A stretch of DNA of 64,000 nt from Paenibacillus urinalis (GTDB lineage Bacteria; Bacillota; Bacilli; Paenibacillales; Paenibacillaceae), in assembly GCF_028747985.1 (NCBI RefSeq), contig NZ_CP118108.1, positions 5,120,001 through 5,184,000 of the forward strand, in the 5' to 3' direction. Below are positions 1-64,000 of the stretch, in pieces. The notes beneath the pieces were generated by a model. That model was given only the letters and a program-made list of their open reading frames with translations. It was not told the DNA's origin and did no database searches. Each line of letters opens with the position of its first letter. Within the stretch, counting starts at the first letter, position 1. The position numbers and the translations under genes are program-made.

Positions 1-162
1 CATTTGGACGATATTAAGTCCTTACCGCTGCCCATCCAGACTAAAATCCAGCTCATGCACTACCATGACGGTTATGCGTCACCAGACGCCCGTGAACAAT
101 TCAACAAGGGTGCCTTATCCAAGCTCGTAGAGCCGCTGGAGGTGATCAGACTGCATGAATAA
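1..162 (+). CDS. 3' end of a CDS, possibly an MBL-fold hydrolase
   Basis: The window opens inside a plus-strand reading frame that runs in frame 1 to a TAA at 160-162 (53 residues seen). The tail contains HLDDIKSLPLPIQTKIQLMH, a style seen at the C-terminus of metallo-beta-lactamase-fold hydrolases, where a short Asp-rich helix precedes an LPLPIQ.KI helix. The catalytic HxHxDH part would lie upstream and is not visible, so the family call is a guess from the tail only. The stop overlaps the next gene by 8 bases, so the two are probably co-transcribed. Confidence 0.5.
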   Translation, partial: HLDDIKSLPLPIQTKIQLMHYHDGYASPDAREQFNKGALSKLVEPLEVIRLHE

Positions 163-427
163 CAATGCGGAGGAGCATTCAGTTAATAAGAAGCATACTT
201 CAACAGACCTTTTATCCAGAAACTCATTCTATGTTGTTATGATCGTTATTCTTTTGGTCATTCTCACTGTAGGTATCCTCATGAGCTCTCTTGGAATAAG
301 TATTGAAGTCGTTATTAATGCCGTCATCAGCTGTGTTGAGTGGATGACGAAATTCATCTTGCCCTGGATCTTCCTCTTCTACTTCATCAAGCTCGTCCAC
401 AGCTATACTAGATCGAAGCAGGGTTAA
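155..427 (+). CDS. small two-helix membrane protein
   Basis: 90 residues, function unknown. A hydrophilic N-terminus of about 25 residues is followed by two hydrophobic segments (about residues 26-48 and 55-82), which suggests a small integral membrane protein. The ATG at 155 overlaps the upstream stop by 8 bases and has a GGAGGTGA ribosome-binding site inside the previous gene, so translational coupling is likely. Its 3' end overlaps the convergent helicase gene by about 20 bases. No catalytic motif is visible. Confidence 0.6.
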   Translation: MNNNAEEHSVNKKHTSTDLLSRNSFYVVMIVILLVILTVGILMSSLGISIEVVINAVISCVEWMTKFILPWIFLFYFIKLVHSYTRSKQG

Positions 428-2729
428 CCTGCTTGTACTCCCTCCACTCTTCAGGCAGCAAGGAACGGTAAGGCTCCTGTGCAAAGCGATCATCGATCAG
501 CACGAGCACACCCTCGTCCTCCTCCGTACGGATGAGTCTCCCGCCTGCCTGAAGCACTTTGTTCATTCCCGGAAAAACATAAGCGTAATTAAATCCGTTC
601 CGCCCCGTCTGATTAAAGTAATCCCGCAGCATATTGTTCTCCAGTCCAATCTGAGGCAGGCCTGTACCCACGACGATTACACCGTTCAGCCTGTCACCGG
701 GAAGATCCACCCCTTCGGAGAATACGCCCCCGAGCACCGCAAACCCCAGCCGCGTGCGCTCAGGATTCGGCTGGAAGCCGGATAGGAAGGCATCCCTCTC
801 CTCCTCACTCATGGAAGACTGCTGTATGATGGCATCTACACCCTTGCCTTCATCCTGAGTATAGACTTCATATACTTCCTGCATATAGGAATAAGAAGGG
901 AAAAAGACGAGCAGGTTGGTCCCCGGCCGCTCCTCTGCGACCCGCTGCAACAGTCTTGCGACGGCTCCCTTCGACCTCTCCCGGTCGTTGTATCTGACCG
1001 ACAGCGGTACCAGCCGCACATCAAGCTGTTCCTTGCTGAACGGCGAAGGAATGCTGAGCGTATAATCCTCTTCGCCAGCACCCAGCATATCCCGGTAATA
1101 ATTCATCGGAGACAGTGTGGCAGAGAAATGAATGATAGACCGGTAGCCTTTGCCAGCCTGCCGTAGCAGCTCCGAAGGATCGAGACAATACAGCTTGATT
1201 CGGAAGTCACTGCGGATGATCTCCGCATATGTCAGGTAGTGATCATCGTATAGCTTGGCCATTCGAATAAAGTTCTGGGCCGCAAAATATGTGCCGAGCA
1301 GCTCTTCCTGCGCCTCAAGACTGACCCGGTCTGCAGAAGAGCCGGAGACCAGCTCAATTTCTGCTGTCTCTACGAACTTTTCCAGCCGCTTGATCAGCTC
1401 TTCCGGCAGCTCAGACTGAATGATCCGCCCCTCGCTGTTGCAGTTGTTCTTGACTGCGTACAGGAACGAGTTAACCTCTCCGGCCGTTCGGGATACCCCT
1501 TCATTAGCCGTCTTGTACTCATCCTTGATCCCGAGAAAGACGGATTTGACGAGCTCCGCCGAGAACATATTCCGGCCTCGATCGACCAGATTGTGAGCCT
1601 CATCGACCAGCACAGCCGTCTTCTTCTTCTGATCCTCAAACAATCGCTTCAAGGACACTCGCGGATCAAAAATATAATTATAATCACATACGACCGCATC
1701 CGCCGCGTAAGCAATGTCGAGCGAATACTCGAATGGGCAGACCTGGTGCTTGCGTGCGTACGCTTCAATGACCGGCCTAGTCATGATCGTCTCGTGCTTC
1801 ATAATATCCAGAACTGCCCCGTTGATCCGGTCGTAATATCCTTCGCACATCCTGCACTGCCCGGCATCACATGCTTCCTCTTCCTTGAAGCAGATTTTGT
1901 CCTTGGCGGTGATTGTCACCGAGTTCATATACAGCCCCTGTGCCTGCATTCGCGCAAAGGCTTCCTCCGCCGTTGCCCGGGTCGTTGTCCGCGCCGTCAA
2001 ATAGAAGATTTTGCTGATATGTCCTGCTCCGACTGCCTTGACAGCCGGGAATAAAGTCGACATCGTCTTGCCAATTCCTGTCGGCGCCTTCGCCATCAGC
2101 CCGGCACCCTCGGAGATGGTTTTGAATACGGCACCTGCCAGCTTGCGTTGTCCCGCACGGTAAGAAGGAAAAGGAAAGCCAAGCGCTTCAATGGACGGCT
2201 GGCGCTTCTCTTCATGCTCCCTCAACATCTCCGCATAAGGTGCATAAGCTTCAACAATTTCACGTGCAAAGACCTCAAGCTCTTCTATAGAGTGGGTAAC
2301 CAGCATTCTCTTCTGCTCACCACTGCCTGTCCGTACATAGGTCAGCTGGATCTGCATGCCTGAGAGTCCCTCTGCCTTGGCATACATATATGCATACATT
2401 TTACCCTGTGCCCAGTGAACCGGAAGCCCGTCCCCCAAGTCCTCCAGCGGAGCTGCTGTCGACTTGATCTCATCAATCGTCCATGCCCCGTCCAGCTGAA
2501 TAAGTCCATCGCATCTCCCTTCCACCTTGAATAGAAGATCTCCGCAGGGGATCTCGCCCTTGAGAAACACTTCTTTTTGATCCGTATCTGCATAGGTCTT
2601 TTGAATGCTCTGATGAATCCGGGTCCCTTCGTGCATCGTCGCATTCGTCCGGAATCCCCCCGTAATGCTGCCGCTTCGATATACATACTCCACCAAAGGT
2701 CTGACGGATATTGAAATTTCATATGGCAT
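408..2729 (-). CDS. PD-(D/E)XK nuclease / Rad3-XPD-type helicase fusion
   Basis: About 773 residues. The N-terminal ~180 residues look like a PD-(D/E)XK (Cas4/RecB-like) nuclease: GTRIHQ, then GRCDG, then DEIKST. An XPD/DinG-type superfamily 2 helicase follows, with Walker A APTGIGKT, DEAH box VLVDEAHN and a cysteine cluster (CFKEEEACDAGQCRMC) expected to hold a 4Fe-4S cluster. The C-terminal motor shows GVFSEGVDLPG and a GRLIR-type motif VI. Predicted role is ATP-dependent DNA unwinding with single-strand cleavage in repair. A GTG at 2738 is also possible; ATG 2729 is preferred because GGGTGA lies about 6 bases upstream. It converges on the small membrane protein. Confidence 0.88.
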   Translation of the reverse strand: MPYEISISVRPLVEYVYRSGSITGGFRTNATMHEGTRIHQSIQKTYADTDQKEVFLKGEIPCGDLLFKVEGRCDGLIQLDGAWTIDEIKSTAAPLEDLGDGLPVHWAQGKMYAYMYAKAEGLSGMQIQLTYVRTGSGEQKRMLVTHSIEELEVFAREIVEAYAPYAEMLREHEEKRQPSIEALGFPFPSYRAGQRKLAGAVFKTISEGAGLMAKAPTGIGKTMSTLFPAVKAVGAGHISKIFYLTARTTTRATAEEAFARMQAQGLYMNSVTITAKDKICFKEEEACDAGQCRMCEGYYDRINGAVLDIMKHETIMTRPVIEAYARKHQVCPFEYSLDIAYAADAVVCDYNYIFDPRVSLKRLFEDQKKKTAVLVDEAHNLVDRGRNMFSAELVKSVFLGIKDEYKTANEGVSRTAGEVNSFLYAVKNNCNSEGRIIQSELPEELIKRLEKFVETAEIELVSGSSADRVSLEAQEELLGTYFAAQNFIRMAKLYDDHYLTYAEIIRSDFRIKLYCLDPSELLRQAGKGYRSIIHFSATLSPMNYYRDMLGAGEEDYTLSIPSPFSKEQLDVRLVPLSVRYNDRERSKGAVARLLQRVAEERPGTNLLVFFPSYSYMQEVYEVYTQDEGKGVDAIIQQSSMSEEERDAFLSGFQPNPERTRLGFAVLGGVFSEGVDLPGDRLNGVIVVGTGLPQIGLENNMLRDYFNQTGRNGFNYAYVFPGMNKVLQAGGRLIRTEEDEGVLVLIDDRFAQEPYRSLLPEEWREYKQVNPASI

Positions 2730-2834
2730 GCTTTTCACCCGTTCCTGTTCATTTTCGTCTTCTCACTGTAACAAAATGGAGGTGAAGATACCAGTTCTCT
2801 AAGCGCTTATCGGTGTCCGTAAAAGAACTACAAT

Positions 2835-2883
2835 AACCCCTCTTACGACCACTTGAATGAAAGCAGCCAGAGAGGGGTTTCTA
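2835..2883 (-). terminator. intrinsic terminator after the GDPD gene
   Basis: AACCCCTCT (2835-2843) pairs with AGAGGGGTT (2871-2879). The hairpin lies between the 3' end of the phosphodiesterase gene and the helicase start. The T-run on the minus strand is weak, so termination strength is uncertain. Confidence 0.55.
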
Positions 2884-2916
2884 TGAACAATTCATATGAA
2901 TCTCTTTAAATTCGGT

Positions 2917-3744
2917 TTATTTCTTCGTTTCCTTATAAGGCACGTAATCTGGATAGTCGGTAATAATTCCGTCTACCCCCAGATCAAGCAGATAGTCTGC
3001 TTCCTCACGGCTGCGCAGTGTCCAAGCATAAATCTTCATGCCTCTGGCATGGATTTGACGAACGAGTGAATGCTCTACAGCATAGATATGCGGATTCACA
3101 TACGAAGCATAGGCTCGGTATTCATCCAGCTTGTCGTTATCCAAATCTGCAGGATCCTCGATCAGCACACTGGTCGGAACGGTAGGCAGCATGTCATGGA
3201 ATGTCGCCATGGATTCATGGTTAAAGGACTGAACGATCACCTGCCCGGGCCCCATTTTGTCATATCCGTACTTGATCAAGGAGTCCGCCACTTGTCTCTC
3301 GATGCCGGGATACATCTCGGGTGCCTTCAATTCTATGAGAAACCCGATATTCTTACCTCTGTAATGCGCCAGAACCTCTTCAAAAGTAGGAATCTGCTGG
3401 CTGCTATACTCTCCTCCGAACCAGCTTCCTGCATCCAGGCTTCTCAGCTCCTCCAGCGTATGCATTCTGACTTCTCCCGTCCCGCTTGTCGTCCGATCCA
3501 ATGTGAGATCATGAATGACGACGAGCTCTCCATCCAGGCTCCGCTGCACATCCAGCTCGATCATACTTGACTGCATTCGGTATGCTAATTCAAAAGCAGC
3601 CATCGTATTCTCCGGCGCGTACCCCGCTGCTCCCCGATGAGCAACAACTACCGGATCAGCCGAGTTGGCAGCGGCAATATGATCTGTATCTCCACCAATT
3701 CCGATGATGGAAGCGATAAGCAAAGTTCTCAAGGTTTTGACCAC
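2917..3744 (-). CDS. secreted glycerophosphodiester phosphodiesterase
   Basis: 275 residues. After a hydrophobic signal-like N-terminus (about residues 1-26) come the GDPD signatures HRGAAGYAPENT, ELDVQRS and VIHDLTLDRTT; these carry the catalytic histidines and the metal-binding Glu/Asp. The C-terminus has the typical AWTLRSREEAD and GVDGIITDYPD. It hydrolyses glycerophosphodiesters to glycerol-3-phosphate and an alcohol, probably outside the membrane, from phospholipid or teichoic acid breakdown. The start is a GTG at 3744 with AGGTGA 8 bases upstream. It stands alone, with a terminator downstream. Confidence 0.9.
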   Translation of the reverse strand: MVKTLRTLLIASIIGIGGDTDHIAAANSADPVVVAHRGAAGYAPENTMAAFELAYRMQSSMIELDVQRSLDGELVVIHDLTLDRTTSGTGEVRMHTLEELRSLDAGSWFGGEYSSQQIPTFEEVLAHYRGKNIGFLIELKAPEMYPGIERQVADSLIKYGYDKMGPGQVIVQSFNHESMATFHDMLPTVPTSVLIEDPADLDNDKLDEYRAYASYVNPHIYAVEHSLVRQIHARGMKIYAWTLRSREEADYLLDLGVDGIITDYPDYVPYKETKK

Positions 3745-3972
3745 GCCCGACTCACCTCTCCTTTTTTTACCTCAACATAACAGGAGAATGTAAAGACCTA
3801 TCATCATCTGCTGTATATGAATGTAAAGATTTTGAGTTTACTGTTATATACCCGATTTCAATTCATAATACCCGCAGCGTTATTGTTTCCATTGATCTGT
3901 TTAGTTAATAGAGGAGAGAATGAGTTATGCTATATTGATATTGAACATGTTAAATAACAGGAGGTCTGAGCG

Positions 3973-4380
3973 ATGTATCTATATTTTTTGTCATCACCAA
4001 TATCGGATGCACTTAAGGAGCACCCTTATTTCACACTTCAGAATGATGAAGACACACGTTATGTGATCGAACTGGATGCTATGGTCGACAACGACCCGGC
4101 CATTCCTGCCTATGAAGCGATTGATGCAAGCGGAAGCCTTACGGGGAGTAAGTTCATTGTCATGAACAACATTCCAGTCACAGACGATGGAAGAGAAGCA
4201 TTTGAAGCCAGATTTATGAACCGTGCTCGAAAAGTAGAGGACGAGCCGGGCTTTGCAGGTATTCGCGTGCTTCGCCCACTGAACAGCGATACGTACGTCA
4301 TCCTTACCGCATGGGATTCCAAAGCAAGCTTTGAGGCTTGGCAGCAATCTCAGGCCTTTGCCCATGCGCATCAGCTTGAA
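3973..4380 (+). pseudogene. hmoB: 5' part of an HmoB-type heme monooxygenase gene, interrupted
   Basis: The first ~136 codons encode an antibiotic-biosynthesis-monooxygenase (ABM) fold protein like Bacillus HmoB, a heme-degrading monooxygenase: VMNNIPVT, EDEPGFAGIRVLRPL, TYVILTAWDS, FEAWQQSQAFAHAH. The true gene stops making sense after AHAHQLE (about 4380). The frame then runs through antisense of another gene and closes at 4476. The missing C-terminus, ending ARPSFITTYTVE, lies at 25241-25324. So the gene was split by the ~20.9 kb insertion. The start ATG has a GGAGG site 9 bases upstream. Confidence 0.88.
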
Positions 4381-4501
4381 CAAGGTCACCTACCTTCAGA
4401 TCCGGAATGCGGGATGCTTTCGTTACCAAAAGCTCCGTATCATTCTCGTCTTTACCCTTTACCTCGTGTCCATTGATGCTGGTGATTGTGACAAGCTCCA
4501 T
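4304..4501 (-). CDS. small element protein, C-terminus read into hmoB antisense
   Basis: The frame starts at ATG 4501 with AAAGGAGGAA upstream and encodes a small protein beginning MELVTITSINGHEVKGKDEN. About 40 codons belong to the element. After roughly VGDLVQ (about 4378) the frame crosses the element boundary and reads the antisense of hmoB until a stop at 4304. In the free form of the element the protein would have another C-terminus. It is the gene directly downstream of leader copy A. Function unknown. Confidence 0.5.
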   Translation of the reverse strand: MELVTITSINGHEVKGKDENDTELLVTKASRIPDLKVGDLVQADAHGQRPEIAAKPQSLLWNPMR

Positions 4502-4708
4502 GATGAATAATTCCTCCTTTAATGGGTTGGGTTGTTTAGGCGCTAAAATGCAAAAAGCACCTCACAAACCGACCATCTGTAAGCACACGAATACCGTGTG
4601 AATTTACATTGGTCACCTTGTGAGGTGCATTCTGCGTCAGAAAGCTTTCCTGCGCCTGCGGGAAAGAAGATAACAGGGAATAAAATAAGGTATGAAGTCA
4701 TTATATCA
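4502..4708 (-). promoter_or_regulatory. leader copy A: promoter, 5' hairpin, terminator-like hairpin
   Basis: Minus strand, in order: extended -10 TGATATAAT (4708-4700) and shared CATACCTTAT (4694-4685). Then a 5' hairpin CTTTCC/GGAAAG (4645-4666) with a loop holding AGGCGC, and a long hairpin with outer stem GCACCTCACAA/TTGTGAGGTGC (4557-4628). A T-run follows (4556-4552), then GCGCCTA (4543-4537), complementary to the first loop, then the ribosome-binding site of the gene starting at 4501. The layout resembles a transcription attenuator. The class is not recognised. Confidence 0.72.
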
Positions 4709-4723
4709 TACGATTAACAGTTT

Positions 4724-4767
4724 ACAAAAATAAAAACGGAGCTCCACATTAAAGAGGAACTCCGTTT
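4724..4767 (-). terminator. intrinsic terminator after the 4788-5180 gene
   Basis: AAACGGAGCTCC (4734-4745) pairs with GGAACTCCGTTT (4756-4767). Read on the minus strand it is followed by TTTATTTTT. It separates the ART-like gene pair from leader A. Confidence 0.8.
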
Positions 4768-4787
4768 CGTCGCTATTTAAGTCTGAC

Positions 4788-5180
4788 TCATTTTCGTTTA
4801 TTGGACCCAACCTTGATAACACCCATCCCGTCAGTATTTTTTGGAATGGTTCCCATTTTTACAATCCGGCGACCAGGGGCCGACCGTAAATGTACTCGTA
4901 CCGTCTTCATTTTCTTGGCCCGATCCCGCAGATGCCCGACATAAATTTGATTCGGATCTTGCGGATTATATTTTCGTTTCATTGACCGTTCAAATTCATC
5001 AACTAACGTTGCAAAATCGCTTACGTTTGGCTCAAGTCCAAACAAACGCTTCATGTCCCTGTAGTGACGAAAGAAAACTTCCTTCGCTTCATCACCAGGA
5101 TAACCAATCTTCTGAAGTTCATTAATGACGGCTCCTGCATAGTGTTTATTCATCACTCGCCGGCTTGTCATCTGGGTCAT
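4788..5180 (-). CDS. partner protein of the DUF3990 gene
   Basis: About 130 residues from ATG 5180 (GAGGAG 10 bases upstream); ATG 5153, which overlaps the upstream stop, is an alternative. The visible domain begins near NKHYAGAVINELQKIGYPGD and continues with a helix-rich part that includes VFFRHYRDMKRLFGL and a basic C-terminus. It overlaps the DUF3990 gene, so the two are translated together. DUF3990 proteins are often encoded beside a small helical partner, so this could be an antitoxin or immunity protein. That is inference from position; I do not recognise the family. Confidence 0.6.
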   Translation of the reverse strand: MTQMTSRRVMNKHYAGAVINELQKIGYPGDEAKEVFFRHYRDMKRLFGLEPNVSDFATLVDEFERSMKRKYNPQDPNQIYVGHLRDRAKKMKTVRVHLRSAPGRRIVKMGTIPKNTDGMGVIKVGSNKRK

Positions 5181-5865
5181 AAAATGTCCACTCCTCTCGA
5201 TTAAGAATTCCGGAAAAAAGCTCCACGTTAAACTTATAGTATCCTTCAACCGTTAGCATTTTATTCAAACGCTCATCGAAGAAGACAATTTGATCGCCAA
5301 GCTCGAGCCCGAATAACCTTTTTCCGTTCTCGTCTCGGGTGATCTGATCTGCAAACCAGAGGACATCCTCTGGAATATTTTTAGATCTTCCGGACATCTT
5401 AAATTCAAGTAGGACCGGTCCTGTATCATTGTCAGCCATTGAACCACAGACAATTTGTGGGTGAGGATGTCCGAAATCCTCTAAGCACGTACAATGATCT
5501 AAGGAACTCTCGAGGCGATGGGATAGGAGAAATTTAATCCAGTCCATTCCTTCTCCGCGAAAATCAAGAACCGATATATCGTCATTATAACGATTCGGAT
5601 GCAAACGAATTTTTACAACGGCAGGAATTTCATCCGTATTAATCTCTTCCCCACGTTTAATTTTTTTGGAGAGCTTATTAAAGTGCCACTTCATAGCCTG
5701 ATTGAGATCCAATGTAGTGTAGAAACCTGTACCGAAATCCCGGTCCCGGCTCTTTCTCAGAAATTGAAAATTAATGAGTTGCCGCTTTAAACTGGGTATA
5801 GCTCCCATTGTGGTGCCGTGATAAACCACGTCAGGGAGTCTTAATGAGGTAATGTAATTGGCCAT
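5146..5865 (-). CDS. DUF3990 protein, ADP-ribosyltransferase-like
   Basis: 239 residues from ATG 5865, with GGAGG 6 bases upstream. Features match DUF3990: VYHGTT near residue 15, DFGTGFYTT near 45-53 followed by ALNQAMKW-like sequence, and CGSMADN in the C-terminal half. DUF3990 is related to ADP-ribosyltransferases, where the HGT and GFYTT motifs shape the NAD+ pocket. Such proteins are commonly toxin-like members of accessory gene pairs. The gene lies beside the left end of the composite transposon, and its start region overlaps the 3' part of the small gene that the transposon broke. Activity is inferred, not shown. Confidence 0.7.
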   Translation of the reverse strand: MANYITSLRLPDVVYHGTTMGAIPSLKRQLINFQFLRKSRDRDFGTGFYTTLDLNQAMKWHFNKLSKKIKRGEEINTDEIPAVVKIRLHPNRYNDDISVLDFRGEGMDWIKFLLSHRLESSLDHCTCLEDFGHPHPQIVCGSMADNDTGPVLLEFKMSGRSKNIPEDVLWFADQITRDENGKRLFGLELGDQIVFFDERLNKMLTVEGYYKFNVELFSGILNREEWTFYDPDDKPASDE

Positions 5866-5926
5866 ATAATCCTCCACTGCTATTATAACATAATTGGAAC
5901 AATTCGTCCGTACGTAACCAACTGAC
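5831..5926 (-). pseudogene. 3' part of a small gene cut by the composite transposon
   Basis: Removing the composite transposon and one 9 bp target copy joins this stretch to 16166-16357 in one frame: ...ENAVSW | LRTDELFQLCYNSSGGLYG..., ending at TGA 5831-5833. It overlaps the first codons of the DUF3990 gene. It is only the C-terminal half of the broken gene. The reading is direct; function unknown. Confidence 0.6.
5918..5926. repeat. 9 bp target-site duplication, left copy
   Basis: CCAACTGAC here is repeated exactly at 16157-16165, the outer flank of the second ISLre2 copy. The inner flanks of the two IS copies (7518 onward and up to 14565) do not match each other or this sequence. So the whole IS-cargo-IS unit is bounded by the duplication. 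Confidence 0.88.
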
Positions 5927-7517
5927 GTCAGTGTCAAGCTAGCGTGGGCAGTCATTTAAGATGCCTGGAACGCGAACCCCGAAGGAACCTCTTCCTTGTA
6001 AGCGCTTTGCTTCGTTCTTTCATCAAATACAAGTGATTTGTCAGAATTTTTTGCCGTTATCCGCGAAGTGCTTTGAGTGCCATACCCGTTGTGCTGCTTT
6101 GCTTCGGTCCTTGCAGCATGCGAATCATTCCAGCGATACAACCCTTGACCGGTTGCGTCACGTTCTTTAGCAATTGCCGCATGTTTATCGGCTGCTGCGG
6201 CGTTGCCTGCTTACTCGCTTGTCCTTCAACCGTTCTTACCACCGTGCCCGCTTCTTGAATCCTCATCATCGTCCTCAGCATCGCCCTGACGCCTTGCTCA
6301 CTCCAACTGTACCCGCCACGCTTCGTCCGCCTGGCGAATATACGCATCTGCGATTCCGCGCTTCCCATCGGGCGCATGCCGCTTGTGTCGATCCCCTTCG
6401 CCTGGAGTGTTTTTCGGTAGTCGTCCAAATGCTTCTCGTGCCGCTTCAGAAAGCTTTTATACGGCTTCCAATCCTTCCGCTTCTCTTCCGCTATCTCTTG
6501 CTCCGACACGCCTTCCAAGGCCGCCATAAGCGCGGCTGCGTCCTGTTTGGCCAGCGACCGTCTCACGGTCTCCCATACCTTTGGCAAATGTCCGACAAAC
6601 CGTTTCAAATCACGCGCCACATGAAAGCGATCCAGCATATACAGGCATTGGTGGAAGTAGGATGTACATTCCCCGATCCACGCCGCGCCGTCTCCGTTCA
6701 CCACAAGCCACGTGTTCTCGTCGATTTCGTAACGCTCCACCAGAAAGTCCCCGAACCCTTCCCAGAAGTCGCCGCCGCTCGTATGCAGGTAATGCTGTTT
6801 ATTTTTCAGCTCCACCCGCTTGCCGTTCTTCTCCCAGCCTTCGTGTACGACCGCGATTGCGTTCTCCATCCCGCGCTTCTTGCTCCGCTGCAGCTTCGTG
6901 TATAGCCCATCCACTTCCACGAACAATACTCGCGCTGGGCGTCGCTTCACCTCAGACATCGGCTGTTCCGCACGCTCCATCAGTTTTTCCCTGATCGCTT
7001 GATGGCTTAGCACATTGTATCCCAGCAGCTGCTCCAGCCGCTTAGCGCTGTCCCGGTACGACGGTCCTTGGCTTGCGAATGCGATTGCTGTCTCCTCCAA
7101 ATGCGGACTGACTTTCCCGCGCCCTTCGAATTGCAACAGCTGATCCAGCAGATACACGTGTTTTCCGCTTCTACGATCACAATACAATCTCCGCTTGAAG
7201 CGCACGTTCCCGAACACCGTGTTGACGCTTGTTTCACGCTCGTCCTTTACTCGATAACGCTCTCGGTCCCGTTGCTCCAGGATCTGCTGATCCAGCGCCT
7301 CCAGCACCTGCTTCATCGCACGAGCGAATTCCTCCTGCATTTTCCGGAAAATCCATTGCTCAATCTCTTTCATCGTCGGCATTGTTGTGGTAAAGTGGCT
7401 CACAGGAGCTTCCTCCTTCTTGGTGTGTTGTGCGCAAACATCACTTTACCAAGGGAGAAGCTCTTTTTCTATATCCGCTTTTTCCAATTCCTACACCCAC
7501 GGAGATTTTACACTAAC
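5927..7517 (-). mobile_element. ISLre2-family IS, copy 1 (1591 bp)
   Basis: Comparison with copy 2 at 14566-16156 shows identical sequence beginning GTCAGTGTCAAG and ending CACTAAC. The ends form an imperfect ~22 bp inverted repeat sharing AGTGT and CGTGGG. Length and the 9 bp target duplication fit ISLre2. One transposase gene fills it. Confidence 0.9.
6057..7403 (-). CDS. ISLre2-family (UPF0236-type) transposase
   Basis: 448 residues, full length for the family. The N-terminus (MSHFTTTMPTMKEIEQWIFR) and the segments GNVRFKRRLYCD, VLFVEVDGLYTKLQRSKK, VNGDGAAWIGE and DRFHVARDLKRFVGHLPKVW match ISLre2 transposases. DG in VEVDGLY and GDGAAW are the likely acidic catalytic positions of the DDE-type core. 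The C-terminus RRTKRGGYSWSEQGVRAM is also typical. It is identical to the copy at 14696-16042, so duplication is recent and both are probably active. Confidence 0.92.
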   Translation of the reverse strand: MSHFTTTMPTMKEIEQWIFRKMQEEFARAMKQVLEALDQQILEQRDRERYRVKDERETSVNTVFGNVRFKRRLYCDRRSGKHVYLLDQLLQFEGRGKVSPHLEETAIAFASQGPSYRDSAKRLEQLLGYNVLSHQAIREKLMERAEQPMSEVKRRPARVLFVEVDGLYTKLQRSKKRGMENAIAVVHEGWEKNGKRVELKNKQHYLHTSGGDFWEGFGDFLVERYEIDENTWLVVNGDGAAWIGECTSYFHQCLYMLDRFHVARDLKRFVGHLPKVWETVRRSLAKQDAAALMAALEGVSEQEIAEEKRKDWKPYKSFLKRHEKHLDDYRKTLQAKGIDTSGMRPMGSAESQMRIFARRTKRGGYSWSEQGVRAMLRTMMRIQEAGTVVRTVEGQASKQATPQQPINMRQLLKNVTQPVKGCIAGMIRMLQGPKQSSTTGMALKALRG

Positions 7518-7524
7518 CCCTTGA

Positions 7525-8166
7525 TTAAGAAACCATCATCACCGTACGATCACAAATCGCATCAACGTCCTGGTGGTCGTGACTTACGAACAAACAGGTC
7601 ATCTCCGCTTTTCTCAGGATATCTCTAAGCTCGCTGCGGATAGAGACTTTAAGGTCTGTATCCAGGTTGCTGAACGGTTCATCCATCAGAAGAATGGAAG
7701 GACGCGGGGCAAGAGCCCTTGCCAAGGCTACACGCTGCTGCTGGCCCCCGCTTAATTCGTGGGGATAACGCTTCTCAAAGCCTGATAGCTGCACCAGCTC
7801 CAGCATTTCTGCAAGCCGCTCTGCACGTTCTTTCTTCGACAGACGATGCAGGCCAAATTCGATGTTGCCTGCTACGGTCATATGCGGAAACAATGCATAA
7901 TCCTGAAACACCATGCCGACGCCGCGCTTTTCAGGAGGTATGAAGGAGGTATCGTCCACCACGGTACGCCCGGAAATCGCAATGCTTCCGCCGGTTGGCG
8001 ACTCCAACCCGGCAACAAGCCGCAGCAGCGTACTTTTTCCACTCCCGCTAGGCCCCAAAATCCCGACGATCTCCCCTTTTTCCATATCGAAGGAGAAGCG
8101 GTCAATCACTGGCTTCTGTTTGGAGGAATAGGAAAATGAAAGTTTACCAATATTCACGATCTTCAT
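7525..8166 (-). CDS. iron(III) ABC transporter ATP-binding subunit, short form
   Basis: 213 residues. Walker [10 protein letters not shown] (about 38-46), Q-loop [13 protein letters not shown], signature LSGGQQQR, Walker B ILLMDEP and the switch histidine VSHD are all present. It belongs with FbpC-type importers, which usually reach ~340 residues with a C-terminal TOBE-like part. Here the frame ends in VMMVS and a stop 8 bases from the IS edge, so the regulatory tail was probably cut off by the insertion; a naturally short subunit is possible. The start overlaps the permease stop (ATGA). It would power ferric iron uptake. Confidence 0.85.
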
Positions 8167-9815
8167 GAATTCAACCTCTTCCCTAATTGATGAAATACGA
8201 TAACAGAGACCATACTGACACCGATAATAAACAAAGAGGGTATGGAAGCTTCATAGATGCGTTCGTCGCTTGCGTATTGATAGGTCTTGGTCGCCAGCGT
8301 TTCAAAGTTAAACGGTCTAAGCAGCAAGGCTAACGGTAATTCTTTCATAATTTCCACGAACGTTAGAATAACGCCGCTGAACAAGGCGCCCTTGATCAGC
8401 GGGGCATCCACCTTGAAAAAGGTCTTCGTCATCCCCAGGCCGAGCAGCCTTGAGGCTTCCGTATATTTCATCCCGATCTTCTCAAAACCGGCCTCGACCG
8501 CATTGTATCCGGTGGCCATAAAGCGGACCACATAAGCGACAACCAGCATAACCAAGGACATGCTGAGCACAAGCGGCGCTTTCCCCAGGCCCATGCGGGC
8601 ATATAGCGGGGCCAGCCATTGATCAAGGCCGATAAACAGCGCCAGTACGCCGATGGCAATAATCGCTCCGGGAACGGAATAGCCGGACGTCACCGACCGG
8701 GCCAGCACATAGGTCAGCACATTCGATTGCTGACGAACTACATTGGCTGTAATCACCGAGAACACCATAATGATCGCCGTGGCCGTCAAAGCAAGGCCTA
8801 TCGTGTTATACGTCAATTCGAAAAAAGCCGGGGTAAGCACATCGTCATAGCTCCAGGCGGCCCATACGATCAATTGAATGACAGGGATAAGGAAGGAGCA
8901 CGCAAACATAAGCCCACAGAACATGAAAGCAGCCGCAGCGCGGATACCTTTCAGCTTCTTGGGTGTAAGCGGTCTTGATTTACTGGTGGAAGCCGCGAAG
9001 CTCCGCTGACGGCGGAGCAGCCGTTCCACCACGAATATCCCGACGACCCCCGCCATCAGCCATGCGGCCAAACGGACGGCAGAGTCGACATCGTACATTC
9101 CGAACCAGGTCTGAAATATCGCCACGGAGATGGTCTGGATACCGTAATAGCTCGATACGCCATAATCGCTAAGCACTTCGAATACGACAAGTATGACACC
9201 GCCGACGATGGCAGGCCGGGAAATCGGCAGCACGATAAAGAGAAATATGGAAAAAGGTTTTCTCCCGAGCAGGGCGGCATTCTCAATATAAGAGCCGCTC
9301 TGATGCTCCAGATAGGATCTGGTAATCATGTATACGTATGGAAACAAGAACATCGTAAATATGAAAATGGCGCCTCTCATCGACATGATGCCAAACCACT
9401 CCGGGTTTGGCATCACCCCGAATTCATTGCGCAGCGTGGTTTGGACAATGCCGGTATAGCTCAACATCGTGCTGTAGGTGTATGCCGCAATGTACGGAGG
9501 AACGGCCAGCGGCAGCACAAGCGCCCAGCGAAAAAAGCGTCTGAGCGGAAAATCATAAGCCGCGATCAGCCAAGCCAACGTTACCCCGAGCAGCACGGTA
9601 AACAGACAAGTAAACAACACAAGCCAAACGGTCTGGAACACATAGTCCTGCAGTAAATACTGCTTGATGTGCTGCCAGTTTTCGTTTGGCGGTTGGAACA
9701 GCGACACGAATATAGTAAAAATGGGCAGCAGAACGACCACTGCCCCCAGAAGGCTGGCATAAAGCCAGCCGTTTGTATGTTGTTTTATATTGCGTATAGC
9801 TGCTCTAAAGCGCAT
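8163..9815 (-). CDS. iron(III) ABC transporter permease, two-domain FbpB type
   Basis: 550 residues with about twelve hydrophobic segments in two homologous halves, as in FbpB/SfuB permeases. Each half ends with an EAA-type cytoplasmic loop (ENAALLGRKPFSIFLFIVLP and EASRLLGLGMTKTFFKVDAP) that contacts the ATPase. A TTG at 9827 is in frame; ATG 9815 is preferred and leaves 2 bases after the binding-protein stop. It is the membrane channel of the importer and part of a three-gene operon ordered binding protein, permease, ATPase. Confidence 0.9.
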   Translation of the reverse strand: MRFRAAIRNIKQHTNGWLYASLLGAVVVLLPIFTIFVSLFQPPNENWQHIKQYLLQDYVFQTVWLVLFTCLFTVLLGVTLAWLIAAYDFPLRRFFRWALVLPLAVPPYIAAYTYSTMLSYTGIVQTTLRNEFGVMPNPEWFGIMSMRGAIFIFTMFLFPYVYMITRSYLEHQSGSYIENAALLGRKPFSIFLFIVLPISRPAIVGGVILVVFEVLSDYGVSSYYGIQTISVAIFQTWFGMYDVDSAVRLAAWLMAGVVGIFVVERLLRRQRSFAASTSKSRPLTPKKLKGIRAAAAFMFCGLMFACSFLIPVIQLIVWAAWSYDDVLTPAFFELTYNTIGLALTATAIIMVFSVITANVVRQQSNVLTYVLARSVTSGYSVPGAIIAIGVLALFIGLDQWLAPLYARMGLGKAPLVLSMSLVMLVVAYVVRFMATGYNAVEAGFEKIGMKYTEASRLLGLGMTKTFFKVDAPLIKGALFSGVILTFVEIMKELPLALLLRPFNFETLATKTYQYASDERIYEASIPSLFIIGVSMVSVIVFHQLGKRLNS

Positions 9816-9817
9816 TT

Positions 9818-10924
9818 TTATTTCCAACCTACTTTATTAGAAATCTCAACAGCCTTTTTATTATGTTCTCCCAGCTTGGCAAAGTCAATTTGCTGGGCCT
9901 TAAACTCTCCCCAAGATTTCAGAAGCTCCGGTTTCTCCGCCTTGGGGTTTACCGGGAATTCAAAGTTCTCCTTGGACATCAGTGCCTGCGCTTCCGTATC
10001 GGTCAAGAACTCGATCAGCTTCACGGCATTTTCTTTATTTTTGCTGTGCTTTGCAAGACCCACTCCACTGATATTCAGGTGCGTGCCGGTCGTGCTTTGG
10101 TTAGGGAAGAACACGCCGAGCTGCTGTGCAACCTTCACTTCTTCCGCATCTTTGGAGTTCAGCATCTGTCCAAAGTAATAAGTGTTCATAATGGCTACAT
10201 CTCCGGTTCCCGCAGCAATGGCTTTTGCTTGGTCACGGTCCCCGCCTTCCGGCGCACGGCCGAGGTTAGCGACGATGCCTTTAGCCCACTCTTCCGCTTT
10301 CTGCTCCCCGTTCAACTCGATCAGGGAAGCAAGCAGCGATTGGTTATACAAGCTTGTGGAGGAACGCACGAGCACTTTTCCTTTCCACTTATCGGTAGCC
10401 AAATCTTCGTATGTAGAGAGCTGCTCCGGTTTAACCCGATCTTTGGAGTATACGATCACACGGGCCCGCGTCGACAGACCGATCCACTCGTTGTCTTTAT
10501 CCCGGAGCTGTGCAGGAACATTAGCCTCAATGACATCCGACTTTACAGGCTGCAGCACTCCGTTCAGCTTGGCGTTATTCAGCACTCCGCCGTCCACTGT
10601 GATGAACAAATCGGCGGAAGTGCTCTCTCCCTCACGCTTTAACCGTTCAATCAATTCTTCCGCCTTGCCTTTGACGACATTGACTTTAATACCGGTTTTC
10701 TCCGTAAATTGAGCATAAAGAACGTCGTCCACTTCATAATGTCTTGCCGTATAAAGATTGACGACTTGTTCCGTCTTCGATTCGGAAGCTCCGCTATTCG
10801 GCTCTTGCGGCTGCGCAGCTTGCTGTCCGCCTTGTGATGCCGTTCCGCATCCTGCCAAAAGCCCGACGCTCAGAATAGCCGCTATTGCGGATGATAAGAA
10901 TCTCCGGTGTTTCTTCAACATCAT
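9818..10924 (-). CDS. iron(III) ABC transporter substrate-binding lipoprotein
   Basis: About 368 residues. A lipoprotein signal (LSVGLLAGC) sets the mature N-terminal Cys, followed by a Gln/Ser/Glu linker. The fold matches FbpA/FutA: VNLYTARHYEVDD, DLFITVDGGVLNNA, GLSTRARVIVYSKDRV, GDVAIMNTYYFGQML. The Tyr pair in NTYYFG fits the iron-binding tyrosines of the family. ATG 10924 and 10921 are adjacent and either could be used after GGGGAG. A perfect Fur box lies just upstream, so iron starvation should induce the operon. Confidence 0.92.
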   Translation of the reverse strand: MMLKKHRRFLSSAIAAILSVGLLAGCGTASQGGQQAAQPQEPNSGASESKTEQVVNLYTARHYEVDDVLYAQFTEKTGIKVNVVKGKAEELIERLKREGESTSADLFITVDGGVLNNAKLNGVLQPVKSDVIEANVPAQLRDKDNEWIGLSTRARVIVYSKDRVKPEQLSTYEDLATDKWKGKVLVRSSTSLYNQSLLASLIELNGEQKAEEWAKGIVANLGRAPEGGDRDQAKAIAAGTGDVAIMNTYYFGQMLNSKDAEEVKVAQQLGVFFPNQSTTGTHLNISGVGLAKHSKNKENAVKLIEFLTDTEAQALMSKENFEFPVNPKAEKPELLKSWGEFKAQQIDFAKLGEHNKKAVEISNKVGWK

Positions 10925-10950
10925 TACACTCCCCTTTTTAAAGTTGGTAC

Positions 10951-10965
10951 TGATAATCATTATCA
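10951..10965. promoter_or_regulatory. Fur box
   Basis: TGATAATCATTATCA is an exact 7-1-7 inverted repeat (TGATAAT-N-ATTATCA), the Bacillus-type Fur operator. It lies about 27 bases upstream of the iron-binding lipoprotein start. Confidence 0.92.
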
Positions 10966-11075
10966 TTTGTTTGCAACTTGGATTCTAGCAAGAATAAACC
11001 CTACTGTCAACCCATTATTTTATAGTCACCGCAAACGGTTCCATCAAAAGCAGATTTCGGTATGAATACAAAATA

Positions 11076-11099
11076 AACCCCCACATCGATGTGAGGGTT
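11076..11099 (-). terminator. intrinsic terminator after pdaA
   Basis: AACCC..CACATCGATGTG.GGGTT forms a hairpin. On the minus strand it is followed by TTTATTTTG, 9 bases after the pdaA stop. Confidence 0.75.
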
Positions 11100-11108
11100 A
11101 CGGATGAA

Positions 11109-11891
11109 TTAATAATTTTTCGTCTGCAGCTGGTCCAGGCTCTTGAATTCATATCCTTGCTTCCGGGCATCGTCAATAATTTTGGCTAACGCCTCCGCGT
11201 TGTCTTTCGATACAGAGTGAAGCAGGATGACCGCACCGGGATGCAGCTGCGACATGATGCTTTCGTATGCGTAAGCCCATCCTCTTTGCAGCTTCGGATC
11301 CCAGTCCTTATAAGCAATCGACCAAAACACGTTGGTATACCCGTATCCTTTGCTGGCCGCAAGCATCCGTTCGCTAAAAACCCCCCGCGGCGGGCGCAAA
11401 TACGGCATTTCCTTTTGGGAGGTCAGCTCCGCTACTTTCGTTTTGACACGATCCAGTTCTTCCTTCAGCTTCTGGTCGGATACCTGTGTGAGGTCGGGAT
11501 GGCTCCAGGAATGATTGCCTATGAGGTGGCCCTCCTGCACCATTCGCTTCAACAGCTCGGGCTGGTCTTGAATATAATGTCCCGTCACAAAGAAGATGGC
11601 CGGTACCTGCTTCTCCTTGAGTACATCCAAAATCCTGCTCGTATACCCGTTCTCATAGCCGTTGTCAAACGTAAGATAAAGCTCCTTTTGCTTCGTATCG
11701 CCCAAAAAAATGGCATCATGCTTCTGGACAATGGACCGGAACCCCTCTTCCTGAATCGATGGAAGCTCATGGTTCCTGCTCTTCTTAAACCCGAAGTGAT
11801 AAGGTTTGTCCGCATTGGCTTCGGCCGAATGGGGTAAAATCAAACACAAAAGCACAACGAATGCGGCGAGGAAAGAGACATAACGCTTCAT
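11109..11891 (-). CDS. pdaA: PdaA-type N-acetylmuramic acid deacetylase
   Basis: 260 residues with a signal peptide (about 1-25). KPYHFGFKKSRNHELPS and YLTFDNGYENGYTS are diagnostic of PdaA, the polysaccharide deacetylase that helps form muramic delta-lactam in spore cortex. Other NodB motifs: GHLIGNHSWSHPDL (metal His), RPPRGVFSE and ILLHSVSKDNAEAL. The family's catalytic Asp sits in TFDNG. It is a spore gene carried on the mobile composite unit, with its own terminator. It lies downstream of and in the same direction as the chimeric sigma gene, but a 281-base gap argues for a separate promoter. Confidence 0.92.
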   Translation of the reverse strand: MKRYVSFLAAFVVLLCLILPHSAEANADKPYHFGFKKSRNHELPSIQEEGFRSIVQKHDAIFLGDTKQKELYLTFDNGYENGYTSRILDVLKEKQVPAIFFVTGHYIQDQPELLKRMVQEGHLIGNHSWSHPDLTQVSDQKLKEELDRVKTKVAELTSQKEMPYLRPPRGVFSERMLAASKGYGYTNVFWSIAYKDWDPKLQRGWAYAYESIMSQLHPGAVILLHSVSKDNAEALAKIIDDARKQGYEFKSLDQLQTKNY

Positions 11892-12172
11892 GTAACCATT
11901 TCACTCCTTAGGCGATGGTTTTTCTTATGCGGTCATCGGCTAAGGGGTAATGTTCCACAAAAAACAGAAAGTTATGTGTTTCCTTGTAGAAGGAAAGATA
12001 AGCAGGCCAATGGATATGTTTTCACCTCGCATACCCATCCGTTAACCCTCTTGCTTGGCACTTAAGTCCTGTAAAATTGCAATTATTGACATATGGAAAA
12101 ATGTAAAGGTGTCGATAACACACCGCCAGACTTGATGCCTTTGTGTACGGGGATTTAACCTATGGGCCTATG

Positions 12173-13000
12173 TTACGATGTGTGTTCCTCCCAGTTCCAA
12201 ATTTCGATCCTTCCCAATTGAAAATAAAACAGGCCCTGCTCCTGCTTCAGCTTCTCCAGCTCGCGCACCGGTCCTGTAACAACGGCGCCATATACTTTCA
12301 CTCCGTTCTCTTTCAGGTAGTCCAAACGCTTCCCGTCGTTTTCGGACTCCCGGTAGCTTCTCTCCTGTCTCAGCCATTCGATATCTTTGAGCATTTGATC
12401 GACGGATTGCTTGAGGGTGTCCGCATTCTCCAGCCAACCGGCCCAGCTCATCCCGTTTCCCTCTTCTTGATACTTTACAAAAGGCCTTAACGTAAGATGG
12501 GGCACGAAATGGAGTTCATTTGAGGTCGAATGGGGAATATTCTTCAGATCTCCCTTCAGCTCTCCCGCATAAACCGGCATGCTGAGAACCCGCACTTGAT
12601 AGTTGGAGCCTTCCATTTCCCTCAAATAAAGAATCGTCCGGTAATGCTCGGGCAGCTTACGCATGACCCCGGTCATTTTTCTCCGCTGCTCCTGCAGCTG
12701 CAAAGCCTCTTCAGGAGTAGGCATCGGGCTAGTGCCGGAAGCGTGAATCTCTATGGCCTGCAGCATCTCCGCCTCCCCCTTCCGCTTGCGTACCCAGTCG
12801 ATAAACAGATTTCGGGCTACTTTATATAACCAGGCCCGGGCCAATCTCATATCCTCCAGCCGAAGCGAGAGCATGGCCCGATAAAACGTCTCCTGAAGCA
12901 GCTCTTCGGCCACCTCTTTAGACCCGCACATGCGGTATAAATAGCGATAGAGAGAGGGCTGAAACATCCGGAACAGCTCTGTAAACGAATCCTTCTGCAT
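12173..13000 (-). CDS. chimera: ECF sigma N-terminus fused to anti-sigma C-terminus
   Basis: 275 residues from ATG 13000 (GGGGGAG upstream). Residues 1-~135 are an ECF sigma factor: region 2 (LYRYLYRMCGSKEVAEELLQ, ARAWLYKVARNLFIDWVRKR), then the start of region 4 (LPEHYRTILYLREMEGSNYQ). The region 4 DNA-binding helix is missing. From about residue 136 (near 12597) the sequence is that of an anti-sigma regulator C-terminal domain (Sigma_reg_C type): VRVLSMPVYAGELKG, NGVKVYGAVVTGPVRELEKL, GRIEIWNWEE. It looks like an in-frame deletion joining a sigma gene to its neighbouring anti-sigma gene. The product probably cannot recognise a -35 element. Confidence 0.78.
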   Translation of the reverse strand: MQKDSFTELFRMFQPSLYRYLYRMCGSKEVAEELLQETFYRAMLSLRLEDMRLARAWLYKVARNLFIDWVRKRKGEAEMLQAIEIHASGTSPMPTPEEALQLQEQRRKMTGVMRKLPEHYRTILYLREMEGSNYQVRVLSMPVYAGELKGDLKNIPHSTSNELHFVPHLTLRPFVKYQEEGNGMSWAGWLENADTLKQSVDQMLKDIEWLRQERSYRESENDGKRLDYLKENGVKVYGAVVTGPVRELEKLKQEQGLFYFQLGRIEIWNWEEHTS

Positions 13001-13155
13001 GCCTCTCCCCCTTTCGCAAGAGTTATAACGATTGATCTCTGTTTTTGTTACAGATAAAAACAAAAATATCCGATGGTAAATGATCCATGGTTGCCTTTCG
13101 CCGGCAAATCGATCATACTATAACAAAGTAAGTTACTGACTGGAGGTAAATATCG

Positions 13156-13788
13156 ATGATACAAATCGATGTCTTTTCCGACATGGTATGTCCATGGTGC
13201 CGAATCGGCAAGAAAAATTTACAGGATGCTCTGGCTGCATGGGGTCCTAAAGACGAGGTGGAGATCCATTTTAGGGCTTTTGAGTTGGATTCGACGCTGC
13301 CGGCCGAGGGACTTCCCTTTCAGGACGCTATGATCAGAAAAATGGGCGGCAATGCCGCTTCCTTGAAGCAAATGACCGATCGTGTGACCCAGGCGGGGGA
13401 AGCGGTGGGGGTGACATTTCGTTTCGATCAGGTGACCCGCATGCCGAACACCAAGCTGGCCCACCGGCTGACGGCCCTGTTGCCCGCCTCCGAGCAGGAG
13501 GCTATGATCGATGCCATCATGAACGCTTACTTCGAACAGGGCCAGGACATAGCCCAACTGGATATTCTGCTTGGCATCGCCGCCTCCCTCGGTCATGATC
13601 CGGTCCATCTGCGGGAACAGCTCGAACAGGGGAAAGGAAGCGACAAGGTAACCCATGACCAGACAGCAGCCAGACAAATCGGCGTTACCGGCGTACCTTT
13701 CTTTGTATTCAATAACAAGTACGCCCTCTCCGGAGCTTACCCGCCCGCCGAGCTGATCAAAGTACTCGAGAAAGTCGCAGCGGAATAG
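13156..13788 (+). CDS. DsbA-family (FrnE-like) thiol oxidoreductase
   Basis: 210 residues, no signal peptide, so cytosolic. The thioredoxin-fold active site CPWC is at residues 13-16 (DMVCPWCRIGKK). The family's helical insert follows, and the cis-proline loop is TGVPFFVFNNKY. This matches FrnE, a DsbA-like disulfide isomerase found in many Firmicutes. GGAGG is about 9 bases upstream of ATG 13156. It is divergent from the chimeric sigma gene and ends at a bidirectional terminator. Substrate unknown. Confidence 0.9.
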   Translation: MIQIDVFSDMVCPWCRIGKKNLQDALAAWGPKDEVEIHFRAFELDSTLPAEGLPFQDAMIRKMGGNAASLKQMTDRVTQAGEAVGVTFRFDQVTRMPNTKLAHRLTALLPASEQEAMIDAIMNAYFEQGQDIAQLDILLGIAASLGHDPVHLREQLEQGKGSDKVTHDQTAARQIGVTGVPFFVFNNKYALSGAYPPAELIKVLEKVAAE

Positions 13789-13794
13789 ACAGAC

Positions 13795-13820
13795 AAAGGA
13801 CACCGGGGCGGGTGTCCTTT
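13795..13820. terminator. bidirectional intrinsic terminator
   Basis: AAAGGACACC (13795-13804) pairs with GGTGTCCTTT (13811-13820), followed on the plus strand by GTTTTTC. It separates the convergent DsbA-family and EamA genes. Confidence 0.88.
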
Positions 13821-13840
13821 GTTTTTCTTATATAATACCT

Positions 13841-14272
13841 TCAGCTGAATGCGATCAGAATGACGCCGATGGCAATGAGACTTATGCCGATTCCGCTGAT
13901 CCAGCTGAGGCGTTCCCCCAGAAACACAACGGCCGCTATCGTCGCAATGACCACGCTTAATTTATCGACCGGGGCGACTTGCGAAACTTTACCGAGCTTT
14001 AAAGCCCAAAAATAAAACAACCAGGAAGCGGCACCGGCGGCTCCGCTCAGCACGATGAACAGCAGCGTTTTTTTGTCTTCGAAAAGAGACGGGATTTTAC
14101 CGATATTGCCTTGAAACGCAACCACGGCCACTAAAAATACCGCCATAATGACGGCCCTGACCGCCGTTGCCGTGTTGGCGTCCACCGACTGCAGCCCGAT
14201 CTTGCCGAAAATACTGACCAGCGCGGCGGTTATGGCCGATAATAAAGCGAAAACCAACCATAAATAACTCAT
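13841..14272 (-). CDS. EamA-family membrane transporter, single domain
   Basis: 143 residues with five hydrophobic segments and one EamA repeat (FGKIGLQSVDANTATAVRA, SWLFYFWALKLGKVSQVAPV, FLGERLSWISGIG). Single-repeat EamA proteins of about 140 residues act as dimers in the drug/metabolite transporter superfamily. Substrate unknown. Ends at the shared terminator. Confidence 0.85.
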   Translation of the reverse strand: MSYLWLVFALLSAITAALVSIFGKIGLQSVDANTATAVRAVIMAVFLVAVVAFQGNIGKIPSLFEDKKTLLFIVLSGAAGAASWLFYFWALKLGKVSQVAPVDKLSVVIATIAAVVFLGERLSWISGIGISLIAIGVILIAFS

Positions 14273-14413
14273 ACAATCCCTCTTTGCAGTAATATGGTAG
14301 TACTCTTAGGTTGGCTTCAAGAAGAATTAACATACTAAGGCACACCGGCTGAACGGCAAAGCGGTGACCCGGTACCACCGCAAGGGCACCTGGTTATGGT
14401 TTACTCCGTATGT

Positions 14414-14565
14414 TCACTCACGATTTCTATCTGCACCTTGATCGTCATCCAACCTAAGAGCTATTTTGGAGAGCAGCTCGCCTTTCTCCCAGCTGGAGAA
14501 AAAATCCTCCCACACGACGTAGTATACATCATCGTTCGCCTCCATAATAATGCCCCTTGCCCGGT
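14414..14565 (-). CDS. short acidic ORF next to IS copy 2
   Basis: From ATG 14545 (AAGGGG about 8 bases upstream) 43 residues can be read, ending DDQGADRNRE at TGA 14414-14416. The frame stays open to the IS edge at 14565, so it may be a 5'-truncated gene or a complete tiny one. It is acidic with many aromatics (YYVVWEDFFSSWEKGE). No family recognised. The remaining ~140 bases to the EamA start hold no clear gene. Confidence 0.4.
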
Positions 14566-16156
14566 GTCAGTGTCAAGCTAGCGTGGGCAGTCATTTAAGA
14601 TGCCTGGAACGCGAACCCCGAAGGAACCTCTTCCTTGTAAGCGCTTTGCTTCGTTCTTTCATCAAATACAAGTGATTTGTCAGAATTTTTTGCCGTTATC
14701 CGCGAAGTGCTTTGAGTGCCATACCCGTTGTGCTGCTTTGCTTCGGTCCTTGCAGCATGCGAATCATTCCAGCGATACAACCCTTGACCGGTTGCGTCAC
14801 GTTCTTTAGCAATTGCCGCATGTTTATCGGCTGCTGCGGCGTTGCCTGCTTACTCGCTTGTCCTTCAACCGTTCTTACCACCGTGCCCGCTTCTTGAATC
14901 CTCATCATCGTCCTCAGCATCGCCCTGACGCCTTGCTCACTCCAACTGTACCCGCCACGCTTCGTCCGCCTGGCGAATATACGCATCTGCGATTCCGCGC
15001 TTCCCATCGGGCGCATGCCGCTTGTGTCGATCCCCTTCGCCTGGAGTGTTTTTCGGTAGTCGTCCAAATGCTTCTCGTGCCGCTTCAGAAAGCTTTTATA
15101 CGGCTTCCAATCCTTCCGCTTCTCTTCCGCTATCTCTTGCTCCGACACGCCTTCCAAGGCCGCCATAAGCGCGGCTGCGTCCTGTTTGGCCAGCGACCGT
15201 CTCACGGTCTCCCATACCTTTGGCAAATGTCCGACAAACCGTTTCAAATCACGCGCCACATGAAAGCGATCCAGCATATACAGGCATTGGTGGAAGTAGG
15301 ATGTACATTCCCCGATCCACGCCGCGCCGTCTCCGTTCACCACAAGCCACGTGTTCTCGTCGATTTCGTAACGCTCCACCAGAAAGTCCCCGAACCCTTC
15401 CCAGAAGTCGCCGCCGCTCGTATGCAGGTAATGCTGTTTATTTTTCAGCTCCACCCGCTTGCCGTTCTTCTCCCAGCCTTCGTGTACGACCGCGATTGCG
15501 TTCTCCATCCCGCGCTTCTTGCTCCGCTGCAGCTTCGTGTATAGCCCATCCACTTCCACGAACAATACTCGCGCTGGGCGTCGCTTCACCTCAGACATCG
15601 GCTGTTCCGCACGCTCCATCAGTTTTTCCCTGATCGCTTGATGGCTTAGCACATTGTATCCCAGCAGCTGCTCCAGCCGCTTAGCGCTGTCCCGGTACGA
15701 CGGTCCTTGGCTTGCGAATGCGATTGCTGTCTCCTCCAAATGCGGACTGACTTTCCCGCGCCCTTCGAATTGCAACAGCTGATCCAGCAGATACACGTGT
15801 TTTCCGCTTCTACGATCACAATACAATCTCCGCTTGAAGCGCACGTTCCCGAACACCGTGTTGACGCTTGTTTCACGCTCGTCCTTTACTCGATAACGCT
15901 CTCGGTCCCGTTGCTCCAGGATCTGCTGATCCAGCGCCTCCAGCACCTGCTTCATCGCACGAGCGAATTCCTCCTGCATTTTCCGGAAAATCCATTGCTC
16001 AATCTCTTTCATCGTCGGCATTGTTGTGGTAAAGTGGCTCACAGGAGCTTCCTCCTTCTTGGTGTGTTGTGCGCAAACATCACTTTACCAAGGGAGAAGC
16101 TCTTTTTCTATATCCGCTTTTTCCAATTCCTACACCCACGGAGATTTTACACTAAC
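14566..16156 (-). mobile_element. ISLre2-family IS, copy 2 (1591 bp)
   Basis: Same length, orientation and ends as copy 1 (GTCAGTGTCAAG ... CACTAAC). Its right flank CCAACTGAC is the second copy of the composite's target duplication. Its left flank shows no matching duplication. Confidence 0.9.
14696..16042 (-). CDS. ISLre2-family (UPF0236-type) transposase
   Basis: 448 residues, identical in protein sequence to the transposase at 6057-7403 and intact from ATG to stop. The same motifs apply (VEVDGLYTK, VNGDGAAWIGE, DRFHVARDLKR). Two identical intact copies give the composite everything needed to move as a unit. Confidence 0.92.
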   Translation of the reverse strand: MSHFTTTMPTMKEIEQWIFRKMQEEFARAMKQVLEALDQQILEQRDRERYRVKDERETSVNTVFGNVRFKRRLYCDRRSGKHVYLLDQLLQFEGRGKVSPHLEETAIAFASQGPSYRDSAKRLEQLLGYNVLSHQAIREKLMERAEQPMSEVKRRPARVLFVEVDGLYTKLQRSKKRGMENAIAVVHEGWEKNGKRVELKNKQHYLHTSGGDFWEGFGDFLVERYEIDENTWLVVNGDGAAWIGECTSYFHQCLYMLDRFHVARDLKRFVGHLPKVWETVRRSLAKQDAAALMAALEGVSEQEIAEEKRKDWKPYKSFLKRHEKHLDDYRKTLQAKGIDTSGMRPMGSAESQMRIFARRTKRGGYSWSEQGVRAMLRTMMRIQEAGTVVRTVEGQASKQATPQQPINMRQLLKNVTQPVKGCIAGMIRMLQGPKQSSTTGMALKALRG

Positions 16157-16165
16157 CCAACTGAC
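16157..16165. repeat. 9 bp target-site duplication, right copy
   Basis: CCAACTGAC, exact match to 5918-5926, directly abutting the outer end of IS copy 2. Confidence 0.88.
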
Positions 16166-16357
16166 CGCATTCTCAATTCCGATGGCACGGCCAATGTCGT
16201 TGCCGCGCCAAACTCCGAACACGGCCTAAGAGTGAACCATGTTGTGAAAGAAAAATTCCCCAATCACAGCGCCATTCTGCACCTCATTGTGTTCAAAGGA
16301 AATATCATAGCCAGGGAAAGCCAAACGTACTTTACGGCGAAATTCAGCTTTTAGCAT
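16166..16357 (-). pseudogene. 5' part of a small gene cut by the composite transposon
   Basis: ATG 16357 overlaps the upstream stop (ATGCTAA), a coupled start. The frame reads MLKAEFRRKVRLAFPGYDIS and on for 43 codons to TAG (16226-16228). Beyond the TAG the same frame stays coding-like (AVFGVWRGNDIGRAIGIENA) and runs into the target duplication, then continues at 5926-5831. So the ancestral gene had about 100 codons. It was broken by the transposon and also carries an in-frame TAG. Function unknown. Confidence 0.6.
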
Positions 16358-16947
16358 ACGCTCACCCCCTCGCCATTCACAACGGATATGACATCCGAGG
16401 CTCCGCTAATCAAAGGAGACCCAATGCCGGCAATTGGATGTACAACGGAATACGAGTTCAAGCCAAGATCTCGGGAAAAGGCAGCAGAAATGGTGTAAAG
16501 ATGCATGGATGGTCCCTCAATCTCAACCAACCGAACCTTGACGCGATCTCCTTGGTCGAGGTGGGCGTAAATGCCGGAACGAGTCGCCCCGCTAATGGAA
16601 GCATTCAGAGGCTGAATCAGGAGCGGGTACAAGGCCGTGTAATGTTCGATCGTCTTATTCACCAAGTACCGGAGGTCCAGGATGTAATCTTCAAGCGAAT
16701 CCTCGGTTAGGAAATAATTTTCCCACTCATAGTCTTCCAGGAGCATGTCCCGTTTTTGGTACTCCTCGATTTTCTTCTTTGTGCTTTCGATGGAGGAATG
16801 AAGCGAAGTCAGACGGCAACGCGGGCAAATCGACATGACCTCGATTACGCCGACCTCCGTCTTCGGCCCAATGCCTGTACAGCCCATGGGACTTTCTTCG
16901 CCGCAGAAATCACAAACCTCAATCTTTGTTACCGTAGCAGTCATCAT
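16351..16947 (-). CDS. zinc-ribbon protein of unknown function
   Basis: 198 residues from ATG 16947 with AAGGAG upstream. Residues ~11-43 hold CDFC...CPRC, a two-pair zinc ribbon. A helical middle follows (IESTKKKIEEYQKR, NKTIEHYTALYPLL), then a beta-rich C-terminus (DRVKVRLVEIEGPSMHLYTI). An upstream extension to 17064 is less likely because it lacks a ribosome-binding site. It is coupled to the next small gene by ATGCTAA. Not recognised; zinc binding is inferred from the cysteines. Confidence 0.65.
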   Translation of the reverse strand: MMTATVTKIEVCDFCGEESPMGCTGIGPKTEVGVIEVMSICPRCRLTSLHSSIESTKKKIEEYQKRDMLLEDYEWENYFLTEDSLEDYILDLRYLVNKTIEHYTALYPLLIQPLNASISGATRSGIYAHLDQGDRVKVRLVEIEGPSMHLYTISAAFSRDLGLNSYSVVHPIAGIGSPLISGASDVISVVNGEGVSVC

Positions 16948-17068
16948 TGTTGAATTCGCTCCTTCATGGATATTTGGATTAAAAAGGCCCCCGGTCCGAT
17001 TCCACCATAAAACGGTGGTTATCAGCTCCAGAGGCCGCATATGCCGGATCAAGATTCTTAGCAAGAAT

Positions 17069-17874
17069 CTACTCCGTAATTTGGTTTCCTTCTTCGTCGG
17101 TGAAAGAATGCTGCTCCGTTTCGGGAATAAGCTTTACCCCTGACCCGATCGGCAGCACCGGCTCCATGTGAACGAAGCGGGTGGCATCTTTTTTGGAGAG
17201 GCACCAGCCATCCCGGTTGTTCCAGAAGCCCTCATCCGAGACGATGATGTACTTCGGGGTTCCTTCGTGATCGCGAATCACTTTCTTCATCCGGTTAATA
17301 AGGGCGGCACCTTCGAGGCCCTCCAACCCTTTGGCGTACAGCATAGCGCCGGAAATACGGTCCTCCATCTCCACACGAACTGCGTCTTCGAGACTTCCTG
17401 TGTCGAGCTCCAGTCCATCTCATTTCCCTCTTCATATGGGGAAACCCATTGGATAGAATCGGATACTGCAGCGCACCGGTATTGATCCCAATCAATCACG
17501 ATGCTCTCATCTACCTCTTGGGGCAACTGGGCGTTGAGATGCTCCTGCATTGACAGCAGTCCTTCTCGGTAGCCGACTAGCACATCATGCATCTCGTTGA
17601 TCATTTTGGATTTGAAGGTCTCCAGGTCCTCGGCCCGGCAATAACCAAATCGACGTATCTGCTGAAACGTATCCGGAAATCGCGCGTATGTTCGAACAAC
17701 ATCCAGTTCGCTCAACATGAAGAACACATGTGGCTGCATTCCTTCGAATCTCATGCTTTCGTTGTTTACGAAGTTGACCGTGTGGTCGATGATAACCGGA
17801 TCAGAAAAACCGGACGGTTCCAGTTTCATGTGAACCTCCTTAATGGTACTTCCTATCGTGATTTCTTTGGACAT
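17069..17874 (-). pseudogene. frameshifted unknown gene downstream of leader B
   Basis: Starts at ATG 17874 (AAAGGAG upstream): MSKEITIGSTIKEVHMKLEP and on to about VSPYEEGNE near 17420. After that this frame gives Trp/Arg-rich noise to a stop at 17287. The adjacent frame reads on sensibly as DGLELDTGSLEDAVRVEMED and continues to TAG at 17069-17071. One lost G near 17420 would restore a single ~268-residue protein. The second part has no ribosome-binding site of its own. Programmed frameshifting cannot be excluded, but I see no clear slippery heptamer. Function unknown. Confidence 0.6.
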
Positions 17875-18080
17875 CTTGTTTTTGCTCCTTTCAAAGAATT
17901 GGTTTTGGGTTGTAGGCGCAGAAAAAAGCACCTGGCAAAATCCCAAAGAAAAAGACACACGTATCGTGTGTATTTAGCCTTGGTCACCTTGCCAGGTGCT
18001 TGTTTCATAGAATGCTTTCTCGCGCCTGCGGGAAAGAAGGAAAGTTGTCAAACAATATAAGGTATGAGCTTATTATAGCA
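17875..18080 (-). promoter_or_regulatory. leader copy B: promoter, 5' hairpin, terminator-like hairpin
   Basis: Extended -10 TGCTATAAT (18080-18072) and CATACCTTAT (18066-18057). Then a 5' hairpin CTTTC/GAAAG (18015-18036) with AGGCGC in the loop. Long hairpin outer stem GCACCTGGCAA/TTGCCAGGTGC (17928-17999), inner CACACG/CGTGTG. Six T's follow (17927-17922), then GCGCCTA (17919-17913), then the AAAGGAG site of the gene at 17874. Compared with copy A, the outer stem changes TCAC/GTGA to TGGC/GCCA and stays paired. Confidence 0.75.
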
Positions 18081-18099
18081 CGAACATAACGAATGGAGA

Positions 18100-18135
18100 A
18101 TCAAAAAGAAAAGGGCCTGCAAAAGGCGCAGACCC
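18100..18135 (-). terminator. intrinsic terminator after the 18148-18342 gene
   Basis: GGGCCTGC (18113-18120) pairs with GCAGACCC (18128-18135). The minus strand continues TTTTCTTTTTG. It ends the upstream small-gene cluster just before the leader B promoter. Confidence 0.85.
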
Positions 18136-18147
18136 GATTCGTGATGA

Positions 18148-18342
18148 TTATAGGAGTACGGGAATTTGATGTGCCTCAATCCACTCCAGATAACCTTGGC
18201 TTGCTTTGGTTGCAAGGATTCTTCCACATCGGTACCCATTTTCGGCAAGATGCTTCTCAGCCTTTTGTTCAGCCTCCGCTCTCGTTTCTGCTGCCACCGG
18301 CATAGCCATACCATCGCAGCCCACATGCCAAATCATATTCAT
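18148..18342 (-). CDS. small unknown protein
   Basis: 64 residues from ATG 18342 with AGGTGA 5 bases upstream. Sequence NMIWHVGCDGMAMPVAAETR then AEAEQKAEKHLAENGYRCGR, a short helix with a Cys-containing N-terminus. Last gene before the terminator at 18100-18135. No family recognised. Confidence 0.55.
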   Translation of the reverse strand: MNMIWHVGCDGMAMPVAAETRAEAEQKAEKHLAENGYRCGRILATKASQGYLEWIEAHQIPVLL

Positions 18343-18400
18343 GAAAATCACCTCGATGTGATTAGACTACGACTCACTCTTTTAGTCAATAGCCCGGGAT

Positions 18401-18658
18401 TTAATCGGAGATCCCCAGCTTCGACCGGTAACGCTTAATCATTTCCGGCATGACCAGAGCGGGAATGGAATGCTGCATCCCAATCGTGATTCGTTCATAG
18501 TCCCGCTTCAGCTGCTGGATAATCCCTTGGATGATTCCAGGGTGCCAACCCGCTCCGTTTCCAAAGGTACGATATTCTTTCCAAGCCTTCTCCAAATCCT
18601 CATCACTCAGATGGGCAAATGGGGTCCGGATATCGATAACGGCTTCTGTTTTTTTCAT
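18401..18658 (-). CDS. small unknown helical protein
   Basis: 85 residues, ATG 18658 with GAGGAAA upstream. Predicted mostly helical: LSDEDLEKAWKEYRTFGNG, GIIQGIIQQLKRDYERI, MIKRYRSKLGISD. Same strand as its neighbours with short gaps, so probably one transcript with 18148-19286. Not recognised. Confidence 0.55.
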   Translation of the reverse strand: MKKTEAVIDIRTPFAHLSDEDLEKAWKEYRTFGNGAGWHPGIIQGIIQQLKRDYERITIGMQHSIPALVMPEMIKRYRSKLGISD

Positions 18659-18695
18659 GAACGATTTCCTCGCTTTCGATAATGTTGAGCCGGAT

Positions 18696-18884
18696 TCACT
18701 GAAGAGGATGATCAGCTACGATCGTAACATTCTTCATTCGTTCCTTTACCTCGGCGCGAACTTCTTCCTCCGACATGGATTCATTGCAGCTTTCACAGAT
18801 GCGATGGCCGGCTTTGTATTTCTCCGATTTTGCAACTGGATCAATCGGTTGCAAGCATACTCCACAAACAAGTGTAAGTCCCAT
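18696..18884 (-). CDS. small zinc-ribbon protein
   Basis: 62 residues. Two CxxC pairs, CGVC (near 7-10) and CESC (near 30-33), with an intervening His, predict a zinc ribbon. A charged helix follows (SEEEVRAEVKERMKN). ATG 18884, weak AGGG site. 15 bases downstream of the 18900-19286 gene, so in the same transcript. May be a DNA- or protein-binding adaptor; no function assigned. Confidence 0.6.
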   Translation of the reverse strand: MGLTLVCGVCLQPIDPVAKSEKYKAGHRICESCNESMSEEEVRAEVKERMKNVTIVADHPLQ

Positions 18885-18899
18885 GGTTAGCCCTGCCTT

Positions 18900-19286
18900 T
18901 CAATTATGAATGATTTCATCAAGCGGATGCGGTGCTGCATGAACCCGTTTAACCGAAATAAAAAGTATCGGCTCATTTGGATCAATAACAACATCGACAG
19001 GGATAGGCTCTTCGGGGTCACCGATCCCTCCCGCTTGACCAAGGTCAGCACGACGGAAATAAGTCGATACCACCAGTCTGCCGTCCCGAAGGATCGGAGC
19101 ATGCGTCTCATCCCACAACGTTAATCCGGACCCGAAGCAAGGGACTCCCAGAATTTCGTATTTCATTACCACAAGAAATACGGAATGTTTTCCTCCCCTA
19201 AGGAGTTCACGGATTTCTTCCAGTGAATAGTCGCGCTCCTCCGTTACATCCCATGTATCCAAGGATTTTAGACCTTTGATTACCAT
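18900..19286 (-). CDS. unknown protein
   Basis: 128 residues from ATG 19286 with AGGAG upstream. MVIKGLKSLDTWDVTEERDY, then YSLEEIRELLRGG, a helical start, then a beta-rich body (SVFLVVMKYEILGVPCFGSG, DVVIDPNEPILFISVKRV). No motif recognised. It follows a terminator, so its promoter should lie in the ~25 bases before it or transcription reads through. Confidence 0.5.
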   Translation of the reverse strand: MVIKGLKSLDTWDVTEERDYSLEEIRELLRGGKHSVFLVVMKYEILGVPCFGSGLTLWDETHAPILRDGRLVVSTYFRRADLGQAGGIGDPEEPIPVDVVIDPNEPILFISVKRVHAAPHPLDEIIHN

Positions 19287-19309
19287 ACATCCACTCTCCT
19301 AATCGGCTT

Positions 19310-19352
19310 TTTTATTGAAAAACAAAGAGGCGGGAATGATGCAGCCCGCCTC
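19310..19352 (-). terminator. intrinsic terminator after the transglutaminase-like gene
   Basis: GAGGCGGG (19327-19334) pairs with CCCGCCTC (19345-19352). The minus strand continues TTTGTTTTTC. Confidence 0.85.
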
Positions 19353-19361
19353 CATGCTGAT

Positions 19362-19733
19362 TCAAACAACTTCTTCACAAGATTCAGCCGGTTCCTCGTA
19401 AACAAGGAATGACGGCTTTTCTCCGACAATAACTCGCTGAAGCGGGCCTTCCAAGAACGGTTCGAACTGGGTCAGTGTGACATCGATATAGAGGCCCCCT
19501 ACTTCGACCCAGGTATGCTCGTCATAATCCCGATTCGAACAGCTCGATGCATCATCGTAGATAATCCATCCTTCCACAATTCGATGGCCGATTCCCTGTT
19601 TCGTCAGCTTCTTCGAAATGAGTTCGGATGCCTCCACGCACTTCCCCTGCAGGTCAGAGTATTCACTGCCGTATTTGGCCTCGAGCAGCGTCCTCACCTC
19701 TTCGGCAATTGCTCGCAGCTGTTGAACCATCAT
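19362..19733 (-). CDS. transglutaminase/papain-like fold protein
   Basis: 123 residues from ATG 19733, which overlaps the upstream stop as ATGA and has GGGGGA 8 bases upstream. A Cys-His-Asp order typical of transglutaminase-like or papain-like folds is visible: GKCVEASELI (Cys near 32), DEHTWVEVGG (His near 75) and YIDVTLTQF (Asp near 83). This suggests a small cysteine peptidase or amide-bond enzyme. Activity and target are unknown. Coupled to the truncated gene just upstream. Confidence 0.6.
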   Translation of the reverse strand: MMVQQLRAIAEEVRTLLEAKYGSEYSDLQGKCVEASELISKKLTKQGIGHRIVEGWIIYDDASSCSNRDYDEHTWVEVGGLYIDVTLTQFEPFLEGPLQRVIVGEKPSFLVYEEPAESCEEVV

Positions 19734-20017
19734 TCGGATTTCCCCCAATCAATCTTGGAGGCGGGATTCTCCTCAGCAAGTGACCGCTCCTTTTGGTACG
19801 CCTCATCCTGGCTCGGAATAATCGAGATGGTCAGCGTATCATCCTTGAGCCGGCCTTCGTCCTCGAAATACTTCAGGAGATCGTCGAGTTTAACGTCCTG
19901 ATCAAAGAAGATGAAGGTAGAAGCTCCATTGGAGCTTTGCTCTTCTTCGAACACTCCGTCCGGGTTTGCGTAAATCTCCAGGTAGAAGCCGGCATCGATG
20001 ATGAACTCGCTTCGTCG
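19730..20017 (-). pseudogene. unknown gene, 5' end lost at the ISL3 insertion
   Basis: The frame is open from 20017 (after a TAG at 20018-20020) to TGA 19730: SEFIIDAGFYLEIYANPDGV, then FEEEQSSNG, VKLDDLLKYFEDEGRLKDD, ASKIDWGKSE. No ATG start is present; a GTG at 19954 would give 74 residues but cuts off clearly coding sequence upstream. The likely cause is the transposase element beginning just to the right. Function unknown. Confidence 0.55.
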
Positions 20018-20098
20018 CTATACTTTGTGGCTTAAAGTCTGAATTATAGAAAAATAGTCAATACTGCTCAGTATTACGTTAATAGGAGCGGATTGGCG

Positions 20099-21349
20099 AT
20101 GTGGACCTCGTTAAGCAGTGCTGAAAACGTGATTATGGATATGTTCAAAGTGGCTTTGCGATTGGAAAAACCATGGGAGCTCACACATATAGAGTTTGAT
20201 GATCAGGATCAAGCCTGGCACTTGCACCTGGATTTTGAGCGGGGGGCAATCTTTGCATGTCCAGAGTGTGGTGCCGAGTGTAAAGCTTACGACAGCGCCA
20301 TCAAACACTGGCGCCACTTGGACTTCTGGGATTGGAAAACCTTCATGCACGCAAGAATGCCGCGAGTAAAATGCACCTCCTGTAATAAGGTTACGCAGGT
20401 GTATGCGAAGTGGGCCCGGCCTCTTTCGCACTTCACCCTGTTATTCGAAGCTTGGGCAATGCGTCTGATGGCTGAAATGCCGGTTAATGCGGCAGCACGT
20501 GAACTTCGGGAGCACGACACCCGGATGTGGAGAATCTTTCACCACTATGTGGATAGTGCCATGTCGGAACTCGATCTCTCAAACGTGAAGCGTATCGCGA
20601 TTGATGAGACCTCCTCCAAGCGAGGCCATCGTTACATCACCTTATTCGTAGACGTAGATCGCAAGATTGTCCTGTTCGCTACAGAAGGTAAGGGCAAGGA
20701 TACGTTGGACCGATTTCAACGCCACCTTACGGAAAAGGGCCTTACTGCAGACGCGATTCAAGAGGTGTGTTGCGACATGTCGCCCGCTTACATTAGCGGC
20801 ATTCAGGAGTATTTCCCGAAAGCAGAGGTCACCTTTGATAAGTTTCATGTCATGAAGCTGGTCGGCGAAGCCGTCGATGAGGTGCGTATCCAAGAACAAA
20901 AAGAGCGGCCGGAGCTGAAGAAAACCAAGTACATCTGGCTGAAAAACGAAGTGAATCTGAAGGCGGAGCAAAAGGAAATGCTGTACCGCCTGAAGGATAC
21001 CAACCTGTTAACCGGACGTGCCTACCGGTTAAAGCTGGCATTACAGGAGTTTTGGTCAACGCCCCACATATTTGCGGATGTGTTCCTCCGGGAGTGGATT
21101 GGCTGGGCAACCCGTTCCCAGCTTCAACCGATGATGAGTCTGGCCAAAACCATAAAGCAGCATGAAGAAGGAATCCTCCGCTGGTTTCACAGCAAGATGA
21201 CGAATGGGTTGCTGGAAGGCATCAACGGACTGGTTCAAGCAGCGAAACGGCGAGCAAGAGGCTACCGCAATGTTGAAAACCTAATCGCCATGGTCTACAT
21301 GACTGCGAACAAGCTTCGTCTGCCAGTGCTCGCGGCGCGACGAGCATAG
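20099..21349 (+). CDS. ISL3-family transposase
   Basis: 416 residues from ATG 20099 (AGGAGCGG upstream; TTG 20093 also possible). The N-terminus has a zinc finger (CPECGAECKAYD ... CTSCNKV) and a helix-turn-helix region. The DDE core shows IAIDETSSKRGHRYITLFVD, CCDMSPAYISGIQEYFP and the late Glu in SKMTNGLLEGINGLVQAAKR. These are standard ISL3 features and the gene is full length. Confidence 0.93.
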   Translation: MWTSLSSAENVIMDMFKVALRLEKPWELTHIEFDDQDQAWHLHLDFERGAIFACPECGAECKAYDSAIKHWRHLDFWDWKTFMHARMPRVKCTSCNKVTQVYAKWARPLSHFTLLFEAWAMRLMAEMPVNAAARELREHDTRMWRIFHHYVDSAMSELDLSNVKRIAIDETSSKRGHRYITLFVDVDRKIVLFATEGKGKDTLDRFQRHLTEKGLTADAIQEVCCDMSPAYISGIQEYFPKAEVTFDKFHVMKLVGEAVDEVRIQEQKERPELKKTKYIWLKNEVNLKAEQKEMLYRLKDTNLLTGRAYRLKLALQEFWSTPHIFADVFLREWIGWATRSQLQPMMSLAKTIKQHEEGILRWFHSKMTNGLLEGINGLVQAAKRRARGYRNVENLIAMVYMTANKLRLPVLAARRA

Positions 21350-21356
21350 TATTCCT

Positions 21357-21450
21357 TTCCGCCTTCCCACCCCGCTTCAGATGTGGAAACAGCGGTCAAG
21401 CGATCTCCTTGACGGCTGTTTCCACATCTGAAAATCTCTTAAAGGCGGAA
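21357..21450. repeat. large nested hairpin beside the ISL3 transposase
   Basis: Inner arms 21378-21400 and 21408-21430 are complementary at 22 of 23 positions (CAGATGTGGAAACAGC / GCTGTTTCCACATCTG) with a 7-base loop. Outer arms TTCCGCCTT (21357-21365) and AAGGCGGAA (21442-21450) also pair. No T-run follows on either strand, so it is not a standard terminator. Confidence 0.75.
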
Positions 21451-21454
21451 GGGG

Positions 21455-22759
21455 TTATGAAACTAACATTTTGCACGGTACCCACCCAGTAGAGCGAAGA
21501 GCCATGAACTCTTGTCTCGGATGAGAATAGAAGATCGCTTCCACTTCGGATTGCTGGCGGTCTTTCTCGTAGAAGCTCGATAGCCGCAAAGGTTTGCTCG
21601 CGGCGGGGACACTCAGGTACTCCAGAATTGAGGCATGCTGCGGACCCATATTCCGGTCTTCCGGGTCAAGGGAGTTGTACTCCTCGGCAGCCAGCACCTT
21701 AATGATTTCCTCGTCTGCCCCTGCCGGCACATCCATGGTTACCGTCCGAGTAAAGGAGACAACAACGGTTTTTTCCTCCGAGAAATTCTGTACCGGAGCG
21801 GGTTGAATAACCTTTTGCTCCTCATCCTTAATCCCGAAGTAATCGTTCACAATCCCCTTCACTCGCTTAAGAATGTTGCGAGTGACATAAAGTTGGGATT
21901 CCAGACGTTCTTTTCTCAGATTGTCCAGTTGGTCCGTGCTCTCGGCCTGCTCCCACTGGATTTCAAGGCCTTCGATATCAGTTTGCAGGTCATCCCGAAG
22001 CTGACAAACGCGCAAGAACACCTTCTCCTTGCACCGGTCTTCAAATTGCTGGGTCAGATCATTGTAATACGCCGTCGCTTCATTCTCGTCCGTGAAAAGA
22101 CGGGAGTGCAGCTGAACATAGATGGTAAACTCGCTCTTCAGCCGCATATCCAGGTAAGGCTCTCCCTCCCCTTCTATGAGGCCGGAGTCCGAGGAACATT
22201 CCTGACAAAAATCCTCCTCGCTCTTGTAATAGCCGCGCTGAAGGAGGTATTCAAACAAGAAGTTCTCGGTTGCATCAGAGAGAGCCATGCGCAGGGAGGA
22301 TACGAGATCATTACGTTCTTCTTCGGAAAGCGAGTTATCCTCCAGCAGGGTAAATGCTTCCGGCACCGTCTTAACATCCTTCAGGCGCTCGGAAAGATTT
22401 TGCTCCGACATCCGATCCAAAAAGAGATTTTGGATTTCATCGAGGTGCGTTTTCACATCGCGCAGCTTCGCTTGAGATGCTGCATCCATTTCATGAGATT
22501 GGAGCACAACCAGCATTTCTTTCTTGGTTCTCGGCATTTTGATATTGAGAGCCAAGAAAAGTGCTTTGGTTACTTTCCCACACCAGTTTGTCGTTGCAAG
22601 TTTCTGCTCCGGACATTCGGCATAACCTTTCAGCCAGTTGCCAAGAATACGCTCCGTTTCCTTAAAGTCCGATTCGGTTTTTACTTCTTGAGGAAACAGC
22701 GTTTGGTACGCCTTTGTTAATTCCTCAGCTGTTACGGTTTTCAATTTGAGCCCAGTCAT
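21455..22759 (-). CDS. unknown protein downstream of leader C
   Basis: 434 residues from ATG 22759 with AAGGAG 8 bases upstream; a GTG at 22768 lies too close to that site. The first ~300 residues look helical and charged (EELTKAYQTLFPQEVKTESD, AKLRDVKTHLDEIQNLFLDR). The C-terminus is more beta-like (TVVVSFTRTVTMDVPAGADE, EYNSLDPEDRNMGPQHASIL). One CQECSSDSG segment. No family recognised. It is the largest unknown protein of the element, and the strongest leader copy drives it. Confidence 0.6.
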   Translation of the reverse strand: MTGLKLKTVTAEELTKAYQTLFPQEVKTESDFKETERILGNWLKGYAECPEQKLATTNWCGKVTKALFLALNIKMPRTKKEMLVVLQSHEMDAASQAKLRDVKTHLDEIQNLFLDRMSEQNLSERLKDVKTVPEAFTLLEDNSLSEEERNDLVSSLRMALSDATENFLFEYLLQRGYYKSEEDFCQECSSDSGLIEGEGEPYLDMRLKSEFTIYVQLHSRLFTDENEATAYYNDLTQQFEDRCKEKVFLRVCQLRDDLQTDIEGLEIQWEQAESTDQLDNLRKERLESQLYVTRNILKRVKGIVNDYFGIKDEEQKVIQPAPVQNFSEEKTVVVSFTRTVTMDVPAGADEEIIKVLAAEEYNSLDPEDRNMGPQHASILEYLSVPAASKPLRLSSFYEKDRQQSEVEAIFYSHPRQEFMALRSTGWVPCKMLVS

Positions 22760-22954
22760 TGAACACACTCCTTAAATGGAATTGGGTTGTAGGCGCAAAA
22801 AAATGCACCTCTCAAACCGACCAATGAGCACACGGGGATCGTGCGAAATAATCATTGATCATCTTGAGAGATGCATTTTTGCTTTAGAAAGCTTTCCTGC
22901 GCCTGCCGGAAAGTAAAAGTGAGAAATGGAATAAGGTATGCCTACATTGTATCA
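22760..22954 (-). promoter_or_regulatory. leader copy C: promoter, 5' hairpin, terminator-like hairpin
   Basis: Extended -10 TGATACAAT (22954-22946), CATACCTTAT (22940-22931), 5' hairpin CTTTCC/GGAAAG (22892-22913) with AGGCGC loop. Long hairpin outer stem GCATCTCTCAA/TTGAGAGGTGC (22805-22874, one G-U), inner GATCAATGA/TCATTGGTC and CACG/CGTG. Seven T's follow (22803-22797), then GCGCCTA (22796-22790), then the AAGGAG of the 22759 gene. The region from here to 23160 on the plus strand holds only the next gene's upstream region. Confidence 0.75.
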
Positions 22955-23160
22955 CGATTGCCTCTGAGAGGGAATACAAGTGAAAAGCCGCCTCCCAAAC
23001 AGTTCATATTTCTGTTCAAAAAAGTATTCAGTTAATTATTCATTTCGTTGACGAACCAATTAACCTCCTTCGAAAATTGCTGGCTATTTCCCTGCAGTGT
23101 AGAGTTAGGGTATCCTGCGCAGGAAACACAAACCGTCAACATTCAATTAGGAGGTTCAGC

Positions 23161-24150
23161 ATGAAAAAAGGATTTATCAGTTCCATTATGGCATTCGTAT
23201 TAATGATTTACGGTTTTACCTTCTCTTCGGTCGCGAGCGCGGCAGCAACATCCGAGTTTATTATGAAACCCGGGGAAACGTATGAATTCGTCCTCGTTAA
23301 AGCTGACCTTCCGACGTATCAGGTCCAGTTTTCTCAGCAGCCGATTAGACTCGGCAATCAAATCGATATCTTGGAGTTGGACCGCGACAACGAAACAATC
23401 CGGGAGATGAAAGGGTTCACCGGAAACGCGAGCTTCAACGTATATGCAGAAGGCAGAACTTTGGTTACAAATACCGGGATCAGCGATTACAAACTCAGTT
23501 TCGACCCGAATTATATTGCCGGCCAAAAAGTGGGCAAAGAGTTCGTGCCTGTCGAGCAAACGGGTAAGGTAACGATTCAGCCGGGTGAAACCTTCAAAGC
23601 AGCATATACCGCCAGTGAAGCGAGACCGGGTATTGATGTAGCCGTAGATAATCCGAACGGAAACAGTGTTACTTACTCGGTTTACGCCAATGGTGAGGGT
23701 ACAAGCGGAAGCGGGGATGGGTATTTCGCGGTTAACGTGCCGTACCAAGGATCTGCAGAGTTTACCAACGAAGGCACAACTGAAGTCGTGTTGAACTATT
23801 TCACCCATTGGGTCACGGTATCCAAACTCCAGGACACCGTTCCACTTACTCCGGTAAAGAGCATCTACAATATACTCGCTGTAGAGCCCGGTCAGACGAT
23901 CAAGGTCACTGATGTGAACACGATTTCTTCGACCTTCACGATCGAACCCAATGGGGGTAAATTCACCATCGCCACCTACTCTTCTGACGGGCAAGAACTG
24001 ACTGCTCCAACGGAGTATGCGCCTAGTTACAAATACACTTCAAGCGTCACTGGGTATGGAGACTACGCAATCGTTACGAACACGAGCACGGAAGGACAAA
24101 GCCTTTATGTTCAAGGAAGGTACAGCAATTATAAACTTGAACGACAATAA
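23161..24150 (+). CDS. secreted protein with three PGET/PGQT repeats
   Basis: 329 residues from ATG 23161 (AGGAGG upstream). A signal peptide ends at about SSVASAAA. The mature part has three similar beta-rich repeats, each opening with a Pro-Gly motif: MKPGETYEFVLVKADLPTYQ, IQPGETFKAAYTASEARPGI and VEPGQTIKVTDVNTISSTF. No enzyme motif or cell-wall anchor is visible. It is the only plus-strand cargo gene of the element besides the IS. Probably a secreted or surface beta-sandwich protein. Confidence 0.7.
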   Translation: MKKGFISSIMAFVLMIYGFTFSSVASAAATSEFIMKPGETYEFVLVKADLPTYQVQFSQQPIRLGNQIDILELDRDNETIREMKGFTGNASFNVYAEGRTLVTNTGISDYKLSFDPNYIAGQKVGKEFVPVEQTGKVTIQPGETFKAAYTASEARPGIDVAVDNPNGNSVTYSVYANGEGTSGSGDGYFAVNVPYQGSAEFTNEGTTEVVLNYFTHWVTVSKLQDTVPLTPVKSIYNILAVEPGQTIKVTDVNTISSTFTIEPNGGKFTIATYSSDGQELTAPTEYAPSYKYTSSVTGYGDYAIVTNTSTEGQSLYVQGRYSNYKLERQ

Positions 24151-24226
24151 GGATAACCCTGGGGGAGACCAGTACGGTCTCTCTCTTTATTTTGTATCCT
24201 TCTCCACGCGAGAAAGCATGAATAAA

Positions 24227-24279
24227 GATAAGGTGACTTAAAGTGACCAAAAGGTCACCCAAAAGTCACCTTATCTAAA
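24227..24279. terminator. bidirectional terminator with nested hairpin
   Basis: GATAAGGTGACTT (24227-24239) pairs with AAGTCACCTTATC (24263-24275), and TGACC/GGTCA pair inside. It lies between the convergent secreted-protein gene and the 24311-24802 gene. Confidence 0.8.
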
Positions 24280-24310
24280 AACGCCTGCCATTATGAGGGT
24301 TCTTGGTTAC

Positions 24311-24802
24311 TCAACGTGCGATCCCGATCACTTGGTCGAGTGCCTCCAGCTGCTTTTGATAGGGCTGGGCAAGTCGCTTCAGTTCGTTCTCATATCCTTC
24401 GGCAAGACGGAAAAGCTCGATATTCGGTTCGTTAAACCGGTGGCTCAACTTGCGCATTTCTGTGGCACTGAGCAGCTTATGCATTTGATTGATCGTAAGG
24501 TGAATCGAGCCACCTTCAGGAGAGAATGCCATAATCTCCTCAAGCTCGCAAAGCATCTCGTCGAATTCGCGGATGTCGTCCAAGGCTTCCATTACATCAA
24601 TGTCTTGCCTATCGGAAGCCTCGTCAAACGCATCGCTGATCACTTCGTGCCAAAAAGAAAGTTCCTCGGTCGCCATCTTAAGCTCGATGGTCGTATCATG
24701 ATCCTCTCGAACAGCATTAGCCTGGATTATGAGCCGTTCTTGATAATCTTTCTTCACTTGGGAGCGGGACTTCCGAATCTGTTGGGGCTTATTTCTTCTC
24801 AT
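24311..24802 (-). CDS. unknown helical protein downstream of leader D
   Basis: 163 residues from ATG 24802 with GGAG 8 bases upstream. A basic N-terminus (MRRNKPQQIRKSRSQVKKDY) leads into a long helical, Glu-rich body (ALDDIREFDEMLCELEEIM, RLAEGYENELKRLAQPYQKQ), suggesting coiled coil. It might bind nucleic acid through the basic end. No family recognised. Fourth gene of the element preceded by the shared leader type. Confidence 0.55.
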   Translation of the reverse strand: MRRNKPQQIRKSRSQVKKDYQERLIIQANAVREDHDTTIELKMATEELSFWHEVISDAFDEASDRQDIDVMEALDDIREFDEMLCELEEIMAFSPEGGSIHLTINQMHKLLSATEMRKLSHRFNEPNIELFRLAEGYENELKRLAQPYQKQLEALDQVIGIAR

Positions 24803-25001
24803 CAAAACATCTCCTTTGGGTTAGATTCTTTATAGAGCGTGGCGTAGAAATCAAAAAAAGCATCCATTCGAAGAATCCAACAGGGCACACCAAGGGTGCC
24901 TGTCAACGTTCTTCAAAAAAGATGCTTTAGAATGCCCACCAGCGTCGGCCGGCGAGTAAAGGTTTCGTTCGGGTACTTCATCAAGGTATGCTTTTATGAT
25001 A
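24803..25001 (-). promoter_or_regulatory. leader copy D: divergent member of the leader family
   Basis: -10 TATCAT (25001-24996), CATACCTT (24990-24983), then a long hairpin GCATC..GAAGAA / TTCTTC..GATGC (24860-24925) with an inner GGCAC/GTGCC hairpin. Seven T's follow (24859-24853), then the ribosome-binding site of the 24802 gene. The AGGCGC loop and its GCGCCT partner are not clearly kept; a CTACGCC sits at the equivalent place. It keeps the layout with a largely different sequence. Confidence 0.6.
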
Positions 25002-25084
25002 GAACAATTTACCGTACTTGTACAGTCCCTCCCGCCCTTCAGTTGACCAGCCGCGCGGCTAGAACGTAGTTGTCTTATGCGTGA

Positions 25085-25240
25085 ACCAAAGCCCTGATCC
25101 CACCTCCACTCTATTTGGAAGTGTGGCGCAATGTATCCAATACAGTCGAAAGTTTGCCGAAATCCGAGGCCCTTCATATCACAGAAGTTACGAAGCTGCT
25201 GATTGAACGCACACAAAATCAACGCACGGATATTCAGTAA
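25085..25240 (+). CDS. C-terminal coding fragment at the right edge of the element
   Basis: An open frame of 51 residues with no start codon, ending at TAA 25238-25240 right at the hmoB junction: LIPPPLYLEVWRNVSNTVES, EALHITEVTKLLIERTQNQR, TDIQ. It reads like real protein and ends where an integrase gene usually ends beside its attachment site, but I cannot assign a family. Its upstream part is missing. Could be a remnant of the element's recombinase. Confidence 0.35.
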   Translation, partial: TKALIPPPLYLEVWRNVSNTVESLPKSEALHITEVTKLLIERTQNQRTDIQ

Positions 25241-25324
25241 AATGAAGAACCCGCTGGGCTGAAGGCTCAGGCGCCTTCGATCTTTGCCCGTCCTTCGTTT
25301 ATTACGACGTACACGGTGGAATAA
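25241..25324 (+). pseudogene. hmoB: 3' end of the interrupted hmoB gene
   Basis: Frame NEEPAGLKAQAPSIFARPSF followed by ITTYTVE and a TAA at 25322-25324. The SIFxRPSxxTTY ending is the conserved C-terminus of HmoB-type proteins and is exactly what the 5' part at 3973-4380 lacks. A terminator follows. Confidence 0.85.
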
Positions 25325-25355
25325 TCTAATGAAAGACTAACATGATCCTCATGTA

Positions 25356-25410
25356 AGCCCGTATTACCTGATCCTGATCATTTGGGGCTGGTGAATGCGG
25401 GCTATTTTAC
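25356..25410 (+). terminator. original hmoB terminator
   Basis: AGCCCGTATT (from 25356) pairs with AATGCGGGCT (to 25403), followed by ATTTTA. It sits just after the hmoB 3' remnant. Confidence 0.7.
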
Positions 25411-25561
25411 ATTCATTTCCCACCTGACCGATTTTGACAACTTTTTAAATCCATAGGATAATATTTTATTGCAGTGCTGTAACAAGCACCCGATCTTATT
25501 GTATACTAATACCATTATTTTACATTGCAGACTGCTTGCAAGTGGAAGGAAGGCGGTACAT

Positions 25562-27520
25562 TTGGAACGCTTCGCTTGGAAGACATTTTTAACCAAGCCG
25601 TTTGTTTTCTTTACCTTAATCATGCTGATCAAGAGCTACCTTACCTGGTACGCCATATTTGATGATATTCCATTCTGGCAGCCTCTCTTGACCGAGATTC
25701 CTTTTGTATGGCTGATCTTTGCCATCATTGAACGCTTCGCTGACAAGAGAAAGATCGGGTATTACATGATAACGAACCTCATCATAACGATTATCTTTTT
25801 TGCGGCTATTATGTACTACAAATATTACGGAGTCATCGTTACCTACCATGCTCTTGCCCAGGTTAATCAGGTAACTTCGGTCAACAGCAGTATCTTCTCA
25901 CTGCTTGCTCCTTATTATCTGCTTATTTTTGTAGATATTATTGTGCTGCTCGTATATTTCATCCAGCGCCGCATTCGTATGAATAAACAGGTATTCTATA
26001 CGCCGAAGAAGCTGCCACGGCTTGGGAAGAGAACCGCTGCCAGCATATTCGTCATCTCGGCCATCATCACCATATTTAACATCTGGCCGAACCGGGCGAG
26101 TATGAATGAGCTGAATCAAGCGGAATCCATGGGTATACTCAATTACGAGGCATTCTTGATTGCCTCAGACAGACCTGAGGACCCGGTGCCTCAGAAGGAG
26201 ATTACCCAGGAGAGCATTAATGAGCTCAAAGGCATCGATGCACCAGAGTCCACCATATCCAGCTACTGGGACTCAGCCAAGGGCCGCAATGTGATTATCA
26301 TACAGCTCGAGTCTTTCCAGAATTTCCTGGTCGGGCTGAACGTGGATGGCCAAGAAGTTACGCCTAATCTGAATAAACTGGCGCAGGAAAGCTTGTATTT
26401 CCCGCATTTTTATCAGCAGGTCGGGCAGGGGAATACCTCTGACGCCGAGTTTGTCGTCAATTCCTCCTACTACATCCCACCGCGTGGGGCTGCTTCACAG
26501 GAGTATGCGGACTATGAAGTGCCAAGTCTGCCAAAACTGCTTACAGAGAACGGCTATAATACAACCACTTTCCATACAAACCATGTAGAATTCTGGAATC
26601 GGCTGGAGATGTACTCTGCTCTCGGTTTTGGAGATTACTACGAATATGACTTTTTCGGGGAAGAGGATATGATTGCATTCGCGGCATCTGATGCCGTGCT
26701 GTACCGTAAGACAGCAGAGGAGCTGGCAGCTCTGCAAGAGGAAGGGCGGCCTTTCTATTCACAGGTCATTTCGATGTCTGCCCATCATCCTTACCATTTG
26801 CCTGAGGACAGATACAAGATGGACCTGCCGGAACGTTTCGAGGGAACACTGGTCGGCAATTATATTCGTGCACAGAATTACGCCGATTACGAGCTCGGCC
26901 TGTTTATCGAGCAGCTGAAAGAGAATGGTGTCTGGGATAACAGTCTCATCGTTGTATATGGCGATCACCTGGGCCTGCCCATCTATTCACTTGAATCGGA
27001 GGACAAAGCTCTGATGAAGGAAATATTCGGACGTGAATATTCCATGGCAGACATGATCAATATTCCGCTCGTTATTTCTGCCCCTGGTGTCGTAGAAGGT
27101 GCAAGAGTAGATCAGCTTGGCGGTCAGGTCGATATCGTACCGACGGTGGCGAGCCTGCTGGGCATCTCAATGGACGATTATATTCATTTCGGCCAGGATC
27201 TGCTGAGCGGACAGCCGAATCTGCTTCCTGAGCGCTATTATCTGCCAACCGGATCGTTCATCAGCCAGGAGGGAATGTTTATTCCCGGCAGTGGATTTGA
27301 AGATGGCACGCAGCATAAGCTGCCTGAGATTGAAGAAACAGCATCCAAGGAATTTATAGATTCTCTTAAGTCTCCCGAAGACCCTCTGCTCGCGAAGGAA
27401 GCCTCAGGAACGGAGGTTCCTGACGTAAGCCAAGATCAATACGAGCGAGCACTTGCCCTGATGCATTATTCATACAGCTATGTGTCACAGCTGCCTGAGC
27501 GCACTCAGACAGAGGAATAA
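25562..27520 (+). CDS. LtaS-family lipoteichoic acid synthase / sulfatase
   Basis: 652 residues from TTG 25562 with GGAAGGCGG upstream; earlier in-frame starts lack a site. Five N-terminal membrane helices are followed by an extracellular sulfatase-fold domain: NVIIIQLESFQNF (metal Glu), QVGQGNTSDAEF (nucleophile Thr), NHVEFWNRLEMYSALGF, YGDHLG (metal Asp-His). It transfers glycerol-phosphate from phosphatidylglycerol to lipoteichoic acid outside the membrane. Firmicutes often have several paralogues, so the exact LtaS-type name is left open. A strong terminator follows. Confidence 0.92.
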   Translation: MERFAWKTFLTKPFVFFTLIMLIKSYLTWYAIFDDIPFWQPLLTEIPFVWLIFAIIERFADKRKIGYYMITNLIITIIFFAAIMYYKYYGVIVTYHALAQVNQVTSVNSSIFSLLAPYYLLIFVDIIVLLVYFIQRRIRMNKQVFYTPKKLPRLGKRTAASIFVISAIITIFNIWPNRASMNELNQAESMGILNYEAFLIASDRPEDPVPQKEITQESINELKGIDAPESTISSYWDSAKGRNVIIIQLESFQNFLVGLNVDGQEVTPNLNKLAQESLYFPHFYQQVGQGNTSDAEFVVNSSYYIPPRGAASQEYADYEVPSLPKLLTENGYNTTTFHTNHVEFWNRLEMYSALGFGDYYEYDFFGEEDMIAFAASDAVLYRKTAEELAALQEEGRPFYSQVISMSAHHPYHLPEDRYKMDLPERFEGTLVGNYIRAQNYADYELGLFIEQLKENGVWDNSLIVVYGDHLGLPIYSLESEDKALMKEIFGREYSMADMINIPLVISAPGVVEGARVDQLGGQVDIVPTVASLLGISMDDYIHFGQDLLSGQPNLLPERYYLPTGSFISQEGMFIPGSGFEDGTQHKLPEIEETASKEFIDSLKSPEDPLLAKEASGTEVPDVSQDQYERALALMHYSYSYVSQLPERTQTEE

Positions 27521-27553
27521 TAGAGTCGTTTCGATTTATAACGATAAGCAACA

Positions 27554-27588
27554 AATAAGCCTTCTGCCGCTGGCAGAAGGCTTATTTT
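27554..27588 (+). terminator. intrinsic terminator after the ltaS-type gene
   Basis: AATAAGCCTTCTGCC (27554-27568) pairs with GGCAGAAGGCTTATT (27572-27586), followed by TT. Confidence 0.92.
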
Positions 27589-27675
27589 CATTCTATATTC
27601 GGACCAGACAACTGATTATTCAAGCTAAGCATCAGATCTGTCCGTGGATCATTCGGCTTCGCTATGTCAGCCCAA

Positions 27676-28347
27676 TTAGAGCGGAAGCAGCTTCAGTTCC
27701 TCCTGCTCCTCCAGCTGATCCACCATGGAAGTCCACTCTGCCGGCTTAACAGGCAGCACGGCATAATAGCGCTTCAGGAAGTTCGCCACCAGCTTGCTGG
27801 AGATCCCCTTCTGTGATTCATCTGTCGGCAAGAAGCACAGATCAAGCCCGCCGACCGCCTGTCCATCACCTTGCCATGAAGGGTGGACATAAGGGAAATC
27901 GATTCTCAAATAACCTAGGTGAGACAGCACTTCTCTACGGACATAAGGATTCATCGACTTGATGCCGCCAAATTCATGCTCATCCGATATGTAGGGATTA
28001 TAGATTTCAGCAAACATGCCAAAGAGCTCCTTGCCTTCCGCTTGTGCCAGGCCTCTCAGATCACGCCGGCGCGCATTGGCCAGAAACGGTCCGATCCCGA
28101 GTCCATCACGCCCGATAATCGTGAAATCGGTCATCGCTACATTCCAATCCGAATAATAACGATACTCCGTAGCACCAACCACCTGATCGTCCAGCACCGC
28201 CACAAATACCCGGATACCCGGGTCCTTCAATGGATCCTCCCACAAGGAGAATTCGAGCACTTCCTCCGGAGGAAATACCTCCTGCATCAGCTTATGCATT
28301 TGTGCAAACAGCGGATCCTTGATTGAGACAATACGAATATATTCCAT
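27676..28347 (-). CDS. GNAT-family protein
   Basis: 223 residues from ATG 28347 with GGAGG 8 bases upstream. The GNAT fold is suggested by VFVAVLDDQVVGATEYRYYS, DFTIIGRDGLGIGPFLANAR (motif A region) and EIYNPYISDEHEF. It is longer than a minimal GNAT and its acceptor is unknown. It follows a second GNAT gene with a gap of about 20 bases, so the two form an operon with the amidohydrolase upstream. Confidence 0.7.
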   Translation of the reverse strand: MEYIRIVSIKDPLFAQMHKLMQEVFPPEEVLEFSLWEDPLKDPGIRVFVAVLDDQVVGATEYRYYSDWNVAMTDFTIIGRDGLGIGPFLANARRRDLRGLAQAEGKELFGMFAEIYNPYISDEHEFGGIKSMNPYVRREVLSHLGYLRIDFPYVHPSWQGDGQAVGGLDLCFLPTDESQKGISSKLVANFLKRYYAVLPVKPAEWTSMVDQLEEQEELKLLPL

Positions 28348-28369
28348 AATGACTACCTCCTCCTTCAAC

Positions 28370-29032
28370 TTACTTAAACGGATTACGCCATTCCATCAGT
28401 GCTCCATAGTGACAGGATTCCTCATCATCCAGGTAATTCTCAGCGACAGCCACGGGTGTTCGCCCACAGCGAAGCAAAAAAGAAATGACGGGATCACGAA
28501 GCTCACCGCAGGTGACGGCGGACAGGTATTCTGCAGCACTCATCTTGTCCGCTGCTGTATGATACCCGGGCATTCGGCCGCCTCCCAGAAGCCGCAGAGC
28601 ACCTTCCTGTATAACGACATGGTACATGGATTGCATGAGCAGCTGTCCAATGCCAAGCTTGCGATAAGCAGGGCGGACGCTGATATCCACGACATATAGT
28701 GTATCACCATCCGGCTGGTGATTTCGAATATAGCCTTCATCAGTTGCTTCTGCCCAGGTATGCTCAGGATGGGCCGGGTCGAACATCGTGCGCAGCCCCG
28801 TCATTGAGCCAGCTAATATGCCGTCCACCTCTACCGTGAGCGCACCTTGTGGAAATAAAGTAATATGACTGCTCAGCTGTTCTCTGCTCCACCACAGCTC
28901 TGGTGGAAAGGGCGGCGGGAAGCATTCTGCCTGAATCGCAATCAGTTCATCAAAGTCAGTCTCGGTATAATTCCGAATGACGACAGGAACCGGCTTGCCC
29001 TCACTTAGGATATACATCTCTTTATGATACAC
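28370..29032 (-). CDS. GNAT N-acetyltransferase
   Basis: 220 residues from GTG 29032 (AGGTGA 9 bases upstream; ATG 29017 has no good site). Clear acetyl-CoA motif: TLYVVDISVRPAYRKLGIGQ then LLMQSMYHVVIQEGALRL. N-terminal IRNYTETDFDELIAIQAECF is typical. Together with the following GNAT gene and the preceding nitrilase-family gene it may act on one small amine or amide substrate; which one is unknown. Confidence 0.85.
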   Translation of the reverse strand: MYHKEMYILSEGKPVPVVIRNYTETDFDELIAIQAECFPPPFPPELWWSREQLSSHITLFPQGALTVEVDGILAGSMTGLRTMFDPAHPEHTWAEATDEGYIRNHQPDGDTLYVVDISVRPAYRKLGIGQLLMQSMYHVVIQEGALRLLGGGRMPGYHTAADKMSAAEYLSAVTCGELRDPVISFLLRCGRTPVAVAENYLDDEESCHYGALMEWRNPFK

Positions 29033-29054
29033 CGCAAAAGCTCACCTGCCTTCT

Positions 29055-29909
29055 CTACCAGTCTGGGTACAGATCTACCCGGCGGTCACGCCAGGTTGTA
29101 ACCGCTCCGCGCTCACGTACTTCATACAGCAGATCCAGATCCAGATCCGCAGTTACGATCATATCATCATTGATTTCCCCTTCGGCCATAATTCCACGCG
29201 GTGGAAACGGAATATCATTCGGGGTAATGATCGCAGCCTGACCATAATTGGCGCGCATGAAGTCAACGGTCGGCAGGCTTCCGACAGTCCCGGTCAGAAC
29301 CACATATACTTGATTCTCTACAGCTCTTGCATGACTTGTGTACCGAACACGATAGAATCCGTGACGGTCATCCGTACAAGAAGGGCAGAAGATCACATCC
29401 GCTCCCTTGACTTTGGCCATGCGGACAATTTCAGGAAACTCGATATCGTAGCAGGTGAGCACCGCAATTGTTCCTTTATCTGTCTCAAATACCGTTAGTC
29501 CCTCGCCTGCTCCCATATTCCATTCCGTCACTTCCGTAGGCGTAATATGCAGCTTCGGCTGCCGTCCGATCGCGCCGTCCGGGTAAAATAGATGTGCGGT
29601 ATTCAGCAGCTTGTCATCCTTCTTGATCACATGGGTGCCTGCAATAATATGGACATTGTAGTGCTTCGCGAGCTGTGTAAATAAAGCCTCGTAAGCCTCT
29701 GTAAAATTCGGTAAATCCTCGATTCCAAGTGCCTTCCCATTCTCATCACCGATGGACATCAGCTGTGTTGTCATAAACTCTGGAAACAGGATAAACTCGG
29801 CGCCAAATTCTTCGGCTGTCTTTATATAATGCTCCACCTGGGCTGCAAACTGCTCAAAGCTGGTAATGGTCTGAAGCTTGTATTGTACGGCAGATACACG
29901 CAGTTTCAT
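29055..29909 (-). CDS. nitrilase-superfamily carbon-nitrogen hydrolase
   Basis: 284 residues from ATG 29909 with AGGAGG upstream. The Glu-Lys-Cys triad is in place: LFPEFMTT (Glu), QPKLHITPTE (Lys), VLTCYDIEFPE (Cys). It hydrolyses a C-N bond in an amide or carbamoyl compound; substrate not predictable. First gene of a three-gene minus-strand operon with two GNAT proteins, a combination often seen in amide processing. Divergent neighbour is the LysR regulator gene, but that is on the same strand upstream. Confidence 0.9.
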   Translation of the reverse strand: MKLRVSAVQYKLQTITSFEQFAAQVEHYIKTAEEFGAEFILFPEFMTTQLMSIGDENGKALGIEDLPNFTEAYEALFTQLAKHYNVHIIAGTHVIKKDDKLLNTAHLFYPDGAIGRQPKLHITPTEVTEWNMGAGEGLTVFETDKGTIAVLTCYDIEFPEIVRMAKVKGADVIFCPSCTDDRHGFYRVRYTSHARAVENQVYVVLTGTVGSLPTVDFMRANYGQAAIITPNDIPFPPRGIMAEGEINDDMIVTADLDLDLLYEVRERGAVTTWRDRRVDLYPDW

Positions 29910-30010
29910 TCGGGCTTCCTCCTTTAACTTATCTAAAGTTCGATGTGGGTCATGGTCTAAGTATTGAATCGTCACTTCAAAGCCATTGTATCAGGGAATA
30001 TCCCTTCTGT

Positions 30011-30898
30011 TTAGTCCTTAGGCTTCAGCATTTTCTCTGAGAAAGCAATCCACTCTCGTACCGCAAATGACTGGTAGCGATCCTTCCGCCACACCATGCC
30101 GAGATCCCATGGAATCCGCTCCTTCAGCTTAAGTATCCTTACCTCCTCCTGGCGAAGCTCTCTGCAGATCGTCTCCGGCAGCAGAGCAACCCCGAGTCCG
30201 GCGGCGACCATGTTGCTAATTAGATCCCACTGTGCGCTCTCATATATAATTCGCGGCTGATATCCTGCCTTCTGACAGGCGCCAATAATCCGGTCATGCA
30301 GTGAGAAATCCTCGCGGAACAAAATAAATCCATCCTCGCTAAGCTCAGCCAATTGAATCTCATCCTGTTCTGCAAGTGGATGTGTGGGGTGAAGCACGAC
30401 CTTCAGGGATTCATCAACGAAAATATAGCTGTCGAATAAATCCTCATCTGCTGGCAGTACCGTTACCCCCACGTCCAGCGCGCCCGACAGAATATCATTC
30501 TCGACCTTCTTCCCGCCATCCTCAAACAGCTGAATTGTAATGTTCGGATACTGCTTATAGAATGCTCCAATTACTTTAGGAAAAAAAGAAGCGCCAATCA
30601 TAGGCGGGAGTCCGATTCGGATATGCCCTTTCTTCAAATTCATCAGGTCATCCAGCTCGGAGGATAAGTTGTGGAATGAAGTTACGATCTCCTGGGCCTG
30701 CCGGGCAAATACCTCGCCTGCATCGGTCAGCTTCACGTTCTTGCCATAACGATCAAGCAGGGTCACACCAAGCTCGTCCTCAAGACTCTTTACCGTTTTG
30801 CTGATCGTTGGCTGCGTGATGAACAGCACCTGTGCTGCCTTCGTGAAGCTGTGCTGCCTTGCCACCTCGAGAAAATACTGCAAATGCCGAATATCCAT
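30011..30898 (-). CDS. cidR: LysR regulator, CidR-like
   Basis: 295 residues. N-terminal winged helix MDIRHLQYFLEVARQHSFTK, then AAQVLFITQPTISKTVKSLE, and a periplasmic-binding-like effector domain (GHIRIGLPPMIGASFFPKVI, FREDFSLHDRIIGACQKAGY). It is transcribed divergently from cidA-cidB, the arrangement of CidR (YwbI), which activates holin-like cid genes in response to overflow metabolism and acetate. AAGGAG lies upstream of ATG 30898. The ~175 bp between the divergent genes should hold its operator. Confidence 0.88.
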   Translation of the reverse strand: MDIRHLQYFLEVARQHSFTKAAQVLFITQPTISKTVKSLEDELGVTLLDRYGKNVKLTDAGEVFARQAQEIVTSFHNLSSELDDLMNLKKGHIRIGLPPMIGASFFPKVIGAFYKQYPNITIQLFEDGGKKVENDILSGALDVGVTVLPADEDLFDSYIFVDESLKVVLHPTHPLAEQDEIQLAELSEDGFILFREDFSLHDRIIGACQKAGYQPRIIYESAQWDLISNMVAAGLGVALLPETICRELRQEEVRILKLKERIPWDLGMVWRKDRYQSFAVREWIAFSEKMLKPKD

Positions 30899-31073
30899 CG
30901 ATTAACGATCTCCTTCTATAGAAAAATGGAATGATAGGCATGCTTATTATGCATTTTACTCATGAAAATAGATCATGTAAAATTTCAGTAACAACTAGTA
31001 TACATTCTAGGATTCGATACAACGAATGGAAGACATCATTATAACCTTAATATAAAGGAGGCGGACTCATCTT

Positions 31074-31532
31074 ATGAAGCAAACGGGAACGATCCTATTT
31101 CAAGTCGTGATTCGAACGATCCTATTTCAAGTCGTGATTCTGCTCGTCATCTCATTTGTGATGAATGGGTTGGTACAGCTCTTACAGCTGCCGATCCCCG
31201 GCTCCATCATCGGCATGCTATTGCTATTCATACTGTTGAAGACGGGTATCGTGAAGCTGCGCTGGATCGAGGCCGGTGCCAGCTGGCTGCTAGCAGAAAT
31301 GCTGCTATTCTTCATTCCTTCCGCTGTCGGAATCATGAACCATCTGGATCTCATGAAACAGAGCGGTCTCAGCATTCTGCTCGTCATTCTTATCAGTACA
31401 TTTGTCGTCATGGCACTATCCGGGCTTGCGGCTCAGGCCATCACCAAGAGAAAGGAGAATAAACCCTATGACAGCCCTGCTGTGTCTCCTGTTCACCATA
31501 GCCATCTATCTGCTGGCCAAAAAAATGTATAA
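31074..31532 (+). CDS. cidA: CidA/LrgA-family holin-like protein
   Basis: 152 residues with four membrane helices. LPIPGSIIGMLLLFILLKTG and LLFFIPSAVGIMNHLDLMK are the family signatures. A 27 bp near-exact tandem duplication (about 31088-31141) repeats TILFQVVI in the N-terminus, so the protein starts with two copies. The C-terminus overlaps cidB by 65 bases, longer than usual; a shifted frame would stop just before cidB, so the tail may be a frameshift product. It is thought to control murein hydrolase export or organic acid transport. Confidence 0.85.
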   Translation: MKQTGTILFQVVIRTILFQVVILLVISFVMNGLVQLLQLPIPGSIIGMLLLFILLKTGIVKLRWIEAGASWLLAEMLLFFIPSAVGIMNHLDLMKQSGLSILLVILISTFVVMALSGLAAQAITKRKENKPYDSPAVSPVHHSHLSAGQKNV

Positions 31533-32142
31533 ACAATTCCCTAAGGTCTACCTCTCCCCGCTGCTCATCGTACCTGCGGTGATTGTCGTCGTTCTGCTTC
31601 TGACCGGCACGCCTTATGAGACATATAACGAGGGCGGCAGTCTCATTACACTGCTGCTTCAGCCTGCTACGATCGCTTTTGCAATACCGCTCTACAAGCA
31701 TTTCGATGCTTTGAAGAAGAACTGGCGAGAGATTGCGGCTGGAGTGACCATCGGCTCGCTTACCGCCATCATCTCCACCTTGGTTACCACAAGACTATTG
31801 AATCTGGGCACAGCGCTGGAAACCAGTCTGCTTCCTCACTCCATCACAACACCGATAGCTATGGACATTTCGACAATGATCGACGGAATTCCGCAAATAA
31901 CTGCTGTTTTCGTTGTCATTACAGGTCTTACTGGACTGCTGATCGGCCCCAATGTAGTAAAATGGCTAAAAATCGATGGAGAGATTGCCAGAGGAATCGC
32001 TTTTGGCACAAGTGCGCACGGTACCGGGACTTCCAAAGCATTCGAATACAGCCCGCTGACGGGTACCATATCGAGCATTTCCATGGTTCTTGCCGCTCTG
32101 GTTACCCTCATGGTCTCCCCCTTATTTTCGGTATTTCTATAA
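31468..32142 (+). CDS. cidB: CidB/LrgB-family membrane protein
   Basis: 224 residues from ATG 31468 (AAAGGAG upstream). Six to seven hydrophobic segments with LrgB signatures: PIAMDISTMIDGIPQITAVF and GIAFGTSAHGTGTSKAFE. Partner of CidA at the membrane. The pair is controlled by the divergent LysR gene. Confidence 0.9.
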   Translation: MTALLCLLFTIAIYLLAKKMYKQFPKVYLSPLLIVPAVIVVVLLLTGTPYETYNEGGSLITLLLQPATIAFAIPLYKHFDALKKNWREIAAGVTIGSLTAIISTLVTTRLLNLGTALETSLLPHSITTPIAMDISTMIDGIPQITAVFVVITGLTGLLIGPNVVKWLKIDGEIARGIAFGTSAHGTGTSKAFEYSPLTGTISSISMVLAALVTLMVSPLFSVFL

Positions 32143-32253
32143 TATTAGTCTATAATACTGGCTAATTTTTGAAAAAACCTATTGTATTGCAGTACATTCT
32201 TCCCTTAAAATGAAGAAATGATAATATCTGCTGATTAGCGGGGGAGATTACCC

Positions 32254-32790
32254 ATGAAAAGAACCGGTATGAAAAGAGCGCTCGACCGTCTTGGCCGTAT
32301 TGTACTTCCCAAGGAAATGCGTGACACCATGGAGATCGATATCGGAGATCCGCTGGAGTTTTTTATTGAAGGTAAAGAATTAATTCTTCGGAAATACAAG
32401 TCTACTCTATGCATTTTTTGTGGAAATGTGGACACGGAGATGTATTTCAAGGAACAATTTATTTGCAAGAGCTGCGCCCAGGAACTGAAATTTACGGATC
32501 ATTCGGTGGACACGCCTGAATCTGATCGACAAGGTTCGACTAATTCCAACCAAGAACATCGTCTATCCCCATTTTCAGATCCGAAATACGCAGGTTCATC
32601 AGCTGTACATAAACATCTATATTCAACGGGATCGGATGAATTTGCCCGTGACGTACGTCCCAAGACAGCCCAAATGCTTCGCAGAATGAAAGAAATTATA
32701 GAAGGCAATCCAGGTATATCGCAGAATCAAATCGCTGAGAAATTAGGCATTAGTCAAGGCCGTGTATCTCAGCTTAAGAAGCTTCTCTAG
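32254..32790 (+). CDS. AbrB-like regulator with zinc ribbon and C-terminal HTH
   Basis: 178 residues. Residues 1-50 are an AbrB swapped-hairpin DNA-binding domain (ALDRLGRIVLPKEMRDTMEI, DPLEFFIEGKELILRKY). Two CxxC pairs follow (CIFCG...CKSC, about 53-76), then a disordered Ser/Asp-rich linker, then a C-terminal helix-turn-helix (QNQIAEKLGISQGRVSQLKK). The extra HTH makes it longer than AbrB (~95 residues) and suggests two DNA contacts. ATG 32254 with GGGGGAGA upstream. Confidence 0.88.
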   Translation: MKRTGMKRALDRLGRIVLPKEMRDTMEIDIGDPLEFFIEGKELILRKYKSTLCIFCGNVDTEMYFKEQFICKSCAQELKFTDHSVDTPESDRQGSTNSNQEHRLSPFSDPKYAGSSAVHKHLYSTGSDEFARDVRPKTAQMLRRMKEIIEGNPGISQNQIAEKLGISQGRVSQLKKLL

Positions 32791-32817
32791 TAATACGAAG
32801 ACCTATGAATCACAATG

Positions 32818-32842
32818 ACCCTCTCGGTAATATCGGGAGGGT
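32818..32842 (+). terminator. probable terminator after the AbrB-like gene
   Basis: ACCCTCTCG (32818-32826) pairs with CGGGAGGGT (32834-32842), then TAGTT. T-run is weak. Confidence 0.5.
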
Positions 32843-32926
32843 TAGTTCGAATTTATGGAGTTAAGAGGTATAATAACGTTATATCCATTTATATGATGCT
32901 GTTTTATTACAATTCGAGGTGATCTC

Positions 32927-33238
32927 ATGGAGCCCCAAAACAACGAGCGATGCCCGATTACCCAGGCGATGGACCTCTTAGGCAAGAAATGGGCTGTCCT
33001 CATCATGTATCATTTATTATCTGGCCCGAAACGCTTTACGGAGCTGGAAGCGGCTATGGCCATCAGCGGCCGGCTGCTGTCCGAAAGACTGAAGGAGATG
33101 GAAGTCGCTGGTATTGTCACTCGCAAAATGTATCCCGAAATTCCTCCACGTGTCGAATACGAGCTCACGGATAAGGGCCATGCGATTGAACCCGTTATTA
33201 AAGAAATTTACGAATGGTCTACCCAGTGGATTATATAA
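32927..33238 (+). CDS. HxlR-family regulator
   Basis: 103 residues. HxlR/DUF24 winged helix: CPITQAMDLLGKKWAVLIMY, then GPKRFTELEAAM, ISGRLLSERLKEMEVAGIVT, YELTDKGHAI. A conserved Cys (residue 9) near the N-terminus is common in redox-sensing members. GAGGTGA upstream of ATG 32927. A palindrome ATAACGTTAT at 32873-32882 could be its own operator. Target genes not obvious. Confidence 0.9.
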   Translation: MEPQNNERCPITQAMDLLGKKWAVLIMYHLLSGPKRFTELEAAMAISGRLLSERLKEMEVAGIVTRKMYPEIPPRVEYELTDKGHAIEPVIKEIYEWSTQWII

Positions 33239-33320
33239 ATCGATGAGCTACAGCCCTGAGCAGAATGAATCAATGCGACTGCACAGGGCTGTCTGCTATG
33301 TCATATATGTTAGATGAAGA

Positions 33321-34301
33321 TCATAGAAGAGACACACGTTCTCCGGACTGCGCAGATTTCAGGGCAGCCACCGTGACCGCTTGTGTACGAACAGCATCGG
33401 AATAGTCTGAACGGATACGGCTTCGGTCGCCTGTACGCAGTCCATGGATGAAGGCCTCATTTTCCAGCAAGTATGCGTTACTCTTATTCTCTGTTATCGT
33501 CATTCCTGCAGGCTCAGGCTGCGCAATCTGCAGTCTCTCCGGATTCCAATTCCATACGCCTCGAGATGAATAGAAGGTCAGCCCGCTGCTACCCGGCACA
33601 CCATCCGGCAGAATACATGTATTGGAAATATTCGCTACGACTCCGCTCTCAAGCCGCAAATTGACCGTTCCCACATCAGGTACACTTACACCTTCATGAA
33701 GCTCGTGCAGGCTGCGGTTTGCGTACATGGCCTGAACCTCCACTACCTCTCCGGCAACATATCTCAGCAAATCTACAATATGTGTCGTTTGTTCAATAAA
33801 TTGTCCGCCTGATCCTTCCTGACGCCGCCACCAAGCAACTCCCGGCATGCCGCCATTCCACGCTCCATTTGCCATGCCAATGGTATGTCCGGCCAGATCC
33901 TGCCTCAGCTGGTCCACCGTCTCCTGATAACGGAAATGATAGCCTACCGATGTCAGCAGCCCCTTCTCCTGAATGGCAGCCTCTATCTTTTGCGGTAGAG
34001 CAAGATCCGTTGCCAGCGGCTTTTCCACCAGAAAAGGAATGCTCCGCTCAATGAGCGCGAGCTCAATCTCCCCATGAGACATAGGGGGAACACAAATATA
34101 TACCGCATCCAGCTGTTCTGCATCCAGCATGTCTGTCAGCTGATCATAACCTTTTGCAGCATAGTCTGCTGCCATTCGGTCTGCCTTCTCCTGGCTTGTC
34201 CCAAGGATGGACTGGACCTTAACCCCTTCCATCTGCTGCAGCAGTCCGGCATGCACCTTGCTAAACCAGCCCGTTCCGATAATTCCAATTCTGAGTGTCA
34301 T
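33321..34301 (-). CDS. Gfo/Idh/MocA-family oxidoreductase
   Basis: 326 residues from ATG 34301. N-terminal Rossmann motif RIGIIGTGWFSKVHAGLL, the family's VEKPLA (residues ~95-100) with the catalytic Lys, and a C-terminal beta-sheet domain. NAD(P)-dependent sugar or cyclitol dehydrogenase; substrate unknown. Stands alone. Confidence 0.88.
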   Translation of the reverse strand: MTLRIGIIGTGWFSKVHAGLLQQMEGVKVQSILGTSQEKADRMAADYAAKGYDQLTDMLDAEQLDAVYICVPPMSHGEIELALIERSIPFLVEKPLATDLALPQKIEAAIQEKGLLTSVGYHFRYQETVDQLRQDLAGHTIGMANGAWNGGMPGVAWWRRQEGSGGQFIEQTTHIVDLLRYVAGEVVEVQAMYANRSLHELHEGVSVPDVGTVNLRLESGVVANISNTCILPDGVPGSSGLTFYSSRGVWNWNPERLQIAQPEPAGMTITENKSNAYLLENEAFIHGLRTGDRSRIRSDYSDAVRTQAVTVAALKSAQSGERVSLL

Positions 34302-34336
34302 CTCCAAATTCCCCTTTTCTAATTAAGATAGCGATT

Positions 34337-34633
34337 TCACAAAGACCGGTACAAACCAAACATGCGATTTATCCCTTTGAATATAATTGTGCAGGAAATG
34401 AATGCAAACAGGGGCATATCCACATCATCGTTCTTCCATCTGACATGCATAAACCAGCCCATTACATAGTTCGCTGCCACAAACAAACCAAGTGAAATCC
34501 AGAACGGACCCCATGTACCCTCAAAAAATACGGCTTCAATAAAAGTAAGCACTATGTATCCTCCACCTACGATAAAAATCCCCAAGGCGGTGAACATAAC
34601 GAACACTCTAAACAGCCAGCCAAGACAACCCAT
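34337..34633 (-). CDS. small membrane protein
   Basis: 98 residues from ATG 34633; the ATG at 34648 is unlikely because a GGAGG site lies between the two, 6 bases before 34633. Three hydrophobic segments (WLFRVFVMFTALGIFIVGG, WISLGLFVAANYVMGWFM, LFAFISCTIIFKGI). No family recognised. Confidence 0.6.
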   Translation of the reverse strand: MGCLGWLFRVFVMFTALGIFIVGGGYIVLTFIEAVFFEGTWGPFWISLGLFVAANYVMGWFMHVRWKNDDVDMPLFAFISCTIIFKGINRMFGLYRSL

Positions 34634-34712
34634 GAAACGCCTCCGCATGTTATCTTCAATTTCCTTATTAAGGATAACAAATTTAACCGGTGAACTCTAT
34701 CTAAACCACCGA

Positions 34713-34739
34713 TAAAAAATGCCCTCCTGAAGAGGGCAT
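34713..34739 (-). terminator. intrinsic terminator after glpD
   Basis: ATGCCCTC (34719-34726) pairs with GAGGGCAT (34732-34739). The minus strand continues TTTTTTATC. Confidence 0.88.
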
Positions 34740-34766
34740 CTTAATCATGATCTGTTCTGAATCGTC

Positions 34767-36422
34767 TCAGCCTGCTGCCGGCTTCGCTTCTGTGATAAGC
34801 TGGTCCAGCTCCTGTGTATAGATCTGCTGCTCGACCTCTGTCCAGCCATTCACCTTCGACATGTACTCAATGACGGGAGCTTTATATTTCTTAACCCAGT
34901 CCATATGGAAGAAGAGCGCTCCTGTTCGGCGGATGAAAAAGTCGGCTGGCGTTACCGCCATCTCTTCCTTCATTGCATAATTCAGCTGCATGAGCACCTC
35001 CATCGGCAGATTGTTGCCAAGAGATTGTTCACTGCCTTCCGTATGCTGGAATAACCGTTCTGCATTCGATCCGTACATGTGTGACAGCCGTACCGCATCT
35101 GCCTGAGTCAGTCCATGCCGCATACCGACCTCCGTCATTCGCTGCACAAATGCAGGGTAGCCCGCACTTCCCCCGACATGCCCGCCTGATATCGGCATAC
35201 GAACCGTTTGGCATGCCTTGAAAGGCCCTTTTCCTTCGTTATGCAATAGTGTCGCAGTCAGATCCACAACGTTCTCCGCCATCTTGCGATAACCAGTCAG
35301 CTTGCCTCCCGCAATCGTGATCAGACCGGAGTTAGACTGCCAAATTTCGTCCTTCCGTGATATTTCTGAGGCACTCTTTCCTTCCTGAAAAATAAGGGGA
35401 CGAATACCCGCCCAGCCGGATTCGACATCATCGATCGTAATGTCCAGATCACTGAACATATAGTTAATCGCTTTGATAACATACTCGGCATCCTCTTTTT
35501 CAATAATAGGATTCGCGAGTTCTTCTTTATATACCGTATCCGTCGTCCCCACATATGCCTTGCCGTCACGTGGAATAGCGAATACCATTCGTCCATCCGG
35601 TGTGTCAAAATAGATCGCCTGCTTCAGTGGAAACCGGCTTTGATCAATAACAAGATGAATGCCTTTGGTATGCTGGAGCACTTTCCCTTGCCTCGATTGG
35701 TCCTTCTCTCTCAGCTGATCGACCCAAGGACCGGTCGCATTCACGACCTTCGCTCCATGTATGGTAAAGTCGGAGCCACCAATCAGATCCTTCGCCTGGA
35801 TACCGCACACCTTGCCGTCTTTATAAATGAACGAGTTTGCCTTGACGTAGTTTATGGCGAGAGCCCCATTCTTCACAGCTTCCTTCATAACTTCAATCGT
35901 TAGTCGTGCATCATCCGTCCGGTATTCCACGTAGTAGCCGCCGCCCAGCATTCCTTCTTTCTTCAGCAGGGGCTCCTTGCTGAGCGTCTTCTCCTTGCTG
36001 AGCATAACCCGGCGCTCGCTTCGCTTCACCCCCGCCAAAAAATCGTAAACACGAAGTCCAATGGAAGTCATGAACTTACCAAATGTGCCCCCTTCATAGA
36101 AGGGGAGCAGCATCCACTCCGGTGTCGTCACATGCGGTCCATTCTCGTAAACGATGGCGCGCTCCTTCCCGACCTCAGCGACAACATCGATCTGCATCTG
36201 CTTCAAATAACGCAGTCCTCCATGCACGAGCTTCGTGGAACGGCTGGAAGTACCTGCTGCGAAATCCTGCATTTCAACGAGGGCAACCTTCATTCCCCGA
36301 GTCACGGCATCTAGTGCAATGCCCGCGCCGGTTATACCGCCGCCTATAATCAACAAATCAAAGTTCTCCTTGCTCATTGCCGTTATGGCATCCGTTCTGT
36401 TCATTTCAGCAAATCCTGTCAT
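34767..36422 (-). CDS. glpD: aerobic glycerol-3-phosphate dehydrogenase
   Basis: 551 residues. FAD-binding Rossmann LLIIGGGITGAGIALDAVTR, then GTSSRSTKLVHGGLRYL, WAGIRPLI and AGGKLTGYRKMAE are GlpD signatures. It is a peripheral membrane enzyme oxidising glycerol-3-phosphate to dihydroxyacetone phosphate. ATG 36422 with GGAGG. Upstream lies a GlpP-type attenuator, so expression depends on GlpP with glycerol-3-phosphate. It is separated from glpP-glpK by the phn cluster. Confidence 0.97.
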   Translation of the reverse strand: MTGFAEMNRTDAITAMSKENFDLLIIGGGITGAGIALDAVTRGMKVALVEMQDFAAGTSSRSTKLVHGGLRYLKQMQIDVVAEVGKERAIVYENGPHVTTPEWMLLPFYEGGTFGKFMTSIGLRVYDFLAGVKRSERRVMLSKEKTLSKEPLLKKEGMLGGGYYVEYRTDDARLTIEVMKEAVKNGALAINYVKANSFIYKDGKVCGIQAKDLIGGSDFTIHGAKVVNATGPWVDQLREKDQSRQGKVLQHTKGIHLVIDQSRFPLKQAIYFDTPDGRMVFAIPRDGKAYVGTTDTVYKEELANPIIEKEDAEYVIKAINYMFSDLDITIDDVESGWAGIRPLIFQEGKSASEISRKDEIWQSNSGLITIAGGKLTGYRKMAENVVDLTATLLHNEGKGPFKACQTVRMPISGGHVGGSAGYPAFVQRMTEVGMRHGLTQADAVRLSHMYGSNAERLFQHTEGSEQSLGNNLPMEVLMQLNYAMKEEMAVTPADFFIRRTGALFFHMDWVKKYKAPVIEYMSKVNGWTEVEQQIYTQELDQLITEAKPAAG

Positions 36423-36459
36423 ACGTATGACCTCCGCTTCTTGTATTTACACAGAAAAC

Positions 36460-36521
36460 AGAAAAAGAGACCACGAAATAAACATTAATGGCATGGCGCC
36501 AAATAATGTATTCGCGGTCTC
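36460..36521 (-). promoter_or_regulatory. glpD leader attenuator, GlpP-type
   Basis: On the glpD strand GAGACC..GCGAA (from 36521) pairs with TTCGTGGTCTC (to 36467), followed by a T-run (36466-36460), 40 bases before the glpD start. A terminator between promoter and gene is the arrangement at which GlpP bound to glycerol-3-phosphate allows read-through. A glpP gene is present at 44229-44786. Confidence 0.85.
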
Positions 36522-36557
36522 TCCTCGTCTCCTGACAACTATTAACTTGTTACAACT

Positions 36558-36585
36558 ATCATAACACGGGTTAACCGTAATGCAA
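36558..36585 (-). promoter_or_regulatory. glpD promoter
   Basis: -35 TTGCAT (36585-36580), 16 bases, -10 TATGAT (36563-36558). Transcription would start about 35 bases before the attenuator hairpin. Confidence 0.65.
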
Positions 36586-36670
36586 ACCTTTAACTGTAAT
36601 TGGGATTTTTAAAACCGACTATCTGTTTATGCTTACCTCGTTGACGAAAAGTATGCTCTTCTCTTTCGTG

Positions 36671-37327
36671 CTAAAACTGTCCAGTAGCCAGCATACGCTC
36701 CCTCGATATACGGCTCAGTGACAGCACAACCTCCTGGGCAGCTTTATAATTCTGCTCCTCCAGCACCTTCAGCGTATCCCGGTTAATTCCTATCGCGCTA
36801 TAGTGCTTGATGTGAGGCGTTAGCTTGAACCGGACAATCGCATACATTCCCAATTTATCCTTAAAGGAATCGAAGGTACTCAGCATCACGGTGTTACCAA
36901 TCGACTCTACGATCTCCCTCATGAACAGAAAATGATGCTCGATATAAGACACATAATTATTATTCTGCTCTGCAATCCGCTGTGCCTCTACATGGGCAGC
37001 CAGTGATTCGAGATCTATATAAATATCTCTGCCGCGGTCCTTCATTACCTCGAAGCAGTAGAAGAGCATGGCCTGAATTTGTTCATTCAAATCGATGAAT
37101 TCCTTGCTGTTCATTTCCTTGACCAGGACTCCACGGTTCTTAAGTGCTGTTACATATCCTTCTGACTCCAGACGAGCGATGGCATGACGGACAGGTGTCC
37201 GGCTCATCTGAAAATCTACGGACAGCTCATTCTCTGACAGCAGCGTCCCTGGCATTAATTCCCCGCGAACGATTTGATCACGCAGCAGCGTGTATGCCGT
37301 ATCAACCAGCGAGTTTTTTTTCATCAT
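36671..37327 (-). CDS. GntR-family regulator (FadR type)
   Basis: 218 residues. N-terminal winged helix (AYTLLRDQIVRGELMPGTLL, MSRTPVRHAIARLESEGYVT) and an all-helical FCD-like C-terminal domain (ALEQ-style helices; HVEAQRIAEQNNNYVSYIEH, MYAIVRFKLTPHIKHYSAI). It is transcribed away from phnD-phnC-phnE-phnE, so it probably regulates that cluster. The 237 bp between them is AT-rich; I see no certain operator. Confidence 0.85.
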   Translation of the reverse strand: MMKKNSLVDTAYTLLRDQIVRGELMPGTLLSENELSVDFQMSRTPVRHAIARLESEGYVTALKNRGVLVKEMNSKEFIDLNEQIQAMLFYCFEVMKDRGRDIYIDLESLAAHVEAQRIAEQNNNYVSYIEHHFLFMREIVESIGNTVMLSTFDSFKDKLGMYAIVRFKLTPHIKHYSAIGINRDTLKVLEEQNYKAAQEVVLSLSRISRERMLATGQF

Positions 37328-37564
37328 TTATGTAGTCCCTTTCTGCCCATGACTTATACTCACACTCGATTGTTATCACAGTTCGAACAAAATATCTATA
37401 TTTTCGATATCATTTTACCTCATATTAACAATACGCGAAGAAAGGCCGCAACCCTGCCGAATATTTTACAAATCTTCAAAATTGCCGATACATTCTTCTT
37501 ACACTCAACTTGTATCCTACTTGTGTACCACAGAAGTTGAACTTCAATATCGGGAGGATATAAC

Positions 37565-38494
37565 ATGTTGAAAAATAGGGGTCGTAAAGGTCGTCAAAGC
37601 TTAATCGTATCACTTGTACTTATGCTCGTTATTCTGTCTGGCTGCGGTGCCGAGGCAAGCTCAACCTCTGGTGAAGGTGAGGGCGGCATGCCGGAGGTCA
37701 TTCGAATTGGGATGATGCCAAGTGAAGAAGGCGAGATGAATCGTTCGCAGGAACAGCTGGCCGCAGATATTACAGAAGCAACCGGCATTCCTGCTGAAAT
37801 TTTTGTAGCTGAAGATTACAACATGGTTATTGAAGCACTGCGTGCAGGCAAGATTGAAATCGGCATGATCGGTCCATTCGGATACATCATTGCTACAGAA
37901 CGCGCTAACGCCAAGCTGCTTGTCCGTTCAGAAAGTGATCAACCATCGAATACTGTAATTCTGGTTCAGAAGGATTCTCCTTATCAAACGGTACAGGATC
38001 TGAAAGGCAAAGATTTCTTGTTCGCTGATCCAGCATCCACTTCCGGCAATCTATACCCGCGTGCAACGCTTATGAAAGAGCTTGACCTGACGAATGAAGA
38101 GCTGGATTCCTTCTTCGGCAGTGTTGCTTTCTCCGGTGGACATGACAAATCCCTGCTTGCGCTGGCTAACGGCAATGCAGATGCGATCGGTACTTCAAGC
38201 CTCATGGTACCTATGATGGCAGAATCCGGTCTTGTGAGCGAAGATGATTACCGTGTGATTGCTGAATCCGAGCCGATTGTCGGCGGTGCGCCGCTTTTGT
38301 ATCGTCAGGATTTGCCTGAAGAACTGGTAACACAGCTGCGTGAGCTTATGGTGGATTACCATGAGAAGAATCCTAGCTTCCTTGAGAGTATGGGGGCATC
38401 CCGTTTTGTAGAAGGCAGTGACAGCGACTTTGATCCAATTCGTGATGTTGCAGAGGCACTTGATATGTCTCCAGAAGAACTGTTAAGCAAATAA
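37565..38494 (+). CDS. phnD: phosphonate-type ABC substrate-binding lipoprotein
   Basis: 309 residues with lipoprotein signal LVILSGCGAE. PhnD-family features: RIGMMPSEEGE, GMIGPFGYIIATERANAKLL, ADPASTSGNLYPRATLMKEL, SVAFSGGHDKSLLALANGNA. Binds a phosphonate or phosphate ester for import. GGGAGG upstream. First gene of a five-gene plus-strand operon. The tyrosine-phosphatase-like gene at the end hints the ligand may be a phospho-ester rather than a classic phosphonate. Confidence 0.92.
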   Translation: MLKNRGRKGRQSLIVSLVLMLVILSGCGAEASSTSGEGEGGMPEVIRIGMMPSEEGEMNRSQEQLAADITEATGIPAEIFVAEDYNMVIEALRAGKIEIGMIGPFGYIIATERANAKLLVRSESDQPSNTVILVQKDSPYQTVQDLKGKDFLFADPASTSGNLYPRATLMKELDLTNEELDSFFGSVAFSGGHDKSLLALANGNADAIGTSSLMVPMMAESGLVSEDDYRVIAESEPIVGGAPLLYRQDLPEELVTQLRELMVDYHEKNPSFLESMGASRFVEGSDSDFDPIRDVAEALDMSPEELLSK

Positions 38495-38572
38495 TGAATT
38501 TCGTAATTCATAGCGAAGATAAATTTGATTCAAATAAGCTGAGTATTTGAAATGTGGGGAGGATTTTTTAAT

Positions 38573-39340
38573 ATGACACTACTACAAGTGGAAGGTTTGT
38601 CCAAAGTATATCCTGACGGCACGAAGGCGCTTGATAACCTTGATCTTACAATTAATCCGGGAGAATTCGTTGTTGTCATCGGGCCGAGCGGAGCGGGAAA
38701 AAGCACCCTGCTTCGCAGCCTGAACCGGATGATTGAGCCAACGGACGGCAAAATCCAGTTTAAAGGCAGCGAAACGATGGGGATTAAGGGCAAAAGGCTG
38801 CGCGAGCTGCGTCGTCATATGGGTATGATTTTTCAGGGATATAATCTTGTCACCCGTGTGTCCGTACTAAGAAACGTACTTCATGGCCGATTGGGCTACA
38901 TGAGTGCGTTCAAGGGAGCCCTTGGCCTCTTCTCCAAATCAGATACAGAAGCTGCGAAGAAGATGCTGCAGCGCGTCGGTTTGTTTGAACAAATGTATAA
39001 GCGGGCCGACGAGCTGAGCGGTGGACAGCAGCAGCGGGTAGGGATTGCCCGCGCACTTGCGCAAAGACCCGATCTGATTCTTGCTGATGAGCCGATCGCG
39101 AGTCTGGACCCCGCTTCATCAGAAACGATCATGAACTATTTGTACACGATCTGTAATGAGGAAGGCATTGCTTGTCTATGTAATCTGCATCAAGTAGACA
39201 TTGCGAAGAAATATGCATCCCGTATTATCGGTATTCACAAAGGTACCAAAGTATTCGATGGAACACCAGATGAGCTTACAGACGAGATGATCCGGCTGAT
39301 CTACAACCAGACTAATTCCCAAGTGAAGGAGACCGCCTGA
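38573..39340 (+). CDS. phnC: phosphonate-type ABC ATP-binding subunit
   Basis: 255 residues from ATG 38573 (GGGAGGA upstream). Walker [10 protein letters not shown], signature [11 protein letters not shown], Walker [13 protein letters not shown] and the PhnC-specific [20 protein letters not shown]. ATPase of the importer. Confidence 0.95.
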
Positions 39341-39341
39341 C

Positions 39342-40133
39342 ATGAATGCGGCACAAATGCAATCTGCCCGTAAAATGAAACGCACTCAAACAATTCTGTT
39401 TGTCATCGTGCTGCTTGCCCTCATCATCTGGTCCTCCATCGGTGCTGAGTTTACTCTCGGAGCTCTGTTTACAGGCGTTGGTGAGAGCTTCCGATTTATC
39501 TTTTTCGACTTTCTGCCGCCGGACTTCTCTTCCCTGTCCCAGCTCGTAGAGCCTGCTCTGCAGACGTTATATATGAGTGTCGTTGCGATGGTAATCGGCT
39601 CTATTGTTGCTGGACTATTGTCCTTCCTGGCTGCGGCGACAACGAGCCCGCACCCTTACCTGCAGGTATTCGTTCGGGCGGCAACGTCGCTCTTCCGGAA
39701 TATCCCGGTCATTATTTGGACGATCCTGCTTGTTGCTGCATTCGGACTCGGTGCGGTCGTAGGAACGATGTCCCTCATTCTGATCTCAATCGGAATGCTG
39801 ACCCGCTCTTTTGCCGAGGTGCTTGAAGAAATTGATATGAGACAGGTTGAGGCCGTCCGCGCATCGGGCGGAAGTTATTTTCAAGTGCTGTCTCAAGCCG
39901 TCATTCCACAGTTTCTGCCTGGTTTTATCGGCTGGACCTTGTACAACTTTGAAATTAACGTTCGCGCCTCCACGATCGTCGGTATGGTGGGCGGCGGCGG
40001 TCTCGGATTTATTTTGCAATCCAAATTGAAATTGTTTCAGTACCAGGAAGCCAGCATGGCCGTTCTGCTCGTGCTCGTCATCGTCCTTGTCGTTGAAACG
40101 ATTACCAATCGCGTAAGGGAGCGGATCATATGA
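39342..40133 (+). CDS. phnE: phosphonate-type ABC permease, first
   Basis: 263 residues, six hydrophobic segments. RNIPVIIWTILLVAAFGLGA and EEIDMRQVEAVRASGGSYFQ (EAA loop) match PhnE. Starts 1 base after the phnC stop and overlaps the second phnE by 4 bases. Confidence 0.93.
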   Translation: MNAAQMQSARKMKRTQTILFVIVLLALIIWSSIGAEFTLGALFTGVGESFRFIFFDFLPPDFSSLSQLVEPALQTLYMSVVAMVIGSIVAGLLSFLAAATTSPHPYLQVFVRAATSLFRNIPVIIWTILLVAAFGLGAVVGTMSLILISIGMLTRSFAEVLEEIDMRQVEAVRASGGSYFQVLSQAVIPQFLPGFIGWTLYNFEINVRASTIVGMVGGGGLGFILQSKLKLFQYQEASMAVLLVLVIVLVVETITNRVRERII

Positions 40134-40969
40134 GTATGCAGCTAAACGGGCCTAAACCATCCTTTACGGTGCTGACATCGACGGTCGAGCCGCCGAAGCC
40201 GAAGAAAAATAAGCTGGTTGTGATCGGTCTTCCGCTGGTCGCTGTACTGTTTATATTCAGTCTCCTGCAGCTGCAGTTTGATTATGCCAAGATTGCTGAG
40301 GGCTTCACGAAGCTGTGGGGTTATGTGGGGACGATGTTCCCTCCTGATTTCTCTGCCTGGAAGCATGTCCTGCTCGCTGCCGTAGAATCACTGCAAGTAG
40401 CCATTATTGGCTCCGTGCTGGGTATAGTCGTTGCGTTCTTCCTGTCCTTTCTCGCAGCAAGCAACCTGACACCACATCCCTTGATTGCATGGGTTATCCA
40501 AAGCGCAGCCTCTCTGCTGCGTGCGATTCCTACCATTGTGTGGGCGCTCATCTTCATCGTGTCTGTCGGACTTGGGCCACTTCCTGGCGTCCTGGCCATC
40601 GCCGTATCTGCTGCAGGTATGCTCGTCAAAGTATTTGCCCAGTCACTCGAAGAGATCGACAAGGGTGTGCTTGAAGCGATGCGGGCAACTGGAGCCAGCT
40701 GGCTGCAGATCGTAATGCAGGGTGTGCTACCTACGGTGAAAACGGCGTTCATCGCCTGGTGTGTACTCCAGCTCGAAGGCGGTATTGCCGAATCCACCAT
40801 TCTCGGTGCAGTCGGTGCCGGCGGGATCGGATTTGAAATGACGCATGCGATGAAATCCTACAATTTTGCGGCAGCTTTGTTTGTCGGCCTGGTCGTCTTC
40901 GTCATGGTGTTCAGCGTGGAGTTCATTGCGAATAGGTATAAAATGAAATTGAGAACACGTAAGAGTTAA
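40130..40969 (+). CDS. phnE: phosphonate-type ABC permease, second
   Basis: 279 residues. RAIPTIVWALIFIVSVGLGP and EEIDKGVLEAMRATGASWLQ repeat the signatures of the first PhnE; VGAGGIGFEMTHAMKSYNF is conserved. The two permeases probably form a heterodimer. Start ATG overlaps the previous stop (ATGA). Confidence 0.93.
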   Translation: MSMQLNGPKPSFTVLTSTVEPPKPKKNKLVVIGLPLVAVLFIFSLLQLQFDYAKIAEGFTKLWGYVGTMFPPDFSAWKHVLLAAVESLQVAIIGSVLGIVVAFFLSFLAASNLTPHPLIAWVIQSAASLLRAIPTIVWALIFIVSVGLGPLPGVLAIAVSAAGMLVKVFAQSLEEIDKGVLEAMRATGASWLQIVMQGVLPTVKTAFIAWCVLQLEGGIAESTILGAVGAGGIGFEMTHAMKSYNFAAALFVGLVVFVMVFSVEFIANRYKMKLRTRKS

Positions 40970-41053
40970 GATGTGAAGTCGATTCAATTTATGAATCGGT
41001 TTAATGAATTTTGAGCCTGTTATGTTCATCGAAATCTAAAGGAGGATTTTATT

Positions 41054-42061
41054 ATGTCTACATTTAACCCATCATTGGAGCAAGGACCGGTTGTACAAGC
41101 GAAATACACCAGCAATAATATCATTACGCTCGCCTGGAATATGCCAGAGAGCCTTAAGGCCGAAGCGATCTACCTCTCAGCCAGCCCTGAATTTGATGAG
41201 AGCAGCAGCACACCACTTGATGTTCAGATCGAGCCGGTAGGTGCATCCTTTACAAGAACGCCGTTTCCTGGGCGCAGCTATTATCATATAAAGTTTAATG
41301 ATGGCTCCGTCACTACCGTAACTGACCGTATGATTCACACCGATGGAGTGGTCAATTTCCGTGATATGGGCGGATATCATACAGAGGATGGACGGACAAC
41401 CCGCTGGGGAATGCTCCTGCGTTCCGCAGATCTGCATGAACTGAGTGAACAGGACCTGAAGACCGCAGATGCTCTGGGAATTGATTGGATCTGTGATCTT
41501 CGCAGTGATTTTGAAGTTACAAGCCGCCCTAGCCCTGCAATCGGTAAAGCGATCAACACGAATATCCCTTTTATGGCCGAAGCAAGTCCGCAAGAAATGC
41601 AGAAGATTGGACTTGACCTGAATGCAGGCTATAAGGCGATGATCTTGAACACAAATAAATGCTCACTTATCCTGCATGAGCTTCTGAAAGAAGATCGCGA
41701 CACCTCCTTGTTCCACTGTGCTGCGGGTAAAGACCGTACGGGTGTCGTATGTGCACTGATTCTCTTAACGCTTGGAGTGCCTCGCGAGGTAGTTATTGAA
41801 GATTATGAGCTTACCAACCTGGCGCTTGATGGACTCATGCAGCGATTCCTGTCCTCAAGTAAAGAGGAAGATTATAAACAATACATGGATCAAATGCCTG
41901 AACTGAAAAATGGGATTCCAGAAATGATGAAGGCTGCCTTTATCCGAGCTTCGCTGGAAGCGATCGACGATAACTATGGAACATTTGAGAACTACCTTCA
42001 CGAGGGCCTTGGCATTACCGAGGAAGAAAGAACACAGCTTAAGAACAAATTCCTGGTTTAA
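41054..42061 (+). CDS. tyrosine-phosphatase-like protein (PTP/DSP superfamily)
   Basis: 335 residues, no signal peptide. An N-terminal beta-rich domain (~1-90) is followed by a Y_phosphatase3-type catalytic domain: VNFRDMGGYHTEDGRTTRWG, DLRSDFEV and the P-loop HCAAGKDRTG with the catalytic Cys. Such enzymes can act on phosphotyrosine, phosphoinositides or small phospho-esters. AAAGGAGG upstream of ATG 41054; it closes the phn operon, so it may hydrolyse the imported compound. That link is inference. Confidence 0.9.
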   Translation: MSTFNPSLEQGPVVQAKYTSNNIITLAWNMPESLKAEAIYLSASPEFDESSSTPLDVQIEPVGASFTRTPFPGRSYYHIKFNDGSVTTVTDRMIHTDGVVNFRDMGGYHTEDGRTTRWGMLLRSADLHELSEQDLKTADALGIDWICDLRSDFEVTSRPSPAIGKAINTNIPFMAEASPQEMQKIGLDLNAGYKAMILNTNKCSLILHELLKEDRDTSLFHCAAGKDRTGVVCALILLTLGVPREVVIEDYELTNLALDGLMQRFLSSSKEEDYKQYMDQMPELKNGIPEMMKAAFIRASLEAIDDNYGTFENYLHEGLGITEEERTQLKNKFLV

Positions 42062-42139
42062 CCATCACCCAGAAGTGAACCTTCCCCATTTTTAGCCTTG
42101 CTAGGTTCATTACCCAAGTCAAATAAACCGACCCAAATC

Positions 42140-42173
42140 AAAGTCCGGCTGGCGAATTGCTAAGCCGGACTTT
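42140..42173 (+). terminator. intrinsic terminator after the phn operon
   Basis: AAAGTCCGGCT (42140-42150) pairs with AGCCGGACTTT (42163-42173). The T-run is only three, so termination strength is uncertain. Confidence 0.75.
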
Positions 42174-42179
42174 ACTATG

Positions 42180-42204
42180 CTCCCCTCCCGTTTGAGGAGG
42201 GGAG
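42180..42204. repeat. GC-rich inverted repeat
   Basis: CTCCCCTCC (42180-42188) pairs with GGAGGGGAG (42196-42204). Just after the phn terminator; role unknown. Confidence 0.6.
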
Positions 42205-42238
42205 AGCTGCTTCTACTTGCGGTTCCACTTGCGGAGGG

Positions 42239-42348
42239 AGTGAAATATTCAGGGAGAAGCGACAGCGTTCGTATTTGGACAGGGATGGCTTCCTTATAGA
42301 CAATTCACTGCCATCCCTGTCCAAGAACGATCGTACGGAATATTCACT
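42239..42348. repeat. long imperfect palindromic element
   Basis: Outer arms AGTGAAATATTC (42239-42250) and GAATATTCACT (42338-42348), inner arms TTGGACAGGGATGGC (42275-42289) and GCCATCCCTGTCCAA (42310-42324), the latter a perfect 15 bp match. A 110 bp foldback in an intergenic region, like a small MITE or REP-type element. No ORF in it is credible. Confidence 0.7.
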
Positions 42349-42375
42349 ACCGGAGCAGCACAAGAACCGCCATCT

Positions 42376-42450
42376 CTGCATTTCTGCATTTCTGCCTCTC
42401 TGCCTCTCTGCCACACTACCAATCTTCCAATCTTCCAATCTTCCAATCAT
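42376..42450. repeat. two runs of 8 bp tandem repeats
   Basis: 42376-42415 is five 8-mers of the form CTGCATTT/CTGCCTCT/CTGCCACA. 42419-42450 is CCAATCTT three times and CCAATCAT. Low-complexity DNA of the slippage type beside the palindromic element. Confidence 0.75.
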
Positions 42451-42462
42451 TGCAATACCATA

Positions 42463-42627
42463 TCAATTTGTTGATTGACTTCGTTCCTTTTCCTTGCGAA
42501 TTTTCTCATCTCGTTCCATTGCTTCTTGTACAGCATCGGCGACAACGTCCCTCTTCGGAAGCTTTCCATCAATTTTAATCAAGTATCCAATGATAATAAT
42601 CTGAAGCAATATGATAACAGCTAACAT
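42463..42627 (-). CDS. 54-residue membrane-anchored protein
   Basis: ATG 42627 with GAGGAG upstream, TGA at 42463-42465. One N-terminal membrane helix (MLAVIILLQIIIIGYLIK) and a charged tail (VQEAMERDEKIRKEKERSQS). Codon use and a clear ribosome-binding site support a real small gene. Function unknown. Confidence 0.6.
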   Translation of the reverse strand: MLAVIILLQIIIIGYLIKIDGKLPKRDVVADAVQEAMERDEKIRKEKERSQSTN

Positions 42628-42709
42628 AATTATGCTCTCCTCACTTTAACAGTGAATGAAACACCTTTGTCATTTTACTGAACCAGATCATTCGGAACCT
42701 GCAGTGCCA

Positions 42710-44786
<2,077 letters not shown>

Positions 44787-44828
44787 ATGCCCTCCCCCTT
44801 AATAAAGGTATTTGTTGGCATATACGCA

Positions 44829-44842
44829 TGAAGCGCTTTCAA
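44829..44842 (-). promoter_or_regulatory. possible catabolite-response element before glpP
   Basis: On the glpP strand TTGAAAGCGCTTCA resembles a CcpA cre site with one base missing from the right half. The ~300 bp from here to 45119 otherwise holds the divergent nagP-type promoter. Confidence 0.45.
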
Positions 44843-44970
44843 AGAAAACGGGCGCAAAGCCTTGATTTTAGTGATCTTTTTCATAGTTAATCTATCCGGT
44901 TGAAGTGAAGAAGTCAATACAGGGCACCTGCAAGATGCAAAAGTCCTATTCCATCTTCCACAAATATCGT

Positions 44971-45020
44971 TATAATAGCAAGTGTCGCAAAAATATTTTT
45001 CTATTTTTTAACCGTTTTCA
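44971..45020 (+). promoter_or_regulatory. promoter and candidate cre site for the PTS gene
   Basis: -10 TATAAT (44971-44976) with a weak TTCCAT at -35. Downstream, TTTAACCGTTTTCA (45007-45020) matches the cre pattern at 13 of 14 positions and would act as a roadblock. Confidence 0.5.
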
Positions 45021-45119
45021 CGAAAACTATTTTCATCTATTAAGGATTCTGCATAGCTCTCTAATAAGAAAGCTCAATCAAATGATGCGAAATCCTCATC
45101 GAAAAGGAGTGCAGTAAGC

Positions 45120-46595
45120 ATGTTAAAAGGTCTTCAAAAGCTCGGCAAGTCACTGATGCTTCCGGTCGCTACTTTGCCTGCAGCGGGTATTCTCCAAGCT
45201 TTTGCTTTAATAGACTACCAACAGGATATTCCGCTCGGAGCTGTAGGCGGTTTCATCAACCAGTTCATCACCCCCTTTCTGAATGCGGGTGCTGGAACGA
45301 TTTTCGGCAATCTTCCGATTATTTTCGCCGTCGGTGTTGCCATTGGTCTCGCAGGGGATGCCGTTGCGGCGTTGTCTGCCGTCATCTCTTATCTCATTCT
45401 GGTGAAGGTTCTGGAGCAGGTTCCGCTGGTGTTCGGATATATCCCGGACGATGTTGTGCTCAACACCGGGGTGCTCGGCGGATTTATGACCGGTTTGCTG
45501 GCTGCTTATTTATACAAACGGTTCCATACGCTCAAGCTTCCGGAATGGCTTGGCTTCTTCTCAGGTAAACGGTTCGTACCGATTATTACCTCAGTTGCTA
45601 CCATCGTCTTTGCCACATTGCTCGGGATGATATGGAGTCCGATTCAGGATGCCATCGCTGCATTTGGTAATTGGGTCGTGAGTCTTGAAGGCATCGGTGC
45701 ATTTATCTTTGGTACGGCCAACCGGCTGCTTGTTCCTATTGGGCTTCACCACGTTCTAAATTCCATTGCCTGGTTCCAGATTGGGGAATTCACGAATGCA
45801 GCTGGAGAGGTTGTGAATGGTGACCTGACGCGTTACTTTGCAGGGGACAAAACTGCAGGGATGTTCATGTCCGGATTCTTCCCGATCATGATGTTCGCTA
45901 TGCCGGCAGCAGCGCTCGCGCTCATTCATACCGCAAAGCCGTCCAAGCGAAAAATGGTTGGCTCCATCTTTATCGGTTCGGCCATTGCTTCCTTCCTGAC
46001 AGGGATTACAGAGCCGCTGGAGTTCTCATTCATGTTCCTGGCGCCTGTACTGTACGTCATCCATGCCGTTCTGACCGGTTTATCCGGATTCATTATGTAT
46101 ATGCTTGACGTCAAGCTGGGCTTCGCGTTCTCCGCAGGCTTGATCGACTACCTGCTCAATATGAAGCTCGCAACGAATCCACTGCTGCTCATTCCGGTGG
46201 GCCTTGCATTTGGAGTTGTGTATTACTTCCTGTTCCGCTTCGTCATCGTCAAATTCAATCTGAAAACCCCAGGTCGTGAAGATGATGATGAGCTTGTAGA
46301 AGGAACAGGAACGGGAGATGCCTCAGATAAACCAGCAGTAGCTCCGGCCTCTGCAGCAGGAGATACAAAGGCAGATCAAGTGCTTCATCAGCTCGGCGGC
46401 GCTGATAACATTGAGAGCATAGATGCCTGCATTACAAGGCTGCGGCTTGTCGTTCGCGATGAGAAGGTTGTAAATGACGCCGGGCTCAAGAAGCTGGGTG
46501 CAGCAGGAATTATGCGTCTGGGCAACGGTGCCGTTCAGGTTATCTTCGGAACCCAATCCGAAGCGCTCAAGGACGAGATCAAGAAGAAAATGTAA
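45120..46595 (+). CDS. nagP: PTS EIICB, N-acetylglucosamine/glucose type
   Basis: 491 residues. Ten or so hydrophobic segments of the glucose-superfamily EIIC ([53 protein letters not shown]), a Gly/Ala/Ser linker, then EIIB with the phosphorylated Cys in [13 protein letters not shown]. No EIIA, as in NagP, which borrows it. Imports and phosphorylates GlcNAc (glucose is an alternative). AAAAGGAG upstream. Strong terminator follows. Confidence 0.88.
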
Positions 46596-46609
46596 AGCCG
46601 TAATATAAC

Positions 46610-46641
46610 AAAACCTGCTGAAAATTTTCAGCAGGTTTTTT
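46610..46641 (+). terminator. intrinsic terminator after the PTS gene
   Basis: AAACCTGCTGAAAA / TTTTCAGCAGGTTT (46610-46638) followed by TTT. Confidence 0.93.
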
Positions 46642-46663
46642 CATTCGGAATTCTATCGGATAA

Positions 46664-47422
46664 TTAGGATAGCCGCACATCTTGAACCCATTCTGCATGC
46701 TCCTCCAGATGCCCTGAACGACTGACCTTTGTCTTCAAGTACTTATCGTTATAGGCAGAGCGGTCTCCCCAGAGCGGAACTCTGCCGCTTACCGACATTC
46801 CCGCCTTCTGCAGAGATGCCAGCTTGCGCGGATTATTCGTAATCAGACGTACCGGCTCTTCTCTCAGCGCTCTCAGTACACGAATGGTCTCACTGTAATC
46901 CCGCTGATCATCGGCAAAGCCAAGTGCCAGATTGGCATCTACTGTGTCATAGCCCTCTTCCTGAAGGAGATAAGCCATCGTCTTGCTGAACAAGCCAATA
47001 CCGCGGCCTTCATGATTGGCCAGATAGAAGACTGCGCCTGCACCGTGAGCAGCGATCATCTTCATTGACTCATGCAGCTGATAGCCGCAGTCACAGCGCT
47101 TGCTTCCAAAGATATCTCCCGTATGACAAATGCTGTGCATCCGTATCATCGCATCCGGATGGTGTTCAAAATCCCCATACACCAGCACGCTCGATTGCTG
47201 CTGATCAGCAAGCTGCGCATTGGCAAGGGAAGCGATGAGCTCCTGCTCATCCATCTGCTTCTCTGAGGTGATCCAGCTGTACCACTTAAACACTAAGGTG
47301 TTATCCTCCATGTTTACCGGAAGCTGAACAGGACCGACCAGATAGATGTGCTTCTCGCCGTCACCGCCGCCGATCGTCTTGATTTTATTTTTCAATATTT
47401 GGATCGTATCGTTCGTGATCAT
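46664..47422 (-). CDS. ribA: GTP cyclohydrolase II-like (RibA)
   Basis: 252 residues. Zinc site CHTGDIFGSKRCDCGYQL, catalytic region YLANHEGRGIGLFSK, and LITNNPRKLASLQ are RibA signatures. Makes the first dedicated riboflavin precursor from GTP. It stands outside a rib operon with its own strong promoter and a palindrome over the start site, so it may serve a stress or secondary role. GGGGGAG upstream of ATG 47422. Confidence 0.88.
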   Translation of the reverse strand: MITNDTIQILKNKIKTIGGGDGEKHIYLVGPVQLPVNMEDNTLVFKWYSWITSEKQMDEQELIASLANAQLADQQQSSVLVYGDFEHHPDAMIRMHSICHTGDIFGSKRCDCGYQLHESMKMIAAHGAGAVFYLANHEGRGIGLFSKTMAYLLQEEGYDTVDANLALGFADDQRDYSETIRVLRALREEPVRLITNNPRKLASLQKAGMSVSGRVPLWGDRSAYNDKYLKTKVSRSGHLEEHAEWVQDVRLS

Positions 47423-47517
47423 TTATGCTCCCCCTACTCAGGTCTTCCTTGTACGCTAATAGAACCATGTATTTATCGTATTAATCGCCACAGGGTATGT
47501 GCCATATTTTCTTATAG

Positions 47518-47563
47518 TTACTTTACGTAAGTAAGTATAAAATAGATTACTCATTACTGTCAA
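47518..47563 (-). promoter_or_regulatory. promoter and palindromic operator of the ribA-like gene
   Basis: -35 TTGACA (47563-47558), 18 bases, -10 TATACT (47539-47534). Right after it lies the imperfect palindrome TTACTTTACGTAAGTAA (47518-47534), placed over the expected start, suggesting repressor control. The rest of 47564-47777 is AT-rich and should hold the promoter of the next plus-strand gene; none is certain. Confidence 0.7.
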
Positions 47564-47777
47564 CATAAAACAAAGTAAACAACTATGAATAATAATTATT
47601 TTATAAATGATTAAAATGGTAGATAGAAAATTGATTCAGCCACGAACAATTCGGGGATTTTATGGTATTATGTAACAAACATCATAGATTCTACAGAAAA
47701 AAACCTCATATCTTTCTTCTTGTCTCATATCCATAGTTATGCGAGTAACAAACGAAGACTACCAAGGGGGAAAACCT

Positions 47778-49037
47778 ATGAAACGGACGTCCTTGATTAT
47801 TGTCAGTCTCATTGTTGTGCTTGTCATGAGCGGTTGCAGCTTTGGTGCATCTAAGGATTCTTCTGCATCTGACAAAAAGATAACGCTTACATTATGGTAT
47901 TGGAATCGAAGTATTGATGATGGACTTCTCGCCAAAGCAAAAGAACAATTTCCCCACATTAACCTGGTCACTCAAAAAATCGGCGGTGATTTCAAATCGA
48001 AGCTGAAAACGACGCTTGCCGCCAAATCCGGAGAGCCCGACATCGTTGCCCTGAACGACTGGGTCATGGAGCTCTTTCCGAGTGAGGACCGATTCTACGA
48101 TTTATATGAGCTCGGAGCTGCCGAGGTCGAAGATCTCTATCTTGACTGGAAGTGGCAGCAAGGAGTAACACCAAACGGTAAAATGATCGCGTTTCCAATG
48201 GATACCGGTCCGACCGCACTCTTCTATCGACAAGATCTATTCGAGCAGGCCGGACTGCCAACCGATCCGGATGAGGTCAGCCAGGCCCTCTCAACCTGGG
48301 AAGATTATATGGATGCCGGCCTGAAGGTCAAGGAGACCTTTGATGGCAAGGTATTTATGACCGACAATATTGACAACGTTTACAATCAGATCATTTCACA
48401 AAGTGAGCAGAAATATTTTACAGAGGATGGACAATACATCGGTGATCAGAACGAGGTGATCAAGTACGCATGGGATACAGCGGTTGCGTTCTCGAATAAC
48501 GGCCTCATTGCAAATGCTGAGCACTGGACACCGGAATGGAATGCGGGAATCAACAAAGGAACGATTGCTTCCTATGTCGGTGCCGTGTGGATGAAGCAGC
48601 CACTGCTTGAAGCGGCTCCAGACAGCGTAGGAAAATGGCGGGTAGCAAGGGCACCGGGCGGAGATGGGAATGTCGGCGGTTCCTTCCTGGCGATCCCTAA
48701 ATCCAGTGAGCACCCTCAGGAAGCCTTCGAGGTCATCCAATGGCTGCAAAACCCAGAGAACCAAGAGACAGCCCTATCGAACCTCAATCTCTTCCCGTCT
48801 ACACCGGGTGTATTTGACAGCGATACGGTTCAGAAGGAAGAAGAATTTTTTGGCGGTCAGGTGACCGGAGAAGTATTCGCTGCCTCAGCGAACAATGTCA
48901 AAGTCTCCTTCTTCGGCGAGCGCTACCCTGCGGTTCATGGCATCATGACCCGCTGGCTGAAGAACATCTCCAATCTGAATCAGGAAACGGCCTTTGATGA
49001 AGCGCTGCAAAGGGTCGAGCGGGAATTGAAGCGATAG
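47778..49037 (+). CDS. sugar ABC transporter substrate-binding lipoprotein
   Basis: 419 residues from ATG 47778 (AAGGGGGAA upstream). Lipobox VLVMSGCSFG. Extracellular solute-binding family 1: ITLTLWYWNRSIDDG, PDIVALNDWVMELFPSEDRF, PMDTGPTALFYRQDLFEQAG. Heads a three-gene importer operon with two permeases and no ATPase, which would be supplied by a shared MsmX-type ATPase. Sugar unknown. Confidence 0.92.
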   Translation: MKRTSLIIVSLIVVLVMSGCSFGASKDSSASDKKITLTLWYWNRSIDDGLLAKAKEQFPHINLVTQKIGGDFKSKLKTTLAAKSGEPDIVALNDWVMELFPSEDRFYDLYELGAAEVEDLYLDWKWQQGVTPNGKMIAFPMDTGPTALFYRQDLFEQAGLPTDPDEVSQALSTWEDYMDAGLKVKETFDGKVFMTDNIDNVYNQIISQSEQKYFTEDGQYIGDQNEVIKYAWDTAVAFSNNGLIANAEHWTPEWNAGINKGTIASYVGAVWMKQPLLEAAPDSVGKWRVARAPGGDGNVGGSFLAIPKSSEHPQEAFEVIQWLQNPENQETALSNLNLFPSTPGVFDSDTVQKEEEFFGGQVTGEVFAASANNVKVSFFGERYPAVHGIMTRWLKNISNLNQETAFDEALQRVERELKR

Positions 49038-49082
49038 GAACTACCTGCACGTATTCCTCACTCACAAAAGGAGGCTACCGAT

Positions 49083-50024
49083 ATGCAATCTCTGGAACCG
49101 AAAACAGGCTCATCCTATGTGCCTGCAGCCAAGAAAGAATCGCTATGGTCTGAAATTTGGAAGAATCGAGCCGTGTACACAGCCATTTCTCCTTTTTATA
49201 TTGTGTTCGCCATCTTCGGTCTGTTCCCGATTGGATTCTCTCTGTATCTAGCCTTCCAGAAATGGGACGGCATCGGTGAAATGACGTATAACGGATTGAA
49301 CAATTTCAGCTACCTGGTGACGGATCCGGAATTTTGGCAAGCGGTTGGGAACACTCTCATAATCTGGATCTATTCCACTTTCCCAATGCTGTTCATCGCC
49401 CTTGTCATTGCGTTTCTGCTTCACGCTCCATTTGTCAAATTCAAGACCTTCTTCCGGGTCGGCTTCTTCCTTCCCAATGTCACGTCCATTGTTGCCGTCT
49501 CTATTATCTTCGCCGCCCTGTTCTCGAACAATTACGGCATATTCAACTACATTCTTAATCTCTTCGGTATTCCCATGGTGCAGTGGCTGGATACCGGCTG
49601 GGGCATCAAGACGGCCATTGCCTCGATGGTCATCTGGCGCTGGGCAGGCTACAATGCCGTCATCTATCTGGCGGGCCTTCAGGCCATTCCGCAGACGCTG
49701 TACGAAGCGGCTAAGATTGACGGTGCAACCGGCATCCAGTCCTTCTTCCGTATCACGATACCCCTGCTCCGTCCTGTAATCCTGTTTACGGTCATTACCT
49801 CCACGATCGGCGGCATGCAGCTGTTCACCGAGCCGCAAATCCTGCTTGGCAATGATGGCGGGGTCGGCGGAGCAGGAATGACGATTGTCCTGTATCTGTA
49901 CCGTGAATCCTTCATTAACAACTATTTTGGATATGGTGCAGCTGTCGGCTGGGGAATGTTCATCCTCATCGCACTGTTCTCGATCATTAACTGGAAGCTC
50001 GTTCAAGGCAAATCATCCAATTAG
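49083..50024 (+). CDS. sugar ABC transporter permease, MalF type
   Basis: 313 residues, six hydrophobic segments, EAA loop YEAAKIDGATGIQSFFRITI followed by PLLRPVILF. AAAGGAGG upstream. Confidence 0.93.
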   Translation: MQSLEPKTGSSYVPAAKKESLWSEIWKNRAVYTAISPFYIVFAIFGLFPIGFSLYLAFQKWDGIGEMTYNGLNNFSYLVTDPEFWQAVGNTLIIWIYSTFPMLFIALVIAFLLHAPFVKFKTFFRVGFFLPNVTSIVAVSIIFAALFSNNYGIFNYILNLFGIPMVQWLDTGWGIKTAIASMVIWRWAGYNAVIYLAGLQAIPQTLYEAAKIDGATGIQSFFRITIPLLRPVILFTVITSTIGGMQLFTEPQILLGNDGGVGGAGMTIVLYLYRESFINNYFGYGAAVGWGMFILIALFSIINWKLVQGKSSN

Positions 50025-50039
50025 AAGGAGTGAGGCTTC

Positions 50040-50867
50040 ATGATACAGGCAAGACTCAAATCTATCGGTCTATACGTCGGCTTAGCCATTGGTCTCGTTA
50101 TCTCGATGTTTCCCTTCTACTGGCTGATTGTCATGTCAACGAGAACGACGGCAGATATCTATTCCTTCCCTCCGAAGCTGTGGTTTGGGGGAGAGTTCTG
50201 GAACAATCTCACGAGGGTCATGGAACAGATTGATTTTGTCGGAGCCTTTCTTAACACCTTGTTTGTCTCAGCTGTTGTTACCATTCTGGTATTGTTCTTC
50301 GATTCGCTCGCCGGCTTTGCCTTTGCCAAATTTGAATTCCCGGGCAAAAAGTGGCTGTTCGTTCTGCTGCTTGCCACGATGATGGTACCAACCCAGCTCT
50401 CGCTCGTACCGTCCTTCGTTATTATGGCTGAGCTCGGCTGGGTCGGCTCTTACAAAGCACTCATTATTCCCGGCATGGTCAATGCCTTCGGGATCTTCTG
50501 GATTCGGCAATATGCAGAGGGCTCGATCCCGAAGGAGCTGCTGGATGCAGGACGGATGGATGGCGCAGGCTTCTTCCGACTATACTTTAATGTGGCTCTG
50601 CCGATTCTGCGTCCTGCGTTTGCCTTTCTCGGTGCCTTCACTTTCATCGGCGTATGGAACGACTATCTCTGGCCGCTCATTGTACTGACGGACGAGAGCA
50701 GATATACGCTTCAGATTGCCTTGTCGCAGCTAAATGGACTGTACAATACAGATTACGCCATGATTATCGCCGGAACATTGCTGGCTATTATTCCACTCAT
50801 CATTCTGTTCCTATTTATCAGCAAGCAGTTCATTTCAGACATTGCAGCAGGGGCAATCAAGGACTAA
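50040..50867 (+). CDS. sugar ABC transporter permease, MalG type
   Basis: 275 residues. ELLDAGRMDGAGFFRLYFNV is the EAA loop, WNDYLWPLIVL the conserved C-terminal segment. GAAGGAGTGAGG upstream. Last gene before the terminator. Confidence 0.93.
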   Translation: MIQARLKSIGLYVGLAIGLVISMFPFYWLIVMSTRTTADIYSFPPKLWFGGEFWNNLTRVMEQIDFVGAFLNTLFVSAVVTILVLFFDSLAGFAFAKFEFPGKKWLFVLLLATMMVPTQLSLVPSFVIMAELGWVGSYKALIIPGMVNAFGIFWIRQYAEGSIPKELLDAGRMDGAGFFRLYFNVALPILRPAFAFLGAFTFIGVWNDYLWPLIVLTDESRYTLQIALSQLNGLYNTDYAMIIAGTLLAIIPLIILFLFISKQFISDIAAGAIKD

Positions 50868-50915
50868 TCTGAGCTGCAGCTGCAGCTTCATAAAATGGAA
50901 TTAGGCAAAAATCAA

Positions 50916-50961
50916 AATAAGCGTTCCCACGTCATTAGTGCTACAGTGGGGACGCTTATTT
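50916..50961. terminator. bidirectional terminator
   Basis: AATAAGCGTTCCCAC (from 50917) pairs with GTGGGGACGCTTATT (to 50960), with a T-run on each side. Between the convergent permease and FAD oxidoreductase genes. Confidence 0.85.
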
Positions 50962-50982
50962 AAATTGTCTATTCGTACAAAC

Positions 50983-52569
50983 TTAGTACATCGTATCATA
51001 CACTTCATCAGGCCAATGCAGCTCAACACCTTGCTCCGTAAGGAGAAGCTGATACTGCTCCAGATGCTCGCTTGAATCATACACATGAGCAGGATGGATG
51101 CCCTGTTTCAGGCAATAAGCGGCCAGATAGCCGGCTGCCTCGCCAATGTTCCATTCGGTTGGATGCAGACGGTAGCAGCCATTCGCAATCTGCGTCATCC
51201 CGATATTTTTGCAGGCAGGAAGCAGGTTCTTCATCCGAATCGGAATAAGTGAGCCAAGCGGGATCTCATAAGGATAATTAGGTATGTAAAAGGATCTCAG
51301 CGATTTGGTTGTCGGATGCAGATCCAGATGGTAGCTGCCGACGCCAACGCTGTCTCTGTATCGTTTGATACCTTGATCACCGCGCAGCGCCTTGCTGACA
51401 TCATGCTCGGTAACCGTGTAGCGTGCCTTGATTCTTCGTGACTCTCTAATATATGCCGTTTTGGCCAGACCATCGGTTGTGCCCAGAATATCCCCTCTCA
51501 GCCGAACTCCGGGATAACCTGCACCTCCATCGAGTCGCGGCGCTTCGGTCTGCAGCCAGTAGACGAGCGAGCGTGTCAGATCCCGTGCCTGTTCCTCATG
51601 CTCCCGCTGTTTCTGAGCTCCAACACCAATGATTGGTGCCAAGTAGTAATCGTTCTGCGCCCAGTTGAGCAGCGTCACTTCTCCTGTCGGCAACACTTCC
51701 CGCCATATGGATGGGTCTACAATTCGGCGGTACGTCCATAACGGTGTAATTCCTTGATCATTGGGAAACATCGTAAATTGTTTCTGCTTCGTTGTGTCAT
51801 TCGCATCTCCTGCGTACCAGCTGAACAGAGGCATCCGATCCGGCAGCGGCGTATAAGTCTTCCAGAAATCATAGGATGCGGGACGTTCAATCGTAAAATC
51901 ACTGCCCTCCACGTATTCCAGCGCTGCGACATGCGTAATGGACTGGATATCACAGGGGTCAGCCTTGAATAAAGCATGCGGCTCGCCCGTGTCCTCACCG
52001 GATTCCGCACCTACCACAAACTCTGCGCCCACGATCGGCAGCAAATCCCCGTTATCGGTACCATCCAGAAAGTATTCACCTGTTAGCACGAGTTCCTCGC
52101 CAGTGTACACCTGTCTTACATTGACGCTCTGTACGTGGTCACCCTTACAATCGGCTCCAGTCGGCACCGTATGATAGAGGATACGAATTTGTCCTGAGTT
52201 GATATAGGCCGCCATCATGTCTTCCAGTACTCTTAACGCAATCTTCGGCTCATGAGCAATCCGGCTCACCCAACCGTTGCCCGGGTTGAGTATAGGATCG
52301 TTCATCGCCTCATCGTTAAGAGGATAATTCCGTCTGTAATACTCTCTTACCCGGTCCCGAAACTCGCGGTAGCTCGCTGTACAGCCGAAGGATTCAATCC
52401 ATCGGTGCTCATCCGGCGGAACGGCCTGTGAAGTGAGCTGCCCCCCGATCCAATCTGTTTCCTCCGTCAAAATCACGTTCAGACCTGCTCTTGCTGCCGC
52501 TCTTGCCGCTATCGTTCCTCCGAGACTTGCCCCAACTACAATGACATCTGCATGTAAAACTAACGTCAT
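50983..52569 (-). CDS. FAD-dependent oxidoreductase
   Basis: 528 residues. N-terminal FAD motif VIVVGASLGGTIAARAAARA and VILTEETDWIGGQLTSQAVP are typical of the FAD_oxidored family found in glycan-degradation operons. LDGTDNGDLLPIVGAEFVVG follows. Last gene of the amino-sugar-type operon. Substrate unknown. GAGGAG upstream of ATG 52569. Confidence 0.85.
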   Translation of the reverse strand: MTLVLHADVIVVGASLGGTIAARAAARAGLNVILTEETDWIGGQLTSQAVPPDEHRWIESFGCTASYREFRDRVREYYRRNYPLNDEAMNDPILNPGNGWVSRIAHEPKIALRVLEDMMAAYINSGQIRILYHTVPTGADCKGDHVQSVNVRQVYTGEELVLTGEYFLDGTDNGDLLPIVGAEFVVGAESGEDTGEPHALFKADPCDIQSITHVAALEYVEGSDFTIERPASYDFWKTYTPLPDRMPLFSWYAGDANDTTKQKQFTMFPNDQGITPLWTYRRIVDPSIWREVLPTGEVTLLNWAQNDYYLAPIIGVGAQKQREHEEQARDLTRSLVYWLQTEAPRLDGGAGYPGVRLRGDILGTTDGLAKTAYIRESRRIKARYTVTEHDVSKALRGDQGIKRYRDSVGVGSYHLDLHPTTKSLRSFYIPNYPYEIPLGSLIPIRMKNLLPACKNIGMTQIANGCYRLHPTEWNIGEAAGYLAAYCLKQGIHPAHVYDSSEHLEQYQLLLTEQGVELHWPDEVYDTMY

Positions 52570-52604
52570 TTCCTGGTCTCCTCTCCTCTAAGGCCCTGCC
52601 TGTA

Positions 52605-53429
52605 TCAATAGCTTCGATCAATAACGGACCTTGCTGTCTTTTCCTTCATCTTCTTCGTTTCTACTATGTTTGTTCTTGCCAGACCTTCGCAGATGAGATC
52701 TATTATGAACAGCTGTGATATTTTAGCCCCAATAGATCCCCCTTCGAGCGGCATCTCCTTGCCCGCTGTCAGCAGCACGAGGTCCGCTATGGATGTAATC
52801 GGTGACTTGGCATAGTTGGTAATGGCAATGACCTTCGCCCCGCTCTGCTTCGCCTTGAGCAGCATATCGTTGGTATCCAGGGTACTGCCAGATACACTAA
52901 TTCCGAAGGCAACATCACCTTCCCGCATACTGACCGCCATCATCGCCTGAATGTGACTGTCTGCCACCGCCTCGGATCGTCTGCCGATTCGCAGTAGTCT
53001 GTTCTTGGCATCCAGTGCTGTAATACCAGAGGCTCCTACGCCGAAGAACTGCACATTGCCGGCCTGATCGATCCATTCGATCGCCTGCTCCAGCTTGCTC
53101 CTGTTCAAGAGACTCATGCTTGAATGCAGAATGTCGATATTGTTCTCGTAGACCATACGGACAAAATCCTTGCTGTCCTCATCCTGCTCTCCCGGCTTTT
53201 TCGCCCCAGCGTTCTGAGCCAGCGACAGCTTGAAATCCTGATAGCCCTTGAATCCAATCTTCCGGCAAAAGCGCATGACCGTTGTCTCCCCCACCCCGGC
53301 AAAATCGGCCAGTTCCGTGACAGAGTAATACATGAGATCATCCGCATTCTGCAGTACGCATTCTGCTACTTTTTGTTCTGACTTGGTCAGCGAAGGATAG
53401 TAGGTATTAATGCGATCTTTCATTTCCAT
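52605..53429 (-). CDS. RpiR/MurR-family regulator
   Basis: 274 residues. N-terminal HTH (YYPSLTKSEQKVAECVLQ, DFAGVGETTVMRFCRKIGFK) and a SIS sugar-phosphate domain (VQFFGVGASGITALDAKNRL, AFGISVSGSTLDTNDMLLKA). Senses a sugar phosphate, likely the product handled by NanE. Overlaps nanE by 23 bases. Confidence 0.92.
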   Translation of the reverse strand: MEMKDRINTYYPSLTKSEQKVAECVLQNADDLMYYSVTELADFAGVGETTVMRFCRKIGFKGYQDFKLSLAQNAGAKKPGEQDEDSKDFVRMVYENNIDILHSSMSLLNRSKLEQAIEWIDQAGNVQFFGVGASGITALDAKNRLLRIGRRSEAVADSHIQAMMAVSMREGDVAFGISVSGSTLDTNDMLLKAKQSGAKVIAITNYAKSPITSIADLVLLTAGKEMPLEGGSIGAKISQLFIIDLICEGLARTNIVETKKMKEKTARSVIDRSY

Positions 53430-54126
53430 GGATTGAAATCACTGCCTTCCGTGCGGCTTCCGCAAACCGCTTCGTTATTAATTGAGGACGGGAAATAGCG
53501 GAACCAACCACGACGGCATAGGCACCGAGTCGAAGCACCTCCTCCACTTGAGCCGGCTCACTGATCCTCCCTTCCGCGATTACCGGAATGGCAAGCCGCT
53601 CCGCAGTCTCCTTGACCAATTCAAGATGTGGACCTGCAAGGTTCGGTGAGTAGGACGTATAGCCTGACAAGGTGGTTGACACACAGCTGACACCGAGGGA
53701 CGCGGCATACAGCCCTTCTGCTAAGGTAGAGATATCGGCCATCACCGGCATATTTCGTGACTTCATATATTCCACCATCGTCTCCAGCGTAACCTGACCC
53801 GGCCGCTTTCTTCGCGTAGCATCCAGAGCGATCATATCCGCTCCCGCCTCAATAAGTTCATCGACTTCTTTCGTCGTGGGCGTAATATATACCTCCGAAT
53901 CCGGATAATCTCTTTTGACGATTCCAATGACAGGAAGACCCACTGCCAGCTTGATCGCTCTCACATCTTCAGCGCTGTTCGCGCGAATCGCGATCGCCCC
54001 GCCTTCTTCCGCCGCCTTGGCCATCTTCGCCATCGTCTCCGAACCATGAAGCGGTTCACCCGGTAAAGCTTGGCATGATGCAATCAGTCCATATCGTATT
54101 TGCTCCAATACGGGATTCACTAGCAT
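53407..54126 (-). CDS. nanE: N-acylglucosamine-6-phosphate 2-epimerase
   Basis: 239 residues. SCQALPGEPLHGSETMAKMA, GAIAIRANSAEDVRAIK, VIGIVKRDYPDSEVYITPT, DMIALDATRRKRP and IAEGRISEPAQVEEVL define NanE, converting ManNAc-6-phosphate to GlcNAc-6-phosphate. It ties this operon to amino sugars, and possibly to the GlcNAc PTS at 45120. Confidence 0.95.
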   Translation of the reverse strand: MLVNPVLEQIRYGLIASCQALPGEPLHGSETMAKMAKAAEEGGAIAIRANSAEDVRAIKLAVGLPVIGIVKRDYPDSEVYITPTTKEVDELIEAGADMIALDATRRKRPGQVTLETMVEYMKSRNMPVMADISTLAEGLYAASLGVSCVSTTLSGYTSYSPNLAGPHLELVKETAERLAIPVIAEGRISEPAQVEEVLRLGAYAVVVGSAISRPQLITKRFAEAARKAVISIHGNERSH

Positions 54127-54156
54127 ACACCCTCTTCCTGGTTACTCCTGCCTGAT

Positions 54157-55674
54157 TCATACGGCATGATATTTCACTTTCAGTCCAACCTCAAAGGTAC
54201 GATTCCACGGCATGTAACAATCCACAATTTCAATTCGGCCTGCCGGACCGTTGATCTTCTCCTCCAGCACTTGAATAAGCCGCTGTTCGACGCGTTCCGC
54301 CACCTTCCCACGCGGTCCATCCAGCAGAAACTTGTTGCAGCCCATCTCCTCCACAACGCCTGCATTCATTTCTTTGCGGACTGTAGCACAGTAGCATGCA
54401 TCTTCCGCATAACGAAGCGCGAGAAAATCAAGGTGCTCCTGCGTACGTCCGTAGAGCGTATAAATGAGTGCCTGCGAGATGACAGTCCCAAGTGAATTCG
54501 AGCTGGTATTCCAAGCGGCATAGCCTGCCAGATCAAACAGCATGCCTTTTTGGCGCAGCATTTTGACCAGCTTGAGATCTGCACCATTCGCATAGCCCAC
54601 ATCGGCAACCGCTACCGCTTTGCCTTGTTCCCTCATCATGTAGCTTCCGTACTCAATCAGCTCCATCAAGTTGCGGTACACATCGTAGCTGAAAAATGGA
54701 TGCTCCTGCGACACCGCCTCCATCATCGTCTCACCCGGGGTACTGGCCAGCAGGATGAGATCTGCTTCACTCGCGCTGGAAGCAATTAAAGCTCCTGCTG
54801 CCGTGATCTGATACTTTAGTGTCTCGTAGAAAAAACGATCTTCATATACCGGGGTAACAAATGCCCCTTGTATCGAGGATAGTCTAGGATACACAAGCGG
54901 CTTTACTCCCTTCGTCTCGTTCAACATCCGAGTTATCAGTGTACAGCCGACTTCATCCGCTCCTGGATACATGTAAGCCTTCAGCTCCAAATCGAGCTCA
55001 CTGATCCGCTGCCTCGCCACCTGCTGATCCTTTGCCGTATAACCATACGGTGCAGAGTCATCCTGCGGGAAGATCAGGAAGTCAATAACCCCATCCTTCA
55101 CTAAGTCCAGTACGGCCCGGTTCGCCTGAATGTTGATGCTTCTTCTTCCCAGATAATCATCCAGTACCTCCTGTGGAAGGCGGCTGTTCATATCCTGAAG
55201 CTCTGCAAGCTCTTCCGCTGTGGCTATCTTCAGCTCCTCTCGGTGACCGATATAGCCTTTGCGGAAAATTTCACGTCCCCAATCGGCATAATAATCCGGC
55301 TCTTCATCTGATATGGAGTACTGCGGACAGCGCATGATGAGCTGAAATGCAAAAATTTTAAGATTTAAATGCTTCTCTTTGAGCTTGCGCAGCCTTGTCA
55401 GCCTTGCAATGAGTTCATCTTCGGTGAATTTGTGAAGTCTGGAGGGGATAATTCCTCCGTATAAAAGGGTATCCAGTGCGATAACAGCTCCTCCTGCACC
55501 TTCGGCCTTCTCTTCGAGCCAGGTCCACAGCTGTTCAATATCGCCTGGTCTTTTTTTTAGTCCCAGCATCGACAGTGGAGGGCGCTCTACTGTAAGCTCC
55601 GTGCCCTCTGCCAGCATGTACGGGAATTCGTAGTTGCATGGTCTTTCGTCGAGTGGGATGAAGATGGTTTGCAT
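54157..55674 (-). CDS. DUF4127 family protein
   Basis: 505 residues from ATG 55674 (an ATG at 55683 lies too close to AGGAG). QTIFIPLDERPCNYEFPYML is the signature of DUF4127. Other conserved parts: GAVIALDTLLYGGIIPSRLH, IFPQDDSAPYGYTAKDQQVA and YMYPGADEVGCTLITRML. The family is common in glycan-utilisation operons but has no settled function. Sits between the importer genes and nanE. Confidence 0.85.
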   Translation of the reverse strand: MQTIFIPLDERPCNYEFPYMLAEGTELTVERPPLSMLGLKKRPGDIEQLWTWLEEKAEGAGGAVIALDTLLYGGIIPSRLHKFTEDELIARLTRLRKLKEKHLNLKIFAFQLIMRCPQYSISDEEPDYYADWGREIFRKGYIGHREELKIATAEELAELQDMNSRLPQEVLDDYLGRRSINIQANRAVLDLVKDGVIDFLIFPQDDSAPYGYTAKDQQVARQRISELDLELKAYMYPGADEVGCTLITRMLNETKGVKPLVYPRLSSIQGAFVTPVYEDRFFYETLKYQITAAGALIASSASEADLILLASTPGETMMEAVSQEHPFFSYDVYRNLMELIEYGSYMMREQGKAVAVADVGYANGADLKLVKMLRQKGMLFDLAGYAAWNTSSNSLGTVISQALIYTLYGRTQEHLDFLALRYAEDACYCATVRKEMNAGVVEEMGCNKFLLDGPRGKVAERVEQRLIQVLEEKINGPAGRIEIVDCYMPWNRTFEVGLKVKYHAV

Positions 55675-55885
55675 GATTATCATTCACTCCTGTTCTGACT
55701 TCTTCGCTCCGACTTGTTTTGAATGCGAAGTGATTGCTTCGGAGTTGTTCATGCATTCAAAGCCAAAAGTCGCTCAGAATCCAGAACACTCGCTGGCGCT
55801 TAGGGGTGGCGGGTTGCTTCGCGTCACCCTTGCCTTGATATTTAGTTAGTTTGTTAAGGGATGAAAGATCAGAATTACATGAAAA

Positions 55886-56041
55886 CCTTTTAGCCTGCGG
55901 CTTGCATCTACCTCCTTGGAGGATAGAGGCACATCTAAATCCTTTTAGCCTTCGGCGTAACTCTATCTCCCTTGCGGGATAGAGAAGTTCTAAACCCTTT
56001 TAGCCTGCGGCGTAACTCTATCTCCCCTGCGGGATAGAGTA
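55886..56041. repeat. three 55 bp tandem repeats with hairpins
   Basis: Units begin CCTTTTAGCC at 55886, 55941 and 55996, an exact 55 bp period. Units two and three contain CTCTATCTCCC..GCGGGATAGAG, a hairpin; unit one is degenerate. They separate the permease genes from DUF4127 and may reduce read-through. Rest of 55675-55885 shows no gene. Confidence 0.85.
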
Positions 56042-56045
56042 AACC

Positions 56046-56927
56046 TTAGCCCTTCACTGCTCCGGCGATACCCTCCATGTAGTATCGCTGTGTGAACAGG
56101 AACACAACGATGATCGGAATCACCGAGATCATCGTACCGGCGGCAATCCAGCCGAAGTTATACGAGAACTGTCCATTCAGCGTCGTCAGCGCGGACGCAA
56201 GCGGGTACTTCAATGGGTCATCCAGAATAACCATCGGCCACAGGAAGCTGTTCCAGAACGACATGAACTCCAGCAGGGCAATAACCGCAATCCCTGGCTT
56301 CACCAGCGGCAGGATCAGCTGCCACCAAATCCTAAATTCGGAGGCTCCGTCGATCTTTCCGGAATCACGCACATCAATCGGGATATTCAGGAACGTCTGC
56401 CGCATCAGGAAGATATTAAAAACAGACACCGCCGCAGGCAGCACAACACCCAGGTACGAGCCGCCTAGTCCCAAATCCTGAATGGTCAGGTAATGCACGA
56501 TCATCGCGGTGGAGGATGGAATGATCATCGTTGCAATCAAGGTCACGAACACGAAATTACGGCCCTTAAATCGGAATACGGCGAGCGGATACCCTGTCAT
56601 ACATGACAATACAATATTGAACACTACACCCAGCACCGTAATCACAACGGTGTTCCAGATATACCTCGGGAAGTTCATAAACTGCCATACCTGCACATAG
56701 TTCTCAAAATCAATAAAGGTCGGGAAGATCGCAGGCGGCGACGAGAAAATATTACGACCCGGCATCAGCGACACACTCAGCAGCCATAAGAACGGTCCCA
56801 TCATAAAGATAGCCAGGAGGAGCAATAGCAAGTACGTAATCGCCATCCGCAATCCGTTGACTACTTTTTTCTTGCGCTTGCTCGTCTCGATCAACTTGTC
56901 AGCTTGGGTTAACTCGACTGTTTCCAT
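56046..56927 (-). CDS. sugar ABC transporter permease, MalG type
   Basis: 293 residues, six hydrophobic segments; EAA loop DVRDSGKIDGASEFRIWWQL and MSFWNSFLWPMVIL. Starts on the stop of the upstream permease (TGATG). Confidence 0.93.
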   Translation of the reverse strand: METVELTQADKLIETSKRKKKVVNGLRMAITYLLLLLLAIFMMGPFLWLLSVSLMPGRNIFSSPPAIFPTFIDFENYVQVWQFMNFPRYIWNTVVITVLGVVFNIVLSCMTGYPLAVFRFKGRNFVFVTLIATMIIPSSTAMIVHYLTIQDLGLGGSYLGVVLPAAVSVFNIFLMRQTFLNIPIDVRDSGKIDGASEFRIWWQLILPLVKPGIAVIALLEFMSFWNSFLWPMVILDDPLKYPLASALTTLNGQFSYNFGWIAAGTMISVIPIIVVFLFTQRYYMEGIAGAVKG

Positions 56928-57805
56928 CAGTATGAATTGACACCGCCCTTCTGGTTCAGCTTAAACACGATGACACTGAGTCCGCCGATCAGCACACTCA
57001 CAATGAGTCCCAGCGCAGAGGCATAACCGAAATTAAACTGCTCCAAACCTTTTTCAAATATATACACACTGGATACGAGCGTCGATGTCCCCGGTCCGCC
57101 CTTGGTCAGAATATATACCTCATCAAATACGCGCACTGCACCCATCACGGAGATCAAGGAGCAGAAAAAGATATGCGGGCGCAGAAGCGGCAGGGTAATG
57201 GACCAAATCAGCTGCATTCGGTTTGCCCCATCCACTCTCGCTGCCTCGTAGAGGTCATTCGGAATACCCTGAAGTCCTGCGAGATACAGCATCATGTAAT
57301 ATCCAAGCGCTTTCCACATCGTAATAAACATGAGCGTAGCCAGTGCTGTTTCACTGGTCGACAGCCAGGATACCTGCTCACTGATAATTCCTACCTGCAT
57401 CAGCAGGTAGTTGACCACCCCATTGCTGCTCAGCAGCCAGCTCCAAATCAAGGCTACAGCAACCATGGAGGTAACGACAGGAATGTAGTACGCCGCACGG
57501 AAGAGCTTAATTCCAGGTATACGGCTGTTCACGAGAATCGCCATTAAGATAGAAAAGATCTGGATAAACGGAACCACGATAACGTATACCAGTGAATTCC
57601 ATAAGGAAATGGTGAAGTTCTTATCCAGGAACGCATTCTTGAAGTTATCCAAACCGACATACTTGGTTTCCCCAATGACGGAATAATTCGTTAATGACAG
57701 CGGTATTCCATAAATAATCGGCCAAAATACAAACACGGCAATAATGAGCAAACCTGGGGTCATGAATGCCCAGGCTGCAAAAGATTCAGAACGAACCCAC
57801 CTCAT
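56927..57805 (-). CDS. sugar ABC transporter permease, MalF type
   Basis: 292 residues from ATG 57805 (AGGGGGGA upstream; ATG 57811 is too close). Six hydrophobic segments and EAA loop YEAARVDGANRMQLIWSITL. Same operon as the binding protein. Confidence 0.93.
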   Translation of the reverse strand: MRWVRSESFAAWAFMTPGLLIIAVFVFWPIIYGIPLSLTNYSVIGETKYVGLDNFKNAFLDKNFTISLWNSLVYVIVVPFIQIFSILMAILVNSRIPGIKLFRAAYYIPVVTSMVAVALIWSWLLSSNGVVNYLLMQVGIISEQVSWLSTSETALATLMFITMWKALGYYMMLYLAGLQGIPNDLYEAARVDGANRMQLIWSITLPLLRPHIFFCSLISVMGAVRVFDEVYILTKGGPGTSTLVSSVYIFEKGLEQFNFGYASALGLIVSVLIGGLSVIVFKLNQKGGVNSY

Positions 57806-57895
57806 TTGCATTCCCCCCTTGTGAATTAGATGAGGCAAGAAACGTATTCCTTGCCTCACTTAATGCATTCCAGTTCTTCTTACACTCAAGTGGCA

Positions 57896-59215
57896 CTACT
57901 GCTTCAGGATATTGTTCACTTCGGTCTCTACTGCATCCAGCGTGGCCTGAATCTCTTTACCGTTCAGCAAGATCTCCTGCAGTCCGCGTGCGATCGCAGA
58001 GTTAATGTCGCCTGCATTCGGTACGCCGACCATGTAGTCTGTCGCTTCGGTAAGACTTTGGCTCGATGCCAGCTTCGCTTCAGCTTCAAGCGATCCATCA
58101 GATTCCTTGAAGAACGGATCCTCAACGGACTCCTTCGTGGAAGGCAGTGTATTGGCTACTTTGGAGAAAGCCGTTTGATTGGCTGCATTGGTAATAAATT
58201 TGGCGAACTCAGCTGCTGCTTCCGGATGCTCAGTCTTGGAAGGAACGACAATGTTCATGGAGTTGGACAATCTGAGGCCGGCTTTACCTGTCGGCAAGGA
58301 TACAGCAATCGTGTTCTCGTACACATCAGGTGCGGATGTCTTGATAAAGTTGATGAAGGTTGGTCCAGCAAGTACAAAGGCCGTCTGCTCTGCCGAGTAG
58401 AACTGGATCTGCTTGGAGAATTCAGCATCCTCCTTCACGACCAGTCCCTCTTCCATTAACCCCTTCAGGTTCTCGATCATAGCCACCATTTCAGGTGTAT
58501 TGAAGGCAGCTGCGGTCTTGTCTTCGTTCAGAATCTGGATACCGTCGATGGGCAGAAGCTTCGAAACGAGCTGCACCGCATAACCGGCTTTGCCGGTCTT
58601 TTCCTTAACCGTACGGGCCCACTCTGCCAGTTCCTCTCTGGTTTGCGGCGGATTTGCCGGATCAAGTCCAGCCTCCTCCACTATTTTCTTGTTCATAAAC
58701 AGCACTTCGGTACCGGTGTACCATGGGAGGGCATAAGCTTTGTCGTTAATGATGGTGGAATTGAAGATTCCGTCAAAATATACGGCCTTCTCTTCATCTG
58801 TGAGGTGTTCGTTCAGGTCGGTCAGCGCACCCTTGGTGCCCATTTGACTCGCAAACTCGGTGTTGAGGTTCACGACATCCGGACTTTCATTATTGGCTGT
58901 TGTCGTCAGCAGCTTCTGGGTGATCGCATCAAACGGAAAATCACTCCATTTGATCGTCACATTCTCATGTGCTGCCTCGTACTCGTCAATCAGTCCGTTA
59001 AAATAGTCGTTAAACGTAGGCTGAAGGGCAATCGTCCAGAACTCAAGCTCAATCGGCTCACTGGTTTCCTCTGTTCCTCCTGAACCCGGATCAGCAGGTG
59101 TTTGTGCAGGGTCCGCTCCGTTATTACCGCCTCCACCACTGCATGCACTAAGCAATAGGGATAGCAACAACAGGGTTAAACACGACAGCTTGAAACCTCT
59201 TTTGCTTCTTCTCAT
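57896..59215 (-). CDS. sugar ABC transporter substrate-binding lipoprotein
   Basis: 439 residues. Lipobox LLLSACSGGG, Gly/Asn/Ala/Pro/Glu linker, then family 1 solute-binding fold (IELEFWTIALQPTFNDYFNG, ALPWYTGTEVLFMNKKIVEE). First gene of the operon running to 50983; its partners nanE and RpiR point to an amino sugar or amino-sugar glycan as ligand. Confidence 0.93.
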   Translation of the reverse strand: MRRSKRGFKLSCLTLLLLSLLLSACSGGGGNNGADPAQTPADPGSGGTEETSEPIELEFWTIALQPTFNDYFNGLIDEYEAAHENVTIKWSDFPFDAITQKLLTTTANNESPDVVNLNTEFASQMGTKGALTDLNEHLTDEEKAVYFDGIFNSTIINDKAYALPWYTGTEVLFMNKKIVEEAGLDPANPPQTREELAEWARTVKEKTGKAGYAVQLVSKLLPIDGIQILNEDKTAAAFNTPEMVAMIENLKGLMEEGLVVKEDAEFSKQIQFYSAEQTAFVLAGPTFINFIKTSAPDVYENTIAVSLPTGKAGLRLSNSMNIVVPSKTEHPEAAAEFAKFITNAANQTAFSKVANTLPSTKESVEDPFFKESDGSLEAEAKLASSQSLTEATDYMVGVPNAGDINSAIARGLQEILLNGKEIQATLDAVETEVNNILKQ

Positions 59216-59321
59216 TCCTTTTTTCCCCCTTCATGATCGACAAGAGTCATTTGCGAAGAGAAAGACGTGATGTTGTGATAGAAAGCACGGAAGTTTTACC
59301 TTTCGCTTCTCTTTGTGGGAA

Positions 59322-59330
59322 ATTATAGCA
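59322..59330 (-). promoter_or_regulatory. extended -10 promoter of the amino-sugar operon
   Basis: TGCTATAAT on the minus strand, about 105 bases before the binding-protein start; no good -35. Remaining sequence to 59535 is AT-rich; no other element is clear. Confidence 0.55.
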
Positions 59331-59535
59331 AACAAAACCAAAATAAAAAAGATTTTTTCCTAAATTTAATTAAAAAGTGGAATATTTTTTCTTTTGTACT
59401 ATCACGCTCTTGTTACTCGGAATAGTAAGGACTGAAGAAAACCATCGACAATTCCCGAAACAAACAGCTATAATTTGAATAAATGGAATCTATTTCATAA
59501 TTAAAAAAATGCTGAAAAGTGGTGATTTCTGTTCC

Positions 59536-60495
59536 ATGCTGTATGCTGGTGCCTTTATCGTATCCCTGCTCATTGTTGTGCTGCTCATTCCTCCATTAGG
59601 CAGGCTTGCTCTTAAGATTGATTTTGTGGACAAGCCTAGAGAGAATGAGGAGCGCAAGCTGCACAAGAAACCGATCCCTCTGACCGCAAGCTATGCGATC
59701 TTTGCCGGATTTTTCATCGCCTATCTGCTATTCTCGGGCGAATATACATGGCAGACGGCGGCCTTATTTGCCGGAGGACTGCTTCTGCTCGTCATTGGAA
59801 CCGTTGATGATTGGTACAAGACCAGAGGCAAGGACTTTCCCGCTCTGCCCAAAATGCTCGTTCAAGTATCCGCTGCCGTCATTGTATATTTAGCTGGTAT
59901 TCGTTTTACCGGCTTCTATAACCCTTTCAGTGAGGAATACATCTCACTTCCGGTCTGGCTGCAATTTACACTGACCATTCTGTGGATCTTCGGTGTTACG
60001 ACAGTTATTAACTTCTCCGATGGAATGGACGGGCTGGCAGGTGGGCTATCCGCCATTTCGGGCACGACATTGTTCATTGTGGCATTAACGATGGGTCAGA
60101 GCCACTCGGCCCTGCTCGCAATCGTACTTGTCGGTGTAACTGCAGGCTACCTTAAATTCAACAAACCGCCTGCCAAAGTATTTATGGGAGATGCGGGAGC
60201 TACGTTCCTCGGGTTTATTCTCGCCGTCATCGCCCTGGATGGAGCATTCAAGCAGGCAACGGTTCTATCGATTCTTATTCCGATTCTGGCATTAGGTGTT
60301 CCGATCTTCGATAACCTCTTCGTTGTCATTAAGCGTTTCCTTGAAGGAAAAGCGATCTATCAGGCAGATGCAAGCCAGGCGCATTACAGATTACTCAGAG
60401 CAGGCCTGACCCATAAGCAGACTTTGGCCGTCTTATGTCTCGTGAGTGTATGTCTCTGCTTGTCCTCGATCATTCTGATGCTGGTACAGATCTAA
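59536..60495 (+). CDS. undecaprenyl-phosphate glycosyl-1-phosphate transferase (TagO/WecA-like)
   Basis: 319 residues from ATG 59536 (an ATG at 59509 lacks a ribosome-binding site). About ten membrane helices. VDDWYKTRGKDFPALPKMLV, VINFSDGMDGLAGGLSAISG, VFMGDAGATFLGF and the RAGLTHKQT loop fit the MraY/WecA/TagO superfamily. Transfers GlcNAc-1-phosphate to the lipid carrier to start teichoic acid or polysaccharide synthesis. Confidence 0.92.
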   Translation: MLYAGAFIVSLLIVVLLIPPLGRLALKIDFVDKPRENEERKLHKKPIPLTASYAIFAGFFIAYLLFSGEYTWQTAALFAGGLLLLVIGTVDDWYKTRGKDFPALPKMLVQVSAAVIVYLAGIRFTGFYNPFSEEYISLPVWLQFTLTILWIFGVTTVINFSDGMDGLAGGLSAISGTTLFIVALTMGQSHSALLAIVLVGVTAGYLKFNKPPAKVFMGDAGATFLGFILAVIALDGAFKQATVLSILIPILALGVPIFDNLFVVIKRFLEGKAIYQADASQAHYRLLRAGLTHKQTLAVLCLVSVCLCLSSIILMLVQI

Positions 60496-60515
60496 CCGCA
60501 TAGGATTAATATTCA

Positions 60516-60562
60516 AAAAGAGCATGATCTGAGTGCAAACTCAGGGATCATGCTCTTTTTTT
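60516..60562 (+). terminator. intrinsic terminator after the TagO-like gene
   Basis: AAAAGAGCATGATC pairs with GATCATGCTCTTTT (to 60559), then a T-run. Confidence 0.93.
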
Positions 60563-60689
60563 GTGCGCCTGGAAGCCGCCAGTCCGATATGCCCAGCATA
60601 AGAAATTGTTCATGAACTGCCCTCTGCTCCCATACAGTATATAGATGCAGGCAGAAGCCTGTGTATCAGTACAGCTGTTGAAGGAGCGG

Positions 60690-61874
60690 ATGAAGTTGGA
60701 CACTCTTCAATTTGTCATATTTCCATCACCCAACATCGCAGATCCGATACTGAAGCGACTCCTGGCCCTTCTCTGTGAGTCAGCCCCTGTATACTATGTT
60801 ACAAGCCGGCCGAAAGAAGAATTCCATGAACACTCCGAACCTGTGAAATTAAATTATATACTCAGGAGCGTGCTGCCTCAGATCTGGAATGAGAATACCA
60901 TTGCCTTCGTGGCCCATCCATACTGGGTGCATGCAGCGGCCTCCATGCACCCGAAGCATATGATTACATACGAGCCTGCCCATCTTGATGAGTCAGATGA
61001 AGGACTATACAAAGCATGTATGCAGCAATTGACGGCGATATCCAGTCTTGTATGCTCTGACTCAGAGATGAAATGTCTGGACTGGGCCTTCCGAGGCTAT
61101 GCCTCCCTCCTCTTACAGGAGGAATCTGCTGTCTATGATGTGCTTTTTCAAGAGGCCATTCATGAGCTTATCCGCAGTGAGACGACATCCGTTTATCGCC
61201 GTCAGTGGTCAGAGCGAGCCGCCTACTACGAATCGTTACGGGAACAATCCGGTCCTCATGAGACGGTCTCCTTCCTGCTGTCGGTCTATATGTACTTACT
61301 GGAGGATAAGAATGCTCTTCGCTATGCGGAGGAGGCCTTCCTGCAGGCTGTCATGCAGGGCAGAAATAACGCACTGATCACGCATTACAGATTCCTCTCG
61401 GCCATTCAAGCACAGCAGGGCAATCTGACTCAGGCTGTCAGCACCTACGGAATTACAGCCTATAGTGATGCTGACACGAACAAATATCATTCACTTCTTC
61501 AATTCATGGCTGATGGGCAAGGAACGACGGCCTTGTTCCATATCTATCGATTCAACGATGATTATCGTGCAGCCTTATCCATGCTGGACCTACTGTCAGA
61601 GCAGAATGCAAGGCATCTATCCTTTCAGCTGTACCGGGAAACCGGCCGCCTCGAAAAAGCACTCGGCGAGGTTGCAGCCTCCGATCTGCAAACGGAGCAG
61701 GACAGAAGGGAATTCCGCATACTGTCAGGCAGTGTAGAAGCCATGAGAGGTGACCGGCACACCGCAATCCGCCTATTCATGGAAGCAGCCGAGAGCGATG
61801 AGGATGTGCTTGTGCAGATTATTGCGCTCGATGCGCTCGACGAGAAGCTTCGCATTCTGGAGCAAGGGAGCTGA
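60690..61874 (+). CDS. TPR protein with possible glycosyltransferase-like N-terminus
   Basis: 394 residues from ATG 60690 (AAGGAGCGG; TTG 60696 is possible). The first ~180 residues resemble a glycosyltransferase B-like N-terminal part (FVAHPYWVHAAASMHPKHMI, TYEPAHLDESDEGLYKACMQ). The rest is helical repeats of TPR type (HYRFLSAIQAQQGNLTQAVS, YRETGRLEKALGEVAAS). Heads an operon with two glycosyltransferases. May scaffold them. Confidence 0.65.
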   Translation: MKLDTLQFVIFPSPNIADPILKRLLALLCESAPVYYVTSRPKEEFHEHSEPVKLNYILRSVLPQIWNENTIAFVAHPYWVHAAASMHPKHMITYEPAHLDESDEGLYKACMQQLTAISSLVCSDSEMKCLDWAFRGYASLLLQEESAVYDVLFQEAIHELIRSETTSVYRRQWSERAAYYESLREQSGPHETVSFLLSVYMYLLEDKNALRYAEEAFLQAVMQGRNNALITHYRFLSAIQAQQGNLTQAVSTYGITAYSDADTNKYHSLLQFMADGQGTTALFHIYRFNDDYRAALSMLDLLSEQNARHLSFQLYRETGRLEKALGEVAASDLQTEQDRREFRILSGSVEAMRGDRHTAIRLFMEAAESDEDVLVQIIALDALDEKLRILEQGS

Positions 61875-61885
61875 GCCGAAAGACG

Positions 61886-62635
61886 ATGACAACATCTAAT
61901 TCATCACCTATATCCCCAGTGAGGAAGAAGGATAACAATAAGCTGACGGCCATGCTTCAGGTTCGTAATGAAGGGGGCCGATATTTGGAGGAAGTGCTGG
62001 AGGATCTGTCTACCTTTGTTGATCATATCGTGATTGTGGACGATGCAAGCACAGACCACACGCTTGAAATCTGCAGATCCTGCGACAAGGTAGAGAAGCT
62101 GGTTACTTTGGCTTCGTCTCTGTTTGATGAGGAGTGGAAGCTCCGCTCGATCCTGTGGCAGACGACGGTCTCCACTTCATCAGACTGGATCCTTGCCGTC
62201 GATGCCGATGAGTTGTATGAAGAGCGTGCGAAGCGGAGTATTCGGAACCTGATTAACCAGGATCGTTACGATTGGGTCAGCTTCCGACTGTATGATATGT
62301 GGGGGAGCAGACAGTATTATCGGGAGGATGAACTGTGGCAGGCGCATCGCCGTCAGACGATGACGCTTGTCCGCTATTTTCCAGGCTTCCCCTATCTCTA
62401 TCCCGAAAGAGCGCATCATGTTCCCCGTCTTCCAGCCACCTGTGCGGCGCTGCAGGGATTAACGACCGATCTGCGGATCAAGCATCTGGGCTGGGCCGGC
62501 CCTCTTGAGGAGCGCGTTCAGAAGTATGTCCGCTACAAAAAGCTTGATCCTGAAGGCAAATGGGGGAATATCGCGCAGTATGAATCCATTCTGGATCTAT
62601 CCCCAAGCCTAGTGGAGTGGAAGGAGGAGATCTAA
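61886..62635 (+). CDS. family 2 glycosyltransferase
   Basis: 249 residues. GT-A features: KLTAMLQVRNEGGRYLEEVL, IVIVDDASTDHTLEIC and the DXD-type DWILAVDADELYEER. N-terminal ~18 residues are a loose tail. Probable sugar transfer to a cell-surface glycan. Overlap or close spacing with its neighbours indicates one operon. Confidence 0.9.
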   Translation: MTTSNSSPISPVRKKDNNKLTAMLQVRNEGGRYLEEVLEDLSTFVDHIVIVDDASTDHTLEICRSCDKVEKLVTLASSLFDEEWKLRSILWQTTVSTSSDWILAVDADELYEERAKRSIRNLINQDRYDWVSFRLYDMWGSRQYYREDELWQAHRRQTMTLVRYFPGFPYLYPERAHHVPRLPATCAALQGLTTDLRIKHLGWAGPLEERVQKYVRYKKLDPEGKWGNIAQYESILDLSPSLVEWKEEI

Positions 62636-62637
62636 GC

Positions 62638-63981
62638 ATGGGGTATATCAGTGTGCTTACGCACAGCTTCGCAGATGGCTACAATCGTGACTTCGAACGA
62701 CTGTTTGGCGGTGGACTGGAACGGTACATATTTCGGCTGTGCCAGGTCATACGTGATATCGGCCATATTCCGGAAGTGCACCAGCTCTCCTATTACGAGG
62801 CATTCCATAGAACGATAGAAGAGATTGAGGTATTCGGTTACCCTTATGATCCGGACCACATCCCACAAGCTTTTGACGAAATGGCCTCTCGCGCCCGTGG
62901 CCCACTCATCTACGCCAGCTGTATATGGCACCCGCTGAACTATGCGCCAGGCAGTCTCGGTATCTGCCACGGTATTAACTGGGATCGACACAACCTTCCG
63001 GCGGCTGCCAAACGCGAGATTGCCGGCTCGATTCAAAGGGCGCTGGACCAGCTCGACACCCTTGTGTCGGTAGATTCGCATTTTCTCACCTACTGCCGCG
63101 CTGCATGCACCTATCAGGATCCCCATCAGGTTGTGCTCATTCCGAATAGTGTCGATACCGAATATTTCAAGCCTGTGCACCTGATGCTCGGAGACGCCGA
63201 AGCGGACAAGACGATTGATGAAGAAGCACTGCGCAAGAAAGTGAAGGGCCGGACGGCCTACCTTCATCATGGAGATGAAGAGCAGGATGGAGAACTCCGA
63301 GATCAAGACAACGAAAAGGACTCCCATTCTCCCCCAGATCTCCATGATGTGACTGAAGCCTCGGACCTGCAGGCTGCTGAAGACAGCTCTAACCAGAAGA
63401 GCATCCGGCTCTTGTTCCCCAGAAGAATCAGCCTGGAGCGAGGCATTATTCCGATGATGCTGGCCAGTGACCGTCTGCTGGGCGCCTACCCCGCACTCAC
63501 GATTGAATTTGCAGGTGAACGGGTTGAAGGCAGTACGATCGGGAAGACGTTCGAGATATGGAGAAAGCATCATCCACACAAAGATCGCATATATGCGAAG
63601 AGCTATAAATTTGATGAAATGCTGCTGGCCTATCAGCAGGCGGATATCGCTGTAATTCCGACAATCTTCTCGGAAGGAACCTCATATGCCTGCCTTGAAG
63701 CGATGAGCTGCGGGCTCCCCGTTGTCGCGGGCAATGTCGGAGGATTAAATGATATCGTCCAGGACGGATTCAATGGACTGTCTGTTCCTCCCGTAGAGGA
63801 GAACCTTGTCGCCGCCATATGCAGGCTGATCGATGATGATGAGCTTAGGGAGCGGATGGGGAATCAGGCAAGACAAACAGCACTTGCTTATGATGATCAC
63901 AAATGGGAGCTGGCCTGGAAAACGGTGCTTCAACATCACCTCAGCCGCAAGGCCCGGAAGGAGCGTTTATTGCCGCGATGA
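62638..63981 (+). CDS. family 4 glycosyltransferase
   Basis: 447 residues from ATG 62638 (GAGGAG upstream). GT-B fold: LFGGGLERYIFRLCQVIR, LIPNSVDTEYFKP, IPTIFSEGTSYACLEAMSCG and GLPVVAGNVGGLNDIVQDGF, the donor-binding E-x7-E region. An acidic low-complexity insert of ~40 residues (EEQDGELRDQDNEKDSHSPP) splits the N- and C-terminal domains. Last gene in the window; 19 bases follow. Confidence 0.92.
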   Translation: MGYISVLTHSFADGYNRDFERLFGGGLERYIFRLCQVIRDIGHIPEVHQLSYYEAFHRTIEEIEVFGYPYDPDHIPQAFDEMASRARGPLIYASCIWHPLNYAPGSLGICHGINWDRHNLPAAAKREIAGSIQRALDQLDTLVSVDSHFLTYCRAACTYQDPHQVVLIPNSVDTEYFKPVHLMLGDAEADKTIDEEALRKKVKGRTAYLHHGDEEQDGELRDQDNEKDSHSPPDLHDVTEASDLQAAEDSSNQKSIRLLFPRRISLERGIIPMMLASDRLLGAYPALTIEFAGERVEGSTIGKTFEIWRKHHPHKDRIYAKSYKFDEMLLAYQQADIAVIPTIFSEGTSYACLEAMSCGLPVVAGNVGGLNDIVQDGFNGLSVPPVEENLVAAICRLIDDDELRERMGNQARQTALAYDDHKWELAWKTVLQHHLSRKARKERLLPR

Positions 63982-64000
63982 CACTCGACTCAAGATATGT

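Follow-up and report, generated by a model that had tools for sequence, protein, structure and literature searches.

Repeated leader RNAs with the predicted layout of two-state attenuators on large plasmid-like elements of Paenibacillus-related bacteria

Introduction

In a 64,000-nucleotide stretch of Paenibacillus urinalis DNA (contig NZ_CP118108.1; hereafter the window), four minus-strand genes are preceded by similar structured leaders. This raises the question of what these leaders are, where else they occur and what one RNA structure might do in front of many genes. The initial annotation proposed that they form a four-copy family within one mobile element and a regulon controlled by transcription attenuation, and suggested covariance models, base-pair covariation and an Rfam search as checks.

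Results

Architecture of the window leaders

The common layout (−10 box, CATACCTT, hairpin P1, long terminator with a T-run, ribosome-binding site and gene) was found in its place in all four leaders (Table 1). CATACCTT, which the annotation had put at the transcript start, occurs six times in the window versus 1.49 expected from shuffled sequences, a count reached by 2 of 100 shuffles; four of the six belong to these leaders, and the remaining two sit in two identical IS copies. The changes of the outer stem among copies A–C (TCAC/GTGA, TGGC/GCCA and CTCTC/GAGAG) are also as it described. All four members of the proposed family are present, but copy D is divergent, lacks a clear motif after the terminator, and scores 108 bits with model R1 versus 153–158 bits for A–C (all four being in the R1 seed). 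The initial annotation had overlooked segment d, the way P1 is built internally, and a:b, the hairpin that competes with the terminator.

Table 1. Positions of the leader features and downstream genes in the window
Feature	Position	Strand	Remark
Leader copy A	4705-4513	(-)	
Extended -10, A	4700..4705	(-)	TGATATAAT
CATACCTT, A	4694-4687	(-)	its A is the predicted start
P1 recognition hairpin, A	4645..4666	(-)	putative
Single-stranded box, A	4637..4644	(-)	conserved; consensus CATTCTAA
Segment a, A	4617..4628	(-)	5' arm of terminator and of competing hairpin a:b
Segment b, A	4611..4619	(-)	antiterminator-type partner of a
Segment c, A	4557..4568	(-)	terminator 3' arm, then T-run
Segment d, A	4527..4544	(-)	GCGCCTA, with CAACCCAA
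Gene behind A	4304..4501	(-)	
Leader copy B	18077-17884	(-)	
Extended -10, B	18072..18077	(-)	
CATACCTT, B	18066-18059	(-)	
P1 hairpin, B	18015..18036	(-)	
Segment a, B	17988..17999	(-)	
Segment b, B	17990-17982	(-)	next to a
Segment c and T-run, B	17922..17939	(-)	
Segment d, B	17905..17920	(-)	with CAACCCAA
Gene behind B	17287..17874	(-)	195 aa; second-frame part 17374-17069
Leader copy C	22951-22767	(-)	
Extended -10, C	22946..22951	(-)	
CATACCTT, C	22940-22933	(-)	
P1 hairpin, C	22892..22913	(-)	
Segment a, C	22863..22874	(-)	GCATCT...
Segment b, C	22865-22857	(-)	AAGATGATC; changed jointly with a
Segment c and T-run, C	22797..22816	(-)	
Segment d, C	22782..22797	(-)	with CAACCCAA
Gene behind C	21455..22759	(-)	434 aa; no Pfam family
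Leader copy D	25001-24811	(-)	
-10, D	24996..25001	(-)	TATCAT, no TG
CATACCTT, D	24990-24983	(-)	
P1 hairpin, D	24935..24956	(-)	diverged
Terminator hairpin, D	24860..24925	(-)	short a:b (TCTTT/GAAGA)
T-run, D	24859-24853	(-)	segment d not clear
Gene behind D	24311..24802	(-)	163 aa; no Pfam family

Colinearity with a 518-kb contig (G379:C2) extends over 6.6 kb of that contig, but transposons interrupt the window island, which marks it as a remnant. The single mobile element of the initial annotation is only partly correct: the region at 5.9–16.2 kb is an insert flanked by IS copies, and we take its genes, among them ABC-transporter genes, for host genes. The leaders are better described as lying in a degraded portion of a conjugation-type replicon. 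The four window copies are leftovers of a large plasmid-like, conjugation-type element. Comparison with homologues on G379:C2 revealed that the genes behind leaders A–C are partly decayed: 43 residues of gene A align with the gene behind the homologous leader and the remainder has no match, the homologue of gene B has 293 aa while the window version is split over two frames, and only the first ~52 aa of gene C match. Homologues of gene D lie behind D-type leaders on G379:C2 (67% identity) and on G059:C5 (29%), a 223-kb conjugation-type contig of Paenibacillus sp. 453mf.

Distribution of the leader family

Models started from the window copies found many homologues. R1, a covariance model built from the four window copies and one more, recovered nine further copies on G059:C5, which represents an independent step; R3 was trained on most of the C5 and C2 copies later recovered with it. 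With R3, 26 P1 modules were located on G059:C5 (24 of them on the same strand) and 42 in the 338 kb covered of G379:C2, and divergent copies are also present on Lysinibacillus plasmids. Large plasmid-like elements of Paenibacillus-related soil bacteria, including conjugation-type contigs, are thus hosts to dozens of leader copies.

When up to 150 candidates were scored per genome, all R2 matches fell on one contig in G379 (33/33 on C2, four being opposite-strand shadows), G059 (19/19 on C5, three being such shadows), G348 (6/6 on C15) and G053 (4/4 on C35). This concentration is not general: G280 has R2 matches on two contigs, and in G269 three contigs have a single R3 match each. Two of the seven R2-positive genomes, G354 and G088, gave one weak partial match each. 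A class-level R3 search matched 0 of 398 genomes, a count that is uninformative on absence. In viral contigs one pattern had no matches, and 22 pattern stretches had no R3 match. No leader was seen on reading L098 (a genome scan match) or L099 (a viral-contig pattern match), and matches to the pattern GTCGCCTGAAAGCTTTCT proved to be another repeat.

Of 120 model matches 86 were kept, 34 being dropped by eye as opposite-strand shadows of the palindromic terminators or as weak or decayed; at least four of the latter 34 were recovered by R3 (L065 19115, L129 18422, L130 1071 and L131 14973). Seven of the 86 had no terminator by rule (six broken T-runs, one weak stem) and three were removed by hand, which left 76 copies for the switch tests; copy A is absent from these because its T-run is broken. 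The P1 alignment holds 64 of 74 modules offered (out of the 86), and nine of the ten omitted come from divergent replicons, which biases it toward clean covariation.

Structure of the recognition hairpin

P1 is a hairpin of ~22 nt with few invariant positions, composed of a lower stem, a short upper stem and a small loop with a near-invariant G; its apex mostly reads C-A-N-G-N-G. Among the 64 aligned copies the upper-stem pair is G-C in 52, U-A in 8, C-G in 4 and never broken, and all five lower-stem pairs have changed on both sides. For P1 together with the outer terminator stem (14 copies), covariation is strong: 12 of 17 pairs changed on both sides, 95.2% of cells are paired, and the covariation score is 0.544, versus 0.220 for shuffled and 0.10–0.16 for slid controls. 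G-U outnumbers A-C both in P1 (13 versus 2) and in the terminator (51 versus 7), which indicates that it is the mRNA-sense strand that folds.

The distance from P1 to the switch is variable (median 15 nt, more than 40 nt in 11 of 76 copies), and some single modules, by reading, stand ahead of two terminators. Both would be expected if P1 acts via a bound factor or polymerase. A pseudoknot between the P1 loop and GCGCC past the terminator, which fitted copies A–C, is doubtful: the outer pair of that loop is the covarying upper stem, and exchanging partners between copies gave a weak signal (z of only −2.2; 70 of 5,000 permutations). The same comparison was null for each of a, b and d against either the 5′ box or CATTCTAA, and reached z −1.8 for CATTCTAA with c.

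Two competing hairpins

Segment a, the 5′ arm of the terminator, is claimed by a competing hairpin with b, which covaries over the 76 copies; each leader therefore looks like a two-state switch. In the test of own against swapped partners, a:b reached z −8.6 and c:d z −8.7 (each 0 of 20,000 permutations), and among 26 dissimilar copies the values were −4.1 and −4.4, respectively; two negative controls were null. For a:c this test is partly circular, as the site was chosen by a:c pairing. Hairpin a:b, with loops of 3–8 nt, is predicted in 74 of the 76 copies versus 37.7 in shuffles. The terminator and its mutually exclusive hairpin fit the regulon run by transcription attenuation that had been proposed, and with the predicted promoter and the position of the terminator before the gene they make up the features of an intrinsic-terminator attenuator.

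In predicted folds of truncated transcripts, a:b is the structure of copy A until c appears, and of copies B and C at some lengths only. In the predicted folds of full-length leaders a:c always wins, which suggests that antitermination needs extra help. The third pairing, c:d, is weaker: it is not universal (a helix of at least 6 in 46 of 76 own pairs versus 35.5% of swapped ones), and the D lineage has no evident c:d. CAACCC comes next in 24 of the 76 copies.

Placement and downstream genes

None of the 26 modules on C5 lies within an ORF of at least 100 aa, versus 1,429 of 2,000 random sites, and for 24 of them an ORF on the same strand begins within 500 nt, versus 917 of 2,000 random sites (46%). 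A ribosome-binding site with an ORF follows all 26 within 334 nt, by a rule that 1,179 of 2,000 random sites also pass. The −10 hexamer of the predicted promoter is accompanied by TG in 58 of 85 copies. No common start codon of a leader peptide was seen after the SD-like AAGGTGA (few copies, by eye).

The identified genes behind leaders are few: DNA methyltransferases, a primase-type protein, a 5′-3′ exonuclease and a weak clamp match. Two Lysinibacillus plasmids share with G059:C5 and G379:C2 the placement of primase-type and 5′-3′ exonuclease genes behind a module, which in the case of the L. irui primase is an R2 match.

Discussion

Judging from sequence comparison, the leaders are probably replicon-wide two-state attenuators or antiterminators, with P1 and the CATTCTAA box as recognition site. 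Each leader mRNA would start at its own extended −10 promoter, and the first ~65 nt would constitute a recognition module made of the fixed 5′ end AUACCUU, P1 and the single-stranded box CAUUCUAA. Segment a could then pair either with the near b, giving a small early antiterminator hairpin, or with the distant c, giving the terminator stem followed by the U-run. By default a:c would win and transcription would stop ~140 nt from the start in copies A–C. Where P1 and the box are engaged by a replicon-borne factor, or by RNA polymerase in a modified form, the polymerase may pass before a:c can replace a:b, which would turn the operon on. At the sequence level we see the predicted promoter-leader-gene order, its repetition, its clustering on a single contig in the genomes with most copies, the conserved P1 and the RNA-strand pairing of a:b and a:c; the OFF default, P1 as the site of action and the replicon-borne factor are inferred. 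As the same leader precedes dozens of operons of one replicon, one signal would set an expression programme.

A candidate for such a factor was sought on the leader contigs. No NusG paralogue was detected there in five genomes (in G348 and G280 the second NusG-like genes are on contigs other than these), and no ANTAR protein in four genomes, G348 having none at all. A 177-aa protein common to five replicons was dropped as a regulator: it looks GNAT-like by eye, and a scan of three relatives placed it in no Pfam family. We tentatively consider that the replicon may encode a general antitermination system, in which the module (AUACCUU, P1 and CAUUCUAA), placed at the head of one megaplasmid operon after another, would load RNA polymerase with a plasmid factor; a:b/a:c would be a kinetic gate that only loaded polymerase passes. 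If true, loading plus a gate at each operon would amount to the replicon's private licence for transcription.

Alternatively, P1 and the box might act directly on RNA polymerase, in the manner of HK022 put or the EAR element, with own-promoter polymerases always passing and spurious upstream transcription stopping at the terminator, i.e. a filter that responds to no signal. The fixed 5′ end with P1 near the start, the variable P1-terminator distance and the tandem terminators agree with this, and PMC8708921 describes EGeRS1-B of pLS20 as blocking read-through from an upstream promoter, so such filters do exist on conjugative plasmids. However, transcripts from upstream would form P1 too, unless a free 5′ end is required, and a pure filter needs no dedicated a:b competitor, yet one is predicted in 74 of 76 copies; we regard this RNA-only mode as rather doubtful. 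That a small molecule, temperature or an antisense/small RNA sets the choice between a:b and a:c is improbable: a sensor module followed by antiterminator and terminator is the architecture of a transcriptional riboswitch, but P1 is short with few invariant positions, Rfam offered no match at the gathering score, and the identified genes share no metabolite.

Since regulation is so far a prediction, the leaders might also be plain terminators with constant low read-through, a:b being a by-product of self-complementary arms. Yet b follows its own a and not that of other copies, and a terminator would need neither P1 nor the box, both of which are conserved; this makes the explanation very improbable. 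It is hardly credible that the leaders act as single-stranded DNA in conjugation, as a promoter or replication start. The conjugation-type replicons and the strand bias on C5 would suit such an element, but G-U pairs far exceed A-C, there is a T-run behind the hairpin, and the −10 precedes P1 and stands outside the hairpin, whereas an ssDNA promoter would have it within the fold.

Comparison with 4,227 Rfam models gave no match at the gathering score in the window; the initial annotation had not recognised the class. Below threshold, no match falls on a window leader (positions 1–30000); around nine other loci the best one scored 33 bits against a cut-off of 60 and lies beside a leader, and two weaker ones overlap leader ends. 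The Bacillus-plasmid RNA bears the Rfam number RF01691 (PMC2864571). No paper on the element was found among the matches listed, as judged by titles and abstract starts in a literature set mostly outside subscription journals and preprints.

EGeRS1 of pLS20 and pBS72 resembles the leaders in being a repeated structured sequence just upstream of ribosome-binding sites and operons of a conjugative plasmid, where it stops upstream read-through; unlike them, it is 420–751 bp long, GC-rich and present in five copies on pLS20, and no constitutive promoter was found in the copy tested (PMC8708921); the leaders have a predicted −10. At E 0.05, R3 had no match anywhere in the complete pBS72 record, and R2, applied to 42.7 kb of that record, gave a single one (E 1.7); these searches showed no relationship in sequence or structure to this EGeRS1-bearing plasmid. 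In the conAn system of pLS20-type conjugation operons, a promoter-proximal RNA likewise lets polymerase pass terminators. As described in PMC8955417, a single RNA (conAn2) and a single protein act at the head of one long operon there, whereas here a small module precedes operons by the dozen, and every operon has a switch of its own. In ANTAR control, too, small hairpins lie upstream of, and are an alternative to, a terminator; the targets are two hairpins with 3-bp stems and hexaloops with A1 and G4 (PMC3369931), in contrast to the single, differently composed P1 and the 3–8-nt loop of a:b. The absence of tandem A1/G4 hexaloops in the leaders, and of an ANTAR protein on their contigs (four genomes), led us to reject this class, as did the lack of a NusG paralogue on the replicon (five genomes) for LoaP- or RfaH-type antitermination. 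In HK022 put and EAR, an RNA near the transcript start makes polymerase ignore terminators. We know of no a:b-type competitor in either, and the leaders have no Rfam match at the gathering score. Both RNAs are named in PMC8955417.

One structured leader without an Rfam match thus occurs 26 times on one contig and 42 times in 338 kb of another, and reaches Lysinibacillus plasmids ahead of the same replication genes. To our knowledge, most attenuator families have been described with one or a few leaders in each genome. The leaders may provide an easily scored handle on how very large plasmids silence many operons and later activate them jointly, possibly when the plasmid enters a new cell.

Layout of the leaders

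The initial annotation had proposed a four-copy family of attenuator-like leaders of a class that it did not recognize. All four are real and, on reading, have a common layout. A −10 box is followed by CATACCTT, where the transcript is inferred to start; after a spacer come the P1 hairpin, a single-stranded box (CWTTCTRW) and a long hairpin terminator with its T-run, ahead of the RBS and the start codon. The −10 of copies A–C is of the extended form TGnTAnAAT. In 58 of 85 copies TG directly precedes the −10, and in 47 of 85 the YATA motif has its A at the seventh base past the −10; the top −35 match of the leader promoters barely exceeds shuffled sequence. No Rfam family matched the window leaders at gathering score, and none of the sub-threshold matches falls on them. 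At nine other loci, the top sub-threshold match (33 bits vs a cut-off of 60) adjoins a leader, and two weaker ones overlap leader ends.

Pairing and covariation

In the lower stem of P1, all five tested pairs showed changes on both sides, and 87% of cells pair. The upper pair, over an alignment of 64 copies that leaves out 10 modules, is G-C in 52, U-A in 8 and C-G in 4, and is broken in none; the C-G pair beside it is invariant and hence gives no evidence of covariation.

Downstream of P1, the terminator is formed by segment a paired with segment c. Segment a also pairs alternatively with the adjoining segment b, a competing hairpin missed in the initial annotation, whose variants include CACCU/AGGUG, CAUCU/AGAUG, CACUU/AAGUG, CACUC/GAGUG and ACGCU/AGCGU. 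An a:b hairpin of at least 4 bp occurs in 74 of 76 copies vs 37.7 in shuffles, although kinship among the copies inflates such shuffle-based figures. When segments were swapped among these 76 copies (copy A not included; 20,000 permutations), no permutation was as good as the true partners for a:b (z −8.6; −4.1 on 26 dissimilar copies) or for c with segment d, just past the T-run (z −8.7; −4.4 on 26 dissimilar copies). The controls (c with the window past d, and a with d) were null. The a:c pairing gave z −20.7, but its site was picked by that very pairing. The c:d pairing is less general than a:b, a helix of at least 6 being present in 46 of 76 own pairs vs 35.5% of swapped ones. CAACCC follows segment d in 24 of 76 copies, whereas the two control windows gave 1 and 0. 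G-U pairs exceed A-C pairs in both the terminator (51 vs 7) and P1 (13 vs 2), and therefore it is the mRNA-sense strand that folds.

Distribution of the family

The covariance-model search suggested in the initial annotation was productive, since models seeded from the window copies recovered many homologues. A pattern search in relatives yielded one true copy outside the window (L046), which together with the four window copies formed the seed of the model R1. Over 75 same-genus genomes R1 gave 10 matches, all on one 223,240-base contig (C5) of Paenibacillus sp. 453mf (G059); a different genome gave a single weak one. A separate pattern scan matched NZ_FPAC01000006.1 of strain 453mf. R2, built from 14 copies, was positive in 7 of 295 genomes of the family, two of them weakly. 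Among the candidates scored in single genomes (at most 150 each), R2 matched 33 in G379, every one on a 518,225-base contig (C2), 19 in G059, 6 in G348 and 4 in G053 (one contig per genome), and 3 in G280, spread over two contigs; these counts take in opposite-strand shadows of palindromic stems (4 in G379, 3 in G059). R3, which covers positions 1–75, found 26 modules on C5 (24 on the plus strand) and 42 within the 338 kb of C2 fetched. At order level it was positive in 8 of 392 genomes, including one match on each of three contigs of G269, and at class level in 0 of 398, a result that is uninformative.

Lone P1-like modules, which on reading have no a:b/terminator switch directly behind them, occur in other genera of the order (L181 of G140, L186 of G269 and L180 of G475). 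A second multi-copy repeat of about 200 nt, structured-looking and with the core GTCGCCTGAAAGCTTTCTG..AGAAAGCTACATCGGAAGCATACGC, was seen in same-genus genomes, with 7 copies in G030.

Replicons and downstream genes

Among the proteins encoded on C5 are a coupling protein of the VirD4/TraG type, a fusion of topoisomerase and FtsK, and a methylase-helicase akin to those of Bacillus and Lysinibacillus plasmids of 65–251 kb. For 115 C5 ORFs, relatives occur in the portion of C2 that was retrieved. We infer that the leader-bearing contigs are conjugative megaplasmids.

None of the 26 C5 modules lies inside an ORF of at least 100 aa (random sites, 1,429 of 2,000), and for 24 of them an ORF begins on the same strand no more than 500 nt away (917 of 2,000). 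A looser rule (RBS-like motif and a 35-aa ORF within 334 nt) holds for all 26, yet also for 1,179 of 2,000 random sites. The genes behind leaders include two for cytosine methyltransferases, one for an N6/N4 methyltransferase (on C2) and one with a very weak DnaN match; the majority of those scanned have no family. A 177-aa protein is found on five leader-bearing contigs (C5 134910-135443; L134, L151, L154, G348:C15) at 46–61% identity, with no Pfam family in three relatives scanned.

When run on seven named records of plasmids and phages, R3 gave weak matches on two Lysinibacillus plasmids only (5 and 1, E up to 0.05), and R2 concurred (best E 1.3e-6); no leader match was found on pBS72. On reading, the matches have the same arrangement of promoter, P1 with a ACCAUGCGGU-like apex, a:b and terminator. 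It is the gene behind that makes them convincing as homologues (see table), the primase-type and exonuclease proteins of C5 sharing 32–37% identity with those of the Lysinibacillus plasmids. Very long S-layer-homology proteins are encoded on both C5 (113401-119496) and the L. sphaericus plasmid (L198 36218-40675).

Positions of genes behind leaders and of the second repeat
Feature	Location	Leader	Gene	Remark
Primase-type gene	G059:C5	39682	39901	
Primase-type gene	G379:C2, L143	6867	7094	
Primase-type gene	L. sphaericus NZ_CP014644.1, L198	14284	14472	
Primase-type gene	L. irui NZ_CP113528.1, L199	13361	13531	R2 match
5'-3' exonuclease gene	G059:C5	44682		one small ORF intervenes
5'-3' exonuclease gene	G379:C2, L127	16565		
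5'-3' exonuclease gene	L. sphaericus, L198	32800	32949	
5'-3' exonuclease gene	L. irui, L199	28366		one small gene intervenes
Second ~200-nt repeat	L031-L037, L038, L041, L043, L044, L049, L050			from pattern matches

The island in the window

Segments of the window minus strand from 25,025 to 4,375 match C2 (L139 5713-12294) at 68–82% identity, with the order D-C-B-A kept. Two identical 1,593-base IS copies (5927-7519 and 14566-16158), which enclose 7 kb of other genes, interrupt the colinearity, as does a gene for an ISL3 transposase. Gene B is split across two frames and just 43 residues of gene A still match; the island is a decayed remnant.

The identical stretches carry a UPF0236 gene and flank an ABC transporter, a polysaccharide deacetylase and a sigma-factor-like gene, the whole resembling a composite transposon inserted within the plasmid-derived island. 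Between leaders C and D lies a plus-strand ORF of 357 aa (23077-24150) with no Pfam family, for which the colinear C2 stretch has no room. Behind gene D, a strong inverted repeat read on the minus strand (24300-24230; GTGACC/GGTCAC with a T-run) is likely an ordinary terminator.

Proposed mechanism

The nearest known systems in setting and logic are EGeRS1 (PMC8708921) and, by its published description, conAn (PMC8955417); for EGeRS1, the R2/R3 test against pBS72 was negative. ANTAR-controlled leaders, as described in PMC3369931, have the same logic but differ in their loops, and among four genomes no ANTAR protein was found on the leader-bearing contigs. Nor, among five genomes, was a NusG paralogue found on these contigs.

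During transcription a:b would form first, and a:c would have to displace it before the polymerase departs the T-run. At equilibrium the predicted fold is a:c, and therefore the leader is expected to be OFF unless a:b is favoured or the polymerase is sped up, for either of which P1 and the box would be the obvious site. Weak pairing signals link d to the P1 loop (z −2.2) and c to the box (z −1.8), and complementarity of P1 or the box to a or b is not above chance in the partner test. P1 and the box are conserved and close to the 5′ end, their distance to the switch varies (median 15 nt, maximum 132), and on reading a single module sometimes precedes two successive terminators (C5 79098, 130814 and 87839; L133 12985). 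Together these features point to a factor or a polymerase modification rather than to a simple fold switch. As judged from sequence, the leaders probably act by transcription attenuation with P1 as the recognition site, an RNA-only filter being less likely, and our guess is that c:d would hold segment c once read-through has happened.
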